Virus record (IMG/VR): IMGVR_UViG_3300001683_000019
Span: 1-50,367 of that record
Strand: one strand, 5' to 3'
Origin: a virus
Length of the DNA: 50,367 bases
Both the position numbers and the translations under genes were made by a program. Below, piece by piece: positions 1-50,367 of this stretch. Under the pieces are notes generated by a model. It saw only the letters and a program-made list of their open reading frames with translations. It did not search any database and was not told the origin of the DNA. Position 1 is the stretch's first letter, and every line of letters starts with the position of its first letter.

Positions 1-93
1 CGCTCGTCTGATATAGATGAGAAGTATGGACAGCGTTGGATCTGGGGAGATGTTGATGAGTTCAGTAACTTAATGCAAGGAGAAGATGAATGA
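1..93 (+). CDS. C-terminal fragment of an unidentified protein (5' truncated)
   Basis: An open frame runs from the first base of the window and gives 30 residues ending GEDE before a TGA at 91-93. The stop overlaps the ATG of the next gene (ATGA), the coupling seen throughout this genome, so this is very likely the tail of a real gene cut by the window edge. The fragment is acidic with two Trp; no family is recognisable. Confidence 0.6.
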   Translation, partial: RSSDIDEKYGQRWIWGDVDEFSNLMQGEDE

Positions 94-473
94 AATGTAA
101 AAATTATAACCTGCAAGAGCAGCGACAGGCTTTACTTGAGATCATACCTGATCTTGAGGAAGGCGATAACAAAAACAAACTGCGTGATCTAGCGCATTGG
201 ATAGACCGAAATTCTGACAACGAGAGAGCAAGAAAGGTAATGATCTACGTCTACCTTGATCTTAATGATGGGGGGCGGCTGTACTTCACCACAAGTCCAC
301 AGGTGTATATGCACTCTGAGGACATGCGTTACCAATACTCGTTTGAGCATGAGGTTAGACCAGAGGATTACAACTCGTTACTCGTGGTCAGATCGGCTGA
401 AGCGTATCCTCCGGAGTATGACGCTGATCGTGCCTTCATCACAAGGAGCAACGACAATGAAAAAAGTAACTAA
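90..473 (+). CDS. hypothetical early protein, first copy of a duplicated module
   Basis: A 127-residue protein with no recognised function. Its start overlaps the upstream stop (ATGA) and an AAGGAGA Shine-Dalgarno precedes it. Residues about 49-92 (VMIYVYLDLND, then GRLYFTTSPQVYM and MRYQYSFEHEVRPE) are repeated almost exactly in the next gene, so the two arose by a local tandem duplication. Both sit in a run of small genes typical of T4-like early regions, where many products act on the host. Soluble, no membrane segment or signal peptide. Confidence 0.7.
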   Translation: MKCKNYNLQEQRQALLEIIPDLEEGDNKNKLRDLAHWIDRNSDNERARKVMIYVYLDLNDGGRLYFTTSPQVYMHSEDMRYQYSFEHEVRPEDYNSLLVVRSAEAYPPEYDADRAFITRSNDNEKSN

Positions 474-984
474 TGATGAGTGGCATCGTGTACCACGTAA
501 GGTAATGATCTATGTTTACCTTGATCTCAATGATGAGGGGCGGTTGTACTTCACCACAAGTCCACAGGTGTATATGGACGCTGAGGACATGCGTTACCAA
601 TACTCGTTTGAGCATGAGGTTAGACCGGAGTATTGGCGTGGAGAAGTTCGCAAGATTGGAACCAACGATGTTGCCGAACGTGCATTGATTGGAGAAGCGT
701 ATGACGCTGCTCGTGCTTCTGCTGATGCTGCTCGTGCTGCTGCTGATGCTGCTTATGCTGCTGCTCTTGATACTGCTTATTTTGCTGCTTTTGATGCATC
801 TGAGGTTGCTTGTGAAGCCGCTGAGGCAGCTGCCGAAAAACTTAAACCCTGGTATCGCCAGTTCTGCAAACGACCCACTTTCAACGATGAATATCCGGCG
901 ACGTTCAGCCCAGCTGATGCTGGCCGTGATGTTGACAACTGGGTTAAACGATACGAGGAGATGACTAATGACGAGATTGACTAA
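457..984 (+). CDS. hypothetical early protein with alanine-rich helix, second copy of duplicated module
   Basis: About 175 residues. The frame is open further upstream, but the ATG at 457 is preceded by AAGGAG at good spacing and overlaps the previous gene by 17 nt, so I chose it. The N-terminal part carries the module shared with the preceding gene; then follows an Ala-rich stretch of about 45 residues with A-A-R/D/E periodicity (codons GCT-rich, DNA about 700-840) that should form a long helix or coiled coil, and a C-terminal segment containing PWYRQFCKRP. Function unknown. Confidence 0.7.
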   Translation: MKKVTNDEWHRVPRKVMIYVYLDLNDEGRLYFTTSPQVYMDAEDMRYQYSFEHEVRPEYWRGEVRKIGTNDVAERALIGEAYDAARASADAARAAADAAYAAALDTAYFAAFDASEVACEAAEAAAEKLKPWYRQFCKRPTFNDEYPATFSPADAGRDVDNWVKRYEEMTNDEID

Positions 985-1384
985 AGTCATGTCTAGAAAA
1001 GAACTTGAACAGTTTCAACAAACATTGGATCCAGTGGTTTGGAAAGATGTTGAGATGGGTAAAGTGGACAAGAAAGTCTATAATAAATATATTTATCAAA
1101 AAAATAGAGTGCATGATCTGCTGACACCCTTTGTATTGTCAGACATGAGAGTTGAAGGTGATCTGAAAAGAAACAAAATGTTCAAAGAAACTCGTGATGT
1201 TGAAATCCAAATGGTTACTGATAGACTCCATACGGAAACCTGTTCACGTACCCATGATTGTGAGATGATGGCTTGTCTGTACACATGGGGCAATTGGGAA
1301 AATGATGTCAGAGAAGATATGTATGACTTTTATTTGAAGGCAGAAAAGTTAGTAGCATATGTAAGAAAGTATGGTTTAATATAA
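968..1384 (+). CDS. hypothetical early protein
   Basis: 138 residues, overlapping the preceding gene by 17 nt with GAGGAG just upstream of the ATG. Rich in charged residues, with a Cys/His patch (CSRTHDCEMMACLYTWG, residues about 101-117) that could bind metal, and predicted helices on both sides. No recognised family. Confidence 0.65.
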   Translation: MTRLTKVMSRKELEQFQQTLDPVVWKDVEMGKVDKKVYNKYIYQKNRVHDLLTPFVLSDMRVEGDLKRNKMFKETRDVEIQMVTDRLHTETCSRTHDCEMMACLYTWGNWENDVREDMYDFYLKAEKLVAYVRKYGLI

Positions 1385-1409
1385 TAACTGAAGAGGACGG
1401 AAAATTAAC

Positions 1410-1664
1410 ATGTATAAAGGTGAATTGACACTGCTGGAGATTGCCGAGATGGGACTCGGATTAGATGACCCGTATGGTGATGGTATAAGACTCCAGATTG
1501 CACGGAAACCGTCGGTGGGGCGGCAGGACGCTTTAAACCTTGTCCGGGATAGACAGTACCCGTTAGACCACACCGCGATTCTGGAGCAATATGAGAGCGT
1601 GGTGAGAGATTCACGGTTAGTCAGATTGAAGTACCCAAATTCTTCTATTAAATCAACGACTTAG
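1410..1664 (+). CDS. hypothetical small early protein
   Basis: 84 residues beginning MYKGELTLLEIAEMG after a GAGG-containing leader. Its stop codon lies inside the conserved upstream box of the next early promoter, so gene end and promoter overlap. No family recognised. Confidence 0.55.
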   Translation: MYKGELTLLEIAEMGLGLDDPYGDGIRLQIARKPSVGRQDALNLVRDRQYPLDHTAILEQYESVVRDSRLVRLKYPNSSIKSTT

Positions 1665-1706
1665 CGACTATTGTGGTTTTAGACGAAATCGACGATAATA
1701 GTTATA
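1650..1706 (+). promoter_or_regulatory. early promoter P1 (sigma70 type with conserved upstream box)
   Basis: Conserved box AAATCAACGACTTA at about 1650-1663, -35 TTGTGG at 1671-1676, a 17-bp spacer, -10 GATAAT at 1694-1699. Start expected near 1706, giving a leader of about 27 nt with an AGAAG Shine-Dalgarno before the ATG at 1734. The same arrangement recurs five more times in the window. Confidence 0.8.
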
Positions 1707-1733
1707 TAACAAATTAGAGAAGAAGTGAAATAA

Positions 1734-1961
1734 ATGAGTATCTTACTGAATAATTATTTGAGTCCTGATTTCGAATCATCAATCTTCAAGGGTATCCCGA
1801 TGTCGATGCGTGAATGTGCCGAAGTTCGGAATATCATGATGACAGGTAAATTCTTCGTCAAGTATCGCGGTGGATCTACGCCAACATATAGACGGTCGCA
1901 ATTAAACACCGTGAAAGAACATGCTACATCGTTCGCGATTTATGCCAAAAAATCTTATTAA
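1734..1961 (+). CDS. hypothetical small early protein
   Basis: 75 residues, directly downstream of early promoter P1 with an AGAGAAGAAG ribosome-binding site. Contains a basic C-terminal half (KYRGGSTPTYRRSQ). The gene is flanked by two nearly identical promoter copies of about 75 bp, so it forms its own early transcription unit. Function unknown. Confidence 0.65.
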   Translation: MSILLNNYLSPDFESSIFKGIPMSMRECAEVRNIMMTGKFFVKYRGGSTPTYRRSQLNTVKEHATSFAIYAKKSY

Positions 1962-2017
1962 AATCAACGACTTAGCGACTATTGTGGTTTTAGACGAAAT
2001 CGACGATAATAGTTATA
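1960..2017 (+). promoter_or_regulatory. early promoter P2
   Basis: Near-identical copy of P1: AAATCAACGACTTA at 1961-1974, -35 TTGTGG 1982-1987, 17-bp spacer, -10 GATAAT 2005-2010. The match with P1 continues through the leader to the ribosome-binding site (about 75 bp with a single difference), so the two form a direct repeat. Confidence 0.8.
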
Positions 2018-2044
2018 TAACAAATTAGAGAAGAGGTGAAAAAG

Positions 2045-2425
2045 ATGACAACGTATCTGATAGTGAATAGAGAAACAAAGACGGTTGTTCAAGTACCAGG
2101 AAACGGCGTGGGTTGCTGGAAGGCGGCACGATATCAGACGCTCGGTGCGGCAAAATCTGCTATCACTCGAATGAAGAAGCGAAAACTGCACCACTATATG
2201 GGCGGCAAGCGGGCGCCAACCTGGTGTCTCGATGTCGAAAAATACGCGATCTATATCTACCCCGGATACGTCGATATCGGTGAGTGGATCAACAATCTCG
2301 ACCAATATCGTGCAATGGACAATCAAGTAGAACGCGTCAACATCATGACAGGTAAAACCTACATGGAAGATGCCAATACGGCTAGTTGTTGTTCTCCTTC
2401 TTCCGAAACATACTGGAGCATGTAA
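2045..2425 (+). CDS. hypothetical early protein
   Basis: 126 residues from the ATG at 2045, which has AGAGG eight nt upstream; a GTG at 2036 is in frame but overlaps that ribosome-binding site. Basic N-terminal half, aromatic-rich centre (YAIYIYPGYVDIGEW). Expressed from early promoter P2. The stop directly abuts the ATG of the next gene. Function unknown. Confidence 0.65.
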   Translation: MTTYLIVNRETKTVVQVPGNGVGCWKAARYQTLGAAKSAITRMKKRKLHHYMGGKRAPTWCLDVEKYAIYIYPGYVDIGEWINNLDQYRAMDNQVERVNIMTGKTYMEDANTASCCSPSSETYWSM

Positions 2426-3037
2426 ATGAAGATTGTACTTTGTACGCAGGATCGAGAAAACTACGGTGCCCACGCGTGGGACGGACAAGGTGAATGTCCT
2501 GCCCACTGGAAATACAAGGGTGGTGACACTTATATCGTTGAGGGTGTTGGCATCGACGAAGCACAGTCGCCTGATTTCTGGGCACTGGTAGAGAACAGCG
2601 TTAGTCAGAAGTCGGATGGTTTCGAGTCGTATGTCATCAGTTCGAATCTGGTCGACGATTGTGAAGAAAACGCGCAGTGGTGTGAGGATTGCGAAGCACC
2701 CATTATTCTCACCGTCGAGCAATCCGGCCGTATTCTGGCGTCTAAAGAATCAAACACTGAGATGATGCCTGTTGAATTTATAGGCCACCGAGCAATCTGG
2801 GAACAAAAAGGTGGTATGCCCGTCGAGAACACCCATTATCAAGAGTACCTCAAGTCGGATGACTTCGGCACGATGACGGTTGTTAATTGGAAAGGTGAGA
2901 AGATTGAAAATCCTGTACTATTTGATGTTTGGTTAGAAGAGGTGACTGGTTGGCGCTGGCAGGCGATTGAAATGCCCGGGGACAACATCCCCACCGTGCC
3001 AGAGTTCAATTGCCGCGAACAAAAACTTGTGAACTAA
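2426..3037 (+). CDS. hypothetical early protein with Cys motif
   Basis: 203 residues, starting immediately after the previous stop, so probably co-translated from P2. It has a CxxC motif (WCEDCEAP, residues about 85-92) and many Trp and acidic residues. No family recognised; a single CxxC is not enough to call a zinc ribbon. Confidence 0.65.
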   Translation: MKIVLCTQDRENYGAHAWDGQGECPAHWKYKGGDTYIVEGVGIDEAQSPDFWALVENSVSQKSDGFESYVISSNLVDDCEENAQWCEDCEAPIILTVEQSGRILASKESNTEMMPVEFIGHRAIWEQKGGMPVENTHYQEYLKSDDFGTMTVVNWKGEKIENPVLFDVWLEEVTGWRWQAIEMPGDNIPTVPEFNCREQKLVN

Positions 3038-3062
3038 TCGCAGTAAAAAAGGAAATTAAATA

Positions 3063-3413
3063 ATGACGTACAAATCAGTAGAAATTGAAGCAGCAAAAGA
3101 AAAGTTAATCAGGGTGTTCCCAATGGAATTTCCCGAAGATGAATTGATGTGGGGCATCATTGAATGTGCCATCGAGGATCTTTGTCTGGTTGATAAATCA
3201 GCAAAGACGCTACAGGCGATCAAGAGAATACCTGATGCCCGAACTCGAAAAGGAAAGATTCGGAAGAAGCGTCTCGAAGAAACGGCGGCAGAATACCTGG
3301 TGATAGCAGAAGATGCCCGAGATTTTCTAGTGAACGGATGTTGGCCTGCGACGATTCAAGGTATCAGTCAATCATATGTCACCCGCGTGTTGACACAATT
3401 GGGGTTAGTGTAA
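3063..3413 (+). CDS. hypothetical protein
   Basis: 116 residues, largely helical by composition, with a basic middle (RTRKGKIRKKRLEE). Preceded by AAAGGA. The stop overlaps the next start by one base (TAATG). Function unknown. Confidence 0.65.
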   Translation: MTYKSVEIEAAKEKLIRVFPMEFPEDELMWGIIECAIEDLCLVDKSAKTLQAIKRIPDARTRKGKIRKKRLEETAAEYLVIAEDARDFLVNGCWPATIQGISQSYVTRVLTQLGLV

Positions 3414-3658
3414 TGACTAATACAAAACCTAAATACGTGTTCCGAGAGGAAACAACTGACTGGGGTCCTATCGATGTATACGGTAACTCATCTGCGCAAA
3501 ATCATATCTATGTGTTTGCGAACAAACTAATGGTGGGTTATGTTAAGCGAGGAACCAAAAAGGTGTACTGGACAGAAAAACCATCACGCCAGTGGTCACC
3601 GAGCAGGAGAACATTTCGCTACCTGAGTGCTATTGAAATTGAGGATATAGAAACATGA
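3413..3658 (+). CDS. hypothetical small protein
   Basis: 81 residues from the ATG at 3413 that overlaps the previous stop (TAATG); the frame is open upstream but that start fits the coupling pattern here. Aromatic-rich and basic, predicted beta-rich. It overlaps the following gene by an ATGA. Function unknown. Confidence 0.6.
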   Translation: MTNTKPKYVFREETTDWGPIDVYGNSSAQNHIYVFANKLMVGYVKRGTKKVYWTEKPSRQWSPSRRTFRYLSAIEIEDIET

Positions 3659-3963
3659 TTCAACATGATCAATTAGAATTAGATTTTGGTTTTAAATTTT
3701 TAGAGGTCAGTGACGACCTGATTGTTGCATTAGATGAGTCAGAGTGGTGTTTATCTGAAATCAACGGCAGAATCAAAGACGACGACCCTGCGCGCGCAGC
3801 ATTCTTCGGAGCGTATCTGGTTCGCGAATCGATAACCGTACTGTTAGAGAGCATAAACGGAACCGCAGTAGATCCATACAGACCGCGAGATATAGAAAAC
3901 GTCTTGGAAGAAGCATACCGTGGTATGCTGGCGATCCGTAGCATTTTGAAGCGTGTGAGTTAA
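3655..3963 (+). CDS. hypothetical protein
   Basis: 102 residues, ATGA-coupled to the preceding gene and last of the leftmost early cluster. Acidic, predicted mostly helical; no motif recognised. Confidence 0.6.
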   Translation: MIQHDQLELDFGFKFLEVSDDLIVALDESEWCLSEINGRIKDDDPARAAFFGAYLVRESITVLLESINGTAVDPYRPRDIENVLEEAYRGMLAIRSILKRVS

Positions 3964-4008
3964 ACTTCATCGTTTATGGGAAATATATCTTAGACGATTT
4001 AAATGAAG

Positions 4009-4016
4009 TATAAATA
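4009..4016 (+). promoter_or_regulatory. T4-type late promoter TATAAATA (tail tube gene)
   Basis: A perfect TATAAATA, the gp55-dependent late -10 element of T4, lies five bases before the ATG of the tail-tube-like gene. A start about six bases downstream would coincide with the ATG, so the message would be leaderless or nearly so. Confidence 0.7.
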
Positions 4017-4021
4017 GATCT

Positions 4022-4522
4022 ATGGCAGAATTAACTTCAAACATCAATTATCTACAACCGTCGGGTTTCAGTGTCTCCATTTCTCGGGAAAACTATCCGA
4101 ACTTGGAATACTTCGCCCAGCAAATATCTCACCCATCTATCGATGTGGCAGAGACAATGCAAGCAGCACGAAAAATCCAGATACCTACTGCGGGTGACAC
4201 TGTAACGTTCGGTACACTTGACGTCACGTTTCTCTTAGATGAGGACATGACGTCATATACGGAGATGTTCGACTGGATGGTCCGATTGGTTAACGAAAAT
4301 CAGACAGACCAGACGGCAGCAATCGCAGCGGGAACCCCATCAACCGAGGCAGACATTTACGTTTCCATTCTGTCCAGTCACAACAACGTTATCAAAACCA
4401 TAAAATACTATAACTGTGTACCGACGTCTGTCAGTAATCTAGAACTAAATGCTCAATCAGGTGCAGAGATTCCTCTCACTTTCAATGTATCGTTCAGGTG
4501 TTTACAGTTCGAACTGGTGTAG
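4022..4522 (+). CDS. 19: tail tube protein, gp19-like
   Basis: A 166-residue protein that I read as the T4 gp19 tail-tube family: similar length (T4 gp19 is about 163 aa), beta-rich, with the family pattern of an N-terminal FSVSI strand, a central GDTVTFGTLDVTFLLDED hairpin and a C-terminal LTFNVSF strand. It would form the inner tube through which DNA passes. It stands alone between early genes and the recombination cluster, without gp18 or gp20 beside it, so it could be a second tube paralogue. Driven by the TATAAATA at 4009; no Shine-Dalgarno is visible. Confidence 0.75.
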   Translation: MAELTSNINYLQPSGFSVSISRENYPNLEYFAQQISHPSIDVAETMQAARKIQIPTAGDTVTFGTLDVTFLLDEDMTSYTEMFDWMVRLVNENQTDQTAAIAAGTPSTEADIYVSILSSHNNVIKTIKYYNCVPTSVSNLELNAQSGAEIPLTFNVSFRCLQFELV

Positions 4523-4551
4523 TTGTTTCCGTATACGGGATATGATATACT
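4523..4551 (+). promoter_or_regulatory. sigma70-like promoter before uvsY, with 10-bp palindrome in the spacer
   Basis: -35 TTGTTT (4523-4528), 17-bp spacer, -10 TATACT (4546-4551). The spacer begins with the perfect palindrome CCGTATACGG (4529-4538), a possible operator. Confidence 0.5.
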
Positions 4552-4583
4552 AAGTGTTTGACGTACATGTTTTGGGATTTATT

Positions 4584-5030
4584 ATGATTGATTTAGATAA
4601 GATTTTGAAGGAGTGGCAGAAAGACGCTCCCATTGACATACTCGGATTAGATGACGCGTCCAGAAAGACTCCTATACTTCATGGCAAATATCTTGAGTTA
4701 CTGTCACATGCTAAACTAGAAATGAAAGACGCTGAGTTCAAACAGAAAGAACTCATGCGGAAGAAGTTTCTATGGTACAACGGTAAGATGACACAGGCAC
4801 AACTGGAGCGTGAGGACTGGGATCCAGATCCATTCAATGGTCTTAAGATCATGAAGGGTGACATGCATTATTATGTAGAGTCAGACCCTGAACTGATTAA
4901 ATCTGAGGCAAAGATTCACTACCACAAAACTGTGATAGATACACTGAAAGAAATCGTTGACACTATTAAGTGGCGACATCAAACTGTGAAGAATATAATT
5001 GAGAACAAGAAGTTTGAGGCAGGATTTTAA
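4584..5030 (+). CDS. uvsY: UvsY-like recombination mediator
   Basis: 148 residues from the ATG at 4584. Length, overall charge and order of elements (short acidic N-terminus, IPxLHxKY-like TPILHGKYLELL, then LWYNGKMT and a C-terminal helix ending KNIIENKKFEAGF) match the UvsY family of T4-like marine phages. UvsY loads the UvsX recombinase onto gp32-coated single-stranded DNA. Its position just before UvsW fits. The in-frame start at 4554 lies at the predicted transcription start of the upstream promoter and is unlikely. Confidence 0.8.
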   Translation: MIDLDKILKEWQKDAPIDILGLDDASRKTPILHGKYLELLSHAKLEMKDAEFKQKELMRKKFLWYNGKMTQAQLEREDWDPDPFNGLKIMKGDMHYYVESDPELIKSEAKIHYHKTVIDTLKEIVDTIKWRHQTVKNIIENKKFEAGF

Positions 5031-5031
5031 A

Positions 5032-5553
5032 ATGATCAACGTAGGTATAACAGGTACTCGTTTTGGTATGACGCCGAAACAAGCAAGCAAACTACGAACT
5101 ATCCTAGAAGACTTAAATGAACGATTAGTCATAGCATATCTTTGTCATGGCGACTGTATAGGTGTCGACGCCCAGGCGCACGATATGGCAGTTCAACTAG
5201 GAATAATGACTCATGTTTTTCCACCTGACGTGGGTGAGACGACCAAAGACATTCGCGCAGGTAAGCAGGGTAATGTGATGAACGAACCACTGACGTTTCT
5301 TGCGCGCGACCGCGAGATAGTATTTAACTCCCACATACTTATAGGCATACCACAAAAGGACCATGAGACTACTCGGAGCGGTACGTGGTACACAATTCGA
5401 TTCGGATTGAAACAGGGTGATAAAATAGTGTCCGGTATAATGCCTGACGGTACAATCTGTGATGATACGAAACTGACATCAAAACTTCTTGTCGGTAAAT
5501 GGGGTAAAACTGGTAACTGGAAAACGGGAAAGAACACGGGTCAGTACATATAG
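5032..5553 (+). CDS. SLOG/DprA-like Rossmann-fold protein
   Basis: 173 residues from the ATG at 5032, one base after the uvsY stop. It begins NVGITGTRFGMT, followed by a Gly-Asp-Cys loop (CHGDCIGVDAQAHDMA), PPD, and a SHILIGIP...SGTWYTIR segment: the pattern of the SLOG/DprA-like nucleotide- or nucleic-acid-binding fold. Known members bind nucleotides, signalling molecules or single-stranded DNA. Its place between uvsY and uvsW makes a recombination or nucleotide-linked role plausible, but this is inference. The C-terminal 25 residues are basic and Gly/Lys-rich. Confidence 0.65.
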   Translation: MINVGITGTRFGMTPKQASKLRTILEDLNERLVIAYLCHGDCIGVDAQAHDMAVQLGIMTHVFPPDVGETTKDIRAGKQGNVMNEPLTFLARDREIVFNSHILIGIPQKDHETTRSGTWYTIRFGLKQGDKIVSGIMPDGTICDDTKLTSKLLVGKWGKTGNWKTGKNTGQYI

Positions 5554-7032
5554 ATGTCCATCGTCAAACTAAAATTACTCAACCATGCGATGCTACAGTT
5601 CATAGAATGTGAACCAGGCATTGCCCAGGAACTGAGTGATCGGTTAACCTTTGAAGTGCCGGGTGCGAAGTACATGCCTGCGGTGCGGAAGAAAGGTGGT
5701 TGGGATGGCCACATCAGACTATTCAACAGAAAGAATGGTCAGATCAACGCTGGGTTATACGATAACATCCGAAGTTACATCGAGTCTAGCGGCCATACAA
5801 TCGAACTAGAGGAAACTGAGTTTGGTGTTCCTGGTTCGAAGAACGGAGTCCAACGTAAAGAAGTTGTAGACTGGATCAATACACTAACCCTACCGTGGGA
5901 ACCTTACTACTATCAGATCGATGCGGTCACGCATGCACTTAGACACAAACGCGCGGTGTTCGTCTGTCCGACAGGTTCTGGTAAATCGTACATAGCATAT
6001 CTGGCATCAAGGGCGTATCTTGCCCGGCACCAGAGTCACATACTGATCATTGTTCCTACTACTAGTTTGGTTGAGCAACTGTCTAGCGATTTCATCGAGT
6101 ACAATGCATCGATGTCTGATTATGTGCAGAAAATTTATCAGGGTCATGAAATAGAGATCAAAAAACCTATTGTCATATCAACGTGGCAGTCTATCTACAA
6201 ACTACCAAAGGAATGGTTTGCAAAGTTCGGTATGATCATTGGTGACGAGTGTCATGGATTTAAATCCAAGTCATTAACATCTATCATGAATAAGTCAGTG
6301 AATGCTGAATATAGAATAGGACTAACAGGCACACTGGACGATTCTGAAGTTCATGCACTCGTCCTTGAAGGCCTATTCGGACCAATCTTACAGGTAACAA
6401 CAACAGCGAAATTGCAAGCAGAGAAAGTACTCGCTCCTCTAAAGATCCAGATGCTGGCATTACAGTACACCAACGAAGAACGTAAGTCAGTCCATAAGGT
6501 AGCGTATCACGATGAGGTAGACTTTCTTGTTGCGCATGAGAGACGGAACAAACTCATTACCAACCTAGCATTAGATCTTGATGGTAATACACTAATCTTA
6601 TTTAATTATGTTGAGAAGCATGGTAAGGTGCTGCATGATATTCTTGATCAGAAAATTGAGAAGGGAAGAAAACTATACTTTGTTGCAGGCGAAACAGATG
6701 TTAAAATTCGTGAAGCAATTAGAGGAATTGTAGAGAAGCAATCTAATGCAATCATTGTGGCGAGTTTTGGTACATTTAGTACGGGTATAAATATACGTAA
6801 CATTCATAATATTATCTTCGCGTCACCTAGTAAGTCTGTTATAAGAGTACTGCAGTCTATAGGTAGAGGATTAAGAATATCTGACAATGGTTATACAACC
6901 AACCTATATGATATTATGGATGAATTGAAGTGGAGTGGTCGCGAGAACTTTTCAATGAAACATGGAAATGCTAGGATCACAATTTACGAACGCGAAGATT
7001 TCGTATTCAAAATTATAGGGATGAAAATATAA
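5554..7032 (+). CDS. uvsW: UvsW-like DNA/RNA helicase
   Basis: 492 residues (T4 UvsW about 503). N-terminal wedge-like domain with GWDGHIRLFNRK (about 49-60), Walker A PTGSGKS at 139-145, DECH box at 231-234, motif III LTGTL, and the C-terminal SFGTFSTGINI and QSIGRGLR motifs (V and VI) of superfamily 2 helicases. UvsW unwinds R-loops and branched DNA and helps switch from origin-dependent to recombination-dependent replication. It follows the SLOG gene without a gap and its stop overlaps the next start (TAATG). Confidence 0.93.
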   Translation: MSIVKLKLLNHAMLQFIECEPGIAQELSDRLTFEVPGAKYMPAVRKKGGWDGHIRLFNRKNGQINAGLYDNIRSYIESSGHTIELEETEFGVPGSKNGVQRKEVVDWINTLTLPWEPYYYQIDAVTHALRHKRAVFVCPTGSGKSYIAYLASRAYLARHQSHILIIVPTTSLVEQLSSDFIEYNASMSDYVQKIYQGHEIEIKKPIVISTWQSIYKLPKEWFAKFGMIIGDECHGFKSKSLTSIMNKSVNAEYRIGLTGTLDDSEVHALVLEGLFGPILQVTTTAKLQAEKVLAPLKIQMLALQYTNEERKSVHKVAYHDEVDFLVAHERRNKLITNLALDLDGNTLILFNYVEKHGKVLHDILDQKIEKGRKLYFVAGETDVKIREAIRGIVEKQSNAIIVASFGTFSTGINIRNIHNIIFASPSKSVIRVLQSIGRGLRISDNGYTTNLYDIMDELKWSGRENFSMKHGNARITIYEREDFVFKIIGMKI

Positions 7033-7493
7033 TGAATCTTAAGCAATTTAAATTGACCAACGGCGAAGAAATTCTTTGTGAAGTTGTGGAATGGCCTGAC
7101 GAGACTCACAGCGAGATACTGGTCAGGAACGTTATTCAGATTGTCACGAAAGAAATATCGATTGAAGCAGATCCTGGATACGGAAGATACTATATTCTCC
7201 GACCTTGGATGATGTATGTCGATGGATACAAAGAAATTGTTATGATCAGTCCAACTAGTGTGGCAGGAACCGCTGTGGTGGTAGATACTGATACATCCGA
7301 ACAATACCATTATGGTGTTTCGAAGATGCAGGATCTACATAACTTTAGAATACAGGAATCAGCTGAAAGAGAAAGTGCCTTGTTATCGGATTTATTAAGC
7401 ACTGTAGTGACATCGGGTAGCACAAAGACTCTAACTGATTCAGCGGGGACTAATGTGATTGTCTTCCCTAGTGGTTCAGATAAGGTGCACTAG
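7032..7493 (+). CDS. conserved T4-like phage protein, unknown function (possible Sm-like fold)
   Basis: 153 residues. The N-terminal MNLKQFKLTNGEEILCEVVEW and RYYILRPWMMYVDG pattern resembles a small protein I associate with cyanophages and other marine T4-like phages, with a beta-barrel pattern that could be Sm/Lsm-like; that fold is my inference. C-terminal half is Ser/Thr-rich. Translationally coupled to uvsW. Confidence 0.65.
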   Translation: MNLKQFKLTNGEEILCEVVEWPDETHSEILVRNVIQIVTKEISIEADPGYGRYYILRPWMMYVDGYKEIVMISPTSVAGTAVVVDTDTSEQYHYGVSKMQDLHNFRIQESAERESALLSDLLSTVVTSGSTKTLTDSAGTNVIVFPSGSDKVH

Positions 7494-7625
7494 TAATCCT
7501 AGCATTCATCTTCACTGTCAAACTATGTTTTTATTATATCAGTTTTGTATCAACAATTCAAGTTTACACGGTTACTATCACCGCGCAGAGCGTTGTGGTT
7601 TTTATTTTATAGAAAAGGAATTATT

Positions 7626-8240
7626 ATGATCATAGATATGGAAAAAGAAAAGAAATTGAAACCGAGGGAACGCGCTCATTATGTAAACAACGCTCTATTT
7701 TCTGCTGCAGTAGTAGAGTACGTTATTGCATGTAAAGAGTCAGAAGAAAAGGAAGAACCTTACCCTATAGTAACAAACTATATCGCCGAGTGTTTTCTAA
7801 AGATTAACGAAGGTTTATCTCACAAAGCAAACTTCGGTCGCTACACTTATCGTGAAGAGATGATGATGGATGGTGTCGAGGATTGCTTGAAGCGTATCAA
7901 GAATTTCAAAATTGAAACTAAGACACGCACAGGTAAACCTAATGCATTTTCTTACTTCACTCAGATAGCGTGGTTCGCCTTTCTTCGCAGAATTGCCAAG
8001 GAAAAGAAGCAACAGGCAATAAAAGTCAAGTACATGAATGAGACTGGTTTAGATAATCTTATTCAGGAAGAGATGGATGCTAATCCTGCCGCGCGCGCGA
8101 CCCATGCATTCGTCGAGGAACTTCGCCAGCGTATCGACTTCATTAAAGATAAGGATAAGGACATCAAGGACTACTCCAAGAAAGAAACGAAGAAAAGACG
8201 TGCCGTTCATGCAGACTCGGATTTATCTTCTTTCCTATAG
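7626..8240 (+). CDS. 55: gp55-like late-transcription sigma factor
   Basis: 204 residues from the ATG at 7626, preceded by AAAAGGA; the in-frame upstream ATG has no ribosome-binding site. The core reads like T4 gp55: a YVNNALFSAAVVEY region, IAECFLKINEGLSHKANFGRYTYREEMMMDGVEDCLKRI-type block, then NAFSYFTQIAWFAFLRRIAKEKKQ, equivalent to sigma region 2. The C-terminal DLSSFL resembles the hydrophobic/acidic tail with which T4 gp55 contacts the gp45 clamp. It would direct RNA polymerase to the TATAAATA boxes seen in this window. Confidence 0.88.
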   Translation: MIIDMEKEKKLKPRERAHYVNNALFSAAVVEYVIACKESEEKEEPYPIVTNYIAECFLKINEGLSHKANFGRYTYREEMMMDGVEDCLKRIKNFKIETKTRTGKPNAFSYFTQIAWFAFLRRIAKEKKQQAIKVKYMNETGLDNLIQEEMDANPAARATHAFVEELRQRIDFIKDKDKDIKDYSKKETKKRRAVHADSDLSSFL

Positions 8241-8244
8241 TGAC

Positions 8245-8273
8245 TTGAATTTACATTAGAAAAGCAGTATAAT
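8245..8273 (+). promoter_or_regulatory. sigma70-like promoter before gp47
   Basis: -35 TTGAAT at 8245-8250, 17-bp spacer, -10 TATAAT (consensus) at 8268-8273. One of five promoters in the window with a TTGAAT or TTGAAA -35. Confidence 0.7.
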
Positions 8274-8309
8274 GAATACTACCGCACGATAAATCATGAG
8301 AACAGTGAA

Positions 8310-9374
8310 TTGAAGTTAGCAATAATATCAGATACTCACGCTGGAATTAGAAATAGTTCGGATGTCTTTATTGAATACCAACGTAGATTCTATGAGGACA
8401 TATTCTTTCCCTATCTACTAGAACACGGTATCAATAAAATTCTACACTTAGGCGATTACTACGAGAGTAGGACGTCAATTAACTTCAAGGCATTGAATGC
8501 TAATAGGAAGCATTTCTTGGATAAACTCCGTGAGTATGATATACACATGGACATCATACCCGGAAACCACGACACATTTTACAAAAATTCTAGCAAACTC
8601 AACGCTCTAAAAGAACTACTCGGTCACTACATGAACGAGGTGCGGATCTTTGAACAGCCCGTAGTAGAACAGTATGGCGAACTCAAGATCGGCATGATTC
8701 CATGGATCAATGCAGAGAACGAAGAAGCGATTCGACTCTTCATTAGTACATGTAAGGCAGACGTGATAGGTGCACATCTGGAACTCGCTGGGTTTGAAAT
8801 GCAAATAGGCGTCGTCGCTCCCCATGGTATGGACCATAGTATTTTCTCTCGTTTTGAAATGGTATTATCAGGTCATTATCATACTAAGTCGCAGCAGGAT
8901 AACATCCACTATCTAGGTAGTCAGATGGAATTCTTCTGGAGCGACTGCAACGATCCGAAGTACTTTCACATTCTCGATACAGAGACTCGGGAGTTAACTC
9001 CTGTACAAAATCCTATCACCATGTATGAGAAGATCTTGTATGATGATAGTGCAAGCACATCATACGCGACTGTCAACGTACAGCATCTAGATGGTAAGTT
9101 CGTTAAACTTATTGTTATAAACAAATCAAAAACTAAAGAGTTTGAGAAGTTCGTTGATAGAATACATGCCAGAAAACATCATGGTTTACAGATCGTCGAG
9201 AATTTCTCTGACTTCGTAGGAACTAACGTCGAAGACGATAAGGTGTCCGTCGAAGATACCGAGAGTTTACTCTACACATATATTGATGCGACAGATACAG
9301 AACTCGATAAATCTAGAATTAAAACTTTGATTCGTAGTCTTATGGTGGAAGCACAGTCCACTGAAATTGAATAG
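8310..9374 (+). CDS. 47: gp47 recombination endonuclease subunit (SbcD/Mre11-like)
   Basis: 354 residues (T4 gp47 is 339). Metallophosphoesterase motifs in order: SDTHAG (motif I, near residue 8), HLGDYYES, GNHD, GAHLE and SGHYH. With gp46 it forms the Mre11-Rad50-like nuclease that processes ends for recombination and host DNA degradation. The start is TTG, followed at once by the first beta strand KLAIISDTH; no ATG or GTG is available and the Shine-Dalgarno is weak. Driven by the promoter at 8245. Confidence 0.9.
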   Translation: MKLAIISDTHAGIRNSSDVFIEYQRRFYEDIFFPYLLEHGINKILHLGDYYESRTSINFKALNANRKHFLDKLREYDIHMDIIPGNHDTFYKNSSKLNALKELLGHYMNEVRIFEQPVVEQYGELKIGMIPWINAENEEAIRLFISTCKADVIGAHLELAGFEMQIGVVAPHGMDHSIFSRFEMVLSGHYHTKSQQDNIHYLGSQMEFFWSDCNDPKYFHILDTETRELTPVQNPITMYEKILYDDSASTSYATVNVQHLDGKFVKLIVINKSKTKEFEKFVDRIHARKHHGLQIVENFSDFVGTNVEDDKVSVEDTESLLYTYIDATDTELDKSRIKTLIRSLMVEAQSTEIE

Positions 9375-9383
9375 GAGACACCC

Positions 9384-11096
9384 GTCTTAGTTTTAGAACG
9401 AATAAAATACCGAAACTTCCTTTCCACTGGGAATAACTTCACCGAGATTGATTTCTGTAAAGAGAAGACAACACTCATCGTGGGCACAAACGGATCAGGT
9501 AAATCATCACTGGTAGATGCGTTGTCATATGCCTTGTTCGGTAAGGCACATAGGAACATCACCAAAGTTCAACTTATCAATTCCATAAATGCCAAAGATA
9601 TGGTTGTTGAAGTGGAATTCAATGTTGCTAATAGTGCGTATCGAGTTGTCAGAGGTCAGAAACCAACCATATTCGAAATCTGGAAAGATGGCGTACTCCT
9701 GAATCAGGATTCACACGCCAAGAAGTACCAGAAGATCCTTGAACAGAATATCATTAAGCATAACCACAAGTCCTTTCACCAAGTGGAGGTACTAGGTTCG
9801 TCGTCGTTCGTTCCCTTTATGCAACTACCTACGAATCAGAGACGTGAGGTGATTGAAGATCTACTTGATATTAATATATTCTCACGAATGAATACTATAC
9901 TTAAAGAAAGAAACTCGGTTCTGAAAGAAGAGATGATCAACAACAAACATAATCTTGAACTTGTGAACACTAAAACCGAGTCACAGACTAGACATATTAA
10001 GGAGATCGAAAAGATCACCGACGGTGTCATCGCCAGTAAAAGAACTGAGATTGAAGAACTACTCGCCGAAGTGATTAGTTCTCAAGCATCCATGGACGAT
10101 ATAGATGTCACTGGTCTAGAAGATATGAGAACCCGCAGTGATAGTTTTGATGAACAGATTAGTAAGATTCGATCCTACGGTGCTGTGTTCGATAAGAAGC
10201 ATGCTGAACTTCATAAAGAAATAAATTTCTATACTGATAACGATGTGTGTCCTACATGTACACAATGTATCGATGAAGATTTCAAGGAAGTGAAGTCGAA
10301 CACAGCGGCATCTGAACTAGTGAAAATCGCGGATGGCCAGAAAAAGGCAAAGTTTTATCAGGCCGACTTATCAGTTAAGGCGACACACCTGAAGGAGTTA
10401 ATCGACGCGGAACTCGGTAAGATTTCTAAGATTGAACACCATCAGTCGAATATTAACACCGCTCAACGTAGAATAACTACGGTTGAATCAGAACTGCAAA
10501 CATTGGTTCAGAACAACGCGAATCTTGACGCCGCACACGCGAGACTGGCCGCACTCCAGATCGAGATCAACAACCATATTGATACTAAACTGAAACTAGT
10601 GGACCAGCGTGAGTATTATCTAGTCGCTGCTGAGTTACTTAAAGATACGGGTTTCAAAACCAAGATCATCAAGCAGTATCTTCCGGTGATTAATAAATTT
10701 GTTAACAGTTATCTCCAAGTGTTGGATTTCTATGTTCGGTTCGATCTAGATGAGTCATTCAAGGAGACGATTCGTTCACGGCATAGAGATTCGTTCTCAT
10801 ATGATTCATTTAGTGAAGGTGAGAAACAGAGGATCGATTTGGCATTGTTGTTTACGTGGCGACAAATTGCCAAGATGAAGAATAGTGTTTCCACTAATCT
10901 ACTGATCCTGGATGAGACTTTTGATTCCTCGTTGGACGATGAAGGAGTTGAGAATCTGATTAAGATCCTGGATACCATTAACGAGCATACAAACGTTATT
11001 GTTATCTCCCATAACCCAGAAGCGATGCAAGATCACTTTGACAGGACGTTGACGTTCTCGAAAAGTAATAACTTCTCTACGTACAACGAGGCATAA
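9384..11096 (+). CDS. 46: gp46 recombination endonuclease subunit (SbcC/Rad50-like), apparent GTC start
   Basis: 570 residues if started at GTC 9384. Homology-like N-terminus LVLERIKYRNFLSTGNNF lies in frame immediately before Walker A GTNGSGKSS, yet the first conventional start (GTG 9480) would remove that whole first strand. The only well-placed Shine-Dalgarno is AGGAG at 9373-9377, six nt before GTC. Middle coiled coils flank a CPTCTQC zinc hook (around residue 291-297); the C-terminus has FSEGEKQRIDLAL signature and LLILDETFDSSLD Walker B. Partner of gp47 just upstream. The start assignment is inference; an original GTG with a sequence error is the simple alternative. Confidence 0.9.
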   Translation, partial: VLVLERIKYRNFLSTGNNFTEIDFCKEKTTLIVGTNGSGKSSLVDALSYALFGKAHRNITKVQLINSINAKDMVVEVEFNVANSAYRVVRGQKPTIFEIWKDGVLLNQDSHAKKYQKILEQNIIKHNHKSFHQVEVLGSSSFVPFMQLPTNQRREVIEDLLDINIFSRMNTILKERNSVLKEEMINNKHNLELVNTKTESQTRHIKEIEKITDGVIASKRTEIEELLAEVISSQASMDDIDVTGLEDMRTRSDSFDEQISKIRSYGAVFDKKHAELHKEINFYTDNDVCPTCTQCIDEDFKEVKSNTAASELVKIADGQKKAKFYQADLSVKATHLKELIDAELGKISKIEHHQSNINTAQRRITTVESELQTLVQNNANLDAAHARLAALQIEINNHIDTKLKLVDQREYYLVAAELLKDTGFKTKIIKQYLPVINKFVNSYLQVLDFYVRFDLDESFKETIRSRHRDSFSYDSFSEGEKQRIDLALLFTWRQIAKMKNSVSTNLLILDETFDSSLDDEGVENLIKILDTINEHTNVIVISHNPEAMQDHFDRTLTFSKSNNFSTYNEA

Positions 11097-11097
11097 G

Positions 11098-11358
11098 ATG
11101 ACCGAAGAAAAACTTGAAACTGATGTACCTAATGTGATAGAATTACAGTTGTCAGATATGATTGATATGGTGAACATAATCGATCTATGTTCTCAACGTG
11201 GCGCATTTCAAGGCGAAGAAATGGAAATCGTCGGCAAACTTAGAAACAAGATAAAGCAGTTCGTTTCTGTTTATGATCCACCTGAAGATCTTTTTGTATC
11301 TGACGAAAGTGAGACACATGATGAACCAACCAATGAAACCAATGAGGAAAATATATAA
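11098..11358 (+). CDS. small conserved protein adjacent to sliding clamp (paralogue of 12036-12266)
   Basis: 86 acidic residues. Residues about 30-50 contain QRGAFQGEEMEIVGKLRNKI, closely matching RGGFRGEELATIGQLRDQG in the small gene on the other side of gp45. I recall similar small proteins beside replication genes in cyanophages but know no function. Starts one base after the gp46 stop and overlaps gp45 by one base. Confidence 0.7.
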   Translation: MTEEKLETDVPNVIELQLSDMIDMVNIIDLCSQRGAFQGEEMEIVGKLRNKIKQFVSVYDPPEDLFVSDESETHDEPTNETNEENI

Positions 11359-12032
11359 TGAACCTATCTGAAGACACTCTTCATTTCCTGAAGAACTTTG
11401 CTTCGATCAATCCAAATATTGTTGTCGAGAGCGGACATACTATTAAGACGATTGCGGAATCTAAGACTGTACTTGCCGCCGCGCAGGTAGAGGAAGAATT
11501 TCCCGTCGACTTCGGTATCTATGACCTGAACGAATTCCTCAGCGTATTGTCTTTGGTCGATAATCCCAATCTGAAGTTTGAAAACAAGAGCGTCGTCATT
11601 GCTGATGGATCTGGTCGTGCGCGAACCAAGTACCATTATGCTGAATCGGCTATCTTGACGACACCTAGCAAAGACATTGTCATGCCAGAAGCAGACGTAA
11701 CTTTTGTACTCGATAAGGAAACGCTGAACTCAGTTCGAAAGGCGGCTTCTGTTCTAGGACACGACACGCTGTTTGTATCTGTTATAGATAATACTCTATC
11801 ACTATCAGTCGTCGACGCTGCAGACCCAACGTCTAACGTATACACGATTGATGTTGATGGTGAATTTACGGAATCGAATTTTAAATTCATATTCGATATT
11901 CGTAATCTTAGGATGATTGATGGAGATTATACGGTCAATATCTCATCAAAACTTATTTCACATTTTGTGAATACCAATGCCAGTATCGAATACTGGTGTG
12001 CTCTCGAAAAAAATAGTTCATACGGAGAATAG
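11358..12032 (+). CDS. 45: gp45 sliding clamp
   Basis: 224 residues (T4 gp45 is 228). Reads as the T4 clamp family: N-terminal LSEDTLHFLKNFASINPNIVV helix and strand, FPVDFGIYDLNEFLSVLSL, and the second-domain strand pattern ending HFVNTNASIEYWCALEKNSSYGE. The trimer tethers gp43 polymerase to DNA and, with gp55, activates late transcription. TAATG-coupled to the small gene upstream. Confidence 0.88.
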   Translation: MNLSEDTLHFLKNFASINPNIVVESGHTIKTIAESKTVLAAAQVEEEFPVDFGIYDLNEFLSVLSLVDNPNLKFENKSVVIADGSGRARTKYHYAESAILTTPSKDIVMPEADVTFVLDKETLNSVRKAASVLGHDTLFVSVIDNTLSLSVVDAADPTSNVYTIDVDGEFTESNFKFIFDIRNLRMIDGDYTVNISSKLISHFVNTNASIEYWCALEKNSSYGE

Positions 12033-12035
12033 ATT

Positions 12036-12266
12036 ATGACTAAGAAAGTTGAACAACCCGCAGTAAGCGAAAACTATGAACAAATCGTAGAACTTTCGAA
12101 CCGTTGTACTCGCAGCATTGTTGCGGTAATTGATACCATCGCCTCTCGTGGTGGATTTCGTGGCGAAGAACTCGCGACCATTGGTCAACTTCGAGATCAG
12201 GGGATCTCGTTGATCCAATTGATTGAAGAAGAACAAGGTGCCACCGCGCAGGGCGCATCTGAGTAA
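12036..12266 (+). CDS. small conserved protein downstream of sliding clamp (paralogue of 11098-11358)
   Basis: 76 residues with the shared motif RGGFRGEELATIGQLRDQG; helical by composition. It starts three bases after the gp45 stop. With 11098-11358 it brackets the clamp gene, suggesting a local duplication and possibly a clamp-related role; no function is known to me. Confidence 0.7.
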   Translation: MTKKVEQPAVSENYEQIVELSNRCTRSIVAVIDTIASRGGFRGEELATIGQLRDQGISLIQLIEEEQGATAQGASE

Positions 12267-12270
12267 AAAG

Positions 12271-12298
12271 TTGTATCTCTGTTTTGAACCTTTATATT
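12271..12298 (+). promoter_or_regulatory. weak sigma70-like promoter before gp44
   Basis: TTGTAT (12271-12276), 16-bp spacer, TATATT (12293-12298), just upstream of the AGGAG and ATG of gp44. Intergenic position supports it, matches are moderate. Confidence 0.35.
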
Positions 12299-12314
12299 AT
12301 GATTAGGAGTAACA

Positions 12315-13250
12315 ATGTCCAAAGACTTTATATGGTCTGAGAAACACAGACCCCGAAAGATATCAGAAACGATTCTTCCCGTCGACCTCAAGGAGACGTT
12401 CCAGCAGATGGTTACGTCTGGTGAAGTGCAGAATATGTTGTTCAGCGGCAGTGCAGGATTAGGTAAGACCACTGTCGCCAGAGCAATATGTGATGAACTC
12501 GAACTAGACTACATCATCATCAATGCTTCGGAAGAAGGTAACATCGATACACTTCGAGGGAAGATCAGGAAGTTCGCTTCCTCGATTGCTCTGACTGGTG
12601 GTTATAAGGTTGTCATACTTGATGAGGCAGATTATCTGAATGCACAGTCCACGCAACCCGCACTTCGCGGGTTCATTCAGGACTTTTCAGATAACTGCCG
12701 ATTCATTCTAACCTGCAACTTCAAGAACAGAATTATTGAACCATTACACTCACGGTGTGGCGTGTATGAATTCAATACGACCAAGAAGGATCTTCAAGAT
12801 CTTTGTGGTCAGTTCTTCAATCGCTCGATGGAAATCCTTGATAGTGAGGGAGTCAGTTATCAGAAAGATCAACTGGCAGAACTCATCATGAAGTATGCTC
12901 CTGATTGGCGAAGAGTGCTGAACGAATGTCAACGCAATTCTATTGACGGTGTTCTAAAATTCAATTCTATGTCTGGGTCTATCTCAGACTATGATGTGCT
13001 GTTCGATCATATCAAAGCAAAGGACTTTAAGAAAGTTCGCGCTTGGGTTGTGAACAACATCGACGTTGATGCCGCCGCAATCTTTCGGGCGATATATGAC
13101 CGAATGTTTGACCGTGTCGATGCCAAGTCGATACCACACCTGGTGTTGATTCTTGCTGACTACCAGTATAAGAATGCATTCGTTGCGGATCATGAGTTGA
13201 ACGTGGTAGCATGCTTGACTGAAATTATGGCGAACGTGGAAATGAAGTGA
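12315..13250 (+). CDS. 44: gp44 clamp loader large subunit
   Basis: 311 residues (T4 gp44 is 319). AAA+ ATPase with Walker A GSAGLGKTT at 45-53, Walker B ILDEAD at 101-106, sensor 1 LTCN and the SRC arginine-finger motif (LHSRC). The N-terminal SEKHRPRKISE is typical of clamp loaders. With gp62 it opens the gp45 ring and loads it at primer ends. AGGAG precedes the ATG. Confidence 0.95.
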   Translation: MSKDFIWSEKHRPRKISETILPVDLKETFQQMVTSGEVQNMLFSGSAGLGKTTVARAICDELELDYIIINASEEGNIDTLRGKIRKFASSIALTGGYKVVILDEADYLNAQSTQPALRGFIQDFSDNCRFILTCNFKNRIIEPLHSRCGVYEFNTTKKDLQDLCGQFFNRSMEILDSEGVSYQKDQLAELIMKYAPDWRRVLNECQRNSIDGVLKFNSMSGSISDYDVLFDHIKAKDFKKVRAWVVNNIDVDAAAIFRAIYDRMFDRVDAKSIPHLVLILADYQYKNAFVADHELNVVACLTEIMANVEMK

Positions 13251-13262
13251 TTCTGTTGTAGT

Positions 13263-13270
13263 TATAAATA
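13263..13270 (+). promoter_or_regulatory. T4-type late promoter TATAAATA
   Basis: Perfect late box 4 nt before the ATG of the membrane protein gene at 13275, in the short gap after gp44. Such close spacing would leave essentially no leader. Confidence 0.6.
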
Positions 13271-13274
13271 CTAC

Positions 13275-14255
13275 ATGACTCATATAATCGCGTTCATTAC
13301 ATCTATAGGTCTAGCGACCATTGCTGCATTTTTCTCCATTGTGGGATTGTCTGCTATCTTCCAAGGCGCTATGGTGCCAGTTATCATAATGGCATCTGCC
13401 TTGGAAGTAGGCAAACTAGTCTCGGCAGTATATCTACATAACTACTGGTATAAATTAACGTACCTGATCAGACTTTACTTATTCACCGCAGTCATAGTAC
13501 TAATGCTCATCACGAGTCTTGGGATTTTTGGTTTCCTCTCACGCGCACACATAGAACAGAATGCCCCAGTGGGTAACAACGTTCTAAAGATTGAACGACT
13601 GGAACAACGCGTCTCCCGTGAACGTGCGAAGATAACCGACGCAGAGGAAGTGATATCACAACTGGACGGATCCCTCCAGACATTAATCGAGTACGACAAG
13701 ATTAGTGGCGACGATGGTTATCGTGCAGTCCGTGAACAACAACTCCCGCAACGGGGTGCGTTAACTGAAACAATCGAATCATCTCAAACTAAGATAGACG
13801 ATTATGAGGACAAGAAACTAGAACTCAACCAGCAGTTGCAGGCACTAGAACTAGAGGTTGGACCAATTAAATACTTTGCTGCCTTGATTTATGATGATCC
13901 ATCGAGTAGAATAGAAGAAGCGGTGAGAATAGTTATTCTACTGCTTGTTTTTGTATTCGATCCATTAGCGGTGGTATTGTTGATTAGTAGTACCAGTTTC
14001 TTGGGTCACAAAGAACCGAAGAATGTGAAGACAGAACAGATTCACATCGTCGACGACATTGCGCAGAATGAACAACTGCGGACAGAACAGATACCTATAC
14101 CACCGGCGCATAAGACGCATCGAGAACCTAGACCAAAGTGGTTATCCCAATTGGACGCGATAGCCACTACCAAAGGATGGATTGACGAGAGGGGAAACCT
14201 TCTCAAGTCAATGAAGATGACTCAGAAACAGGTAGACAAATATAATAGAGACTAG
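13275..14255 (+). CDS. multi-pass membrane protein with coiled coil
   Basis: 326 residues. Three hydrophobic segments in the first 90 residues (IIAFITSIGLATIAAFFSIV; MVPVIIMASALEVGKLV; LFTAVIVLMLITSLGIFGF), a coiled coil from about 105 to 200 (heptad-rich, KIERLEQRVSRERAKI), a fourth membrane segment (IVILLLVFVFDPLAVVLLIS) and a charged cytoplasmic tail. A TATAAATA box implies late expression although it sits between gp44 and gp62. It could be a virion or inner-membrane protein; the function is unknown. Confidence 0.75.
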   Translation: MTHIIAFITSIGLATIAAFFSIVGLSAIFQGAMVPVIIMASALEVGKLVSAVYLHNYWYKLTYLIRLYLFTAVIVLMLITSLGIFGFLSRAHIEQNAPVGNNVLKIERLEQRVSRERAKITDAEEVISQLDGSLQTLIEYDKISGDDGYRAVREQQLPQRGALTETIESSQTKIDDYEDKKLELNQQLQALELEVGPIKYFAALIYDDPSSRIEEAVRIVILLLVFVFDPLAVVLLISSTSFLGHKEPKNVKTEQIHIVDDIAQNEQLRTEQIPIPPAHKTHREPRPKWLSQLDAIATTKGWIDERGNLLKSMKMTQKQVDKYNRD

Positions 14256-14258
14256 ATT

Positions 14259-14642
14259 ATGACAGCACCATTTGATTTTGTGAATTCAATTAACATGACC
14301 AAAAAAGACATCATGGTAGACGACCTTGATGAGAAAGCATATGTTTCATTCATGACCAACAGACAACTGTCCTATTTTCAGGACACTGTGATTCTGGCGA
14401 ATGAAATGAACATCCATCACCAGATAGACAACAAACTTCAATACGATTTCTTACGTCACACTGTACGGAAAAGAAAACGATTCTCCAAGTGGGGAAAGAA
14501 AGAGACGTCTGAACACGCGGCGGACATCAAGGCGTACTATGGTGTTAGTGAAGAGAAAGCGTACCAGATGATTTCTTTGTTGTCTGTCGATCAGTTGGCA
14601 ACCATACGTCAATTGGTGAGTAAGGGCGGAAAGTCTAAGTGA
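14259..14642 (+). CDS. 62: gp62 clamp loader small subunit
   Basis: 127 residues; identified by the N-terminal PFDFVNSI pattern, an SFMTNRQLSYFQDTVILANEMN segment and position beside gp44 and RegA, the conserved T4 order 44-62-regA. It is shorter than T4 gp62 (187 aa), as in marine relatives. It joins four gp44 subunits in the clamp loader. A gene for a membrane protein has been inserted between gp44 and gp62. Confidence 0.8.
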   Translation: MTAPFDFVNSINMTKKDIMVDDLDEKAYVSFMTNRQLSYFQDTVILANEMNIHHQIDNKLQYDFLRHTVRKRKRFSKWGKKETSEHAADIKAYYGVSEEKAYQMISLLSVDQLATIRQLVSKGGKSK

Positions 14643-14654
14643 ATACCTACATCT

Positions 14655-14662
14655 TATAAATA
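14655..14662 (+). promoter_or_regulatory. T4-type late promoter TATAAATA before regA
   Basis: Perfect TATAAATA in the short gap between gp62 and regA, 34 nt before the GTG start. Confidence 0.6.
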
Positions 14663-14695
14663 AAGCATTAATGGTGAATTTAAGGATGAGTTATC

Positions 14696-15109
14696 GTGGA
14701 AGAAAATAAAGTATGGACTCCGGCAGATATGTTAGAAGTTGTTCTCCATGAACCAGATGATTTTCTAAAGGTGAGAGAGACGTTGACTAGAATCGGTGTC
14801 GCTTCCAAGCGTGAGAATAAACTATTTCAATCGTGTCATATCCTCCATAAGCAAGGAAGATATTTCATTGTACATTTCAAGGAATTGTTTTTGCTAGATG
14901 GCAAAAAAGCGAATCTTGAAGAGAATGATTTACTCCGTCGCAATACTATAGCGACGTTACTATCCGATTGGGGATTAGTACAAATAGAAAACCCAGCTCT
15001 TTGCTCAGAGCATGCTCCCCTGAGACAGATCAAGATCATTCCACATAGAGAAAGAGATCAGTGGGAACTGTGTCCAAAGTACTCTATAGGGAACAATAGA
15101 GTTACTTAA
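14696..15109 (+). CDS. regA: RegA translational repressor
   Basis: 137 residues (T4 RegA 122). Start is GTG at 14696 with AAGGA nine nt upstream; an ATG at 14687 is in another frame and stops after seven codons. Family features: VLHEPDDFLKVRETLTRIGVASK, CHILHKQGRYFIVHFKELFLLDGK, RRNTIATLLSDWGL. RegA binds the start regions of early mRNAs, including its own and those of clamp loader genes, and shuts their translation. Position after gp62 is conserved. Confidence 0.92.
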   Translation: MEENKVWTPADMLEVVLHEPDDFLKVRETLTRIGVASKRENKLFQSCHILHKQGRYFIVHFKELFLLDGKKANLEENDLLRRNTIATLLSDWGLVQIENPALCSEHAPLRQIKIIPHRERDQWELCPKYSIGNNRVT

Positions 15110-15140
15110 AACGAATAATAAGGATAATAAGGAGAAAGTA

Positions 15141-15857
15141 ATGGTACAGAAATTTAAACAGTTCGTCGCCGAGGCAGGTGGCCAAGCCGCGGGAAAGATG
15201 GAACTGGTTAAGACTGATGTTTCTAAAGCCCGCGAACACGCGGAGAAGGCCTTTGCTGCCAAGGATAGAGTACTAGACGATGAACTTCCTGGATTCGATG
15301 CAGCATACAATAAGGCAAAAAAGATCGCAGGCAGCGGTAAGACGAAACGTAAAGACATGCCAGTCATTTCTGAAACGGATGTGAAGAATCTACAACGTTC
15401 ACTTAAGAGTGGTTCTATTGACATAAAGGCGCCCAGAACTAACTCAGGTAATCCATTCCCTAAAGGTCTTACAGCAGCAACAGGCAAGCAGTGGTTGGAA
15501 AATGGACTGAAGCGAAATGATGGTGAGTCAAAGGATGATGTTGTCAATGTTAAACTCGGCAAAGTAAAGATCGGCGATCTTAAACCAATTCAACAACAGA
15601 TCTATTTTGATAAGTCTGTAGGCGACATTGCTAATTTTGGTGCCGCAGGCACTAAGAGTTTCGCAACATCTAAGGGCAACACATTTATTATCTCATCCGA
15701 TAAGCGGATCATTGACGGACACCACAGGTATCTGGCCGGAGTACTGGTTGATCCATCTATGATGGTGAACGCACTGATTATCGATCTTCCTATCAAGGAA
15801 CTTTTACCTCTGACGCTGTCATATAGTGACGCGGTAGGTAATCAAAGAAATTCGTAA
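15141..15857 (+). CDS. ParB/sulfiredoxin-like domain protein with capsid-targeting-like N-terminus
   Basis: 238 residues. N-terminal KFKQFVAEA resembles the T4 capsid-targeting sequence of internal proteins (F-x-x-F-I-A-E-A). The C-terminal half has the ParB-like pattern: KIGDLKPIQQQIYFDKS, then a SDKRIIDGHHRYLAGVL block with the Asp-Gly-His-His-Arg motif. Such domains can have nuclease, NTPase or DNA-binding roles; which applies here is unknown. A strong AAGGAGAAAG ribosome-binding site precedes the ATG. Possible packaged internal protein. Confidence 0.7.
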   Translation: MVQKFKQFVAEAGGQAAGKMELVKTDVSKAREHAEKAFAAKDRVLDDELPGFDAAYNKAKKIAGSGKTKRKDMPVISETDVKNLQRSLKSGSIDIKAPRTNSGNPFPKGLTAATGKQWLENGLKRNDGESKDDVVNVKLGKVKIGDLKPIQQQIYFDKSVGDIANFGAAGTKSFATSKGNTFIISSDKRIIDGHHRYLAGVLVDPSMMVNALIIDLPIKELLPLTLSYSDAVGNQRNS

Positions 15858-15861
15858 AAAC

Positions 15862-15890
15862 TTGAATTTCTAAAAGAAAACTGTTATACA
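15862..15890 (+). promoter_or_regulatory. sigma70-like promoter upstream of small membrane peptide and gp43
   Basis: -35 TTGAAT (15862-15867), 17-bp spacer, -10 TATACA (15885-15890). Belongs to the TTGAAT class found also at 8245, 16128 and 46020. Confidence 0.6.
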
Positions 15891-15994
15891 TATAAGTGCT
15901 CGGTCAATTATGTCGGGTACAAACACACACATATATATTTTAGAAGGAGCATTTGCGTCCCCATAAAATCCCAACCACATAGGAGACGTATTGA

Positions 15995-16090
15995 ATGAAA
16001 TATGAATTATTCTTGGTGTTCAAATCGCTTGTAGTTGTTACAGCGATATTGATGACAGCACCGGTATATGCATTCATCTGTTATATCTGA
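15995..16090 (+). CDS. 31-residue single-span membrane peptide
   Basis: ATG at 15995 with AGGAG at 15981-15985. The peptide begins MKYELFLVFK and continues through one hydrophobic stretch (SLVVVTAILMTAPVYAFICY), ending in TGA at 16088. It has its own upstream promoter and lies in the leader region before gp43. The VYAF end resembles a signal-peptide cleavage region but little would remain after cleavage. Function unknown; small but well supported by its ribosome-binding site. Confidence 0.55.
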   Translation: MKYELFLVFKSLVVVTAILMTAPVYAFICYI

Positions 16091-16102
16091 TGATAAGGTT
16101 TC

Positions 16103-16125
16103 GTGGAGTTCCATAAAAACTCCAC
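16103..16125 (+). other. hairpin upstream of gp43
   Basis: Perfect 8-bp stem GTGGAGTT/AACTCCAC with loop CCATAAA, 37 nt before the gp43 ATG and just before a TTGAAT-N17-TATAAT promoter. There is no U-tract, so it is not a standard terminator. T4 gene 43 is autoregulated through an RNA hairpin near its start, but this one lies outside the expected translation operator. Confidence 0.5.
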
Positions 16126-16127
16126 AA

Positions 16128-16156
16128 TTGAATTGACTTACTCTATATGATATAAT
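16128..16156 (+). promoter_or_regulatory. sigma70-like promoter abutting gp43
   Basis: -35 TTGAAT (16128-16133), 17-bp spacer, consensus -10 TATAAT (16151-16156). The gp43 ATG is at 16163, where transcription would begin, so this message would be leaderless. Confidence 0.65.
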
Positions 16157-16162
16157 TAATAC

Positions 16163-17788
16163 ATGACTGCATTTTATACGAACGTAACACGCTCTGGAAA
16201 CTCTATATTATACCGTGGTATTGAAAACGGTGAACGAGTCCAGAAGAAAATCAAATATCAACCCACCCACTACATCTTTTCTAAAAAGAAATCAAAATAT
16301 AAATCCCTCTATGGTGATACTGTATCGCCTGTAGTCTTTGCTGATATGCGAGACGCGACGGAATTCCGCAAGAAGTATAAGGACGTCTCCAACTTCACAG
16401 TATATGGAATGGAGAATTATGTCTTCCAGTTCATCAGTGATGCGTTTCCTAAAGACGTTAAATTCGAGAAGGATCTTGTTAACATAACAACAATAGATAT
16501 CGAGGTCGCCACTGCCCAGTATGTACACTCTGGAAAGAAGATTGTTAAAGTTAGAAAAAAAACCGAGTTAATGATGAGTCTCGCCGAAGTGAGACAGAAC
16601 GAAGATGATTATGAAGTGTGGGATGAATCTAAAAAGGAATGGGTCGCATATAATGAATCTAAGTATGATGAAATGGAAGGTACGGGATTTCCTGAACCTA
16701 ATAGCGCAAGTAATGAAGTTACGGCAATTTGCTGTAAGAGTAATCTTAGCGAAACGTACTTTGTCTGGGCACTGGACGACTACGATCCTACCAAGAATGA
16801 AAAGGATGTCACATTCTTTCGGTGTGAAACTGAGTTGGATCTTCTTATGTCTTTCGTTGGATGGTGGAGTTCTGCTCCCAATATGCCTGATATTGTTACT
16901 GGATGGAATTCTAAACTCTTTGACATCAAGTATCTTGTTAATAGAATAACGAATCTGATAGGTATCGAGACTGCCAAGCGTCTATCGCCATGGGGTATGG
17001 TTGATGAACGCGTCACGCGCGTACAGTTAGGCAAATCATACCAAGAGGACTATTATTACGAACTGCGCGGCATTACGCAACTAGACTATCAGGAACTGTT
17101 CCTGAAGTTTGGTGTGCTCATCTACGGGCGACAAGAACGATACTCACTGGATCATATTGCCCAACAGGTACTAGGTCGAAAGAAGATCGACTACGGTGAG
17201 TACGGAACACTTCACGCCCTATACAAAGAGAACCATCAGTTGTTCATCGATTACAACATCGAAGACTGTGCATTGGTCGAGGGTATTGATAGCGAAACAG
17301 AATTAATCGATCTGGTCATGACGCTTTCATATAAGGCGAAATGTACCTATAGTGATGCGTTAGGAACTACAGGCATATGGGATGCTGTAATCTATAACGA
17401 ACTGAAGCAACAGGACATTGTGATCCCACCTAAGATTCATAAGACAGGCGATAAGATCGTTGGTGGATATGTCAAAGATCCAGTAATCGGGTTGAGTAAA
17501 CATGTCGCTTCTTTCGATTACGAAAGTCTGTATCCTAATATCATGGTGCAGTACAACATATCACCAGAGACCATGGTCGATATCAGTCAGGGTGGTGATG
17601 TAACGATCACTGCCAACTCCGCCCGCTTCCGACGGGATGCAGAGGGCATCTTCCCTCAGGTGATCAAGAAGTTCTATGGTGACAGGCGCGATGCGAAGAG
17701 ACGGAAACTCGATGCCCAACAACAATTGATTGAGATAGAAAAGGCAATCGCAAAATTGTATGAGTCTGGAAAACTAAATGAATTATGA
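16163..17788 (+). CDS. 43: DNA polymerase gp43, N-terminal part (exonuclease and palm N-half)
   Basis: 541 residues of a family B polymerase. The N-terminal MTAFYTNV matches family starts. 3'-5' exonuclease motifs: Exo I with D112 and E114 (TIDIEVA), Exo [14 protein letters not shown], Exo [12 protein letters not shown]. Polymerase motif A is DYESLYP (residues 452-458), followed by a [14 protein letters not shown] fingers helix. The frame ends at TGA 17786, within the fingers, and the rest of the enzyme continues in another frame from 17778. No Shine-Dalgarno is visible; a promoter -10 lies 6 nt upstream. Confidence 0.92.
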
Positions 17789-18863
17789 TGATATGACGCT
17801 CGAGGAACTAGAACTTCTTCGGGATGAGACTAAGACAGAAATTTCTGTTGCTGATAACCAGCAGATGGCAGTGAAAATTTTGCTCAATTCACTTTTCGGT
17901 AGTTGTGCCAACCAATATTTCAGATATTTTAATAGTACCCTGGCAGAGTCGGTGACGGTGAGTGGTCAACGTGCTATTCTCTTCGCCGAGGCAGCGATCA
18001 ATAAGGAGATGAATAAACTCCTAGAGACGACCGATGATGATTATGTGATTGCGATTGATACCGACTCGTTGTATGTCAACATGCATCCGTTGGTTGAAAA
18101 GTTCGAACCTAAAAACAGTATTAACTTTCTTGATAAGATTTGTAGTACACATTTCGCTGCTTGTCTGGAGAGTGCCTGTCAGAAACTATCAGACGCCACT
18201 AATGCATACGAGAACCGTATGATAATGGAGCGCGAGGTAATCGCATCATCAGGAATATGGACAGCAAAGAAACGATACATACTTCGCGTACATGATAACG
18301 AGGGTGTCCGATACGATAAACCCAAACTGAAGATCATGGGCATCGAGGCAATCAAGTCATCGACACCTCAGATCTGTCGTGATAAATTTCTAGAACTGTT
18401 CGAGATCATAATGGACGATGACGAGATTCTAACTCAGGAGTTTATTGCAGAATTCAAAAAGTTGTTCAAGACACTAGAACCGGAGGCAATCGCCTTTCCT
18501 CGTTCGGTGTCGAATGTTCGTAAGTACCATGATAGAAAGTATATCTATGGTAAAGGAACGCCTATACACTCGCGTGGTGCGTTACTGTACAATCACCACA
18601 TCAAGAAGAATCGACTAGACAAGAAGTATGAATTGATCAAGGACGGTGAGAAGATAAAGTTCATTTATCTGAAGCAACCGAACCCGATCAAAGAAAATGT
18701 TGTGACTTTTCCGCAAATTTTACCGCCAGAGTTGAAATTGCATGGTCATATAGACTATAATACTATGTATGAGAAAACTTTTCTCGATGGTCTAAAACCT
18801 ATCCTAGATTCCCTAGGGTGGACTGCCGAGGAAGTATCTACGCTGGATGCGTTTTTTGTATGA
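17778..18863 (+). CDS. 43: DNA polymerase gp43, C-terminal part (fingers/palm/thumb)
   Basis: 361 residues continuing the polymerase without a visible gap: motif [10 protein letters not shown] (33-41), motif C IDTDSLY with catalytic Asp 94 and 96, the KKRY motif, and a C-terminal TLDAFFV that fits the clamp-binding tail bound by gp45. A TAA immediately precedes its ATG in this frame, and the ATG overlaps the end of the first part by 11 nt. So either two subunits assemble, as described for some T4-like phages with split gene 43, or +1 frameshifting or a sequence error is involved. Confidence 0.92.
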
Positions 18864-19795
18864 AATATGTACTGACATTATTTAAGAACAGATTTGATAC
18901 CGCGACAACTAATACGTTTGCGTTTGATGATTTTGAGGACTTTGAGAGGATTCTGTATGATCTTCATGCTCTATCTACAACAAAGAAAAAAGCGCCACTT
19001 ATGTCTTCCGCAACGTATGTACCCACGGACAAGCGCGCAAACAGAAATGTTGTTAAGTGGGCAGGATGGTGCGCAATGGATGTGGACAGTTTTATTGTAG
19101 ACTGTACCGACGATCTAAATGCGCTTCAAGATGCACTCCATAGTATATGTGGTGAGTACACCTTTGTGTGTTACTCGACGGCGTCCTCTACCCGGGCACA
19201 CCCGAAGTTCAGGTTAGTGTTTCCGCTAACTAAAGACATCGAAGCAAATAAGATCAAACACTTCTGGTATGCGCTCAACAAACAGGTACAGGATATAGGC
19301 GATGCCCAGACTAAGGATCTATCTCGAATGTTTTATATTCCAGGTCAGTATCCAGATGCGTTCAATTTCATCTACACAAATCATGGTAAACCTGTTAATC
19401 CAGATGGTCTGATGCGAAAATGGGAATACAGAGAACCTTCTGGTAATAGTTTCCTTGATCGTTTACCTGAAGAAATGAAAGAACAGATAATCGCATATCG
19501 AAAAGAACAGATGACAAATACAGATATCGTCTGGACTTCGTATCGCGACTGTCCGTTTTTTCCTAAGAAACTGGCGTCTGAGTATAGGGCGATATCGGGC
19601 ACCGGGTGGTATCATAAGATGTACCAGATCATGATCGCCACAGCAGGCAATGCTATAGCGAAGGAGTACCCTATCACGGCAAGAGAAATCACAGCGATGT
19701 GTAAGCAACTCGACGCCGAGACAGGTAACTGGTATGAAGATAGACCGCTTGAACTCGAAGCGACTGGAGCAATAGAATATGTTTACAGGAATTAA
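18860..19795 (+). CDS. primase-like protein, possible archaeo-eukaryotic (AEP/PrimPol) type
   Basis: 311 residues from the ATG overlapping the polymerase stop (ATGA). [11 protein letters not shown] motif (Asp-x-Asp near residues 74-76) is followed by [21 protein letters not shown], with the Ser/His/Arg pattern of VirE-N/PrimPol-like AEP domains, and an [10 protein letters not shown] block. T4 uses a DnaG-type gp61 primase and none is seen in this window. Location between gp43 and UvsX/gp41 supports replication priming, but activity is inferred from weak motifs. The C-terminal part is helical. Confidence 0.6.
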
Positions 19796-19797
19796 TA

Positions 19798-20205
19798 ATG
19801 GATAAGATTTTCAAGGACGTGAGTGGCGTTAATCGAATTCGACCATTAAGGAAGGAAGATGATGTGGTGTTTTTCGACCACGAGACATTAGAACCTAAAT
19901 GTTCGTTCAATGCATGCGTGACGAAGTTTAAGTTGAAGAAATATGAAACTGCGATGTTCCCAAAATGGATGCATGAGTTAAATCCCAACGTAGGATTTAT
20001 TTTCGAACAACACGTATTCGTGTGTGACGAATGTGGACAAGAGCAGAGCAACAGGAAAGCAAGATCGCTCACAATAAAGAATTATGATCAAAGTATAGCA
20101 TGTGGAAACACATGTAAATTAGGTGAGTGGAAGGGACATATCACTGATCCTGCTGGATCAATAGACGAAAGAATCAAAATGCAAAAATCAAATAAGAGGA
20201 AGTAA
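19798..20205 (+). CDS. putative zinc-binding protein in replication operon
   Basis: 135 residues. Cys motifs CSFNAC (about 38-43), CDEC (about 77-80) and CGNTC (about 101-105) could form one or two zinc sites. Basic C-terminus. It lies between the primase-like gene and uvsX with 1-2 bp gaps, so it is likely translated with them. No named family recognised. Confidence 0.6.
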   Translation: MDKIFKDVSGVNRIRPLRKEDDVVFFDHETLEPKCSFNACVTKFKLKKYETAMFPKWMHELNPNVGFIFEQHVFVCDECGQEQSNRKARSLTIKNYDQSIACGNTCKLGEWKGHITDPAGSIDERIKMQKSNKRK

Positions 20206-20206
20206 C

Positions 20207-21250
20207 ATGTCGTTAATGGCAAAAATGAAAAAGAATTCGAAACTTAAGGATACAGAGGTTCTTACGGACTCAAAGATATTCACAAAAGTATCATGCGCAA
20301 CAGACGTTCCGATGTTGAACGTGGCGCTATCTGGTTCACTTGACGGTGGACTGGTATCGGGTCTGACTGTGCTTGCGGGTGAATCAAAACACTTCAAAAC
20401 ATCGTTCGCTCTTAAGATGGCAGCGGCATATCTGATCAAGCATGATGATGCCATTCTGATGTTCTATGACACAGAGTTTGGATCACCACAATCATACTTC
20501 GAATCGTTTGGTATCGATACGGATAGAGTGCTACACTCACCTGTTAGAAATATCGAAGAATTGAAGTTTGATTTGATCTCGCAACTTGAGACCATTTCAC
20601 GAGATGACCATGTAATCATCATCATTGATTCTATTGGTAACTCTGCATCCAAGAAGGAACTACAAGATGCGCTGGACGAAAAGTCGGTCGCAGATATGAC
20701 CCGAGCGAAGGCACTCAAGGGTTTGTTTCGTATGATAACTCCATACCTAACACTGAATGATATCCCAATGATCGCAGTCAACCACATCTACAAAGAGATA
20801 GGTCTGTTTCCTAAGAACATTGTATCGGGCGGCACAGGAATTTATTACTCCTCTGACAATATCTGGATAATCGGTCGTCGTCAGATCAAAGAAGGTACCG
20901 AAGTGACAGGATACGATTTTGTTATCAACATTGAGAAGTCACGATTCTTGCGCGAGAAGGTCAAGATACCTATCACAGTTTCGTATGATGGTGGTATTGA
21001 AAAGTATAGTGGGTTACTCGACACTGCGATGGCAGGTGGATTCGTTATCAAACCTAAAAACGGTTGGTATCAAAAGATAGATGTCGAGACAGGTGAACTC
21101 ATCGAGAAAAACTATCGGAAGAAAGATACTGACAACGCCGAGTTCTGGGATGCTATTTTAGCATCAGACAAATTCAATGATTTCATCAAAGAGTCTTTTC
21201 AGCTTAACGGCACTAATGTTAATGTTGAGATCGTTCCTGCTGGGGAATAG
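20207..21250 (+). CDS. uvsX: UvsX recombinase (RecA-like)
   Basis: 347 residues (T4 UvsX 391). P-loop GESKHFKTS at 58-66, the UvsX variant of Walker A, LMFYDTEFG and a Walker B VIIIIDSIGN, then the MIAVNHIYKE segment. It forms filaments on single-stranded DNA for strand exchange, loaded by UvsY. AGGAAG precedes the ATG. Followed after one base by a small gene and then gp41. Confidence 0.93.
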   Translation: MSLMAKMKKNSKLKDTEVLTDSKIFTKVSCATDVPMLNVALSGSLDGGLVSGLTVLAGESKHFKTSFALKMAAAYLIKHDDAILMFYDTEFGSPQSYFESFGIDTDRVLHSPVRNIEELKFDLISQLETISRDDHVIIIIDSIGNSASKKELQDALDEKSVADMTRAKALKGLFRMITPYLTLNDIPMIAVNHIYKEIGLFPKNIVSGGTGIYYSSDNIWIIGRRQIKEGTEVTGYDFVINIEKSRFLREKVKIPITVSYDGGIEKYSGLLDTAMAGGFVIKPKNGWYQKIDVETGELIEKNYRKKDTDNAEFWDAILASDKFNDFIKESFQLNGTNVNVEIVPAGE

Positions 21251-21251
21251 A

Positions 21252-21527
21252 ATGAAGGACTTAGTCGAGAATGAAGACTTCGTTTTGGTACCGAACGAGG
21301 ATGACGGATGGAATATCCGCTTCCTCAAAGGACATCTGGCAGAAGTGGTGATTGGAGATATAGTTATTCAACCCAACATCAAGACAAAGAACACCAGTTT
21401 CTCATTTAAGGTTAAATATACCCCGGATTCAGATATTACAACCGATAACATTGAATTACAACAAAAAGTGGCGTATACTATTACTTCACTTGCTAATTCT
21501 GAGAGTCTCCAAGTAAAACAAAAATGA
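21252..21527 (+). CDS. small conserved protein between uvsX and gp41
   Basis: 91 residues from the ATG at 21252, one base after the uvsX stop. Acidic, predicted all-beta (VLVPNEDDGWNIRFLKG, EVVIGDIVIQPNI). Its 3' end overlaps gp41 by ATGA. In T4, small gene 40 lies here, but I see no clear similarity. Function unknown. Confidence 0.65.
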   Translation: MKDLVENEDFVLVPNEDDGWNIRFLKGHLAEVVIGDIVIQPNIKTKNTSFSFKVKYTPDSDITTDNIELQQKVAYTITSLANSESLQVKQK

Positions 21528-22915
21528 CAAATGAAATACAGCAAATCATATTACGGAACACGCTCACCAACGAACCGTTCATGCGGAAGACTATTCCGTT
21601 TATCGAACCAGAATACTTCGACGTGTTTCATAAGAAGTTGTTTGTACAGATAGCGAAATTCGTTGCCAAGTATAATAGACTTCCTACTCAGGAATCATTC
21701 CTCCTCGAAGTAACAGAGAACCGGTCCCTGAACGATTCAGAGTTCGAACAGACTCTGAGTATCGCTGATGACCTGTTCACGCCCAAAGAAGAGAACATGG
21801 ATTGGTTGCTTGATCAAACTGAAGCCTGGTGTAAGGACAGAGCGGTTTACAACGCTCTCATGGAGTCTATGCTGGTTTATGATGGCAAGCATAAGACTCT
21901 AACAAAGAACGCGTTACCAGACATCCTCCAGAAGGCACTGGGTGTTTCTTTCGACCCGAACATAGGTCATGACTATTTCGGAGATGTTGAAAGTCGTTAT
22001 GAGTTCTATCATGAAGATCTATCGCGAATTCCTTTTGATCTAGAAATGCTTAACAAGATCACCAAGAATGGTTTCGCTACCAAGACGCTTAATGTCTGGA
22101 TGGCCGGGCCCGGTGTCGGTAAGAGTATGATGATGTGTCACCAAGCAGCAGCTGCAATTTCAGAGGGTAGGAATGTTTTATACATAACAATGGAAATGGC
22201 AGAAGAGAAAATCGCGGAACGAATCGATGCCAATCTTCTTGACATTTCACTAGATCAAATAGAGAATCTACCCAAGAAGATGTTCATTGATCGGGTAAAT
22301 GCGTTATCTATTAAGACACAAGGTCAATTGATTGTAAAGGAATACCCCACAGGACAAGCGCACTCGAATCATTTCCGCGCACTCCTGAATGAATTATTTC
22401 TGAAGAAGAGTTTCAAACCAGATATCGTTTTTATAGACTATCTAAATATATGTACGTCTGCGCGAATGAAGATGGGTGGTTCTGTTAACACCTATATATT
22501 CATGAAGTCAGTTGCCGAAGAACTTCGCGGTCTGGGTGTTGAGTTTGAAGTTCCTGTCGTTACGGCAACGCAGGTAAATCGAATTGGTTATGGTAGTTCA
22601 GATCCTGGAATGGATGATACGAGTGAGAGTTTTGGTGTACCGGCAACTGCTGATTTTATGTGCGCGCTGGTGACGTCAGATGAATTGGAAGAACTCGGAC
22701 AGATTATGGTGATACAACTTAAGAATCGATATCGTGATCTCAATAAAAACAAGAGGTTTTGTTTGGGCATCAAAAAGGATAAGATGCGATTTCACGATGT
22801 TGATAATACCATACAACCGGTTGTTTCTGCTACGGAGGATACCGGACCAGTATTTGATAATTCATCGACAGGGCGACGTATCTCTGGTGAAAAATTCGAT
22901 TCGATTCTAGTATAG
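21524..22915 (+). CDS. 41: gp41 replicative helicase (DnaB-like)
   Basis: 463 residues (T4 gp41 475). N-terminal helical primase-interaction domain, then a RecA-type core with Walker A GPGVGKS at 195-201, Walker B DIVFIDYLNI, VVTATQVNR (motif H3) and IQLKNRYRDLNKNKRF with arginine-finger region. Hexameric 5'-3' helicase of the replication fork, partner of the primase. ATGA-coupled to the previous gene. Confidence 0.93.
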   Translation: MTNEIQQIILRNTLTNEPFMRKTIPFIEPEYFDVFHKKLFVQIAKFVAKYNRLPTQESFLLEVTENRSLNDSEFEQTLSIADDLFTPKEENMDWLLDQTEAWCKDRAVYNALMESMLVYDGKHKTLTKNALPDILQKALGVSFDPNIGHDYFGDVESRYEFYHEDLSRIPFDLEMLNKITKNGFATKTLNVWMAGPGVGKSMMMCHQAAAAISEGRNVLYITMEMAEEKIAERIDANLLDISLDQIENLPKKMFIDRVNALSIKTQGQLIVKEYPTGQAHSNHFRALLNELFLKKSFKPDIVFIDYLNICTSARMKMGGSVNTYIFMKSVAEELRGLGVEFEVPVVTATQVNRIGYGSSDPGMDDTSESFGVPATADFMCALVTSDELEELGQIMVIQLKNRYRDLNKNKRFCLGIKKDKMRFHDVDNTIQPVVSATEDTGPVFDNSSTGRRISGEKFDSILV

Positions 22916-22924
22916 GAGAACAAC

Positions 22925-23149
22925 ATGGATCCATTATGGCAAACGTTATTAACAATAGTATGCATGTCAGCAACGTACATATGGGGAAGACGCGTAGGTT
23001 TTTATGTAGGCATAGACGAGATGCAAAAGATCTGTTTGGTTGCGTTTAATAAAACAGACATGTATCTTGACAATGACGATATGATCACATTAGTTTTCAT
23101 CGATGCTGATGGAAAGGAATGGAGATCTACCCATGCCTTCAAATCATAG
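22925..23149 (+). CDS. small membrane-anchored protein
   Basis: 74 residues with AGGAG nine nt upstream. N-terminal hydrophobic segment (LLTIVCMSATYIWGRRVGFYVG) followed by an acidic soluble part containing DNDDMITLVFIDADGKEW. Overlaps the hydrolase gene by 17 nt. Function unknown. Confidence 0.6.
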   Translation: MDPLWQTLLTIVCMSATYIWGRRVGFYVGIDEMQKICLVAFNKTDMYLDNDDMITLVFIDADGKEWRSTHAFKS

Positions 23150-23768
23150 ACTTCAACCAATAGAAACGAGTCTACTCGTTCTCTTTATCCTGGCGATGAT
23201 CATCATCGACAGAACTCGACCAGATCCAGTGGAGACGGTAGTAGATGTACCCGCTTCAATCGAAAACATAATCGTCACTCCTCCGAACCCTTCGAAACAT
23301 GAAGTCGATGCTAATGAAGTGCATTGTCTAGCACTCAATATCTGGCATGAGTCGCGGGGCACGTCACTGATGGATCAACTATCGGTCGCGCACGTAACTA
23401 AGAACCGAGAGTTGAGTTCAAAGTATCCGAGTGGTATATGTGATGTTGTGTTCCAAGGCAAGCACGCCAAGAACAGTAATGGTCAATCGTATCCTCTAAG
23501 GTACAAGTGCCAGTTCAGTTGGTACTGTGACGGACGTTCGGATAAGATTAGACTGACAGACGACAGAGGTGTGGTCATTAAAGATAATGTTAAACTCTGG
23601 GAATCTATTCAACACATGTCGTTCGATGTACTGGCAGGATATACGGAAGATCCTACTGACGGTGCGACTCATTATATGAATCCAAGAATAGTGAAGCATA
23701 TACCGCGATGGGCAAGAGAGTTTGTCATGGTACATGAAACAACCGGACATAAATTTTATAGAATGTGA
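23133..23768 (+). CDS. SleB-type cell wall hydrolase with membrane anchor
   Basis: 211 residues from the ATG at 23133, which has GGAG upstream. N-terminal signal-anchor (SLLVLFILAMIIID), a Pro/Val-rich linker, then the SleB/CwlJ hydrolase pattern: CLALNIWHESRG with the catalytic-type Glu, VAHVTKNR, CDVVFQG, CQFSWYCDG and GATHYMNP. It should cleave peptidoglycan (lytic transglycosylase or amidase class) in the periplasm, for lysis or wall remodelling. Unusually it is placed directly after the helicase. Confidence 0.85.
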   Translation: MPSNHRLQPIETSLLVLFILAMIIIDRTRPDPVETVVDVPASIENIIVTPPNPSKHEVDANEVHCLALNIWHESRGTSLMDQLSVAHVTKNRELSSKYPSGICDVVFQGKHAKNSNGQSYPLRYKCQFSWYCDGRSDKIRLTDDRGVVIKDNVKLWESIQHMSFDVLAGYTEDPTDGATHYMNPRIVKHIPRWAREFVMVHETTGHKFYRM

Positions 23769-23954
23769 ATGAAGACTCATAAACTCCAACGAAAACAGTA
23801 CAGTACTTTACTATCAGTCCAGAAAGAGATACTTGAAAGTGGGATAGAGAAAGTGTTAGAATTTAATGGATACGAACTGATAACTAACAGAGGACAATAT
23901 GGTCTCTATGACGGTGAAGTGACGTTTACTAAGAAAACAAAGAAGGGTAAGTGA
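23769..23954 (+). CDS. hypothetical small basic protein
   Basis: 61 residues starting immediately after the hydrolase stop. Lys-rich, with ELITNRGQYGLYDGEVTFTKK forming a likely beta hairpin. Function unknown. Confidence 0.55.
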   Translation: MKTHKLQRKQYSTLLSVQKEILESGIEKVLEFNGYELITNRGQYGLYDGEVTFTKKTKKGK

Positions 23955-23956
23955 TA

Positions 23957-25261
23957 ATGGTAAGAGATTTAAAAGAAATGGAAGACTTCATCAAAGTACA
24001 GTATGAAGAATTTCTAGATACGGAAAACTTTGAGACCGATTTCACTGAAGACCAAGTTCGTCAGATGATCATCGAAGATCTTTCAGTCACCTCTCAAATG
24101 AGTGTAGAAGAATATACACTATACCGTAAGTATCAGGAGATCCATTCCAAATATCCGTCAGCACAGGTCAACACCTTGTTCGGTGAAGAATGGCAAATGA
24201 ATGATGTCAATCAGGCTCGCATGATTCGTGAACTTCGTTCAAAGATCTGGATGCCGAACACGCCTGAAGATTATGCCAATCTAGATATTGAGATGATCTG
24301 TACCGATGATATGACTGTCCCAGACCGCAAGACTGGTATGACCGGTATTAATATCTGGAACTGTGTTCGTACCTTCACATCTACAATGATCAATAACTCC
24401 AACATTGGTCGTAATCTACATTTTCTTATTCGTGATCGAGCCAGTGACTCGTATCTCGGAGTTGTTTGTATTACAGGCGATTTTATGGATCTAAAACCTC
24501 GTGATAACTTTATCGGTTGGGACCGTGAGTATAAGACTCATTCAGGTAAGCTAAACAATTCGTGTATCGGAAGCACAATTGTTCCACTACAACCACTAGG
24601 TTTCAATTACACTGGTGGCAAACTGCTAGCCTTACTCTGTCTATCCGATGACGTGCAAAATATATGGAAGAAAAAATACGGTGACACCCTTGTCTCTGTC
24701 ACTACTACTTCCCTGTACGGTAAGAATAAGGCTGGTGGTTTGTCACAGTACGATAATCTTAAGTATTGGAAAAAGATGGGATTTTCATCTGGTTCAATCT
24801 CGTATGAAATGAAGAAACCCGTAGAGCGCGCTGCCTTGGAGTTCTTCAAGGTAAATGATACTGAAAGATATTTTCTGCACTATGTTGCAAAGCGAGCCGA
24901 TGGCATGTCATACAAACGTGACCATCGAAATCGATACCGGTCCCGAATGTTTTCATGGTTGAAGATACCAAAAGATATCGTTCGTTCGGATCATGAGCGC
25001 GGCATTTACTACTCGCCTCTGTATAGTAATACTTGTGAGTTCTTACGTGGTGAGATTGCAGAAGATCAGTTGATTAAATCTTTCGATACCTCAACCGAAT
25101 ACCTGACTTCAATGTGGAAGGACAAGTATGCCCGCAAACGCATCAACAGCCTTATTAAGAATGACCGCACCAATTTAGAAGAGACTCTGTTCTATGATGA
25201 CATCTGTTTTATGTCATGGGATGAGACAAAAGATAAGTATCTGGCTGCTGTCGGTCGATAG
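23957..25261 (+). CDS. DUF4338 / DruA-like protein
   Basis: 434 residues from ATG 23957 (AAGG at good spacing; a GTG at 23951 is too close). The centre reads like DUF4338, the core of the Druantia component DruA: NLHFLIRDRASDSYLGVV, FIGWDREYKTHSGKLNNSCIGSTIV (in the family: IGW, then VVNNSRFLI-like), LLALLCLSDDVQNIWKKKYGD and VTTTSLYG...YWKKMGFSSGS. N- and C-terminal extensions are unlike bacterial DruA. The DruA biochemistry is not established to my knowledge. In a phage it may serve in competition or host interference. It has no other Druantia gene beside it. Confidence 0.65.
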   Translation: MVRDLKEMEDFIKVQYEEFLDTENFETDFTEDQVRQMIIEDLSVTSQMSVEEYTLYRKYQEIHSKYPSAQVNTLFGEEWQMNDVNQARMIRELRSKIWMPNTPEDYANLDIEMICTDDMTVPDRKTGMTGINIWNCVRTFTSTMINNSNIGRNLHFLIRDRASDSYLGVVCITGDFMDLKPRDNFIGWDREYKTHSGKLNNSCIGSTIVPLQPLGFNYTGGKLLALLCLSDDVQNIWKKKYGDTLVSVTTTSLYGKNKAGGLSQYDNLKYWKKMGFSSGSISYEMKKPVERAALEFFKVNDTERYFLHYVAKRADGMSYKRDHRNRYRSRMFSWLKIPKDIVRSDHERGIYYSPLYSNTCEFLRGEIAEDQLIKSFDTSTEYLTSMWKDKYARKRINSLIKNDRTNLEETLFYDDICFMSWDETKDKYLAAVGR

Positions 25262-25281
25262 ATAAAATCGAAAACTTTGCG

Positions 25282-25530
25282 ATGAAAACAATAGTCCACG
25301 TTAATCAGCATCACATTAAAGCAAATGCGAAGGGTGATGATTTGCCTGTTCTCACTGTCAAAGACTACAAGCAAAACCGCAGGGGCAACACTGCTATTAT
25401 TCGCGACAACGATGGCAGCGAGATTGGCCGATTTGTCTACAGTCCAGACAAACCACTTAGTTGTGGTGCAAAGGTCTGGTTTGAAACATATAATAGTGTG
25501 GAGATTAAGACAGAGCGAAATTCTCTTTAG
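25282..25530 (+). CDS. small conserved T4-like phage protein
   Basis: 82 residues beginning MKTIVHVNQHHIKAN and containing PVLTVKDYKQNR and VYSPDKPLSCGAKVW, a pattern I recall from cyanophage genomes as a conserved small protein of unknown function. Predicted beta-barrel-like. It abuts the early promoter region that starts right after its stop. Confidence 0.7.
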   Translation: MKTIVHVNQHHIKANAKGDDLPVLTVKDYKQNRRGNTAIIRDNDGSEIGRFVYSPDKPLSCGAKVWFETYNSVEIKTERNSL

Positions 25531-25580
25531 AAATCAACGACTTACAAACACTTGACCTTTTCGTGGGTATCAACGATAAT
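25531..25580 (+). promoter_or_regulatory. early promoter P3
   Basis: AAATCAACGACTTA at 25531-25544, -35 TTGACC 25552-25557, 17-bp spacer, -10 GATAAT 25575-25580. The spacer and leader differ from the other copies, but the box and spacing are kept. No gene lies between P3 and P4. Confidence 0.75.
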
Positions 25581-25590
25581 TCTAATTCAT

Positions 25591-25664
25591 GTTGATTTAA
25601 TTGAGAGAGGGAACGATATTGCTATCAATTGCTATGTTCTCTGTATTTTCTCAATTAAATCAAC
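25591..25664 (+). repeat. 16-bp perfect inverted repeat between tandem early promoters
   Basis: GTTGATTTAATTGAGA at 25591-25606 is exactly complementary to 25649-25664, with 42 nt between (containing ATTGCTAT twice). The left arm begins at about +4 of the P3 transcript and the right arm includes half of the P4 upstream box, so a P3 RNA would fold into a long hairpin. Confidence 0.7.
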
Positions 25665-25706
25665 GACTTATAAACTGTTGTTATTTTAATCGAAATCGAC
25701 GATAAT
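25657..25706 (+). promoter_or_regulatory. early promoter P4 (peptidase-VWA gene)
   Basis: AAATCAACGACTTA 25657-25670, -35 TTGTTA 25678-25683, 17-bp spacer, -10 GATAAT 25701-25706, then the leader ATTAGAGAAGAAG shared with P1. Confidence 0.8.
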
Positions 25707-25732
25707 AGTTATATAACGAATTAGAGAAGAAG

Positions 25733-28081
25733 ATGAAAAACAAAGACACCTTGGCAAGACTACTAGCGACCGAAAACATCACAGTGATGCATGCCGCTAC
25801 AAGCACTGCCAGTTTTGATCCAGTCAAGAGAATGTTGACACTACCTATTAGGACTGGTATCACACCAGAAATGATCGACATGTTCACTGGACATGAGGTC
25901 GGTCACGCATTGTGGACCGACGCTGATGGATGGGTAACAGCGATCAAAGCGGGTGGCCGTGTTTTTAAGGGTTATCTGAATGTCGTCGAAGATGCTCGGA
26001 TTGAAAAATTGATTCAGCGCAAATATCCTGGTCTCCGTAATGACTTCATCAAGTCGTATCGAGAACTTCTTACCAACGGATTTTTCGCTGGTGGTCTTAC
26101 TACTCCTACCCAGTTCAATTCTCTAGAGTTCATCGATAGAATAAATGTCCACTTCAAGTGTGGTGTATCGGCGGGTATTGAATTCTCTGTAATCGAGCAG
26201 GACTGGATTAAGCGTATCGCAAAACTTGAATCTTGGAAAGAAACTGTCACTTTGACAGAGGAACTCTTTAAGTTCTCGAAGGAACAGAAACAGAAAGAGA
26301 ACGATGAAACTGATCCTGGCGAAACTGACGAAAGCGAAGAAGGTGAAACTGAAACTGGCGAAACTGGCGAAGAAGGTGAAACTGGCGAAACTGGCGAAGA
26401 AGGTGAAACTGAAACTGACGAAGAAGGTGAAACTGAAACTGACGAAGAAGGTGAAGGTGAAACTGACGAAGAAGGTGAAACTGACGAAGAAGGTGAAGAA
26501 GGTGAAACTGGCGAAGAAGGTGAAACTGGGGATGATGTAAGTGAGTCATCTAACGGCGTTCCAAAATCATCGGATGATTTCGATGAGTCTGAAATTGAAT
26601 CCATTACTGACGAGTATCTTCGTGACAACATGGAATCATTAGGAACCGATTACGATGAAGATACTTGTGTATATAACCTAACGCTGCCCTCTGAGTCATT
26701 ACCCATTATCGGATTCAAGGACACAATCAATCTGGTTAATGGTCGTCACACTGGTCTATACCATGAGCGACCACAATTGTGGTTAGATCAAGTTCAGGTG
26801 GCAGACGATAGTCTACTACCAGACGGTACTAAGTTAATGAATTATGGTGAAGAACTGTATAAGACATACCTCGCAAAAAACAAAGCTCAAGTAAGTTACA
26901 TGGCGAAGGAATTCGAAACCAGGAAGAGTGCTGCTGAATATGCTCGAACACAAACATCCAAATCTGGGGTTATTGACTCTGTTAAGATGAATAACTATAG
27001 AACGACGGATGATATCTTTCGTCGTATGTCGTTTGTACCAGAAGGCAAGAATCACGGTTTTGTAATGTACTTAGACTGGTCTGGTTCAATGTGCGAACAC
27101 ATCAAGCCTACAATGGAACAAACAATGAATCTTGTTTTATTCTGTCGCATGATCGGTGTACCACATAGGGTTTATGCTTTTACTGATGTTGCACTTTCAC
27201 GAAATACATCTGGACCCAAATGGAATGCCCAATGCGATACAGTCACATGTACAGAGGGCAATATTGTGTATGATGACACTGCTGGACTAATTGAACTCTT
27301 TTCCGATAAAATGAGAAAGTCTGAATTTCGCGATATGTCTAGGATCGCACTTGCCCTTGCAGATGTGCAATCAACAGGCAAAAAATACGGCAGGATGGGT
27401 TACCGTGACTTTCCCCCACAACTTAGTCTAGGTTCAACGCCACTCGACGATACGATAATATCCGCTCGGATTATTTACAAGCAATTCAAGGCGCAGTATA
27501 ATCTGGACATCGTTAACACTTTCTTTTTATCAGACGGCGATAGTAATACCTGTGAGACCACACTTACCTCGCCAAACGGGGCGTTGCAACGATACGCAGT
27601 TGGTCGATACGTGAGTAAACACTCAAGTTCGACATGGGGAACTAATGTCTTTACGACTATCATCGATCCTATCACCTCGAAGTCCTTCGATTTGACGAGA
27701 AATCCCGAAGCGGGCCCGTACCAATCGGTGACAGTCTCACTTATGGACATCTTCAGAGAGACTACGGGTGGTAATGCCATCGGTTATATGATTACGTATT
27801 CGAAAACATCGGATGTGTATCACCTCGCCGGCGTCTCATACAATGCCGCGCCAGAGCTCTGTAAGGAAATGAGAAAGAACGGGTATGTTAAGGTTGGTTC
27901 AGAGACTGGATATTCTGCACTGTTTCTGATCAATTCAAAGAAAATGAAAACCGGAGAATCTGGCCTCGATATCGAACAGGGCGCCGCAAAAGGTGCAGTG
28001 AAATTAGCATTCCGCAGGAATCAGAGGGACAAAAAGTTCTCTCGCCCCATGTTGAATGAATTAGTCACTCTGGTGGCATAA
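25733..28081 (+). CDS. zinc-metallopeptidase-like / VWA domain protein (CobT-like partner)
   Basis: 782 residues. N-terminal HEVGH (54-58) with a downstream VVEDARIEKL that could supply the third ligand suggests a zincin fold. Residues about 190-265 are an acidic repeat of GEETGE-type units encoded by GAAGAAGGTGAAACTG repeats. The C-terminal half is a VWA domain with MIDAS DWSGS at 448-452 and a FFLSDGDSNTC block. Cobaltochelatase CobT also has an acidic linker and VWA domain. The MoxR/CobS-like ATPase gene follows, each with its own early promoter. The substrate is unknown. A terminator stem overlaps its stop codon. Confidence 0.8.
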   Translation: MKNKDTLARLLATENITVMHAATSTASFDPVKRMLTLPIRTGITPEMIDMFTGHEVGHALWTDADGWVTAIKAGGRVFKGYLNVVEDARIEKLIQRKYPGLRNDFIKSYRELLTNGFFAGGLTTPTQFNSLEFIDRINVHFKCGVSAGIEFSVIEQDWIKRIAKLESWKETVTLTEELFKFSKEQKQKENDETDPGETDESEEGETETGETGEEGETGETGEEGETETDEEGETETDEEGEGETDEEGETDEEGEEGETGEEGETGDDVSESSNGVPKSSDDFDESEIESITDEYLRDNMESLGTDYDEDTCVYNLTLPSESLPIIGFKDTINLVNGRHTGLYHERPQLWLDQVQVADDSLLPDGTKLMNYGEELYKTYLAKNKAQVSYMAKEFETRKSAAEYARTQTSKSGVIDSVKMNNYRTTDDIFRRMSFVPEGKNHGFVMYLDWSGSMCEHIKPTMEQTMNLVLFCRMIGVPHRVYAFTDVALSRNTSGPKWNAQCDTVTCTEGNIVYDDTAGLIELFSDKMRKSEFRDMSRIALALADVQSTGKKYGRMGYRDFPPQLSLGSTPLDDTIISARIIYKQFKAQYNLDIVNTFFLSDGDSNTCETTLTSPNGALQRYAVGRYVSKHSSSTWGTNVFTTIIDPITSKSFDLTRNPEAGPYQSVTVSLMDIFRETTGGNAIGYMITYSKTSDVYHLAGVSYNAAPELCKEMRKNGYVKVGSETGYSALFLINSKKMKTGESGLDIEQGAAKGAVKLAFRRNQRDKKFSRPMLNELVTLVA
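26303..26530 (+). repeat. in-frame low-complexity repeat encoding acidic Glu/Thr/Gly stretch
   Basis: Degenerate tandem units of 9-15 bp based on GAAGGTGAAACTGGCGAA. They keep the reading frame and encode an acidic linker between the peptidase-like and VWA parts. Units of this kind change copy number easily by slippage. Confidence 0.85.
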
Positions 28082-28098
28082 CCAGAGTGATGATTTTC
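28065..28098 (+). terminator. rho-independent terminator after peptidase-VWA gene
   Basis: Perfect 10-bp stem TCACTCTGGT/ACCAGAGTGA (28065-28074, 28081-28090) with loop GGCATA, followed by TGATTTTCTT. The stop codon lies across the loop and descending arm. It separates this early unit from promoter P5. Confidence 0.75.
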
Positions 28099-28103
28099 TT
28101 AGT

Positions 28104-28154
28104 AAAATCAATGACTTATAGACTGTTGTTATTTTAGACGAAATCGACGATAAT
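28104..28154 (+). promoter_or_regulatory. early promoter P5 (MoxR-like ATPase gene)
   Basis: AAATCAATGACTTA box at about 28105-28118, -35 TTGTTA 28126-28131, 17-bp spacer identical to P1, -10 GATAAT 28149-28154. Confidence 0.8.
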
Positions 28155-28197
28155 AGTTATATAACAAATTAAAGAACAAGTGAAAGGTAATTAAATT

Positions 28198-29412
28198 ATG
28201 GTAAGTAAAGCACAATTGTTGGTCGATCTATTTTCTGAAAAATATGGCGATGAACCCAGAACAGTACCAGGCGATGAGATCCGCACCGTCGCGAAGACTC
28301 ACAAAATCTCCTCGCTGTATAAGATTTTGAATAAATTCAATGTAGCAGATAACGGCGAATATCATTTTCCCCCGACCGGTCTTCGATCTGGTCCTGCTCC
28401 AGACGGAGCTACGGTAGTGGCGATAAAGACGAAGAAAGTAAAAACTGCGGTGAAACCTGCAGTCGTTCCCACTTCGACCACTACTGCTAAGGTCGTCGAT
28501 CTAGGTGTGGTTCACTCTGGGTTCACCGAGAATTTGATACCTAAGAAAGATCCTCTCTTTGTTCCGTTCGGCAACTTCTCCACAATCAATGCCATCGTCA
28601 AGTCCAATAAGTTTTATCCTATATTCGTCACTGGTCTATCTGGTAACGGCAAAACATATATGGTCGAACAAACTTGCGCGAAGTTGAAACGTGAAGTTAT
28701 TCGAATGAATTTCACAGTCGAGACCGATGAAGATGATCTGATCGGCGGATTCCGTCTCATAGGCGGAGAGACTAAATTCTTTAAAGGACCAGTGATCACT
28801 GCGATGGAACGCGGCGCTGTACTGTTGTGCGATGAGATCGATCTGGCAAATCCTGCCAAGGTTATGTGTCTGCAGTCCATCATGGAAGGTTCAGGATACT
28901 TCATCAAGAAAACTGGTGAGTTTATCGAACCTTTAGAAGGGTTTACTGTTATTGCGACAGCAAACACCAAGGGCAAGGGTTCTGAAAATGGACAGTTCAT
29001 TGGTACCAACGTACTGAACGAGGCATTCCTCGAGCGGTTCCCTGTCACATGTGAACAAAATTATCCCTCTGCGGCAATCGAATCAAGAATTCTCGGTAAG
29101 GTCTTTGATCAATTAGAAATAAAAGATCTAGATTTCATCAAGCGCCTGACCGACTGGGCAGACATCATTCGAAAGACTTATGCCGACGATGGTGTGGATG
29201 AAGTTATCTCCACCCGTCGACTGATTCATATCGCCAAGGCGTATGCTATCTTCGGTGTTCGGGCTATGGCGATTGAATTATGTGTCAACCGTTTCGATGA
29301 CGAAACCAAAAGTTCCTTCATGGATCTATACAGCAAATTGGACGAGACTGTGATGGCGACAGAACTCGGCGGTGACGTTGCTCCGGCAGACACTACCGGA
29401 ACTACTTGCTAA
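28198..29412 (+). CDS. cobS: MoxR-family AAA+ ATPase, phage CobS-like
   Basis: 404 residues. After a variable N-terminal third, IPKKDPLFVPFGNF introduces the AAA+ core: Walker A GLSGNGKT (146-153), Walker B VLLCDEID (208-215), sensor IATANTKG and ERF arginine-finger region. This layout is the phage protein usually named CobS in cyanophages. MoxR ATPases work with VWA-domain partners in assembling or remodelling complexes, and the VWA gene lies directly upstream. No CobN chelatase is seen, so a true cobalamin role is unproven. Its own early promoter P5 precedes it. Confidence 0.85.
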   Translation: MVSKAQLLVDLFSEKYGDEPRTVPGDEIRTVAKTHKISSLYKILNKFNVADNGEYHFPPTGLRSGPAPDGATVVAIKTKKVKTAVKPAVVPTSTTTAKVVDLGVVHSGFTENLIPKKDPLFVPFGNFSTINAIVKSNKFYPIFVTGLSGNGKTYMVEQTCAKLKREVIRMNFTVETDEDDLIGGFRLIGGETKFFKGPVITAMERGAVLLCDEIDLANPAKVMCLQSIMEGSGYFIKKTGEFIEPLEGFTVIATANTKGKGSENGQFIGTNVLNEAFLERFPVTCEQNYPSAAIESRILGKVFDQLEIKDLDFIKRLTDWADIIRKTYADDGVDEVISTRRLIHIAKAYAIFGVRAMAIELCVNRFDDETKSSFMDLYSKLDETVMATELGGDVAPADTTGTTC

Positions 29413-29433
29413 TATTGATAAATGGAGTACAAC

Positions 29434-29832
29434 ATGTTAACTTATAAAAAACACAAAGATATCCCTGTAAAATATCGCCGAGCAATTCTGGATGAAACTC
29501 TACAGAAACGAATCGCCAAAGTCCCTCTGGTTCTCTGTAATGAAATCATTGCAAGTATACTGGACGAGGACAGTGTGAACGAATCCCTGATGGAGTTTCA
29601 GGTCGAATCAATGAAATCTGGTAAGCATGCTGCCGTTAACGTTAACGGCAGAAAGGCAACACTGGTACAGTTGGATCGTATTCTCGAATATGGTGAACAT
29701 GATGGTAAAGATGTATTTATCGCTGTTCGCCAAGCAAATAAACTAATTGCAGGATTCGCCAATGGCGATTGGATAACTATTCCACCTAAAGACGCTCTAC
29801 GAAGAGTGAGGAGAAATCATGTCTATGGATAA
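29434..29832 (+). CDS. hypothetical protein
   Basis: 132 residues from ATG 29434, which has GGAG six nt upstream; the ATG at 29422 overlaps that ribosome-binding site. Basic, no recognised domain; C-terminus VRRNHVYG. Overlaps the next gene by 14 nt and lies in the P5 early unit. Confidence 0.6.
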   Translation: MLTYKKHKDIPVKYRRAILDETLQKRIAKVPLVLCNEIIASILDEDSVNESLMEFQVESMKSGKHAAVNVNGRKATLVQLDRILEYGEHDGKDVFIAVRQANKLIAGFANGDWITIPPKDALRRVRRNHVYG

Positions 29833-30190
29833 TAGAACAGAGAACCAACAGCAAACTGTGCATGATAAACATTATAATCGGATTGATTACAAATTTAATG
29901 AATCTAACCTTGTCAATGAATTACAGGCGTATATCGATGCCACATACGACGAGCATTATGCGAATGGTAAATACCAAGCGACGGATATGATCATCGATGC
30001 TGGTCATGGTACTGGATTCTGTATCGGCAATGTTCTGAAGTATGGTAAGCGATACGGTACGAAAGGAACACCCGCTGATCAGCGAAAGGACTTGCTGAAG
30101 ATTCTTCACTATGCGATTATCCAATTGAATATTCATGATCAGAATCGTGGTGATGAAACCGTGCAGTTGCTCTGGGACAGACTCTATTAG
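29819..30190 (+). CDS. DUF3310-like protein
   Basis: 123 residues with GFCIGNVLKYGKRYGTKGTPADQRKDLLKILHYAIIQL, the GN-x-x-KY-x-x-R...DL-x-K-x-x-HY pattern of the DUF3310 (SaV-like) phage family. Strong GAGGAG precedes the ATG. The family is common in phage early regions and its reaction is uncertain. Confidence 0.65.
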   Translation: MSMDNRTENQQQTVHDKHYNRIDYKFNESNLVNELQAYIDATYDEHYANGKYQATDMIIDAGHGTGFCIGNVLKYGKRYGTKGTPADQRKDLLKILHYAIIQLNIHDQNRGDETVQLLWDRLY

Positions 30191-30229
30191 ACGATTTAGA
30201 ATACGAAAAAGAATAGATAAGGAATATAC

Positions 30230-30622
30230 ATGACAGTTAGACAAGGCAAGGTATGGGGAACAACAGAATTATTGGAAGCGAATTCCAGTCTGGAGTTTCA
30301 TCGAATAGAATTCAAACGAAACGTATGCTGTTCGCAGCATCAACACCAAACCAAGTACAATGGTTTCTTCGTTGAGTCGGGACGTATGATGATCAAGGTC
30401 TGGCCAGATTTCGATGATCTGCACACATATGATACGACCTTTCTATCAAACGGCGACTTCATGAAAGTCGAACCCGGACTGTATCACCAGTTCATCGGGG
30501 TTGAGGATGGGGTTGCTTTCGAGTTGTACTGGTCCGAACTCCACACCAATGACATCCATCGGCGAACGGTGGGTCACCGGATCAAGGAAGAGTATGCTGC
30601 ATATGAAGAAATCAACTCCTGA
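30230..30622 (+). CDS. cupin-fold protein
   Basis: 130 residues. CSQHQHQTKYNGFFVESGRMMI and DFMKVEPGLYHQFIG give the two cupin motifs, with His, His, Glu and a later His as likely metal ligands. Resembles sugar-isomerase-type or other small single-domain cupins found in marine phages. Substrate unknown. AAGGA precedes the ATG. Confidence 0.75.
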   Translation: MTVRQGKVWGTTELLEANSSLEFHRIEFKRNVCCSQHQHQTKYNGFFVESGRMMIKVWPDFDDLHTYDTTFLSNGDFMKVEPGLYHQFIGVEDGVAFELYWSELHTNDIHRRTVGHRIKEEYAAYEEINS

Positions 30623-30728
30623 GAATAATTTGAATCACCAGATACCATCCCATCCGGATTGTCCCATACTGGAATATCGCTATAGCGATTCAGACGATGC
30701 TACTTATGATATTATTAAAACACCATAA
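30603..30728 (+). CDS. small protein, possibly truncated by a stop codon
   Basis: 41 residues starting inside the end of the cupin gene (MKKSTPENNLN) with HPDCPILEYRYSD. It ends at TAA 30726, yet the same frame continues as NETWYRCGCSGATFPEE to TAA 30780. The CxC in the continuation together with HPDC upstream suggests a single zinc-binding protein interrupted by the stop. Confidence 0.4.
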   Translation: MKKSTPENNLNHQIPSHPDCPILEYRYSDSDDATYDIIKTP

Positions 30729-30791
30729 AATGAAACCTGGTATCGCTGTGGATGCTCAGGAGCGACTTTTCCAGAAGAGTAATGTTCTGAT

Positions 30792-30818
30792 ATAGGGGCG
30801 TAGCGTCGACGCTCCTAT
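30792..30818 (+). other. 10-bp stem hairpin containing a 12-bp palindrome
   Basis: ATAGGGGCGT (30792-30801) pairs with ACGCTCCTAT (30809-30818) with one G-T pair and a 7-nt loop; within it AGCGTCGACGCT (30802-30813) is a perfect palindrome. No U-tract follows. It lies in the 190-bp gene-poor stretch 30729-30917, whose other content is early promoter P6. Confidence 0.5.
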
Positions 30819-30860
30819 CGCGTCCAGAAGCGTCTAAACGACTGCATCTATTTACTCTAC

Positions 30861-30911
30861 TAAATCAATAACTTACAACCAATTGCTATTTACAACGAGA
30901 TCAACAATAAT
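30861..30911 (+). promoter_or_regulatory. early promoter P6 (HD hydrolase operon)
   Basis: AAATCAATAACTTA at about 30862-30875, -35 TTGCTA 30883-30888, 17-bp spacer, -10 AATAAT 30906-30911. The most divergent of the six copies, but box distance and spacer are identical. Confidence 0.7.
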
Positions 30912-30959
30912 AGATATATGCTAATGAGTGATAGAAACATGTTTCCAAAAGAGATGATT

Positions 30960-31514
30960 ATGGGTAGAAGCCAAGTCGCCGCGGCATACACATATGCTTT
31001 ACGCCACCACGCGGGTCAGTTCAGAAAATACGTAGATAAAGTGGATTATATAACACACCCTGTAGCAGTAGCGACCATGGTGTCAGAATGGATTGATAAT
31101 GACGCATATCTGGATGCTAATTCAGAAATTTTATCAGCGGCATTACTCCATGACATTGTCGAAGATACAGATCGGACCATCGAAATGATCGAGCATAAGT
31201 TCGGTGCGACTGTCGCGAAATATGTTTGGTTTCTAACGGATACTCCTAAGTATGTCGGGAACAGAATCTCGCGACATCGACTAGACCTCGTCCGACTGGC
31301 ACAGGCACCAGATGATGTGAAGGCGATCAAGTTTTTTGATAACGTGCATAACATGCGATCAATCGCCCAACACGATCCGAAATTCTTCGAAGTGTATCTG
31401 ATAGAGAAAAATATGCTTGCTCGTTACGTAGAATACAGCGAGGTCCAGGTGTATGGCCGACGTCTGCCCCTAGAATTTATAACCGAAAAACATATTAAGT
31501 CAAACCCATTATGA
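30960..31514 (+). CDS. HD-domain hydrolase, MESH1/SpoT-like
   Basis: 184 residues from ATG 30960; in-frame ATGs exist back to 30918, but transcription from P6 should begin near 30918, and AAAAGAG lies before 30960. Motifs: YALRHHAGQFRK, YITHPVAVA, AALLHDIVEDTD (HD pair), HKFGATVAKYVWFLTD and IKFFDNVHNM (final Asp). This is the pattern of single-domain (p)ppGpp hydrolases related to SpoT and MESH1. It could degrade the host alarmone or a related nucleotide; no synthetase domain is present. First gene of an early operon. Confidence 0.75.
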   Translation: MGRSQVAAAYTYALRHHAGQFRKYVDKVDYITHPVAVATMVSEWIDNDAYLDANSEILSAALLHDIVEDTDRTIEMIEHKFGATVAKYVWFLTDTPKYVGNRISRHRLDLVRLAQAPDDVKAIKFFDNVHNMRSIAQHDPKFFEVYLIEKNMLARYVEYSEVQVYGRRLPLEFITEKHIKSNPL

Positions 31515-31825
31515 ATGCAACGCTTATATTGAGTTCAGTGATACTAGTAGTTCTTGTCGGATGCACACACATGCCCGGGCCTGGTTTACCAGAATATGAT
31601 GGAACATCTATCACTCCAGAAATGAATTTTTGTTATAAAAGAAATTATTCTTTTGTATGGATCGACAACGGTTGGTCCGCAGGATGTCTGACTGAAGAAG
31701 GTCCAACACGAATTAGCAAGATTATGTATTTTGAGAGAAAATTAATGACCCTACTACCAGGCGATTACGACTTCAGTCTCGACTACGAGACAGGTAACTG
31801 GTATGAAGATAAAGAAGACAAATGA
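31511..31825 (+). CDS. phage lipoprotein
   Basis: 104 residues. N-terminal signal LILSSVILVVLVGC carries a lipobox (LVGC), so the mature protein would start at Cys 18 and be lipid-anchored in the cell envelope. The mature part has two further Cys and many aromatic residues. ATGA overlaps link it to the HD gene before and the peptidase gene after. Early phage lipoproteins often exclude superinfecting phage, but that role is inference. Confidence 0.7.
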   Translation: MNATLILSSVILVVLVGCTHMPGPGLPEYDGTSITPEMNFCYKRNYSFVWIDNGWSAGCLTEEGPTRISKIMYFERKLMTLLPGDYDFSLDYETGNWYEDKEDK

Positions 31826-32298
31826 TCCTGACTACATTAGATGGACGTTTTCCATCTAGAACCAGATTCGCGAGGTATTGTGATGATGTTGTCGATTTTC
31901 TTTTTGACACGACACCCAAAAAAGAGTGGACGATTGTAGTGAAAATGCGGAGACATTTACTTCATGAAAATGAACCGTTCGATGAAGTCAACGATCTGTT
32001 CTATCAGGATGGAGGTCTCTGTTGGATCGAGGACGACAACTATATTTTAATTGAATTGGCAAGAAACTTTGTAGATAGGAATCGTGAATTGATTCACTAC
32101 TCGATACCAGAACTGACAACCACGGCAGCGCACGAATTGGTGCATGCCAAGCAGTGGATAGAAGGTTATATTGGTGAGAGTGACATCATAGTAGAAGGTC
32201 ACACCCAGAATTGGTGGATGGAAAATCATCCACATAACGAATTACCATGGGAGCGGGAAGCATACGAATTACAATCGCATCTGTCCGAACTCTGGTGA
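31822..32298 (+). CDS. HExxH zinc metallopeptidase-like protein
   Basis: 158 residues. AAHELVHAKQW provides the HExxH zinc motif (about residues 109-113), and PWEREAYELQ near the C-terminus could give the third ligand. SprT/minigluzincin-like layout. ATGA-coupled to the lipoprotein. Substrate unknown. Confidence 0.75.
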   Translation: MILTTLDGRFPSRTRFARYCDDVVDFLFDTTPKKEWTIVVKMRRHLLHENEPFDEVNDLFYQDGGLCWIEDDNYILIELARNFVDRNRELIHYSIPELTTTAAHELVHAKQWIEGYIGESDIIVEGHTQNWWMENHPHNELPWEREAYELQSHLSELW

Positions 32299-32342
32299 TA
32301 AACCGTCACATAAGTGACACAATGTAAATTAGGATTTAAATT

Positions 32343-32603
32343 ATGAGTAAGAAAGCACGAGTACTACAGGCACTGCAAAACGGTGATAGACTAACAGCAA
32401 AACAGATCGCAGCACGATTCGGTGCGGGTAATCCAGGTCAGGTAGTTAGTTCTATCAGACGCGAGGGTTATCCAGTGTATCTGAATAAGTCGGTTAACTC
32501 TAAAGGTGAAGTGAAGGGGTTTTATCGCCTCGGTTCTCCCACGCGTCGAATGATTGCTGTAGGACATAAAGCAATCTCTGCAGGTTTTGCAGACGCCTTG
32601 TAA
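32343..32603 (+). CDS. winged-helix DNA-binding protein
   Basis: 86 residues. RVLQALQNGDRLTAKQIAARFGAGNPGQVVSSIRREGYPVY is a helix-turn-helix with wing, a type I recall in several marine T4-like phages. Basic. It closes the early operon and is followed by a strong terminator. Possibly a regulator or DNA-associated protein. Confidence 0.7.
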   Translation: MSKKARVLQALQNGDRLTAKQIAARFGAGNPGQVVSSIRREGYPVYLNKSVNSKGEVKGFYRLGSPTRRMIAVGHKAISAGFADAL

Positions 32604-32623
32604 GACTATACCTGGTAGAATAG

Positions 32624-32647
32624 TGGGGGGGTTAACCCCCCATTTTT
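32624..32647 (+). terminator. rho-independent terminator after winged-helix gene
   Basis: TGGGGGG (32624-32630) and CCCCCCA (32636-32642) around GTTAA, followed by TTTTT at 32643-32647. The last T is also the first base of the next late promoter box. Confidence 0.85.
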
Positions 32648-32654
32648 ATAAATA
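32647..32654 (+). promoter_or_regulatory. T4-type late promoter TATAAATA
   Basis: Perfect box, sharing its first T with the terminator U-tract, 24 nt before the ATG at 32679. It marks the switch from the early block to the late block. Confidence 0.75.
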
Positions 32655-32678
32655 AAGTAACAACAACCGGAGAACCAT

Positions 32679-32858
32679 ATGTTCAAACACGATATGAAAT
32701 TCGAATTTGGAATATCTAACGTACTACAGACAGACAATCTATTCTACATATCTCCCAGTCTAGCAGTTGTTATGGAACCTGACTTGGATGCTGTAGAATC
32801 AGTTATTGTTATTTTGTCTTTCCTGGCATGGGAAATAGCATTATCAATCACTTCATGA
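32679..32858 (+). CDS. small membrane protein
   Basis: 59 residues; GGAG six nt before the ATG. C-terminal hydrophobic segment (VIVILSFLAWEIALSIT). Stop overlaps the next ATG (ATGA). Late box directly upstream. Function unknown. Confidence 0.6.
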   Translation: MFKHDMKFEFGISNVLQTDNLFYISPSLAVVMEPDLDAVESVIVILSFLAWEIALSITS

Positions 32859-33076
32859 CCGACACGCTGTTCGGAACTACAGTAACATCCTTATCTCCAT
32901 GTATCGGTGTCTGTATCACAGACGCCAAGTGGCATAATTATTGCATAGGTTGTTACCGGTGGACGGGAGAGATCCAGAATTGGGACACCTATACTAACAC
33001 TGAGAAGATACGCATCAACCGGCGCATCCTCGATTTAAAAAATGAAGACAGGTCAAATTATCCGAAGTATAAATAA
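32855..33076 (+). CDS. DUF1289-like cysteine protein
   Basis: 73 residues with SPCIGVC, then CIGCYRWTGEIQNW: the CxxxC...CxxC...EI-x-x-W pattern of DUF1289, a small family found in proteobacteria that may bind metal. ATGA-coupled to the membrane protein gene; the stop codon lies inside the next TATAAATA box. Confidence 0.75.
   Translation: MTDTLFGTTVTSLSPCIGVCITDAKWHNYCIGCYRWTGEIQNWDTYTNTEKIRINRRILDLKNEDRSNYPKYK
33067..33074 (+). promoter_or_regulatory. T4-type late promoter TATAAATA
   Basis: Perfect box spanning the stop of the DUF1289 gene, 33 nt before the ATG at 33108. Confidence 0.7.
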
Positions 33077-33107
33077 GTTGATACCATAACATAATTAATG
33101 ATACACC

Positions 33108-34514
33108 ATGGCGACACTCAAGTCTAACGATTTCACCAAACCCGCGTCCGGCGGACCATATGCTGGCCAAGATCGGTTTAAAATCTTCGGTCTGAAAATA
33201 AAAGACAAGCGAACATTCTTTATAGGCGATAACGAACGCTCCGGAAAGGAAGTCGTTGGTATTTCAATCGATAAAACGTCCAAGAAATTCACGTATGAGA
33301 TAGGAAAGGGCCGTACCGCGAAACAAGAAACAGTACCAATAACCCGTGTGTTCAAAGATAAAGACTTCGGTGGTGGTGCAGGTTCAGGTGGTGGTGCAGA
33401 AGATACCAAATTCACCGAGTCTATGCAGTGTTTCTATTGCGCGTATGTGTTCAATATCAAGAAAGGTGTATGCAAGTCCGTTTCCGACGCTGATCTCAAG
33501 AAAGCGTCTAAATGGGTTCATGCTGATGCTACGTTGGCAGCGTGTATGAAGAATGGTCCAAAAGACTGGATAGAATCTGACGTATACATCAAGACTGCCA
33601 ATAAACTCTGGGCGGCGTATGGAAAGAAGATGAAAGGTGACGTACTGTTTCATCGTGGTTCTAAGTTCATGACCAACGTGTACAAAGCAAAGACTGCAAC
33701 ACATAAAAAAGACAAGACATCCAAGAAACCCCAAGCGCCCGGATCGTTCTCACATGATAAGTGGAACCCCGGAGATATATGGGCGTCGACGTTTGGTCCA
33801 AATGACGAACCTCTAAAAGAACACACTGACTCTTGGGGAGAGTTGAATGCGACTGTCCACAAACTCGCCACCCAAGGTAAGTTACTAGGTATCTCACTTA
33901 AGAAAATCGCGTCAACCCAAGCATCAGCAAAACTTGTCGAATTCAATTCACCTAAACAGCGATCGAAGCGTGAATCGTATACCTTTAAGGGATACACATA
34001 CGGCAAGACTGGTGACTTCTTCAGTTCACAGGATATCTATCTCCGTACAAGTGAAGGTGACGTCCAGTTTAGGACGTTCGGTGGTGAGACATCCTGGCAG
34101 GGAGAGATAAAAGGTGGCGCTGCTGCCGGTGGTAAGATTGGTGGTGGTAATGTTGATTTCTTCACTAAGCAAGTGTTGGGCGATGGGATATACACCCCAT
34201 TCAATGACGAAAGAACTCTCCTGGCGTGGGTACGAAAAAACGATAGTAAAGCATATCGCCTAAAACTCTGGGACTTGTATAAGAAACACAACAAAGGATC
34301 GAGCAAATCCAAACTACTTCTATCACAAAAAGAGTTTATCGAAAAGTTGAGGGATAAGGATTTCAAATTCAAGAACAGTAAAATCATCTGTCTCGAATTT
34401 ATTGATACTCTAGCGAAGGGTAATAAAAAGAAGAAAGATGAATTCACCACGAAGATGTTTAGGTACGCCCAGTCTAATGTGGATCAATCCAGTTACTTTG
34501 TGAAACTATACTAA
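33108..34514 (+). CDS. large late protein, probable virion component
   Basis: 468 residues, Lys- and Gly-rich. N-terminal part has a beta-rich domain (RFKIFGLKIKDKRTFFIGD), a GGGAGSGGGA linker near 88-97, then a Cys-containing helical part (CFYCAYVFNIKKGVC) and a long C-terminal region. Late box upstream suggests a structural or injected protein. No named family recognised. Confidence 0.7.
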   Translation: MATLKSNDFTKPASGGPYAGQDRFKIFGLKIKDKRTFFIGDNERSGKEVVGISIDKTSKKFTYEIGKGRTAKQETVPITRVFKDKDFGGGAGSGGGAEDTKFTESMQCFYCAYVFNIKKGVCKSVSDADLKKASKWVHADATLAACMKNGPKDWIESDVYIKTANKLWAAYGKKMKGDVLFHRGSKFMTNVYKAKTATHKKDKTSKKPQAPGSFSHDKWNPGDIWASTFGPNDEPLKEHTDSWGELNATVHKLATQGKLLGISLKKIASTQASAKLVEFNSPKQRSKRESYTFKGYTYGKTGDFFSSQDIYLRTSEGDVQFRTFGGETSWQGEIKGGAAAGGKIGGGNVDFFTKQVLGDGIYTPFNDERTLLAWVRKNDSKAYRLKLWDLYKKHNKGSSKSKLLLSQKEFIEKLRDKDFKFKNSKIICLEFIDTLAKGNKKKKDEFTTKMFRYAQSNVDQSSYFVKLY

Positions 34515-34605
34515 TGGAATCGAAACCATCTATGTTACTGAAGATACACAACCAGCAGACTACAGGCGTGGTCGCACATTTAAAAAAAGGAGGTAGTCGC
34601 CGATT

Positions 34606-34668
34606 ATGTTAAATACGTTCCAACAGTTCATCACTGAACAAAAGAACACCCATATGACGCACCTTTGA
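34606..34668 (+). other. N-terminal leader of the DUF6267-like gene, ended by in-frame TGA
   Basis: ATG 34606 has the strongest ribosome-binding site of the window (AAGGAGGT) and encodes MLNTFQQFITEQKNTHMTHL, then TGA. The same frame continues LEDKVIYGGANGTRQ into the main gene. Homologues as I remember them run NTHMEHLED without interruption, so a 6-base insertion containing the TGA fits. TGA is followed by C, a leaky context. Confidence 0.65.
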
Positions 34669-34734
34669 CTTGAAGATAAAGTCATCTACGGTGGAGCGAA
34701 CGGCACGCGACAAGCGATCAATGCCCTGCGTGGT

Positions 34735-35838
34735 ATGAGAGATATGCTTGGCGGGAAACACGCGGGCACTGTGTCCGTTAAGTGGGATGGTGCGCCTGCT
34801 GTCTTTGCCGGCACTGACCCTAGTGATGGGAGATTCTTTGTTGCCAAGAAAGGTATCTTTAACAAGAACCCAAAGGTCTACAAGACACCTCAGGAGGTCG
34901 ACGACGACACATCTGGTGATCTTGCCGACAAACTAAAAGCAGCACTGAAGTATCTTCCTGAACTAGGAATTAAGGGTGTGCTCCAAGGCGATCTCATGTT
35001 CGGTCCGGGTGATGTTAAAGTTGAGACGATTGATACTAAGAAGTATGTCACGTTTCATCCTAATACAATCCTGTATGCTGTACCTTACGAACAAGCGAAG
35101 TCAGTCAGACAAGCGAAGATCGGCATCGTATGGCACACGTCTTATACAGGTTCGTCGTTCGAGACAATGAAGGCGTCGTTTAATGCGGATGCTTCTAGTC
35201 TTAAAAAATCGAAGAACGTATGGTATCAAGATTCTAATCTCAAGAATCTAGAACGTGCTACCTTGAGTAAGAAAGAGACCGAGCAAGTCAATCAGTACCT
35301 GTCACAGATAGGCAAACTGTTCAACAACATAAGCGGTACGACTCTGAGACAACTAGAGGGACACCCGGAACTAACTCAGACGATAGAGACGTTTAGTAAT
35401 ACATTCGTGCGCAAGGGTGAGATAATGAAGAACCCAACCGCGCACACAACAGCACTGATCCGATACATCAAGACCAAGTATAAGAAAGAGATCGATAAAC
35501 GTAAGTCTGAGAAGGGTAAGAAAGCGCAGCGCGACAAACTATCCTCTATTCTCACATTCTTTTCGGATGAGAATAAACTCTCTCTGATCAAACTGTTCGA
35601 ACTCCAGCGATTGATCGTTGTGGTTAAACTCATTCTCATCAAAAAACTCAACAGTCTATCATCTATAGATACTTTTGTACGAACGAAGGACGGTTATAAG
35701 GTAACAGGTGACGAAGGATACGTTGCTATTGACAAGATGTCAGGCGGTGCTTTGAAACTGGTCGACCGGATGCAATTTTCATATTCCAACTTCTCGCCGG
35801 ATATAATAAAAGGTTGGGAATCTGCTTCTAGGAATTAA
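34735..35838 (+). CDS. DUF6267-like phage protein (5' end interrupted)
   Basis: 367 residues from the first ATG after the TGA at 34666; the true protein probably starts at 34606 and is about 410 residues. Conserved blocks: VKWDGAPAVFAGTDP, RFFVAKKGIFNKNPKVY, LKGVLQGDLMFGPGD-like and YVTFHPNTILYAVPYEQA. The KWDGAPAVF and later KGVLQGD blocks recall the nucleotidyltransferase fold of ligases, but I would not call an activity. Late region, with a capsid-targeting-like N-terminus upstream (TFQQFITEQ). Confidence 0.75.
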   Translation: MRDMLGGKHAGTVSVKWDGAPAVFAGTDPSDGRFFVAKKGIFNKNPKVYKTPQEVDDDTSGDLADKLKAALKYLPELGIKGVLQGDLMFGPGDVKVETIDTKKYVTFHPNTILYAVPYEQAKSVRQAKIGIVWHTSYTGSSFETMKASFNADASSLKKSKNVWYQDSNLKNLERATLSKKETEQVNQYLSQIGKLFNNISGTTLRQLEGHPELTQTIETFSNTFVRKGEIMKNPTAHTTALIRYIKTKYKKEIDKRKSEKGKKAQRDKLSSILTFFSDENKLSLIKLFELQRLIVVVKLILIKKLNSLSSIDTFVRTKDGYKVTGDEGYVAIDKMSGGALKLVDRMQFSYSNFSPDIIKGWESASRN

Positions 35839-35857
35839 ATGTTAGCGTTCCAATTCG

Positions 35858-35865
35858 TATAAATA
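35858..35865 (+). promoter_or_regulatory. T4-type late promoter TATAAATA
   Basis: Perfect box 63 nt before the ATG of the basic protein gene at 35929. Confidence 0.7.
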
Positions 35866-35928
35866 AATTGGCAAGATAGCACCTATTGATGCTCTAACAG
35901 TCAACTTTATATTGGATGGGAATAAGGA

Positions 35929-36378
35929 ATGCCTCTTAATACGTTTAGTCAGTTCGTCGCGCAGGAATCCCCGAGCGAAGCAAACAAAACAGAAGTTGAA
36001 GACCTAGACCTTCTCGACGAAGAAGAACTAGACGAAGCACCAGGGAACAATGCTCGAACTCTCAGCATTTCCCAGCGACGCATGGCAGGTCGACGTCTCA
36101 GGCGAATGAAGGGTCGCATCAAGATCGCACGAAAACGCGCACTCAAACGCGCTGCCAATCCAGCGACTCTTAAGAAACGCGCCAAGCGTTCCGTCCGTAC
36201 AACACTATTCACCAAATTCTCTCGCGGTAAGGCGAAGAAGGACGTTGGTCTTGCCCGACGCGCTGGTATTGAACGACGCGTCAACAGAATATCCAAGAGC
36301 AGGGTCGCAGCGATGACCAAACGACAAGTGAGAGGCACCCGACAAATTGATCGTGCGCGGAGAATGCATAAAAAATGA
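35929..36378 (+). CDS. highly basic internal-protein candidate
   Basis: 149 residues. N-terminus MPLNTFSQFVAQESPS resembles a capsid-targeting sequence; an acidic segment follows (VEDLDLLDEEELDEAPG, about 22-38); the rest is an extreme Arg/Lys-rich helical domain (RRMAGRRLRRMKGRIKIARK onwards). This layout fits a packaged DNA-binding head protein with a removable acidic pro-segment, analogous to T4 internal proteins, but the role is inference. ATGA overlap with the next gene. Confidence 0.7.
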   Translation: MPLNTFSQFVAQESPSEANKTEVEDLDLLDEEELDEAPGNNARTLSISQRRMAGRRLRRMKGRIKIARKRALKRAANPATLKKRAKRSVRTTLFTKFSRGKAKKDVGLARRAGIERRVNRISKSRVAAMTKRQVRGTRQIDRARRMHKK

Positions 36379-37349
36379 AGAACGTCTCATCGTTTAAACA
36401 ATATCTGAAGGAAGAACAGAAAGAGGCATATTTCACTTTCGGTCGTCTCAATCCTCCTACAATAGGCCACGGTAAACTACTGGGCGCACTGGCAGCAAAG
36501 GCAGGCAAAGGCACGTACAAAGTTTTTCTGTCGCAGTCCCAAGACGACAAGAAGAATCCATTATCTTACGAACAAAAAGTTAAGCATGTTCGTAAAATGT
36601 TTCCTAAGTTCGGTCGTAACGTTATCTTGAACAGAAAGATCAAGACAGTTTTCGATATCGCCACGCTGCTTTACGATCAAGGCAACAACCGCATCACTAT
36701 GGTGGTAGGATCAGATCGGATCACTGAGTTCAAAACACTCTTAGACAAGTACAACGGCGTCAAGGGTAAACACGGGTTCTACAACTTCGAGAAGATCAAC
36801 GTCGCATCCGCGGGTGATCGCGACCCAGACTCTAACGATGTTTCTGGTATGTCAGCGTCTAAGCAAAGAAAGAACGCTGCTAACAACGACTTCACGACGT
36901 TCTCACAGGGTCTACCGTCCACGTTGTCTGCTAAGGACGCCAAGCGACTATTCAACGACATTCGTGTGGCAATGGGACTTAAAGAAACTGTAGAATTCAA
37001 GCATCACGTTGAACTAGAATCGGTGTCAGACATCCGAGAGAAGTATGTCTCTGGTGAACTGTTCAACGAAGATGATCGAGTCATGATTAAGAGTTCAAAC
37101 AAAAAGGGATATGTACATAGACTAGGAGCAAACTATTTAATCGTCGCCCTAGATGAAGGAAGAATATCCCGCCAGTGGTTGGATAACGTAGTTGCTATCG
37201 AAGAGAAGAAAACAGATGACTGGTATCCTGACCAACCAGAGTGGGGTACAAAGAGAGCGACCGACTCAGCAAAGACAGATACCCCAGGCGAAAAAGTTAA
37301 TCTAGCCAAGGCTAAGAAATTAGTCTCTAAGCGTAAAAAAGGAATATAA
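36375..37349 (+). CDS. nucleotidyltransferase-like protein with capsid-targeting-like N-terminus
   Basis: 324 residues. After SSFKQYLKEEQ the fold begins EAYFTFGRLNPPTIGHGKLL, the GRxxPxTxGH motif of cytidylyl/adenylyltransferases such as NadM, with VVGSDRI and the GMSASKQRKNAA motif (SxxK/R type). This predicts transfer of AMP or CMP to a phosphate-bearing substrate. The C-terminal third has a KOW/SH3-like barrel (DDRVMIKSSNKKGYVHRLGANY) and a basic tail. Late cluster. Confidence 0.75.
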   Translation: MKNVSSFKQYLKEEQKEAYFTFGRLNPPTIGHGKLLGALAAKAGKGTYKVFLSQSQDDKKNPLSYEQKVKHVRKMFPKFGRNVILNRKIKTVFDIATLLYDQGNNRITMVVGSDRITEFKTLLDKYNGVKGKHGFYNFEKINVASAGDRDPDSNDVSGMSASKQRKNAANNDFTTFSQGLPSTLSAKDAKRLFNDIRVAMGLKETVEFKHHVELESVSDIREKYVSGELFNEDDRVMIKSSNKKGYVHRLGANYLIVALDEGRISRQWLDNVVAIEEKKTDDWYPDQPEWGTKRATDSAKTDTPGEKVNLAKAKKLVSKRKKGI

Positions 37350-37352
37350 ATA
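37345..37352 (+). promoter_or_regulatory. T4-type late promoter TATAAATA
   Basis: Perfect box over the stop codon of the nucleotidyltransferase gene; the next ATG is only 6 nt beyond it and the nearest AAGGA is 15 nt away. Confidence 0.6.
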
Positions 37353-37358
37353 AACATC

Positions 37359-39254
37359 ATGCGAAATTTCAACGAAGCAAAACAAACTCCATTCCAGACC
37401 ATGCAGGATATCGTTAAGAATTCCCAAGCGAAGAAGATCGAAGGAAAGATGGTAGACACGTTTACTGCATCCGCGATCACACAGGCATATGCTAAAGTTA
37501 ATGACAAAAATAAGAAAAGAATCGAAACGTCTAACCTATCAACGCTTGTTAACCTCGCACATAAGATAATGGGTGGTGGTTCTAAAAACGAAGCAACGGA
37601 AATGAACGAGAGTATGTCCCCTGCGATGTTTGCTGATCTGAAGAAAGGTGATCGTCTACAGATTAAGTTTGATTCACCTATGGCCAAAGGCAATTCAGGT
37701 AGTTTCGTTGTCTCTTTTAAGTCTAAGTCCAAGAAGTATAATCTCGAAAAGGTTACATTGACGAAGGACAAGAAAGGTCCAGGCGTGAAGTATTACCTCT
37801 ACAATCGTAATGGTAAAGTGTCGATGGCACAGGGCGACATGGCGGTATCACTCACTAATGTGGTTAAAGAGTCTACAGAGAATAAAGAAGTGATTGAAGG
37901 GAGTAAAATCGTTAAGAAAGCATTAAATCCAGACAAACCATTGACCAGGCGTCAAAAGGATAAGCTTAAGCGCGACGCGCGCGGTAAGATTTGTACGGAT
38001 ATACACAATCGTTCATTAATGAAAGAAGCATTCAAAGTCGGTGATTATGAATTAGAAGAAGGTACATGGAAAATGCCTAAAAATAATAAACAAATCGCTC
38101 CTCTTATGAAACTAATGAAAAAACCTATTAAGTTAGGTAAAGACGGTGATGCTGCTATTGATGTTATAGAACCCTATATAGGTGATGACGAGTTATATGA
38201 TGATTTATATGATGCTGGTAAGAAAAATCCAAATGGTGATGCAAGGCCTATTATTAAGGATGCTTTAAGACGGTTTGGTTTCAAAGAAGAAGTGTCCGTT
38301 GATGAACTTAGCACTAAGACTTTGCAAAGTTACTCAGATAAGTCATGGAAAAACAAGAAGCGTAGTAAAGGTGTCAAGACTGCTGCTGGTAAAATCGTTA
38401 AGAAAGCATTAATGAAAGAAGCATTCAAAGTCGGTGATTTTGTATTGGTAAACACTGGTCCACATAAGGGTGAGAAGCATGAGATCATCCATGTCAAACC
38501 AGGCGGTGGATACAATGTCATACCAGTCGGGTTAATGGCGCGGGACATCAAATACAAACTCGGTGCTGCTGGTGCCAAGGCATCGAATGTGTCTGTCTGG
38601 AAAGAGTCTGTTGAACAGGTTGACGAGGGAAAGGTTGGTATCTACAGAAAATCAAATAGTCCAGCATACGATGGTGAAGATGCCCATAACTCAGCAAGAC
38701 ATACGCTTGTAAAACGTGCTGGTAAGCATCTCACATTCAAGAACGAAGCACAGGCAAAGGCATGGATCAAGAAGAACACCACTGCCGGCAAGGAATTCCT
38801 TTTCAGGAAAGTGAGCAAGTCGGTCAAAGAGTCTGTTGAGCAGATCGATGAACTAACAGACAAGCAGAAGGCAGAGATCGCAAAGCGCAAAGCAATGCGA
38901 CAGGGACAAGCAGCGAAGAAGAAAGAAAAGACTGCTGCCAAGAAAGCGGCCGCTGAGAAGAAGAAGAAAGATAATCCTAATGCTCGGGGAGAGTATCTTG
39001 ACGCTGCGGACAAGGGTCTGATTATGCAGTTGAGATCTGCCGAAGATATCAGTAACGAGAAGGAACATCCAATAACTTTCCGTCGAGGAAAGACAGAGAA
39101 AGTTCCACATGAAGATGTAAAGGCAGTGCTTTCTTTCCATGATGCACTCAAGAAACCAGACGACAAACGCCGATTAAAAATTCAACTTGCTAAAGGCGGA
39201 GCAACTGCTGCTAAGAAACTGGCAGACGTTTATCGAAAAACTGCAGGTAAATAA
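37359..39254 (+). CDS. large modular late protein with repeated KESVEQ-type linkers
   Basis: 631 Lys-rich residues built from modules: a beta domain (KKGDRLQIKFDSPMAKGN), a segment with LNPDKPLTRRQKDKLKRDARG, two copies of LMKEAFKVGD leading different domains, a VDELSTKTLQSYSDKS motif seen in many large phages, a KOW-like VLVNTGPHKGEKHEI barrel, and a C-terminal coiled, Lys/Ala-rich region. Modules are joined by KESVEQVDEG, KESVEQIDEL and related sequences with V/I/L-x-E sites like those cut by T4 prohead protease gp21. I infer a head-packaged polyprotein; no direct homologue is known to me. Confidence 0.65.
   Translation: MRNFNEAKQTPFQTMQDIVKNSQAKKIEGKMVDTFTASAITQAYAKVNDKNKKRIETSNLSTLVNLAHKIMGGGSKNEATEMNESMSPAMFADLKKGDRLQIKFDSPMAKGNSGSFVVSFKSKSKKYNLEKVTLTKDKKGPGVKYYLYNRNGKVSMAQGDMAVSLTNVVKESTENKEVIEGSKIVKKALNPDKPLTRRQKDKLKRDARGKICTDIHNRSLMKEAFKVGDYELEEGTWKMPKNNKQIAPLMKLMKKPIKLGKDGDAAIDVIEPYIGDDELYDDLYDAGKKNPNGDARPIIKDALRRFGFKEEVSVDELSTKTLQSYSDKSWKNKKRSKGVKTAAGKIVKKALMKEAFKVGDFVLVNTGPHKGEKHEIIHVKPGGGYNVIPVGLMARDIKYKLGAAGAKASNVSVWKESVEQVDEGKVGIYRKSNSPAYDGEDAHNSARHTLVKRAGKHLTFKNEAQAKAWIKKNTTAGKEFLFRKVSKSVKESVEQIDELTDKQKAEIAKRKAMRQGQAAKKKEKTAAKKAAAEKKKKDNPNARGEYLDAADKGLIMQLRSAEDISNEKEHPITFRRGKTEKVPHEDVKAVLSFHDALKKPDDKRRLKIQLAKGGATAAKKLADVYRKTAGK
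37903..38439 (+). repeat. dispersed direct repeats marking module shuffling
   Basis: Block A (24 bp, GTAAAATCGTTAAGAAAGC plus TTAA) occurs at 37903-37926 and 38389-38412. Block B (33 bp, starting CATTAATGAAAGAAGC) occurs at 38014-38046 and 38407-38439. At the second site A and B are fused; at the first they are separated by about 90 bp. Confidence 0.85.
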
Positions 39255-39283
39255 CGACTACACAGATGTAAGGGAAATAATAA

Positions 39284-39577
39284 ATGCCAGACTCACAAGA
39301 TGCGCGATTATCAAGAATCGAAGATAAATTAACAGCGATACAGGATGCGCTTGTCACTCTTGCGCGCGTAGAAGAAAAGATCGCTGATCTTGAAGTTCGT
39401 CGACAAGAACAGAGAGAAGATGACGTCCTTACTAACAAAACAATAGAACTGTTGGATAGGAAGATCGCTAAAATAGGCGAGAAAACAGACTGGCACGAAA
39501 AGGTTATTTGGTATATTGTCGGTGGCACACTTATCTTTGTTGGTTCACAAATACTAGTAGCTATGCAGGGAGCATAG
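39284..39577 (+). CDS. coiled-coil protein with C-terminal membrane span (XhlA-like layout)
   Basis: 97 residues. A long charged coiled coil (ARLSRIEDKLTAIQDALVTL onwards) followed by one membrane segment (VIWYIVGGTLIFVGSQILVAM). This layout matches holin-associated XhlA-type proteins. Late region; may support lysis. Confidence 0.6.
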   Translation: MPDSQDARLSRIEDKLTAIQDALVTLARVEEKIADLEVRRQEQREDDVLTNKTIELLDRKIAKIGEKTDWHEKVIWYIVGGTLIFVGSQILVAMQGA

Positions 39578-39628
39578 ATCTATGACAGATAATAAAGGTC
39601 TATACACGAAATTAAAGGAGTTTTAGAA

Positions 39629-40660
39629 ATGAACAACGACGATTTAAACGAATTGGTCGAAGACAACACAAACGACAAGTCTGACGACGGTGAAGGTATG
39701 GACAAAGTTCAACCTAAGGCGTTGAATAAGAAATTCAAGAAGAGAAAGGATAAGGACATCGATAATGATGGCGATACTGATTCTTCTGATGAGTATCTCC
39801 ATAAGCGTCGAAAGGCAATCAGTAAGAACGTAGACGAAGCTGCGTCGAAGTTCTCTGCCAAAGAAATCAAGATGGCCGTGGGAATACCCTTCGATAAGAG
39901 ATATAAAGGCACTAATTATTCCGGTGCTGAAGCAGCAATCGAAAAGATTAAGACTGGTCTATCAGATCACCCTAAAGTTGCAGATGCGCTTAAGCGCGCG
40001 AACGAAGCGGTCGTTCTTACTGTCCAGCATCCTACATGGGGATACGGTGAGGTTCTAGAGAATCTCGAAGACGATATGTCCGAAGTATTATTCGAACACG
40101 GTGTTGAAAGTGTTGGTCTGGTTGATGTGGATATCCTAGCATATGATGAGGGAGAAGACTTCACCGAAGAACTAGAAGCAGCGTTGGAAGAATCTCTCGA
40201 TGAGAAGTCTGTTGACCTTGAAGAAGGTAAGATGAAAGAGTTTCATGCTATGGTAAAGCAAGGCATGACTGCCGCACAGATTGCTAAGAAGATTGGCATG
40301 AAAGAGAAAGATGTTGCGGAGTTTATGAAAAGTATGAAGGAATCTGTCGATCTTGACAAGTTACCTATGAGTGAAGCGACTGAGATCGAACAAGAGTTTA
40401 ATGATGTATACACTCTCCGCATGAATAGTTATGCCAATGCGATGAAGAGAATGTGGGAATCTAAAAATTCTCCTCAGACTAAGAACGCAGCACCTGGAGA
40501 AGACAAGGACGTGGAACGCGAACTTGATGGTAAGAAGATCAAGAAACTCCACCGCGATAATGTCAAAGACGATGACACTGAAGAGAAGAGTCATGATGAT
40601 GCTTTGAAAGCAGCGAGTGCAACTAAGCAGGCACCTACGCGCAGGGGTGATAACAGGTAA
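39629..40660 (+). CDS. acidic late protein with EF-hand-like loop
   Basis: 343 residues, strongly acidic. KDKDIDNDGDTDSSDEYLHKRRKA (about 40-63) contains a D-x-D-x-D-G-D-x calcium-loop pattern that recurs in proteins of marine T4-like phages. Further on: VQHPTWGYGEV, an acidic ELEAALEESLDEK segment and KMKEFHAMVKQGMTAAQIAKKIGMKEKDV, a helix-turn-helix-like stretch, then MKESVDLDKL related to the KESV linkers of the previous large protein. AAAGGAG precedes the ATG. Possible prohead core or internal protein. Confidence 0.65.
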   Translation: MNNDDLNELVEDNTNDKSDDGEGMDKVQPKALNKKFKKRKDKDIDNDGDTDSSDEYLHKRRKAISKNVDEAASKFSAKEIKMAVGIPFDKRYKGTNYSGAEAAIEKIKTGLSDHPKVADALKRANEAVVLTVQHPTWGYGEVLENLEDDMSEVLFEHGVESVGLVDVDILAYDEGEDFTEELEAALEESLDEKSVDLEEGKMKEFHAMVKQGMTAAQIAKKIGMKEKDVAEFMKSMKESVDLDKLPMSEATEIEQEFNDVYTLRMNSYANAMKRMWESKNSPQTKNAAPGEDKDVERELDGKKIKKLHRDNVKDDDTEEKSHDDALKAASATKQAPTRRGDNR

Positions 40661-40688
40661 TGAAGTCCTTTATAGATGGAGCAACATA

Positions 40689-40907
40689 ATGATTAAGCAA
40701 CCAAGTTTCGCACCCGAATCAATACCTACTCCCATGGGCTGGGTTGATCCACAGGGTGGCATGGTGTCAGCAATGCAACTATCGCCTGGCGATATTCGCG
40801 AATGGTACAGCGCGCAAAGCGGACCACAGATGCTGACCGAAGCACCGACTGATGGATCGTTTCATATCGATGGTGACATGAAAAGACATTTCTGGGGCGA
40901 GTCTTGA
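40689..40907 (+). CDS. small conserved late protein
   Basis: 72 residues from ATG 40689 with GGAG upstream; the frame is open earlier but overlaps the preceding gene. Starts MIKQPSFAPESIPTPMGWVDPQ, with LSPGDIREWY, a pattern I recall in related marine phages. Function unknown. Confidence 0.6.
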   Translation: MIKQPSFAPESIPTPMGWVDPQGGMVSAMQLSPGDIREWYSAQSGPQMLTEAPTDGSFHIDGDMKRHFWGES

Positions 40908-40937
40908 AGAAGATCAAGAAAGAAATACAATAGTACA

Positions 40938-41219
40938 ATGTCAGACGATCTCATTGAGTTCACTCCTGCTACGCCTGACCTCGATAAAGAGGAGAGACGG
41001 TTAGAACTGGAACTCAGAGAAGAGAAAGCAGAATCACAGAAGCGAATGGCATGGGTTGCAATGATCTCTATGATCGTCTTCACCGTTTTCTTATTTCTTC
41101 CTTTCTTCAGTGATGAAAGGATTAACGCAATCGGAGATGTGCTCGGATTGTTCTTTGTCGCCCAAGCAGGTATTGTGGGAGCGTATTTTGGTTTCACCAG
41201 TTGGATGAGTAGAAAGTAA
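40938..41219 (+). CDS. small membrane protein, possible holin-type
   Basis: 93 residues: charged N-terminal coiled segment (LDKEERRLELELREEKAESQ), then two hydrophobic spans (WVAMISMIVFTVFLFLPFF; VLGLFFVAQAGIVGAYFGF). Late region near two other small membrane proteins. A holin role is possible but unproven. Confidence 0.6.
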   Translation: MSDDLIEFTPATPDLDKEERRLELELREEKAESQKRMAWVAMISMIVFTVFLFLPFFSDERINAIGDVLGLFFVAQAGIVGAYFGFTSWMSRK

Positions 41220-41262
41220 CTAGATAGATATACACTTAGTGCTTTCCCTTTGGAATTAATAT

Positions 41263-41631
41263 ATGAAGTTGTTTGAAGAACTGAACGAAGATGTCTTCCT
41301 GTTATTCGCTGCGCGTCATTACTATAACCCTATATGTATCGACGCAGAAGAATTTCATGAAGATCTCAAGAGATTTAAATATGTGAAGCGTTTGATCAGT
41401 AGATTTACTGCTGGTGGATCGTTAAACGAGACGTTGATACTGAACCACTTGATTGTTATTTTCAATGTGTTCGGGACAGATGCTGGGTTAAAGATGTTGG
41501 AATTTAGATTAGAAGATAGATACTGGTCGACACTAAAACCATTCTTAATCTTCCTGAAGATTATTCCAAACGATATTTACACTGAAATACCAATGAACAA
41601 GGAAGTAATAGAGAGGTTGAGAAAAATATAA
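41263..41631 (+). CDS. conserved T4-like phage protein (cyanophage type)
   Basis: 122 residues, MKLFEELNEDVFLLFAARHYYNP, FKYVKRLISRF and LILNHLIVIFNVFGTDAGLKML. I recognise this as a protein conserved in cyanophages and related marine T4-like phages, function unknown. All-helical by composition. Stop overlaps the next start (TAATG). Confidence 0.75.
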   Translation: MKLFEELNEDVFLLFAARHYYNPICIDAEEFHEDLKRFKYVKRLISRFTAGGSLNETLILNHLIVIFNVFGTDAGLKMLEFRLEDRYWSTLKPFLIFLKIIPNDIYTEIPMNKEVIERLRKI

Positions 41632-42218
41632 TGTCATTAGCATCTAGAGCAGGCGATCTATACTACACGTTTCGTTTTATCAAAATGTTGACGACCCCGT
41701 TTGAAGATACAGATGCATTTAAACTTGGTCTCATTGACGCGAAAGGTAAGAGGATCAAGTCTGAGAAGATTGTGGATGCAGAACAGAAATCAGCATTCAC
41801 TACCTTCCATCGTTTGGTGTTTAATATTAAGAAACTGATGGCGAAGATTCCGTTCGGTAGTTCCAAACTCGCGTCATATGCTGCAGCGTTGTTTCTAGTC
41901 AAAGAACATTTCGGTGTATCGGACAAGAACCTAGAACGCATTGTTGAAAAGACCGAGATCGATTCTCTCGACTTCATGACAGAAGAATCGAAATGGTATC
42001 TCCTTGATGACCGTAGACTCTCGCCAGGAGTTTACAAACTACATAACGAGAAGTTACTATCAGACACGCTAGAAGAAGCAGTCTTAGCTAAAGACAGCAT
42101 CCGCGTAGGAAGTGAATCATATCCTGTAGGAATAGTATTTGGCCTTGACATATATGAAGCGCAACATGTAAAGACTGGCAAAAAGGTACACTTCACTATA
42201 GGCGAAATCTATAGATGA
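41631..42218 (+). CDS. conserved T4-like phage protein (cyanophage type)
   Basis: 195 residues starting MSLASRAGDLYYTFRFIKMLTTPFEDTDAFKLGLID, with FTTFHRLVFNIKKL and a C-terminal YLLDDRRLSPGVYKLHNEKLL segment. This pairs with the preceding gene in related phages as I remember them. Function unknown; sits in the late cluster. Confidence 0.75.
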   Translation: MSLASRAGDLYYTFRFIKMLTTPFEDTDAFKLGLIDAKGKRIKSEKIVDAEQKSAFTTFHRLVFNIKKLMAKIPFGSSKLASYAAALFLVKEHFGVSDKNLERIVEKTEIDSLDFMTEESKWYLLDDRRLSPGVYKLHNEKLLSDTLEEAVLAKDSIRVGSESYPVGIVFGLDIYEAQHVKTGKKVHFTIGEIYR

Positions 42219-42255
42219 AAGGTTTTAAGCAACATCACATAGAGAGAATAATAAC

Positions 42256-42906
42256 ATGAAAGGTTTCAAGCAATTCGCAGAGTCAATGGACCATAAGTCC
42301 GACAACGAACTTCTGAAGATATCTAGATCGACGCACCCGCATGCCGCCGGAGCGATGGTTGCTCTCAAGAAACGTGGAGTAAAGGTACACAATCCTGCTA
42401 CTGGCAAGAAAGAGTCTGTTGAAGAGAGTAAGAACAACTATACAGAGAAAGTCACCATGGGCAAACCCGAGGTGGGATCTGGTTATGAAGATGATGGTTC
42501 TTCTATTATAAGTTATGATATTTTTTATGGTAAAACATTAATTGGCCAAGTGGAAGATGGAAGAGAATATGATGGACAAATCAATATCTCAATCGACAAA
42601 ATTGATCGCAGTAACAAAAACAGCGGATATGACCTTCTCAAGTTTGTCACCAAAAAAGATGCCGACGAACGTGATGCTCGATCAGGAGTCAGTAAATTCC
42701 TCAAAACACCATCTGGCAAAAAATGGACTGTATCCGCAGTAAAATCGGCGGGGATAAAAGAAGAAGGAGATCCAACCAGTACATCTGATGTTGTAGGCAC
42801 TGGCGATGATGTGGCAGATTGGAAGACAAAGAAGAAGAAGAAATCATCGGTCGTAACGCGGCACTATATAGAAGTCAACGGTAAAAGAAAGAAGCAGACT
42901 AAATAA
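42256..42906 (+). CDS. late protein with capsid-targeting-like N-terminus and KESVEE linker
   Basis: 216 residues. N-terminus MKGFKQFAESMDHKSDNELL fits the F-x-Q-F-x-E pattern; AMVALKKRGVKVHNPATGKKESVEESK gives a repeated linker; a central beta domain follows; the C-terminus has DPTSTSDVVGTGDDVADWK then a Lys-rich tail. Possible internal head protein. A near copy of its first codons starts 41 nt upstream (MKGFKQHHIERIIT, ending in TGA that overlaps this ATG). Confidence 0.65.
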   Translation: MKGFKQFAESMDHKSDNELLKISRSTHPHAAGAMVALKKRGVKVHNPATGKKESVEESKNNYTEKVTMGKPEVGSGYEDDGSSIISYDIFYGKTLIGQVEDGREYDGQINISIDKIDRSNKNSGYDLLKFVTKKDADERDARSGVSKFLKTPSGKKWTVSAVKSAGIKEEGDPTSTSDVVGTGDDVADWKTKKKKKSSVVTRHYIEVNGKRKKQTK

Positions 42907-42930
42907 CAAAATACCCAGGTGAATTAAATT

Positions 42931-43407
42931 ATGTTAGCAGGAATATTAGGATCATTACTTGGATTTGGTTCATCAGTCGTACCCGCAATTATGGATGGAT
43001 TTAAGTCAAAACAGGATCAGAAGTTTGAACTCGCTAAGATGGAGAAAGTGGCAGAACTGCGCAAGGCAGGATACACCCACGAACTAGACATGTACAATGA
43101 GATGGGTGCCGACACCGAGCACCAGAGACTCATTGACCATGACATAGCAATCAGTCAGCACGATGGAGTCATTGGCGCATTACAGCGATCGGTTAGACCT
43201 GTAATCACATATGCATTCTTCATACTGTTTACCGCAATAGAGATAAGTCTGCTTATGGAAGCACTAGACTCTGGAATGACTGTGACTGACTCACTAGGCA
43301 TTCTATGGGATGATGATACAAAGGCAATCTTTGCCTCCATAATCGCCTTTTGGTTTGGATCTAGAGCAATTGATAAAAACAGAGAAATGAGAAATAAAAG
43401 AAATTAA
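42931..43407 (+). CDS. holin, GTA/3TM type candidate
   Basis: 158 residues. N-terminal Gly-rich hydrophobic segment (LAGILGSLLGFGSSVVPAIM), a charged helix, then ALQRSVRPVITYAFFILFTAIEISLLM and AIFASIIAFWFGSRAIDKN. The RP-x-x-TY and FWFGSR-x-x-K patterns fit the three-span holins of gene-transfer-agent type (GTA_holin_3TM). It would permeabilise the inner membrane at lysis. AGGTGA precedes the ATG. Confidence 0.65.
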   Translation: MLAGILGSLLGFGSSVVPAIMDGFKSKQDQKFELAKMEKVAELRKAGYTHELDMYNEMGADTEHQRLIDHDIAISQHDGVIGALQRSVRPVITYAFFILFTAIEISLLMEALDSGMTVTDSLGILWDDDTKAIFASIIAFWFGSRAIDKNREMRNKRN

Positions 43408-43419
43408 GCAACGCTCTGC

Positions 43420-43448
43420 TTGAAATACAACACAAAAAGGTTTATACT
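43420..43448 (+). promoter_or_regulatory. sigma70-like promoter before ribonucleotide reductase
   Basis: -35 TTGAAA (43420-43425), 17-bp spacer, -10 TATACT (43443-43448), in the gap between the holin and reductase genes. Confidence 0.65.
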
Positions 43449-43485
43449 TAATCTTTTCTATAGAATTTAGGAGTACATCATTATA

Positions 43486-45417
43486 ATGCCCAGCAATTAC
43501 CTTCCATCACTTTATCAGGAATTTATACATTTGTCGCGTTACTCTAGGTGGTTACCTGAAGAAGAACGGCGCGAAACGTGGGAAGAAACGATTGATCGAT
43601 ATTTCAATTTCTTTGAAGAGCACCTCCAAGAGTCATGTGATTATAAGATGCCTAAGAGTCTCCGAAAGGAACTCGAAGAGGCAGTCCTAGTACAAAAAGT
43701 TATGCCTTCGATGCGATGTCTAATGACCGCAGGCGAAGCACTCAAACGTGAAAACGTTGCAGGATATAACTGCGCGTATATTGCTGTGGACAAACCCCAG
43801 AGTTTTGACGAGATCCTTTATGTACTAATGAATGGTACAGGTGTAGGATTCAGCGTAGAACGTCAGAACCTTGCAAAGATGCCATCCGTTGCTGAAGAAT
43901 TCCATGAGACAGACACAACGATTGTTGTTGCCGACAGCAAACTCGGTTGGGCAAAATCGTTGAAAGAACTTATCGGTCTTCTATATGCCGGACAGATTCC
44001 ACAATGGGACATGAGTAAAGTTCGGCCGAGCGGCGCACCCCTAAAAACATTCGGTGGTCGTGCGTCTGGTCCAGACCCTCTCGATGAACTGTTCAGATTC
44101 TGCGTGGCCAAGTTCACCAGTGCTGCAGGACGACGATTAAACTCTACTGAGTGTCATGACATCGTTTGTAAGATTGCAGAGATTGTGGTCGTTGGTGGTG
44201 TGCGCCGCTCTGCGTTGATCTCACTGTCTAATCTATCAGACGATAGGATGCGTCACGCGAAGTCTGGTGAATGGTGGCATGCAGAAGGACAACGACGCCT
44301 GGCAAATAACTCTGCGGTATATACTGGGAAACCTGATACTGGTATCTTCATGGACGAGTGGAAATCACTGTACGAGTCTAAGTCTGGTGAGCGCGGTATC
44401 TTCAATCGAGAAGCGGCCAATATGGTGTCTGCTAGAAGTGGTCGTCGCATCATAGACGGTTGGGAGTATGGTACTAATCCATGCTCCGAAATCATACTTC
44501 GCTCCAGACAGTTCTGTAATCTATCAGAGGTCGTTGTACGCGCGAGTGATACGGTTGAGTCTCTGAAAGAAAAGGTCAGACTAGCGACAATTCTAGGAAC
44601 GTTCCAGTCAACTCTAACCAACTTCAAATATCTTTCTAGTTCATGGAAAAACAACTGCGAAGAAGAACGATTACTTGGTGTGTCTATGACAGGTATCATG
44701 GACAATGTCCTAACCACCGGAAAGAAAGGCGACCTAGGCGCACTGCTGGATGAACTTCAACTAGTTGCGATTGAAACTAATGCATGGTTGTCAAAGAAAC
44801 TTGGTGTCAACCAGTCTGTGGCAACCACATGTGTGAAACCTTCAGGAACAGTTTCGCAATTAGTAGATGCCGCGTCTGGTATTCATGCGAGACACAACCC
44901 TCGCTATGTTCGTACAGTTCGCGCAGACAAAAATGATCCTTTAACACAATTCATGGTTGACCAAGGTTTTCCTGTTGAGGACGATGTAGCGTCACCTGCG
45001 ACAACAAGCGTGTTCTCTTTCCCTATGAAGTGCGATAAAAACGCTGTGTTCCGTACCGACATGTCTGCTATTGAACAACTAGAAATGTGGTTGGTCTATC
45101 AGAAGCATTGGTGCGAACATAAACCTTCTGTCACTATCTCTGTTAAGGAAGACGAGTGGATGGATGTGGGAGCATGGGTCTATAAGAACTTTGATTGGAT
45201 GTCGGGTGTTAGTTTTCTTCCGTTCGATGGAGGTACATATAGACAGGCGCCGTACCAAGACTGCACCTCGGCCGACTATGATGAGTTGTTAAGTCGACTA
45301 CCAAAGACAGTTGATTGGTCAGGTCTTTCTAAGTTCGAACTCGAAGACAGCACAGTCGGTGCTCAAACCTTAGCCTGCGCCAGTGGCGTGTGTGAAATAG
45401 TCGATCTGGTGAAATAG
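43486..45417 (+). CDS. nrdJ: class II (cobalamin-dependent) ribonucleoside-triphosphate reductase
   Basis: 643 residues, monomeric RTPR type. NCAYIAVD and GTGVGFSVERQNL open the ten-stranded barrel; NPCSEIILRSRQFCNLSEV carries the active-site N-x-x-x-E and thiyl-radical Cys pattern; ATTCVKPSGTVSQL follows; the C-terminus has the redox pair CASGVC spaced as in Lactobacillus RTPR. It makes deoxynucleotides for phage DNA using adenosylcobalamin, independent of oxygen. Own promoter upstream and GGAG before the ATG. Overlaps the next gene by one base. Confidence 0.93.
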   Translation: MPSNYLPSLYQEFIHLSRYSRWLPEEERRETWEETIDRYFNFFEEHLQESCDYKMPKSLRKELEEAVLVQKVMPSMRCLMTAGEALKRENVAGYNCAYIAVDKPQSFDEILYVLMNGTGVGFSVERQNLAKMPSVAEEFHETDTTIVVADSKLGWAKSLKELIGLLYAGQIPQWDMSKVRPSGAPLKTFGGRASGPDPLDELFRFCVAKFTSAAGRRLNSTECHDIVCKIAEIVVVGGVRRSALISLSNLSDDRMRHAKSGEWWHAEGQRRLANNSAVYTGKPDTGIFMDEWKSLYESKSGERGIFNREAANMVSARSGRRIIDGWEYGTNPCSEIILRSRQFCNLSEVVVRASDTVESLKEKVRLATILGTFQSTLTNFKYLSSSWKNNCEEERLLGVSMTGIMDNVLTTGKKGDLGALLDELQLVAIETNAWLSKKLGVNQSVATTCVKPSGTVSQLVDAASGIHARHNPRYVRTVRADKNDPLTQFMVDQGFPVEDDVASPATTSVFSFPMKCDKNAVFRTDMSAIEQLEMWLVYQKHWCEHKPSVTISVKEDEWMDVGAWVYKNFDWMSGVSFLPFDGGTYRQAPYQDCTSADYDELLSRLPKTVDWSGLSKFELEDSTVGAQTLACASGVCEIVDLVK

Positions 45418-45572
45418 TGGAAGATTATTATCACCAAGTAAATTGTGCTGGTTGTGAAACAGAGACTAGAATTCGTGTCATTAATGAGGATGAGTTCCCT
45501 GTTTTCTGTGCCATGTGTGGCATGGAAAATGAGTCGAACCAGATTGAGGAAGACGACTATATAACTTCATGA
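45417..45572 (+). CDS. 51-residue zinc-ribbon protein (GTG start)
   Basis: GTG at 45417 overlaps the reductase stop by one base (TAGTG), and its TGA overlaps the next ATG. Sequence MEDYYHQVNCAGCETET with a second pair CAMC about 25 residues on gives a two-CxxC zinc ribbon, then an acidic tail. Coupling at both ends supports it despite its size. Function unknown, possibly nucleic-acid or protein binding. Confidence 0.75.
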   Translation: MEDYYHQVNCAGCETETRIRVINEDEFPVFCAMCGMENESNQIEEDDYITS

Positions 45573-45997
45573 GCGAATGGTTATACAACGGCAAGACATA
45601 CGATCCCACTGAGGAAGAACTCAACGAATTGGTGGGATTCGTATACATCATCACTGAAGTCGAGAACGGCATGATGTACATAGGAAAAAAGTTGTTCTGG
45701 AAAACTAAGATTCTACCAATCACTAAGAAACGCAAGAGACGCCGCCGGACGGTCGTTCAATCTGATTGGCGTGATTACTTCAGTTCTAACAAAACCATCG
45801 TGGAAGAGGTCTCCACGAAGTCTGGAGACGCTTACAGACGAGAAATACTACATCTGTGCATGAGCAAAGGAGAGTGCTCTTACAAGGAAGCGCGTGAGCA
45901 GTTTGATCGTGAGGTACTACTTCGCGACGACTACAGAAACGGCATCATAAATTGCCGGATCAATGCGAAACATCTAAACAAAATGCGAGGCATCTGA
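45569..45997 (+). CDS. GIY-YIG-like phage endonuclease
   Basis: 142 residues. GFVYIITEVENGMMYIGKKLFW matches the GIY-YIG core (VYI...YIG), followed by KRKRRRR, SDWRDYFSS and YRREILHLC, CSYKEAREQFDREVLLRDDYRNGIINCRIN. This single-domain protein is common in T4-like marine phages, usually annotated as a putative nuclease. Whether it homes or acts in DNA metabolism is unknown. Confidence 0.75.
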   Translation: MSEWLYNGKTYDPTEEELNELVGFVYIITEVENGMMYIGKKLFWKTKILPITKKRKRRRRTVVQSDWRDYFSSNKTIVEEVSTKSGDAYRREILHLCMSKGECSYKEAREQFDREVLLRDDYRNGIINCRINAKHLNKMRGI

Positions 45998-46000
45998 AGT

Positions 46001-46008
46001 TATAAATA
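46001..46008 (+). promoter_or_regulatory. T4-type late promoter TATAAATA
   Basis: Perfect box in the 82-bp gap before the DUF6433-like gene; a sigma70-like promoter lies 12 nt downstream, so this gene could be served in both phases. Confidence 0.65.
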
Positions 46009-46019
46009 CTCTCTGTAAC

Positions 46020-46048
46020 TTGAATCTTCTAAAGAAAAGGGTTACACT
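46020..46048 (+). promoter_or_regulatory. sigma70-like promoter before DUF6433-like gene
   Basis: -35 TTGAAT (46020-46025), 17-bp spacer, -10 TACACT (46043-46048). Similar in surrounding sequence (ACTTGAATNTTCT...AAAGAAAA) to the promoter at 15862. Confidence 0.6.
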
Positions 46049-46079
46049 ATAGTGATAGTAACGAACGGAGAACATAGTA

Positions 46080-46514
46080 ATGAGTTATATTAAGCGACTG
46101 GAAGTATTCGAAATTCTTGAAGCATTCAGTAAAGAATCATCAAGAAAAGAAAAGATAAAAGTCTTACAGAATTATAAGACACAAGCACTAATGGATGTAC
46201 TTCGTGGTACATACGACGAATCGATTCAATGGAATCTACCTGAAGGTGCCCCACCATTTGCAGCAAACTCACCCCAATCAGTTCCGTCCACTATACACAA
46301 ACAACACAGATACTTTAAGTATTTTGTGAAAGGTCTTCGCGATTGCGAGAACTTAAAATCAACAAGACGAGAAAGTATGTTTATCAGCATCTTAGAAGCC
46401 GTTCATCCTGAAGAGGCAGAGGTGTTAGTAAAGATGAAAGACAAGAAACAACTGGTGAAAGGATTGACCAAAAAACTTGTAGAGGAGGCGTACCCGGGTC
46501 TAATCCAAACATGA
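46080..46514 (+). CDS. DUF6433-like conserved phage protein
   Basis: 144 residues. FEILEAFSKESSRKEKIKVLQNY, WNLPEGAPPF, RESMFISILEAVHPEEAEVL and LVKGLTKKLVEEAYPGLI are the blocks I recall for this family, conserved in cyanophages and related phages with unknown role. GGAG precedes the ATG. Carries both a late box and a sigma70-like promoter upstream. Confidence 0.75.
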   Translation: MSYIKRLEVFEILEAFSKESSRKEKIKVLQNYKTQALMDVLRGTYDESIQWNLPEGAPPFAANSPQSVPSTIHKQHRYFKYFVKGLRDCENLKSTRRESMFISILEAVHPEEAEVLVKMKDKKQLVKGLTKKLVEEAYPGLIQT

Positions 46515-46553
46515 TATGATAATTCCAAATCAAGTCACTACGGAGAACTGCCT

Positions 46554-46715
46554 ATGACCAACGGTCAGATAGAACGACTGAAAAAAGACTCAAGACAACT
46601 TGGACATTATATACATAAACTAACCAAAAAGGGGAAAACGCATGCAGCGAGAAAGTTTCAATTAAAACAAGGTTTTCTCGACGCAGCGATTGACCAAGCA
46701 ACCAACATGGGGTGA
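46554..46715 (+). CDS. 53-residue basic protein
   Basis: ATG 46554 with GGAG eight nt upstream. MTNGQIERLKKDSRQL onward, Lys/Gln-rich and helical, ending DQATNMG. Followed by a GC-rich hairpin. Function unknown. Confidence 0.6.
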   Translation: MTNGQIERLKKDSRQLGHYIHKLTKKGKTHAARKFQLKQGFLDAAIDQATNMG

Positions 46716-46726
46716 TCAATCTAGGC

Positions 46727-46752
46727 AGTCCCCCTTAACAGGGGGATTACTT
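46727..46752 (+). terminator. GC-rich hairpin, probable weak terminator
   Basis: AGTCCCCC (46727-46734) and GGGGGATT (46741-46748) around TTAACA, followed by ACTTTACG. The stem is strong but the U-tract is poor, so read-through into the next gene is likely. Confidence 0.5.
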
Positions 46753-46784
46753 TACGCCCCGCTTAATGATTAACGGAGAAGAAC

Positions 46785-47021
46785 ATTCCTACTTACGATT
46801 TTAAAAATGTAGAAACAGGTGAAGTGGTCGAAAAGATCGTAACACTATCTCAACGTGAAGAGATATTATCGACAGGAAAGTGGGAACAGGTACACATCGG
46901 TGCAGCAGCGCCATTAATTACTCACACCGGCAACATCATCAATAAAACCTCAGGTGATTGGAAGGATGTACTCAAGGGTATTAAGAAAGGCGCGGGACCA
47001 ACAAGCACGATTGATCTATGA
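46785..47021 (+). CDS. conserved T4-like phage protein with apparent ATT start
   Basis: 78 residues if started at ATT 46785, which has CGGAG ending 6 nt upstream. The reading begins PTYDFKNVETGEVVEKIVTLSQREEIL, matching the MPxYxFxNxxTGE start I recall for a small protein conserved in cyanophages; the C-terminus DWKDVLKGIKKGAGPTSTIDL also fits that family. The only conventional start, GTG at 46824, would remove this conserved end and lacks a ribosome-binding site. ATT is a rare initiator; an ATG with one wrong base is the alternative. ATGA overlap with phoH. Confidence 0.75.
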   Translation: MPTYDFKNVETGEVVEKIVTLSQREEILSTGKWEQVHIGAAAPLITHTGNIINKTSGDWKDVLKGIKKGAGPTSTIDL

Positions 47022-47740
47022 GTCCTAAGAGAAGCACCCGATCTGAAAACGATCGGATGAAGATTAGTTTGGATAATCTATTAACAATTCAACCAGAAAC
47101 AGACAACCAAGCAGAAGCATTCAAAGCATGGAAAAAAGATCAACTCAATCTTGTAATGGTAGGTGCTGCGGGTACTGGTAAAACGTTTCTAGGAATGTAT
47201 CTCGCTCTCGAACAGGTAATGGACAAGTCGACACCTTACGAGAGATTAATCATAATCAGATCTGTTGTACCTACACGAGATGTCGGACATCTTAAGGGAA
47301 CACTAGAAGAAAAACTCCAAGCGTACACCGCACCATACAGAGCAATCTGTGATAGTCTGTTTAATGTCAAAAAGTCATACGATAGACTGGAACACAATGA
47401 ATATATTACGTTTGAATCAACCTCATATATAAGAGGTATGACGTTCGATAATTGCATCATTCTTGTGGATGAATCGCAGAACTGTAATGAACATGAACTC
47501 GATTCGACTATAACAAGGGTTGGTATTAACACCAAAATAATATTTTCTGGTGATTACTATCAGTCAGATTTTCGAAACAACAATGAACGAGAAGGTATCA
47601 ACAAGTTTCTCCATGTGATCGAACACATGACATCGTTCGCCACGATACAATTTGGTTGGGAAGACTGTGTAAGATCCGACTTCGTTCGCGACTACTTAAT
47701 GACTAAAGAATGGTTACATGACGATACAAATAAGCAATAA
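47018..47740 (+). CDS. phoH: PhoH-like ATPase
   Basis: 240 residues. Walker A GAAGTGKT near residues 49-56, IIRSVVPTRDVGHLKGTLEEKL and Walker B CIILVDESQN are diagnostic of PhoH. Widespread in marine phages; the N-terminal half of a superfamily 1-like helicase fold with suggested RNA-related roles. ATGA-coupled to the upstream gene and overlapping the downstream peptidase by 23 nt. Confidence 0.93.
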   Translation: MSPKRSTRSENDRMKISLDNLLTIQPETDNQAEAFKAWKKDQLNLVMVGAAGTGKTFLGMYLALEQVMDKSTPYERLIIIRSVVPTRDVGHLKGTLEEKLQAYTAPYRAICDSLFNVKKSYDRLEHNEYITFESTSYIRGMTFDNCIILVDESQNCNEHELDSTITRVGINTKIIFSGDYYQSDFRNNNEREGINKFLHVIEHMTSFATIQFGWEDCVRSDFVRDYLMTKEWLHDDTNKQ

Positions 47741-48203
47741 TTTTTCACTTAAAGAATTCACACGATCTGTAATGGCACAGAGGATGGGCCTCGATAATCA
47801 CCCCTCGGTCGATGAACTTGAAAATCTCTCTGAGTTATGCGATAATATATTACAACCACTAAGAGAACAAGTCGGACAAATCAAGATTCTTTCTGGGTTT
47901 AGATCGGTAAAACTCAACGCTGCGGTCGGTGGTTCTAGTAAATCTCAACACTGTAAGGGTGAAGCAGCAGACATCGAAGCATCTAACTTTGGAAACAAAG
48001 AACTGTTTGGATTTATCGCAGACGCATTTAAGTTTGATCAGTTAATACTTGAGTTCTATGCACCAGGCGATCCACATTCTGGTTGGATACATGTGTCGCG
48101 CAAGCGATCAGGTAATCGAGGTATGAAACTCGCTGCGGTGAAAGAGAATGGTAAGACAATCTATAAAGTGATCAATAGTAAAGAAGATTTAGAAAACCTG
48201 TGA
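47718..48203 (+). CDS. M15 peptidase, endolysin candidate
   Basis: 161 residues. FSLKEFTRSVMAQRMGLDN at the start, ILSGFRSVKLNAAVGGSSKSQHCKGEAADIE with the zinc-binding SxHxxGxAxD motif, and GWIHVSRK with the last His: Peptidase_M15_3 (D-Ala-D-Ala carboxypeptidase/endopeptidase) layout. No signal peptide, so it needs a holin. Likely the phage endolysin. Confidence 0.88.
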   Translation: MTIQISNNFSLKEFTRSVMAQRMGLDNHPSVDELENLSELCDNILQPLREQVGQIKILSGFRSVKLNAAVGGSSKSQHCKGEAADIEASNFGNKELFGFIADAFKFDQLILEFYAPGDPHSGWIHVSRKRSGNRGMKLAAVKENGKTIYKVINSKEDLENL

Positions 48204-48215
48204 GAAGGAAACATC

Positions 48216-48377
48216 GTGGCAAAGTACAGAAAGTTTGATCCCCAGAACAAGAAGAAGTCGAAAGATAAATCTGTTTCTGGACCTAAAACACAACCTCTAC
48301 ATAATTACAATAGAATTAGTAAAACTGAGTTGACAAATCGTTATGAAGAAATCGATCTATCGAGTCTACGTCGGTAA
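48216..48377 (+). CDS. 53-residue basic protein (GTG start)
   Basis: GTG 48216 with AAGGA at good spacing, after the peptidase stop. MAKYRKFDPQNKKKSKDK onward, very Lys-rich N-terminal half, then RISKTELTNRYEEIDLSSLRR. Function unknown; small but well placed. Confidence 0.55.
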   Translation: MAKYRKFDPQNKKKSKDKSVSGPKTQPLHNYNRISKTELTNRYEEIDLSSLRR

Positions 48378-48432
48378 ACCTAGAGTTCCGCACAAGATTG
48401 AGAATGAAATTAATTTTAGGAGAAACAAATGA
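48343..48432 (+). CDS. possible 29-residue peptide
   Basis: ATG 48343 within the end of the previous gene; MKKSIYRVYVGKPRVPHKI onwards, ending in TGA that overlaps the next ATG. The ATGA coupling is suggestive, but size and weak ribosome-binding site leave it uncertain. Confidence 0.35.
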   Translation: MKKSIYRVYVGKPRVPHKIENEINFRRNK

Positions 48433-48842
48433 GTCATTATAAAATGGTCTCCAATGCATTGCGAACACCTGACGGTACGGTTATTGAAAGTACGCATAGA
48501 CATGACTATGTCACCCACAGAGATCAGAATGGCAATAATTACATGATAGATGGAGGTCTAGATTATGTTAGATCCAGTGCTAATGGTGATGAGGAACATT
48601 TAGCGGTTTATCTAGAGGATGGTCATGAGAAGGTTCGTAACGCGTTGACTTGGGGTACATACGGTATTAACGGTGACCAACCCTTAAAACGTGTTAAACT
48701 ATCTGATATGAACAGTGACCACATTAGGGCTGTGTTGAAAGATAATGAAAAAAGACCAACGGTTTATCCCTCAGTTGTTACTGCGATGCAAGACGAACTG
48801 CAGTTTAGAAATTACGGTCTTCCTTTTTATAAAGATATATAA
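48429..48842 (+). CDS. conserved T4-like phage protein (cyanophage type)
   Basis: 137 residues with TPDGTVIESTHRHDYVTHRDQNGNNYMIDGG and WGTYGINGDQPLKRVKLSDM, blocks I recall in a conserved protein of cyanophages and related phages. Function unknown. AGGAG precedes the ATG. Confidence 0.75.
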   Translation: MSHYKMVSNALRTPDGTVIESTHRHDYVTHRDQNGNNYMIDGGLDYVRSSANGDEEHLAVYLEDGHEKVRNALTWGTYGINGDQPLKRVKLSDMNSDHIRAVLKDNEKRPTVYPSVVTAMQDELQFRNYGLPFYKDI

Positions 48843-48850
48843 ACTTGAAA

Positions 48851-48936
48851 ATATTTTAGGAAGCGCACCTGTAATGCGTGGTAAATTCACACCGGATTAC
48901 CGTTGAAGACCCCGTTAGGTGCGCTTCCTAAAATAT
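48851..48936 (+). ncRNA. long perfect hairpin, structured RNA or site candidate
   Basis: 20-bp perfect inverted repeat: ATATTTTAGGAAGCGCACCT at 48851-48870 and its complement at 48917-48936, with a 46-nt loop that has its own short pairings (GTAAT/ATTAC at 48871-48875 and 48896-48900; GTG/CAC inside). It lies in a 185-bp gap (48843-49027) with no convincing gene. No U-tract. Could be a processed RNA, transcript-stabilising structure or DNA site; the RNA type is assumed. Confidence 0.45.
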
Positions 48937-48948
48937 TGGAGAAATGTT

Positions 48949-48987
48949 ATGCAATTCTGTAGTTCTACTTACCATATTGCATAAAAA
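48949..48987 (+). terminator. possible terminator-like hairpin
   Basis: TATGCAAT (about 48949-48956) and ATTGCATA (about 48974-48981) form an AT-rich 8-bp stem with an 18-nt loop, followed by AAAAGTTTTTTTG. Weak stem, good U-run; terminator role uncertain. Confidence 0.4.
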
Positions 48988-49027
48988 GTTTTTTTGTTGC
49001 GGGGTGATCCAGCGGGCGTAAACTATC

Positions 49028-49768
49028 ATGAAAAATTTAATATTCCAATACTACATACCATACGAGTCGTTTGATAAAGGCATTGGTGGTAAAGAATTAC
49101 CGCAATGGGCACAAGCAGGATCAAACTCTGCGGAGAATTATGCCAAGCAGTGTGGTGCAGAATACGAACTGAACTATACTCGCCACTTCAATCACATCGA
49201 CCCTCGCTTGGATTCTCTACGTCTATTCTATGACGAATCGTTTGACGAATATGATAACGTCCTATGCTTAGACCTCGACATGTTGATTCGGACAAGGAAG
49301 AATGTCTTTGATATAATTGAATCCAACACAGATGTCGCAATGGTTCATGAACTAGGCATCTTCACCAAGAGAGGATCTTGGTTAGGTCGTGTGATGAATC
49401 CACCTCTTCATGAACGCGGGATAAAGGCATACGGCAAGCACTTGTTTGGATCTGACTGGAAGTTTCCAAGATCATCACTGTATCGTGACGAGAACTACCG
49501 GTATCTTAACGGCGGGTTCCAGTTGTGGACAAAACAGGGTAGACTGAAAGCACGAGAACTATTCACATCAGTCGACGACTATGTTCTTCACACCAGATAT
49601 ACCGAGCAGATGTATATCAATCTCCAGTTATCACAACCAGAGTTTAATGTCCAAGAGTTAGACACTAACTGGAACAGACTATCGTATCAGTGGTCGTTCA
49701 ATCAACCGGACGGTTATATAAACCACTATCTTGGACCACAGGACAAACTACGAATGGTGAAGAAATGA
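49028..49768 (+). CDS. glycosyltransferase-like protein (GT-A, GT8-like)
   Basis: 246 residues. YDNVLCLDLDMLIRTRKNVFD has the D-x-D metal/nucleotide-sugar motif, and YRYLNGGFQLWTKQGR is the typical NGG block of GT8-like enzymes; QELDTNWN and INHYLG fit acceptor-end motifs. It would transfer a sugar to DNA, protein or surface glycan; target unknown. It is coupled by ATGA to a methyltransferase gene. Confidence 0.7.
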   Translation: MKNLIFQYYIPYESFDKGIGGKELPQWAQAGSNSAENYAKQCGAEYELNYTRHFNHIDPRLDSLRLFYDESFDEYDNVLCLDLDMLIRTRKNVFDIIESNTDVAMVHELGIFTKRGSWLGRVMNPPLHERGIKAYGKHLFGSDWKFPRSSLYRDENYRYLNGGFQLWTKQGRLKARELFTSVDDYVLHTRYTEQMYINLQLSQPEFNVQELDTNWNRLSYQWSFNQPDGYINHYLGPQDKLRMVKK

Positions 49769-50367
49769 GACTCTTAGAATTCGCAGCGAAAGGTCAACGT
49801 GGTATAGAGTGGGATGGTATTCGTGACACTCCAATGCCAGGATGTCGCGTACATGATCTGAGGGATCTGCCTTTATCATGGGTGAAAGACGAAACATATG
49901 ATGGTATTTACTCTGAGCATTTCATTGAACACATCACCAAGGAAGATGGCATTGCACTGTTTAAAGAATGCATGCGCATACTTAAACCAAGTGGTTGCCT
50001 AAGAACTGTTTGGCCCTCTATGGACTTTGTCAACAAGATTTCTGGGAAGACGAACCTGGATGGCGATCCATTCATTGAGCACTACTATCGTTTCTATATT
50101 CAGAAAGAACACTTTCATCCAGAAGGTTTTAATGCTGACCGCAAACAAGACTATGTTGCTGCTGGACTATTACATCAGAAAGGTGAACACAAACACCTGT
50201 GGTATGAGGATGAAATGATGAGCGAACTAAAAGATGCTGGATTTGGACGCATACGAAAAATAACATATCAAGATTCTAGATTACCCCAGTTCTGTGGTAT
50301 TGAAACTCCTGGATCTATAAGAGAAGCACATTCATCTGTAGTAGAGGCATTTAAACCATGGGCGTAA
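49765..50367 (+). CDS. SAM-dependent methyltransferase-like protein
   Basis: 200 residues from ATG 49765 to TAA at the last base of the window. LLEFAAKGQRGIEWDGI, DLRDLPLSWVKDETYDGIYSEHFIEHI and ALFKECMRILKPSGCLRTVWPSMDFV are the DLpfxdxsfDxixsxhxleH and RvLKPGG motifs of class I methyltransferases, type 11. The glycine-rich motif I is weak. Together with the glycosyltransferase it suggests synthesis or decoration of a glycan or small molecule. Confidence 0.7.
   Translation: MRLLEFAAKGQRGIEWDGIRDTPMPGCRVHDLRDLPLSWVKDETYDGIYSEHFIEHITKEDGIALFKECMRILKPSGCLRTVWPSMDFVNKISGKTNLDGDPFIEHYYRFYIQKEHFHPEGFNADRKQDYVAAGLLHQKGEHKHLWYEDEMMSELKDAGFGRIRKITYQDSRLPQFCGIETPGSIREAHSSVVEAFKPWA

What the first reader, a model, noticed from the sequence alone, without database searches (positions are those of the whole stretch)
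15141..42906. A set of late proteins share a capsid-targeting-like N-terminus: possible packaged, injected cargo
Five proteins begin with a common motif: KFKQFVAEA (15141), TFQQFITEQ (34606), TFSQFVAQE (35929), SFKQYLKEE (36375) and GFKQFAES (42256). In T4, internal head proteins carry an N-terminal capsid-targeting sequence of the form F-x-x-F-I-A-E-A that is removed by prohead protease gp21 after an I/L/V-x-E site. Here the same pattern heads proteins of quite different nature: ParB-like, DUF6267-like, an Arg/Lys-rich protein and a nucleotidyltransferase. Four of the five lie in the late region. The inference is that this phage packages a set of enzymes into the head and injects them with its DNA.
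Basis: partly seen in the sequence, partly recalled or inferred. Interest (0 to 1): 0.8.

Follow-up and report, generated by a model that had tools for sequence, protein, structure and literature searches.

The report
Head-packaging tag on marine phage enzymes
Several unrelated proteins of this T4-like phage begin with the same short tag that phage T4 uses to load proteins into its head, and in a related phage with a published particle inventory such tagged proteins turn up in purified particles, so phages of this kind probably carry ready-made enzymes into the next cell they infect.

Summary
Three of five N-termini (15141, 34606, 36375) match the T4 capsid-targeting sequence (CTS): aromatics at CTS positions 4 and 7, I/L/V at 8, Glu at 10. 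In 35929 and 42256 the Glu is displaced, but homologues carry the canonical tag (45 of 78; 4 of 4). The 34606 frame has a TGA soon after the tag, so this population probably makes no tagged enzyme from it.

A motif model trained on one family (DUF6267) finds the tag on about thirty other families in related phages, far above shuffled and internal controls. The four functional positions are each recovered when left out. gp21 protease is in 13 of 13 large T4-like genomes searched. Four control phages have no gp21 match and no hit at 10 bits (one at 8.5).

In the published S-CREM2 virion list, 5 of 52 detected and 0 of 165 undetected genes carry the tag at 7 bits (5 and 1 in a wider register). 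Virion-detected cytidylyltransferases are tagged in 4 of 4 cyanophages examined. S-SZBM1 is mixed: two strongly tagged proteins were not detected. Packaging is well supported in relatives; cleavage and injection are inferred. The mechanism is T4's; the breadth of enzyme cargo is new.

The parts
15141..15173 (+). N-terminal tag MVQKFKQFVAE of the ParB-like protein (gene 15141-15857); predicted cut after Glu11
   Evidence: 11.6 bits under the DUF6267-trained model. Of 8 loci found, one is identical, three have GFK[RKE]FL[LI]E (start codon not settled), three have MKTFYEHLIDD, and L231 has none
15141..15857 (+). ParB/sulfiredoxin-like protein with DGHHR motif; packaged-cargo candidate
   Evidence: model residues 132-238 align with ParB/Noc-type chains at Z up to 5.7 and sulfiredoxin at Z 4.7-4.9; phrog_2859 E 1e-12; residues 1-16 pLDDT < 50
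34606..34638 (+). N-terminal tag MLNTFQQFITE of the DUF6267 reading frame; predicted cut after Glu11
   Evidence: 21.4 bits; the corresponding Glu is invariant in the 42 relatives aligned, of 73 full-length ones
34666..34668 (+). in-frame TGA separating the tag from the DUF6267 enzyme; also in contig L005, absent from the 77 other loci that hold this stretch
34735..35838 (+). DUF6267 ORF as mechanically listed (no tag from this start); possibly ligase-like core with KWDG motif
   Evidence: PF19782 E 4e-91; in the model of relative L010, residues 54-212 align with RNA/DNA ligases, Z up to 6.7
35858..35865 (+). T4-type late promoter box TATAAATA, 71 nt before the Arg/Lys-rich gene
35929..35967 (+). 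degenerate tag MPLNTFSQFVAQE of the Arg/Lys-rich protein
   Evidence: 4.5 bits; 45 of 78 homologues tagged at 6 bits
35929..36378 (+). Arg/Lys-rich basic protein, 149 aa; packaged-cargo candidate
36375..36413 (+). tag MKNVSSFKQYLKE of the nucleotidyltransferase; predicted cut after Glu13
   Evidence: 16.2 bits; 70 of 80 homologues tagged at 6 bits
36375..37349 (+). cytidylyltransferase / NMNAT-like nucleotidyltransferase; strongest cargo candidate
   Evidence: PF01467, just over its cut-off; phrog_3041 and phrog_395 cytidyltransferase; homologues reported in four cyanophage virions, all four tagged
42256..42282 (+). degenerate tag MKGFKQFAE
   Evidence: -0.7 bits; 4 of 4 homologues in the loci carry a canonical tag; three further relatives begin MKSFKSFTEE
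42256..42906 (+). protein of unknown function, 216 aa; weaker cargo candidate
33108..34514 (+). untagged here, but 5 of 19 homologues carry the tag; possible cargo family member that lost or never had it
   Evidence: phrog_1462

Best explanation
The shared N-terminus is a capsid-targeting sequence of the T4 internal-protein type. The first 10-13 residues (consensus M-K-[STN]-F-K-Q-[FY]-[LI]-x-E) dock on the prohead core; the protein is enclosed when the shell closes; gp21 cuts after the Glu; and the freed protein stays with the DNA and leaves with it into the next cell. Shown here: the motif, its register, its presence on many unrelated families, gp21 in relatives, and an association with published virion proteins in one relative. 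Inferred: docking on the core, cleavage, ejection, and what the enzymes do in the cell. In this window the NMNAT-like and ParB-like proteins are the firmest cargo, the Arg/Lys-rich and 42256 proteins are likely cargo with degenerate tags, and the DUF6267 enzyme is probably not packaged in this population because a stop codon separates it from its tag.
For: Model trained on DUF6267 N-termini alone: 97 of 1488 distinct other proteins reach 12 bits at the N-terminus, versus 1 of 14880 internal blocks and 2 of 14880 shuffled N-termini (most of the loci were chosen for carrying DUF6267, so this is not a genome-wide rate). Leave-one-out: aromatic at CTS 4 in 53 of 77 representatives, aromatic at 7 in 48 of 75, I/L/V/M at 8 in 61 of 93, Glu at 10 in 47 of 99. 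These are the four residues mapped in T4 IPIII for targeting (4, 7) and processing (8, 10) (PMC9026906, passages). Scanning residues 2-60, the first aromatic lies at residue 4 or 5 in 107 of 164 non-DUF6267 hits of 9 bits or more. The same model finds T4 IPII and IPIII at 8.3 and IPI at 5.7 bits. gp21 family in 13 of 13 T4-like genomes of 116 kb or more that I searched, and in none of SPO1, P-SSP7, lambda, S-CBS2; at 10 bits 28 of 2877 genes versus 0 of 449 (p 0.017; three of the 28 are DUF6267 itself, at least two are false hits). S-CREM2 virion list (PMC10665884 Table 3): tag at 7 bits in 5 of 52 detected and 0 of 165 undetected genes, p 0.0007: cytidylyltransferase, APH/ChoK-like kinase, SAM hydrolase, ORF13, ORF136. 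Cytidylyltransferases reported in the virions of S-SM1, S-SCSM1, S-SZBM1 and S-CREM2 are tagged in 4 of 4. S-PM2's lacks the tag and was not detected in its virion (PMC3037559 section 26).
Against: S-SZBM1_191 and _192 have strong tags (19.6 and 22.3 bits) but are not in its published virion table. HTVC008M and phiM12 have gp21 and no hit at 10 bits; SPO1, without a gp21 match, has one hit at 8.5. If the tag may start one residue later (one search's register), a gp46-like S-CREM2 gene not in the virion list scores 10.8, making 5 versus 1. The 7-bit threshold was chosen after seeing scores: p is 0.003 at 6 or 8 bits, 0.013 at 9 and 0.057 at 10. A first version with a narrower start search gave 4 versus 0 at 7 bits (p 0.003), and a rank test over all genes showed nothing (p 0.34). 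The S-PM2 survey also missed genuine virion proteins, so its negative is weak. The gp21-bearing genomes were chosen as T4-like, so the gp21 link is not independent of ancestry. The window has no gp21 match. No new N-terminus was seen in any data.
Confidence: 0.83

Rival explanations
1. The shared N-terminus is chance or base composition of short lysine- and phenylalanine-rich protein starts.
For: Two of the five window cases score poorly (4.5 and -0.7 bits), and false hits occur, such as T4 gp44 and a gp46-like gene.
Against: 97 of 1488 versus 2 of 14880 shuffled N-termini; 0 of 2000 window shuffles reach the observed count; leave-one-out recovery of each position.
Confidence: 0.02
2. The tag is a genuine docking peptide, but for another purpose: it brings proteins to the prohead core or another virion part as assembly factors that are not ejected, or it serves expression or localisation in the infected cell.
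For: Ejection is untested. A related shorter motif heads the gene at the T4 gene-68 position next to gp21 in C48C1, G004 and phiM12, with a near match in G002, which suggests a core role. Some tagged proteins are small.
Against: Several tagged proteins are enzymes with no obvious assembly role (NMNAT-like, zeta-type kinases, SAM hydrolase); T4 tag fusions are both packaged and delivered (PMC9026906, passages).
Confidence: 0.12
3. The cyanophage enzymes seen by mass spectrometry are contaminating abundant cell proteins, and the tag is unrelated to packaging.
For: The S-CREM2 and S-SCSM1 authors say this is possible (PMC10665884; PMC9602691; passages). Two strongly tagged S-SZBM1 proteins are not in its list.
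Against: The tag predicts which S-CREM2 proteins are seen (5 of 52 versus 0 of 165), from a model trained on another protein family in other phages; contamination should not follow a 10-residue N-terminal motif.
Confidence: 0.06

Closest known systems
T4 internal proteins IPI, IPII, IPIII and their capsid-targeting sequence, cut by gp21
   Same: Length and register of the N-terminal peptide; aromatics at 4 and 7; I/L/V at 8; Glu at 10; gp21-family protease in relatives; one tag on otherwise unrelated proteins.
   Different: Cargo here includes enzymes or enzyme-like folds (NMNAT-like, ParB-like, DUF6267 in relatives; zeta-type kinases in relatives); first aromatic mostly Phe, not Tyr; cleavage not demonstrated.
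T4 Alt, an enzyme packaged in the head
   Same: An internal head protein with propeptides removed by gp21 (PMC9026906 and PMC5694885, passages); that it is an injected ADP-ribosyltransferase is recalled.
   Different: No ADP-ribosyltransferase was identified among the window's tagged genes; Alt's N-terminus was not compared here.
P1 DarB and its N-terminal packaging signal
   Same: A large counter-restriction protein carried in the head; its first 30 residues suffice to package a reporter (PMC9024508, abstract and passages).
   Different: The P1 authors found no consensus among Dar N-termini; here one consensus is shared by many families and matches T4's.
Virion-associated cytidylyltransferase/NMNAT and kinases of cyanophages S-SM1, S-SCSM1, S-SZBM1, S-CREM2
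   Same: The cytidylyltransferase is a homologue of window 36375, tagged in all four, reported in purified virions.
   Different: The S-CREM2 and S-SCSM1 papers left open whether such proteins are packaged or contaminants, and the passages I read do not mention a targeting sequence.
Ejection proteins of giant phages (phiKZ, SPN3US)
   Same: Prohead-protease-processed cargo ejected with DNA (PMC5694885, passages).
   Different: Propeptides there are mostly much longer than 10-20 residues.

Membership tests
T4-type capsid-targeting sequence (CTS) | 10-19-residue N-terminal peptide with the residues needed for targeting (aromatics at 4 and 7) | tested here: met
   Met for the family and for 15141, 34606, 36375, with a start 1-3 residues longer; 35929 and 42256 have the two aromatics with the same spacing
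T4-type capsid-targeting sequence (CTS) | gp21-type cleavage motif [ILV]-x-E at positions 8-10 | tested here: met
   Met in 15141, 34606, 36375 and in most DUF6267 relatives; out of register in 35929 and 42256
T4-type capsid-targeting sequence (CTS) | Same tag on unrelated mature proteins | tested here: met
   202 proteins of 8 bits or more fall into 40 families after removal of the first 18 residues; one family is DUF6267 itself, a few are false hits, and many are single proteins
T4-type capsid-targeting sequence (CTS) | gp21-family prohead protease in the same genome | tested here: inconclusive
   None in the 50-kb window (a fragment). Present in C48C1, G001-G004 and G007, absent from five other fragments of 16-85 kb that carry DUF6267; present in the other large T4-like genomes searched
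T4-type capsid-targeting sequence (CTS) | Tagged protein present in purified virions | tested here: inconclusive
   Supported in relatives through published lists; not for S-SZBM1_191 and _192; no data for this phage
T4-type capsid-targeting sequence (CTS) | Actual cleavage after the Glu and ejection into the host | not testable with these tools
   Needs N-terminal peptides from virions and delivery assays
ATP-dependent (covalent) nucleotidyltransferase / ligase superfamily, for DUF6267 | Motif I lysine (K-x-D-G) within a ligase-like fold | tested here: inconclusive
   K57, W58, D59 invariant and G60 nearly so; model residues about 54-212 align with several RNA/DNA ligases, Z 4.6-6.7, but the top rows of that list are DnaK helices (Z 7.1), Foldseek's best E was 0.54, and Z under 8 can be generic
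ParB/Srx superfamily, for 15141 | ParB-like nucleotide-binding domain | tested here: inconclusive
   All 17 listed entries are ParB, Noc, Atu1540, PadC, KorB or sulfiredoxin structures, Z 4.4-5.7; DGHHR invariant in 7 of 7 aligned; no Pfam match

The most novel reading that the evidence does not exclude
Marine and aquatic T4-like phages carry a modular, fast-changing injected arsenal: one 10-residue head-loading tag is moved onto NMNAT-like and DUF6267 (ligase-like) enzymes, ParB-like proteins, zeta-type kinases, phosphatase-like proteins and, in S-CREM2, a SAM hydrolase and a kinase, so that counter-measures against host defences (restriction, NAD loss, RNA or DNA damage) act before any phage gene is expressed. 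The tag can then be used to list injected effectors from sequence alone.
Probability: 0.45. Interest if true: 0.88.

Novelty: new variant of a known kind. Interest (0 to 1): 0.72.

Why it matters
Cyanophage papers repeatedly found enzymes such as cytidylyltransferase and kinases in virions, and at least two say they could not tell packaging from contamination (PMC10665884, PMC9602691; passages). A 10-residue tag that predicts which ones are found gives an independent reason to think they are packaged, and lets injected proteins be predicted in uncultured phages. It also gives a candidate set of very early counter-defence proteins to test. The idea that the CTS lets T4-like phages package various proteins is already in print (PMC9026906, passages). 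What I did not find in my searches (one library, without preprints and with few subscription journals) is its systematic use on enzymes in marine T4-like phages, or its link to the virion proteomes.

Tried and rejected
Chance origin of the motif: rejected. Reading TGA as a sense codon: rejected for the window, since 14 of 51 plus-strand genes of 100 aa or more end in TGA. Direct late promoters before tagged genes as evidence of late expression: not supported (0 of 22 versus 94 of 1019). DUF6267 has no solved homologue by sequence (five hits, E 0.037-0.48, none a ligase) and Foldseek gave nothing significant. ParB-like: two PDB sequence hits at E 0.17 and 0.25, neither convincing. Pfam on 20 representatives named only zeta toxin (two proteins), an acid-phosphatase-type HAD domain (one, just under its cut-off) and DUF5824 (one); 16 had no match. 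15141 has only 5 weak matches in the phage collection, all outside the tag. Full virion lists of S-CREM1, S-SM1 and S-SCSM1 are in supplements or figures and were not read. S-CBWM1, whose NMNAT is also reported in virions (passages), was not examined, so the '4 of 4' is of at least five reported. The S-SCSM1 gene was taken to be its ORF91 because it is the only match in that genome. PMC3220722 and PMC10892097 were looked at for Vi01-like virion data (passages) but not used; PMC2993671 was checked for the terms targeting, internal protein, internal head and Alt, and had none. The variant motif MKxFxELRE was found after the main tests and is reported as a separate observation, not as part of the proof.

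Full report
What the window is. The record is a 50,367-base linear IMG/VR virus record. Its genes are of T4-like type: tail tube, UvsW, gp46/47-like, clamp, clamp loader, DNA polymerase, UvsX-like, gp41-like, PhoH-like (names from similarity to the annotated C48C1 genome and recall). The nearest named relative found is phage C48C1 (OQ984149, Kyanoviridae, complete, 156,191 bp), 61.7% identical in the DUF6267 protein and with a matching gene cluster at 60-72 kb.

The observation. Three match the T4 tag strictly, two only in the aromatic part. All five, plus one other, pass a loose pattern that reaches at most 3 in shuffles. The 34606 frame starts well (AAAGGAGGT upstream) but meets TGA after 20 codons. 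A second contig (L005) has the same TGA with 3 mismatches over 11,619 bases, and none of the 77 other loci that hold this stretch has it. So it is a real allele in two assemblies (whether of independent samples is not known), and intact copies are the rule in relatives.

The tag in relatives. Where the 5' end is present the protein usually starts M-x-x-[FL]-x-x-[FYHTS]-[IL]-x-E-[QNS], followed at once by KNTHMTH[IL]ED; L039, L040, L081 and L084 differ slightly. I aligned 42 of 73 full-length ones, which had been picked by the KNTHMTH motif; the tag Glu, which was not part of the picking, is invariant. In the AlphaFold2 model of relative L010, residues 1-18 have pLDDT under 50 (mean 69.5). In S-SZBM1 the DUF6267-like protein starts MAKNTHLEHLEDD and in S-PM2 MATQNKHLEHLEDE, that is, without the tag. 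The tag is therefore a separable extension.

Held-out test. An 8-position model was trained on 50 distinct DUF6267 N-termini (two of them out of register, left in) and applied to the other called proteins of the loci. The gene caller recovered 58 of 64 annotated stops, 51 with the same start, on C48C1 1-50,000. At 12 bits: 97 of 1488 N-termini, 1 of 14880 internal blocks, 2 of 14880 shuffles. Over loci and genomes, hits of 8 bits or more number 202 in 40 families when the first 18 residues are ignored; 54 of the 202 are DUF6267, and a few are evident false hits (T4 gp44, a gp46-like protein, a short minus-strand ORF). When each of the four key positions is left out of the model, the expected residue class still appears far above background. 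Those positions are 4, 7, 8 and 10, the ones mapped by amber-suppressor work in T4 IPIII (PMC9026906, passages read).

Whole genomes. I searched 13 T4-like genomes of 116 kb or more; gp21 (PF03420) is in 13 of 13. At 10 bits the model marks 28 of 2877 genes there and 0 of 449 in SPO1, P-SSP7, lambda and S-CBS2, which have no gp21 match (p 0.017). At 6 bits it is 52 and 1, the one being an SPO1 gene at 8.5 bits. The 28 include three DUF6267 genes and at least two false hits, and G001-G004 and C48C1 also gave training sequences. HTVC008M and phiM12 have gp21 but no hit at 10 bits. The gp21 profile rang in none of the tool's 14 control genomes, so the positive control is T4 itself. Five fragments of 16-85 kb with DUF6267 had no gp21 match, as a fragment may.

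Window proteins one by one. I compared 24 window proteins with the loci and genomes. Tagged homologues (6 bits or more) exist for 33108 (5 of 19), DUF6267 (65 of 89), 35929 (45 of 78), 36375 (70 of 80) and 42256 (4 of 4). The 17 others that had homologues have no tagged one. 15141 and 47718 had no homologue in that set. For 15141, 8 loci were found separately: one identical, three with GFK[RKE]FL[LI]E, three with MKTFYEHLIDD, and one (L231) without a tag.

Virion evidence from print. S-CREM2: Table 3 of PMC10665884 (section read) lists 52 virion proteins. I scored 217 genes (those of my caller plus three listed genes it missed, ORFs 145, 165 and 174, none tagged), allowing any start within 50 codons of the first possible one and the tag from residue 2 to 7. 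At 7 bits 5 of 52 detected and 0 of 165 undetected genes are tagged (p 0.0007); at 6 bits 5 versus 1 (0.003), at 8 bits 4 versus 0 (0.003), at 9 bits 3 versus 0 (0.013), at 10 bits 2 versus 0 (0.057). An earlier version, with starts within 30 codons of the called start, gave 4 versus 0 at 7 bits (p 0.003); its rank test over all genes was not significant (p 0.34), as expected if most virion proteins are structural and untagged. A register one residue wider admits one undetected gp46-like gene at 10.8 bits. The five are the cytidylyltransferase, the APH/ChoK-like kinase, the SAM hydrolase, ORF13 and ORF136. ORF12 (Cas9-like by the authors) has PLRFASFMAEAA from residue 16 of its annotated start and was not counted. 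S-SZBM1: the cytidylyltransferase is tagged (8.0 bits) and detected; _191 and _192 are tagged (19.6, 22.3) and not in Table 1 of PMC9146016. S-SM1 and S-SCSM1 cytidylyltransferases are reported in virions (PMC3037559 section 26; PMC9602691 passages) and are tagged (13.1 and 15.1 bits). S-CBWM1 is also reported to carry an NMNAT and was not examined. S-PM2's cytidylyltransferase is not tagged and was not seen in its virion, but that survey also missed true virion proteins.

What the cargo may do. The 36375 family is NMNAT/cytidylyltransferase-like; the S-SCSM1 and S-CREM2 authors suggest an effect on NAD. DUF6267 carries an invariant KWD followed by a nearly invariant G, and model residues 54-212 align with T. 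brucei RNA editing ligase 1 (Z 6.7, rmsd 3.3, 113 aligned), Palaeococcus RNA ligase (Z 6.1, rmsd 5.9, 120), Trl1 (Z 5.8, rmsd 3.6, 103) and DNA ligases (Z about 5). The first rows of that list are DnaK helices (Z 7.1), matched by another part of the model. This suggests a nucleotidyltransferase/ligase but is below the level the tool calls safe, and Foldseek alone found nothing. 15141 has a ParB/Srx-like C-terminal domain. Other tagged families include two zeta-toxin-type kinases and a HAD phosphatase-like protein, while 16 of 20 representatives have no Pfam match. Counter-defence is inference.

Verdict. For this window the claim is strong for 36375 and 15141, moderate for 35929 and 42256, and probably false in this population for DUF6267 because of the stop. 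Cleavage and injection remain untested. The mechanism is known from T4, and P1 DarB shows that other phages use N-terminal packaging signals too (PMC9024508, passages). The breadth of enzyme cargo and the link to cyanophage virion proteomes were not found in the papers I could search (no preprints, few subscription journals).

Noticed in passing
C48C1 14434-14631, G004 94398-94604, phiM12 29851-30258, and G002 just upstream of gp21; many loci such as L016:3994-4902: A second N-terminal motif, M-K-x-F-x-[DENQ]-[LI]-x-E (for example MKTFKELRES), heads 48 of 3848 proteins without the main tag versus 2.3 expected, and 0 of 449 in phages without a gp21 match. In 3 of 13 genomes, and as a near match in a fourth (G002), it heads the gene at the position of T4 prohead-core gene 68. 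It may be a shortened form of the tag.
   Followed up: partly
S-CREM2 ORF12 and ORF14; cytidylyltransferases of P-SSM4, S-SM1, syn9, S-SCSM1, AG-345-L05: Just after the tag or tag-like stretch, different enzymes share a further module like LGLxxDGHGxWxDxxTGxI. A pattern drawn from these sequences hits three proteins in the 17 genomes scanned, all tagged or tag-like; the others were seen by eye.
   Followed up: partly
window 34666-34668: In-frame TGA between tag and DUF6267 enzyme, shared by one other near-identical contig (L005) and by none of the 77 other loci that hold the stretch.
   Followed up: yes
C48C1 63514-64857 (OQ984149): The annotated cytidyltransferase start (MNPPTIG) leaves out the tag; the open frame continues upstream through VIKNFSQYLLEEE. 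Such start errors can hide tags in databases.
   Followed up: yes
T4 gene 61.1 (18966-19130): A 54-aa T4 protein of unknown function begins MKTFKEFIKED and is the best tag hit in T4 (17.9 bits); it may be an unrecognised internal protein.
   Followed up: no
window 37359-39254: The 631-aa protein has repeated linkers such as KESVEQVDEG and KESVEQIDEL, which resemble gp21 cleavage motifs between modules.
   Followed up: no
window 16163-18863: The DNA polymerase is in two overlapping ORFs (16163-17788 and 17778-18863), whereas C48C1 has one 824-aa gene.
   Followed up: no
Vi01 141852-142301: A small Vi01 protein begins MKTFLEFYRES (5.1 bits) and continues with LYHGS, which recalls ADP-ribosyltransferase folds such as T4 Alt (the resemblance is recalled, not tested).
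   Followed up: no
window, nine sites: T4-type late promoter box TATAAATA occurs 9 times on the plus strand and never on the minus strand; 2.3 expected on both.
   Followed up: partly

Follow-up and report, generated by a model that had tools for sequence, protein, structure and literature searches.

Introduction

When a T4-like phage infects a new host cell, its small internal head proteins are among the first to act; these proteins diverge rapidly. In phage T4, the internal proteins IPI, IPII, IPIII and Alt are each encoded by their own gene and carry one N-terminal propeptide. The T4 prohead protease gp21 cleaves behind L/I-x-E, a motif that also ends the capsid targeting sequence of the internal proteins (PMC9026906). 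T4 gp22, gp67 and gp68 are also cut by gp21 into several fragments (PMC9026906; PMC5694885). For the inner-body and ejection proteins of phages phiKZ, 201phi2-1 and SPN3US, a gp21 relative cuts after Glu, several of these proteins being cut at multiple sites; the phiKZ sites are of the S/A-x-E type, and the SPN3US cuts mostly take off N-terminal propeptides. The accessible parts of these reports mention neither a repeated linker array nor module shuffling. The polyvalent proteins of phages and conjugative elements such as plasmids (Iyer et al. 2017) combine several domains per polypeptide, and their presumed destination is the host cell; they contain recognisable enzymatic and conflict domains, often including a peptidase of their own, and no protease site recurs in their linkers.

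Here we describe P0001, a modular protein of 631 residues encoded at 37359..39254 (+, open frame from ATG to stop) in the window, the whole stretch of DNA analysed, which is a virus record of 50,367 bases. Its genes are arranged as in marine T4-like phages, with polymerase, clamp, helicase and UvsX followed by a late cluster. We consider it probable that P0001 is an internal-head cargo polyprotein of T4 type, which gp21 would cut into separate small domains. P0001 resembles the T4 internal proteins in its hydrophobic-x-Glu sites, small basic putative cargo, rapid turnover between phages, the presence of the same protease family in the genomes of relatives, and several cluster genes with targeting-type N-termini. 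Unlike the T4 proteins, P0001 chains many candidate cargo domains in one polypeptide, with internal sites at which exchange takes place. With gp22, gp67 and gp68 it has in common a single precursor carrying several gp21-type sites. These are scaffold proteins mostly cut to small peptides, whereas P0001 has predicted folded, exchangeable domains between its sites, and relatives encode gp22 separately. The Glu-ending sites are shared with the phiKZ group, and the repeated linker array and module shuffling set the P0001 family apart from it. S-CREM2 gp160 and S-RIM2 SWRG_00089 have a CW..NCV module in common with the polyproteins, and gp160 is found in virions; unlike the polyproteins, both have fewer modules and no ESVEQ[VI]DE consensus linkers. 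No earlier account of repeated protease-site linkers with module exchange was found in the open-access literature searched, and the family reads as a variant of the T4 internal-protein system.

Repeated linkers of P0001

P0001 contains KESVEQVDEG once, KESVEQIDEL once and LMKEAFKVGD twice. The near-identical linkers reported in the preliminary description were thus found in the sequence as given, and their repetition was far above chance: eight 6-mers are repeated, against a mean of 0.04 and a maximum of 3 in 2000 shuffles. With a position-weight matrix of the linkers, for which the window was left out of training, three matches were obtained among the 68 window ORFs, all three in P0001, with 0.15 expected from shuffled sequences. 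The related linkers pointed out in neighbouring proteins, KKESVEESK in the gene at 42256 and MKESVDLDKL in the gene at 39629, are also present, but are looser than those of P0001. As to the proposal that the linkers carry V/I/L-x-E sites of gp21 type, I-D-E is the only one among the linkers it listed that obeys the strict L/I-x-E rule of T4 (PMC9026906), V-D-E and M-K-E being relaxed versions. Strict sites in P0001 are IDE/LT (residue 498) and LEE/GT (residue 234), and relaxed sites are VDE (316 and 423) and MKE (223 and 354); slashes here mark the bond after the glutamate. V and M at P3 are departures from the published T4 rule.

Repetition was also observed at DNA level. A 40-nt repeat coding for LMKEAFKVGD is located at 38014..38053 (+; site MKE/AF, residue 223) and, with 95% identity, at 38407..38446 (+; site MKE/AF, residue 354). 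A 24-nt exact direct repeat coding for KIVKKAL lies at 37903..37926 and 38389-38412 (+), and a 26-nt repeat of 85% identity starts at 38601 and 38826.

Module map and predicted structure

The modules and linkers of P0001, all on the plus strand, are arranged as follows. The N-terminal MRNFNE (37359..37376) ends with the candidate cleavage site FNE/AK at residue 6. M1 (37377..37583, aa 7-75) is a helical module of the VDxFTASAIxQxYxKVNDKNKK family, with pLDDT of 90-96 over aa 11-70. M2 (37611..37868, aa 85-170) is beta-rich (LKKGD...AQGDMAV; pLDDT 88-96 over aa 91-170), and is also present in proteins of Melnitz and C48C1. A helical segment at aa 181-222 (37899..38024) follows VIE/GS; no relatives of this segment were found in the comparison with related proteins. 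M3 (38061..38288, aa 235-310; pLDDT 80-97 over aa 241-310) belongs to the EGTW...GDDELYDDLYDAGKKNPNGDARP family, and is placed differently in loci L143, L145, L146 and L077; four different settings of M3 were observed. The linker KEEVSVDE (38283..38306; site VDE/LS, residue 316) leads into M4 (38307..38417, aa 317-353, LSTKTLQSY...GKIVKKAL), of which the L031 relative stands directly after EDAEQVDE. M5 (38421..38603, aa 355-415) has a KOW-like sequence, as judged from a sub-threshold Pfam match, and is 88% identical in the near relative L002. The linker ESVEQVDE (38604..38627; site VDE/GK, residue 423) precedes M6 (38628..38828, aa 424-490), in place of which L002 carries an unrelated segment, and ESVEQIDE (38829..38852; site IDE/LT, residue 498, the strict T4 motif) precedes the C-terminal M7 (38853..39251, aa 499-631). 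M7 is helical with a small beta part (pLDDT mostly 80-91), and its relative is the C-terminal module also in L016, L017, L027 and L029. The linkers are strongly acidic (-0.53 charge per residue), and the modules are net basic (+0.09).

An AlphaFold2 model of P0001 was built from 19 aligned sequences. Four confident domains were predicted (aa 11-71, 85-170, 240-305 and 500-628), with a pTM of 0.31. The linkers at 316, 423 and 498 fall in 10-residue blocks with mean pLDDT of 42, 30 and 53, where the low confidence at 311-496 partly reflects that M4-M6 are almost without relatives, the disorder there being uninformative. The linkers in the model are located in disordered stretches between domains and are not buried in one fold, the arrangement that the preliminary description had named as refuting its reading. 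P0001 is thus predicted to have the general features of a processed polyprotein, that is, independent domains with exposed, repeated candidate sites.

Searches of Pfam, PHROG and PDB with P0001 gave nothing above threshold, and Foldseek against PDB gave no match with E < 0.001. Pfam and PHROG searches of the relatives detected DUF5824, DUF7230 and mostly unnamed PHROGs, one stretch associated with a cytidyltransferase PHROG being DUF5824. The small-barrel, KOW-like and helix-turn-helix-like sequences may point to a nucleic-acid-binding function of the modules. The best named viral fold match was Klebsiella phage KP15 D5JFF7 (probably KP15_109, matched by length only). This candidate was rejected; it resembles small beta-barrel proteins in general, and no module HMM matches KP15.

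Exchange of modules at linkers

By scanning viral contigs, we detected the same phage (L001, 100%), the near relative L002 and about 20 more loci. The proteins of this family are 300 to 1,300 residues long with up to eight linkers each, and have single modules in common but not the overall order. In two pattern scans at DNA level, 43 loci were found with ORFs containing at least three linkers at a median spacing of 85 residues; a few of these loci were already among the relatives. A nucleotide search of a phage collection detected no relatives of the window, and tblastn of the collection with the polyprotein of the relative G001 found no relative. As judged from the contig scans, the family is widespread and hypervariable among T4-like marine phages.

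The blocks between ESVEQ[VI]DE linkers are reshuffled in L017, L016, L027, L029, L030 and L032, with orders such as H-C-K in L032, C-U-D-H-.-A in L027 and C-D-O-P-A in L016. M1 is N-terminal in the window, whereas L011, L012, L143 and L145 have it in the interior of the protein, and in L010, L070 and Melnitz it stands at or close to the C-terminus. With linkers masked, 73 of 243 homology-block ends were located at linkers, against 28.1 +/- 6.0 expected, and without masking 88 of 280, against 39.0 +/- 7.1; neither count was reached in any of 2000 rotations, the counts coming from related proteins and thus being not fully independent. When a linker profile built from other phages was applied to G001 (138.6 kb), ten matches were obtained (0.25 expected), seven of them in the 1003-residue polyprotein and three in the 398-residue product of the next-but-one gene; the remaining 192 ORFs gave no match.

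The most direct comparison is that between the window and L002. The window reads MRNFNE/AKQTPFQ, while L002 reads MRNFNE/ARSEYT...EQLDE/AKQTPFQ; the difference is an extra module of 143 residues in L002, both ends of which fall between Glu and Ala, at the 9-nt repeat ACGAAGCAA common to the two. Two more middle blocks differ likewise, between linker-like ends. Linkers of one gene use the same codon at a frequency of 0.72, against 0.49 expected from codon usage, indicating a relationship at DNA level, so that they could act as recombination junctions. These alignments indicate that modules are gained, lost and reordered at linkers between relatives.

The module DAWRALTGKQKxVIAKVHKLTQTDDELGKLYRDG is part of the polyprotein in L017 (1401-5321) and L027, and of the adjacent DNDGD gene in L016 (11389-12606), so that modules also cross between adjacent genes.

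Targeting N-termini and candidate cleavage sites

Relatives G001 and G003 encode both gp21 and gp23; the two genes lie outside the 50-kb window, and are assumed for the window phage from these relatives. The gp23 of the relatives has L-x-E where T4 gp23 is cut (GFLTE/TAPT, SLLE/APTN), the position being assigned by comparison with T4.

A basic protein is encoded near P0001 (35929..36378, +). Its relatives stand behind a targeting-type N-terminus in C48C1, Melnitz, L065 and others, with the junctions MLSFKQFVSE/VLDATQRR, MKKFSELTSELIE/RKAVSMTQRR and MKTFSEFINE/RVVSVVQRK, and behind an ESVEQVDE-type linker in L016, L027 and L031, with the junctions ESVEQVDE/AFSVAQRI, ESVEQTDE/AYTVAQRI and ETEHLDE/VLSISGRR. 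In both settings the homology of the basic module begins directly past the Glu, and P3 is mostly V, L or I. Likewise, one module of the polyprotein in L019 has a free-standing counterpart in KVP40, an 83-residue gene product with the targeting-type start MQGFKDYF. Since these two modules are found in both settings, it seems that a mature domain can be preceded equally well by a linker or by a targeting sequence. The unannotated 83-residue gene of KVP40 (L137:5995-6246, Vibrio phage KVP40.0154) is a candidate for an internal head protein of that phage.

The start of P0001 itself, MRNFNE/AK, is a weak match to the targeting sequence of T4; a clear targeting start is also absent from several other polyproteins. 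Good targeting N-termini were found in the window genes at 15141, 34606 and 36375. Over whole genomes, nine were counted in C48C1 (1.9 expected) and six in G001 (1.1 expected), only partly in the polyprotein locus, and these counts are thus taken as weak support. Sites of [VILMF]-x-E type account for 3.5% of the residues outside the core and 0.6% of those within it (p = 0.009); conditional on Glu, which is itself commoner in linkers, p is 0.12. The gene at 15141-15857, in the replication region far from the cluster, encodes a 238-residue protein with the clear targeting-type start MVQKFKQFVAE/AGG.

These observations bear on the reading that P0001 has several domains but is never cleaved, and is either packaged or produced early in the infected cell, like polyvalent proteins, with linkers serving only as flexible joints and recombination junctions. 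Fusions of many small domains are common in phage conflict proteins (PMC5512222), and the codon likeness of the linkers could be explained by shared descent and recombination alone. A plain joint, however, need not retain a hydrophobic-x-Glu ending, and the homology of the basic module begins past the Glu even behind a targeting N-terminus. Moreover, Pfam and PHROG searches detected no enzymatic or conflict domains, and no self-processing peptidase domain, in P0001 and its relatives. We thus regard an uncleaved protein as rather unlikely. Membership in the polyvalent class proper was rejected, because recognisable peptidase, ART, nuclease, primase and methylase domains are all absent by Pfam and PHROG.

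Cutting of T4 gp22, gp67 and gp68 into several fragments, together with the strong acidity of the P0001 linkers, could also be taken to mean that P0001 is a head core (scaffold) protein of this kind, cut at its linkers for clearance and leaving fragments without a later job. This is improbable. A separate gp22 is encoded next to gp21 in G001 and G003, and in G001 gp22 lies at 69731-70777, while the polyprotein lies at 132811-135822; a core scaffold would be expected next to gp20-gp21-gp23, and to be acidic and coiled. In addition, the modules carry a net basic charge, are modelled as folded with confidence and are conserved elsewhere as separate genes, and dozens of unrelated, fast-exchanged domains would be needless for a scaffold.

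Gene neighbourhood and virion proteins

Directly upstream of P0001, a cytidylyltransferase-like protein with the targeting-type N-terminus MKNVSSFKQYLKE is encoded (36375..37349, +). Its S-SM1 homologue SSM1_190 (T4-GC190) was found in purified virions (PMC3037559); it is 38% identical to the window protein over 319 residues and starts with MKKFSAFLNE/A. The S-CREM2 homologue gp154 is 34% identical and starts with MKNFSSFLTE/A. The starts of both homologues resemble T4 targeting sequences. Virions of S-CREM2 contain gp154, gp155, gp156 and gp160 (PMC10665884), of which gp160 is a mosaic with the CW..NCV module of L003 and L005, having one module in common with the polyprotein family.

Downstream, a 343-residue acidic protein with a DIDNDGD motif and MKESVDLDKL is encoded at 39629..40660 (+), its G001 counterpart carrying ESVEQVDE-type linkers, and a 216-residue protein with the N-terminus MKGFKQFAES and KKESVEESK at 42256..42906 (+). 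That P0001 is a cytoplasmic early or late protein outside the virion, its protease-site likeness being incidental to an acidic coil, is very unlikely: P0001 itself is without proteomic detection and metabolic genes occur among its neighbours (ribonucleotide reductase at 43486-45417), but in cyanophages the cytidylyltransferase in syntenic position and the genes next to it encode virion proteins, replication and metabolic genes are without linkers, and targeting-type N-termini cluster at the polyprotein locus in C48C1.

The calcium-loop-like motif DIDNDGDTDSSDEY of the 39629-40660 protein is conserved across marine T4-like phages, including SSM1_191 of S-SM1. SSM1_191 is annotated as cytidyltransferase, yet its sequence contains no cytidyltransferase motif.

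A DUF6267 gene (KxDG nucleotidyltransferase-like) with the targeting-type N-terminus MLNTFQQFITE lies at 34606..35838 (+). The gene is divided into stretches at 34606-34668 and 34735-35838. Its in-frame stop at 34666-34668 falls just after the targeting start, where the window has THMTHL*LEDK and C48C1 has THMTHIEDK. The stop could be a real interruption, a point of re-initiation or a sequence error.

Proposed processing of P0001

As a cargo polyprotein of T4 type, P0001 would be produced as one chain of about seven small, mostly basic domains, which would enter the prohead core. There gp21, the prohead protease that matures gp23, would cut past the linker glutamates at [V/I/L/M]-x-E, and several independent small proteins would stay in the head, probably in association with DNA. 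The freed domains would then pass into the host with the DNA. The linker-coding DNA would double as the junction for module exchange, so that the cargo could change with folds intact. In the preliminary description, P0001 was taken as a polyprotein whose modules are released inside the head; its modular architecture, linkers between predicted domains, gp21-like sites and head-gene context find support in independent comparisons, while packaging, cutting by gp21, release and ejection are steps that we infer. More tentatively, at slightly under even odds, we propose that the family represents a cassette array of cargo, in which the DNA of the protease site is the recombination junction, cassettes are gained, lost or reordered in frame, and each cassette works once freed in the head.

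If this is true, a polyprotein packing many small internal proteins at once and swapping them at the cut sites would explain how abundant marine phages alter the cargo that they inject. A simple rule, [V/I/L]-x-E linkers in this gene cluster, would then allow open databases to be searched for candidate cargo domains, many of them still without annotation. The polyprotein would also represent a natural design for loading several proteins per capsid, a modular effector-loading system resting on the gp21 maturation pathway.

Other features of the window

The DNA polymerase gp43 is seemingly split into two overlapping ORFs, 16163-17788 (541 residues) and 17778-18863 (361 residues). The ORF at 25733-28081 encodes a predicted peptidase of 782 residues (phrog_459) with a long Gly-Glu-Thr repeat insert at about residues 195-275, which resembles the collagen-like stretches of tail fibres.
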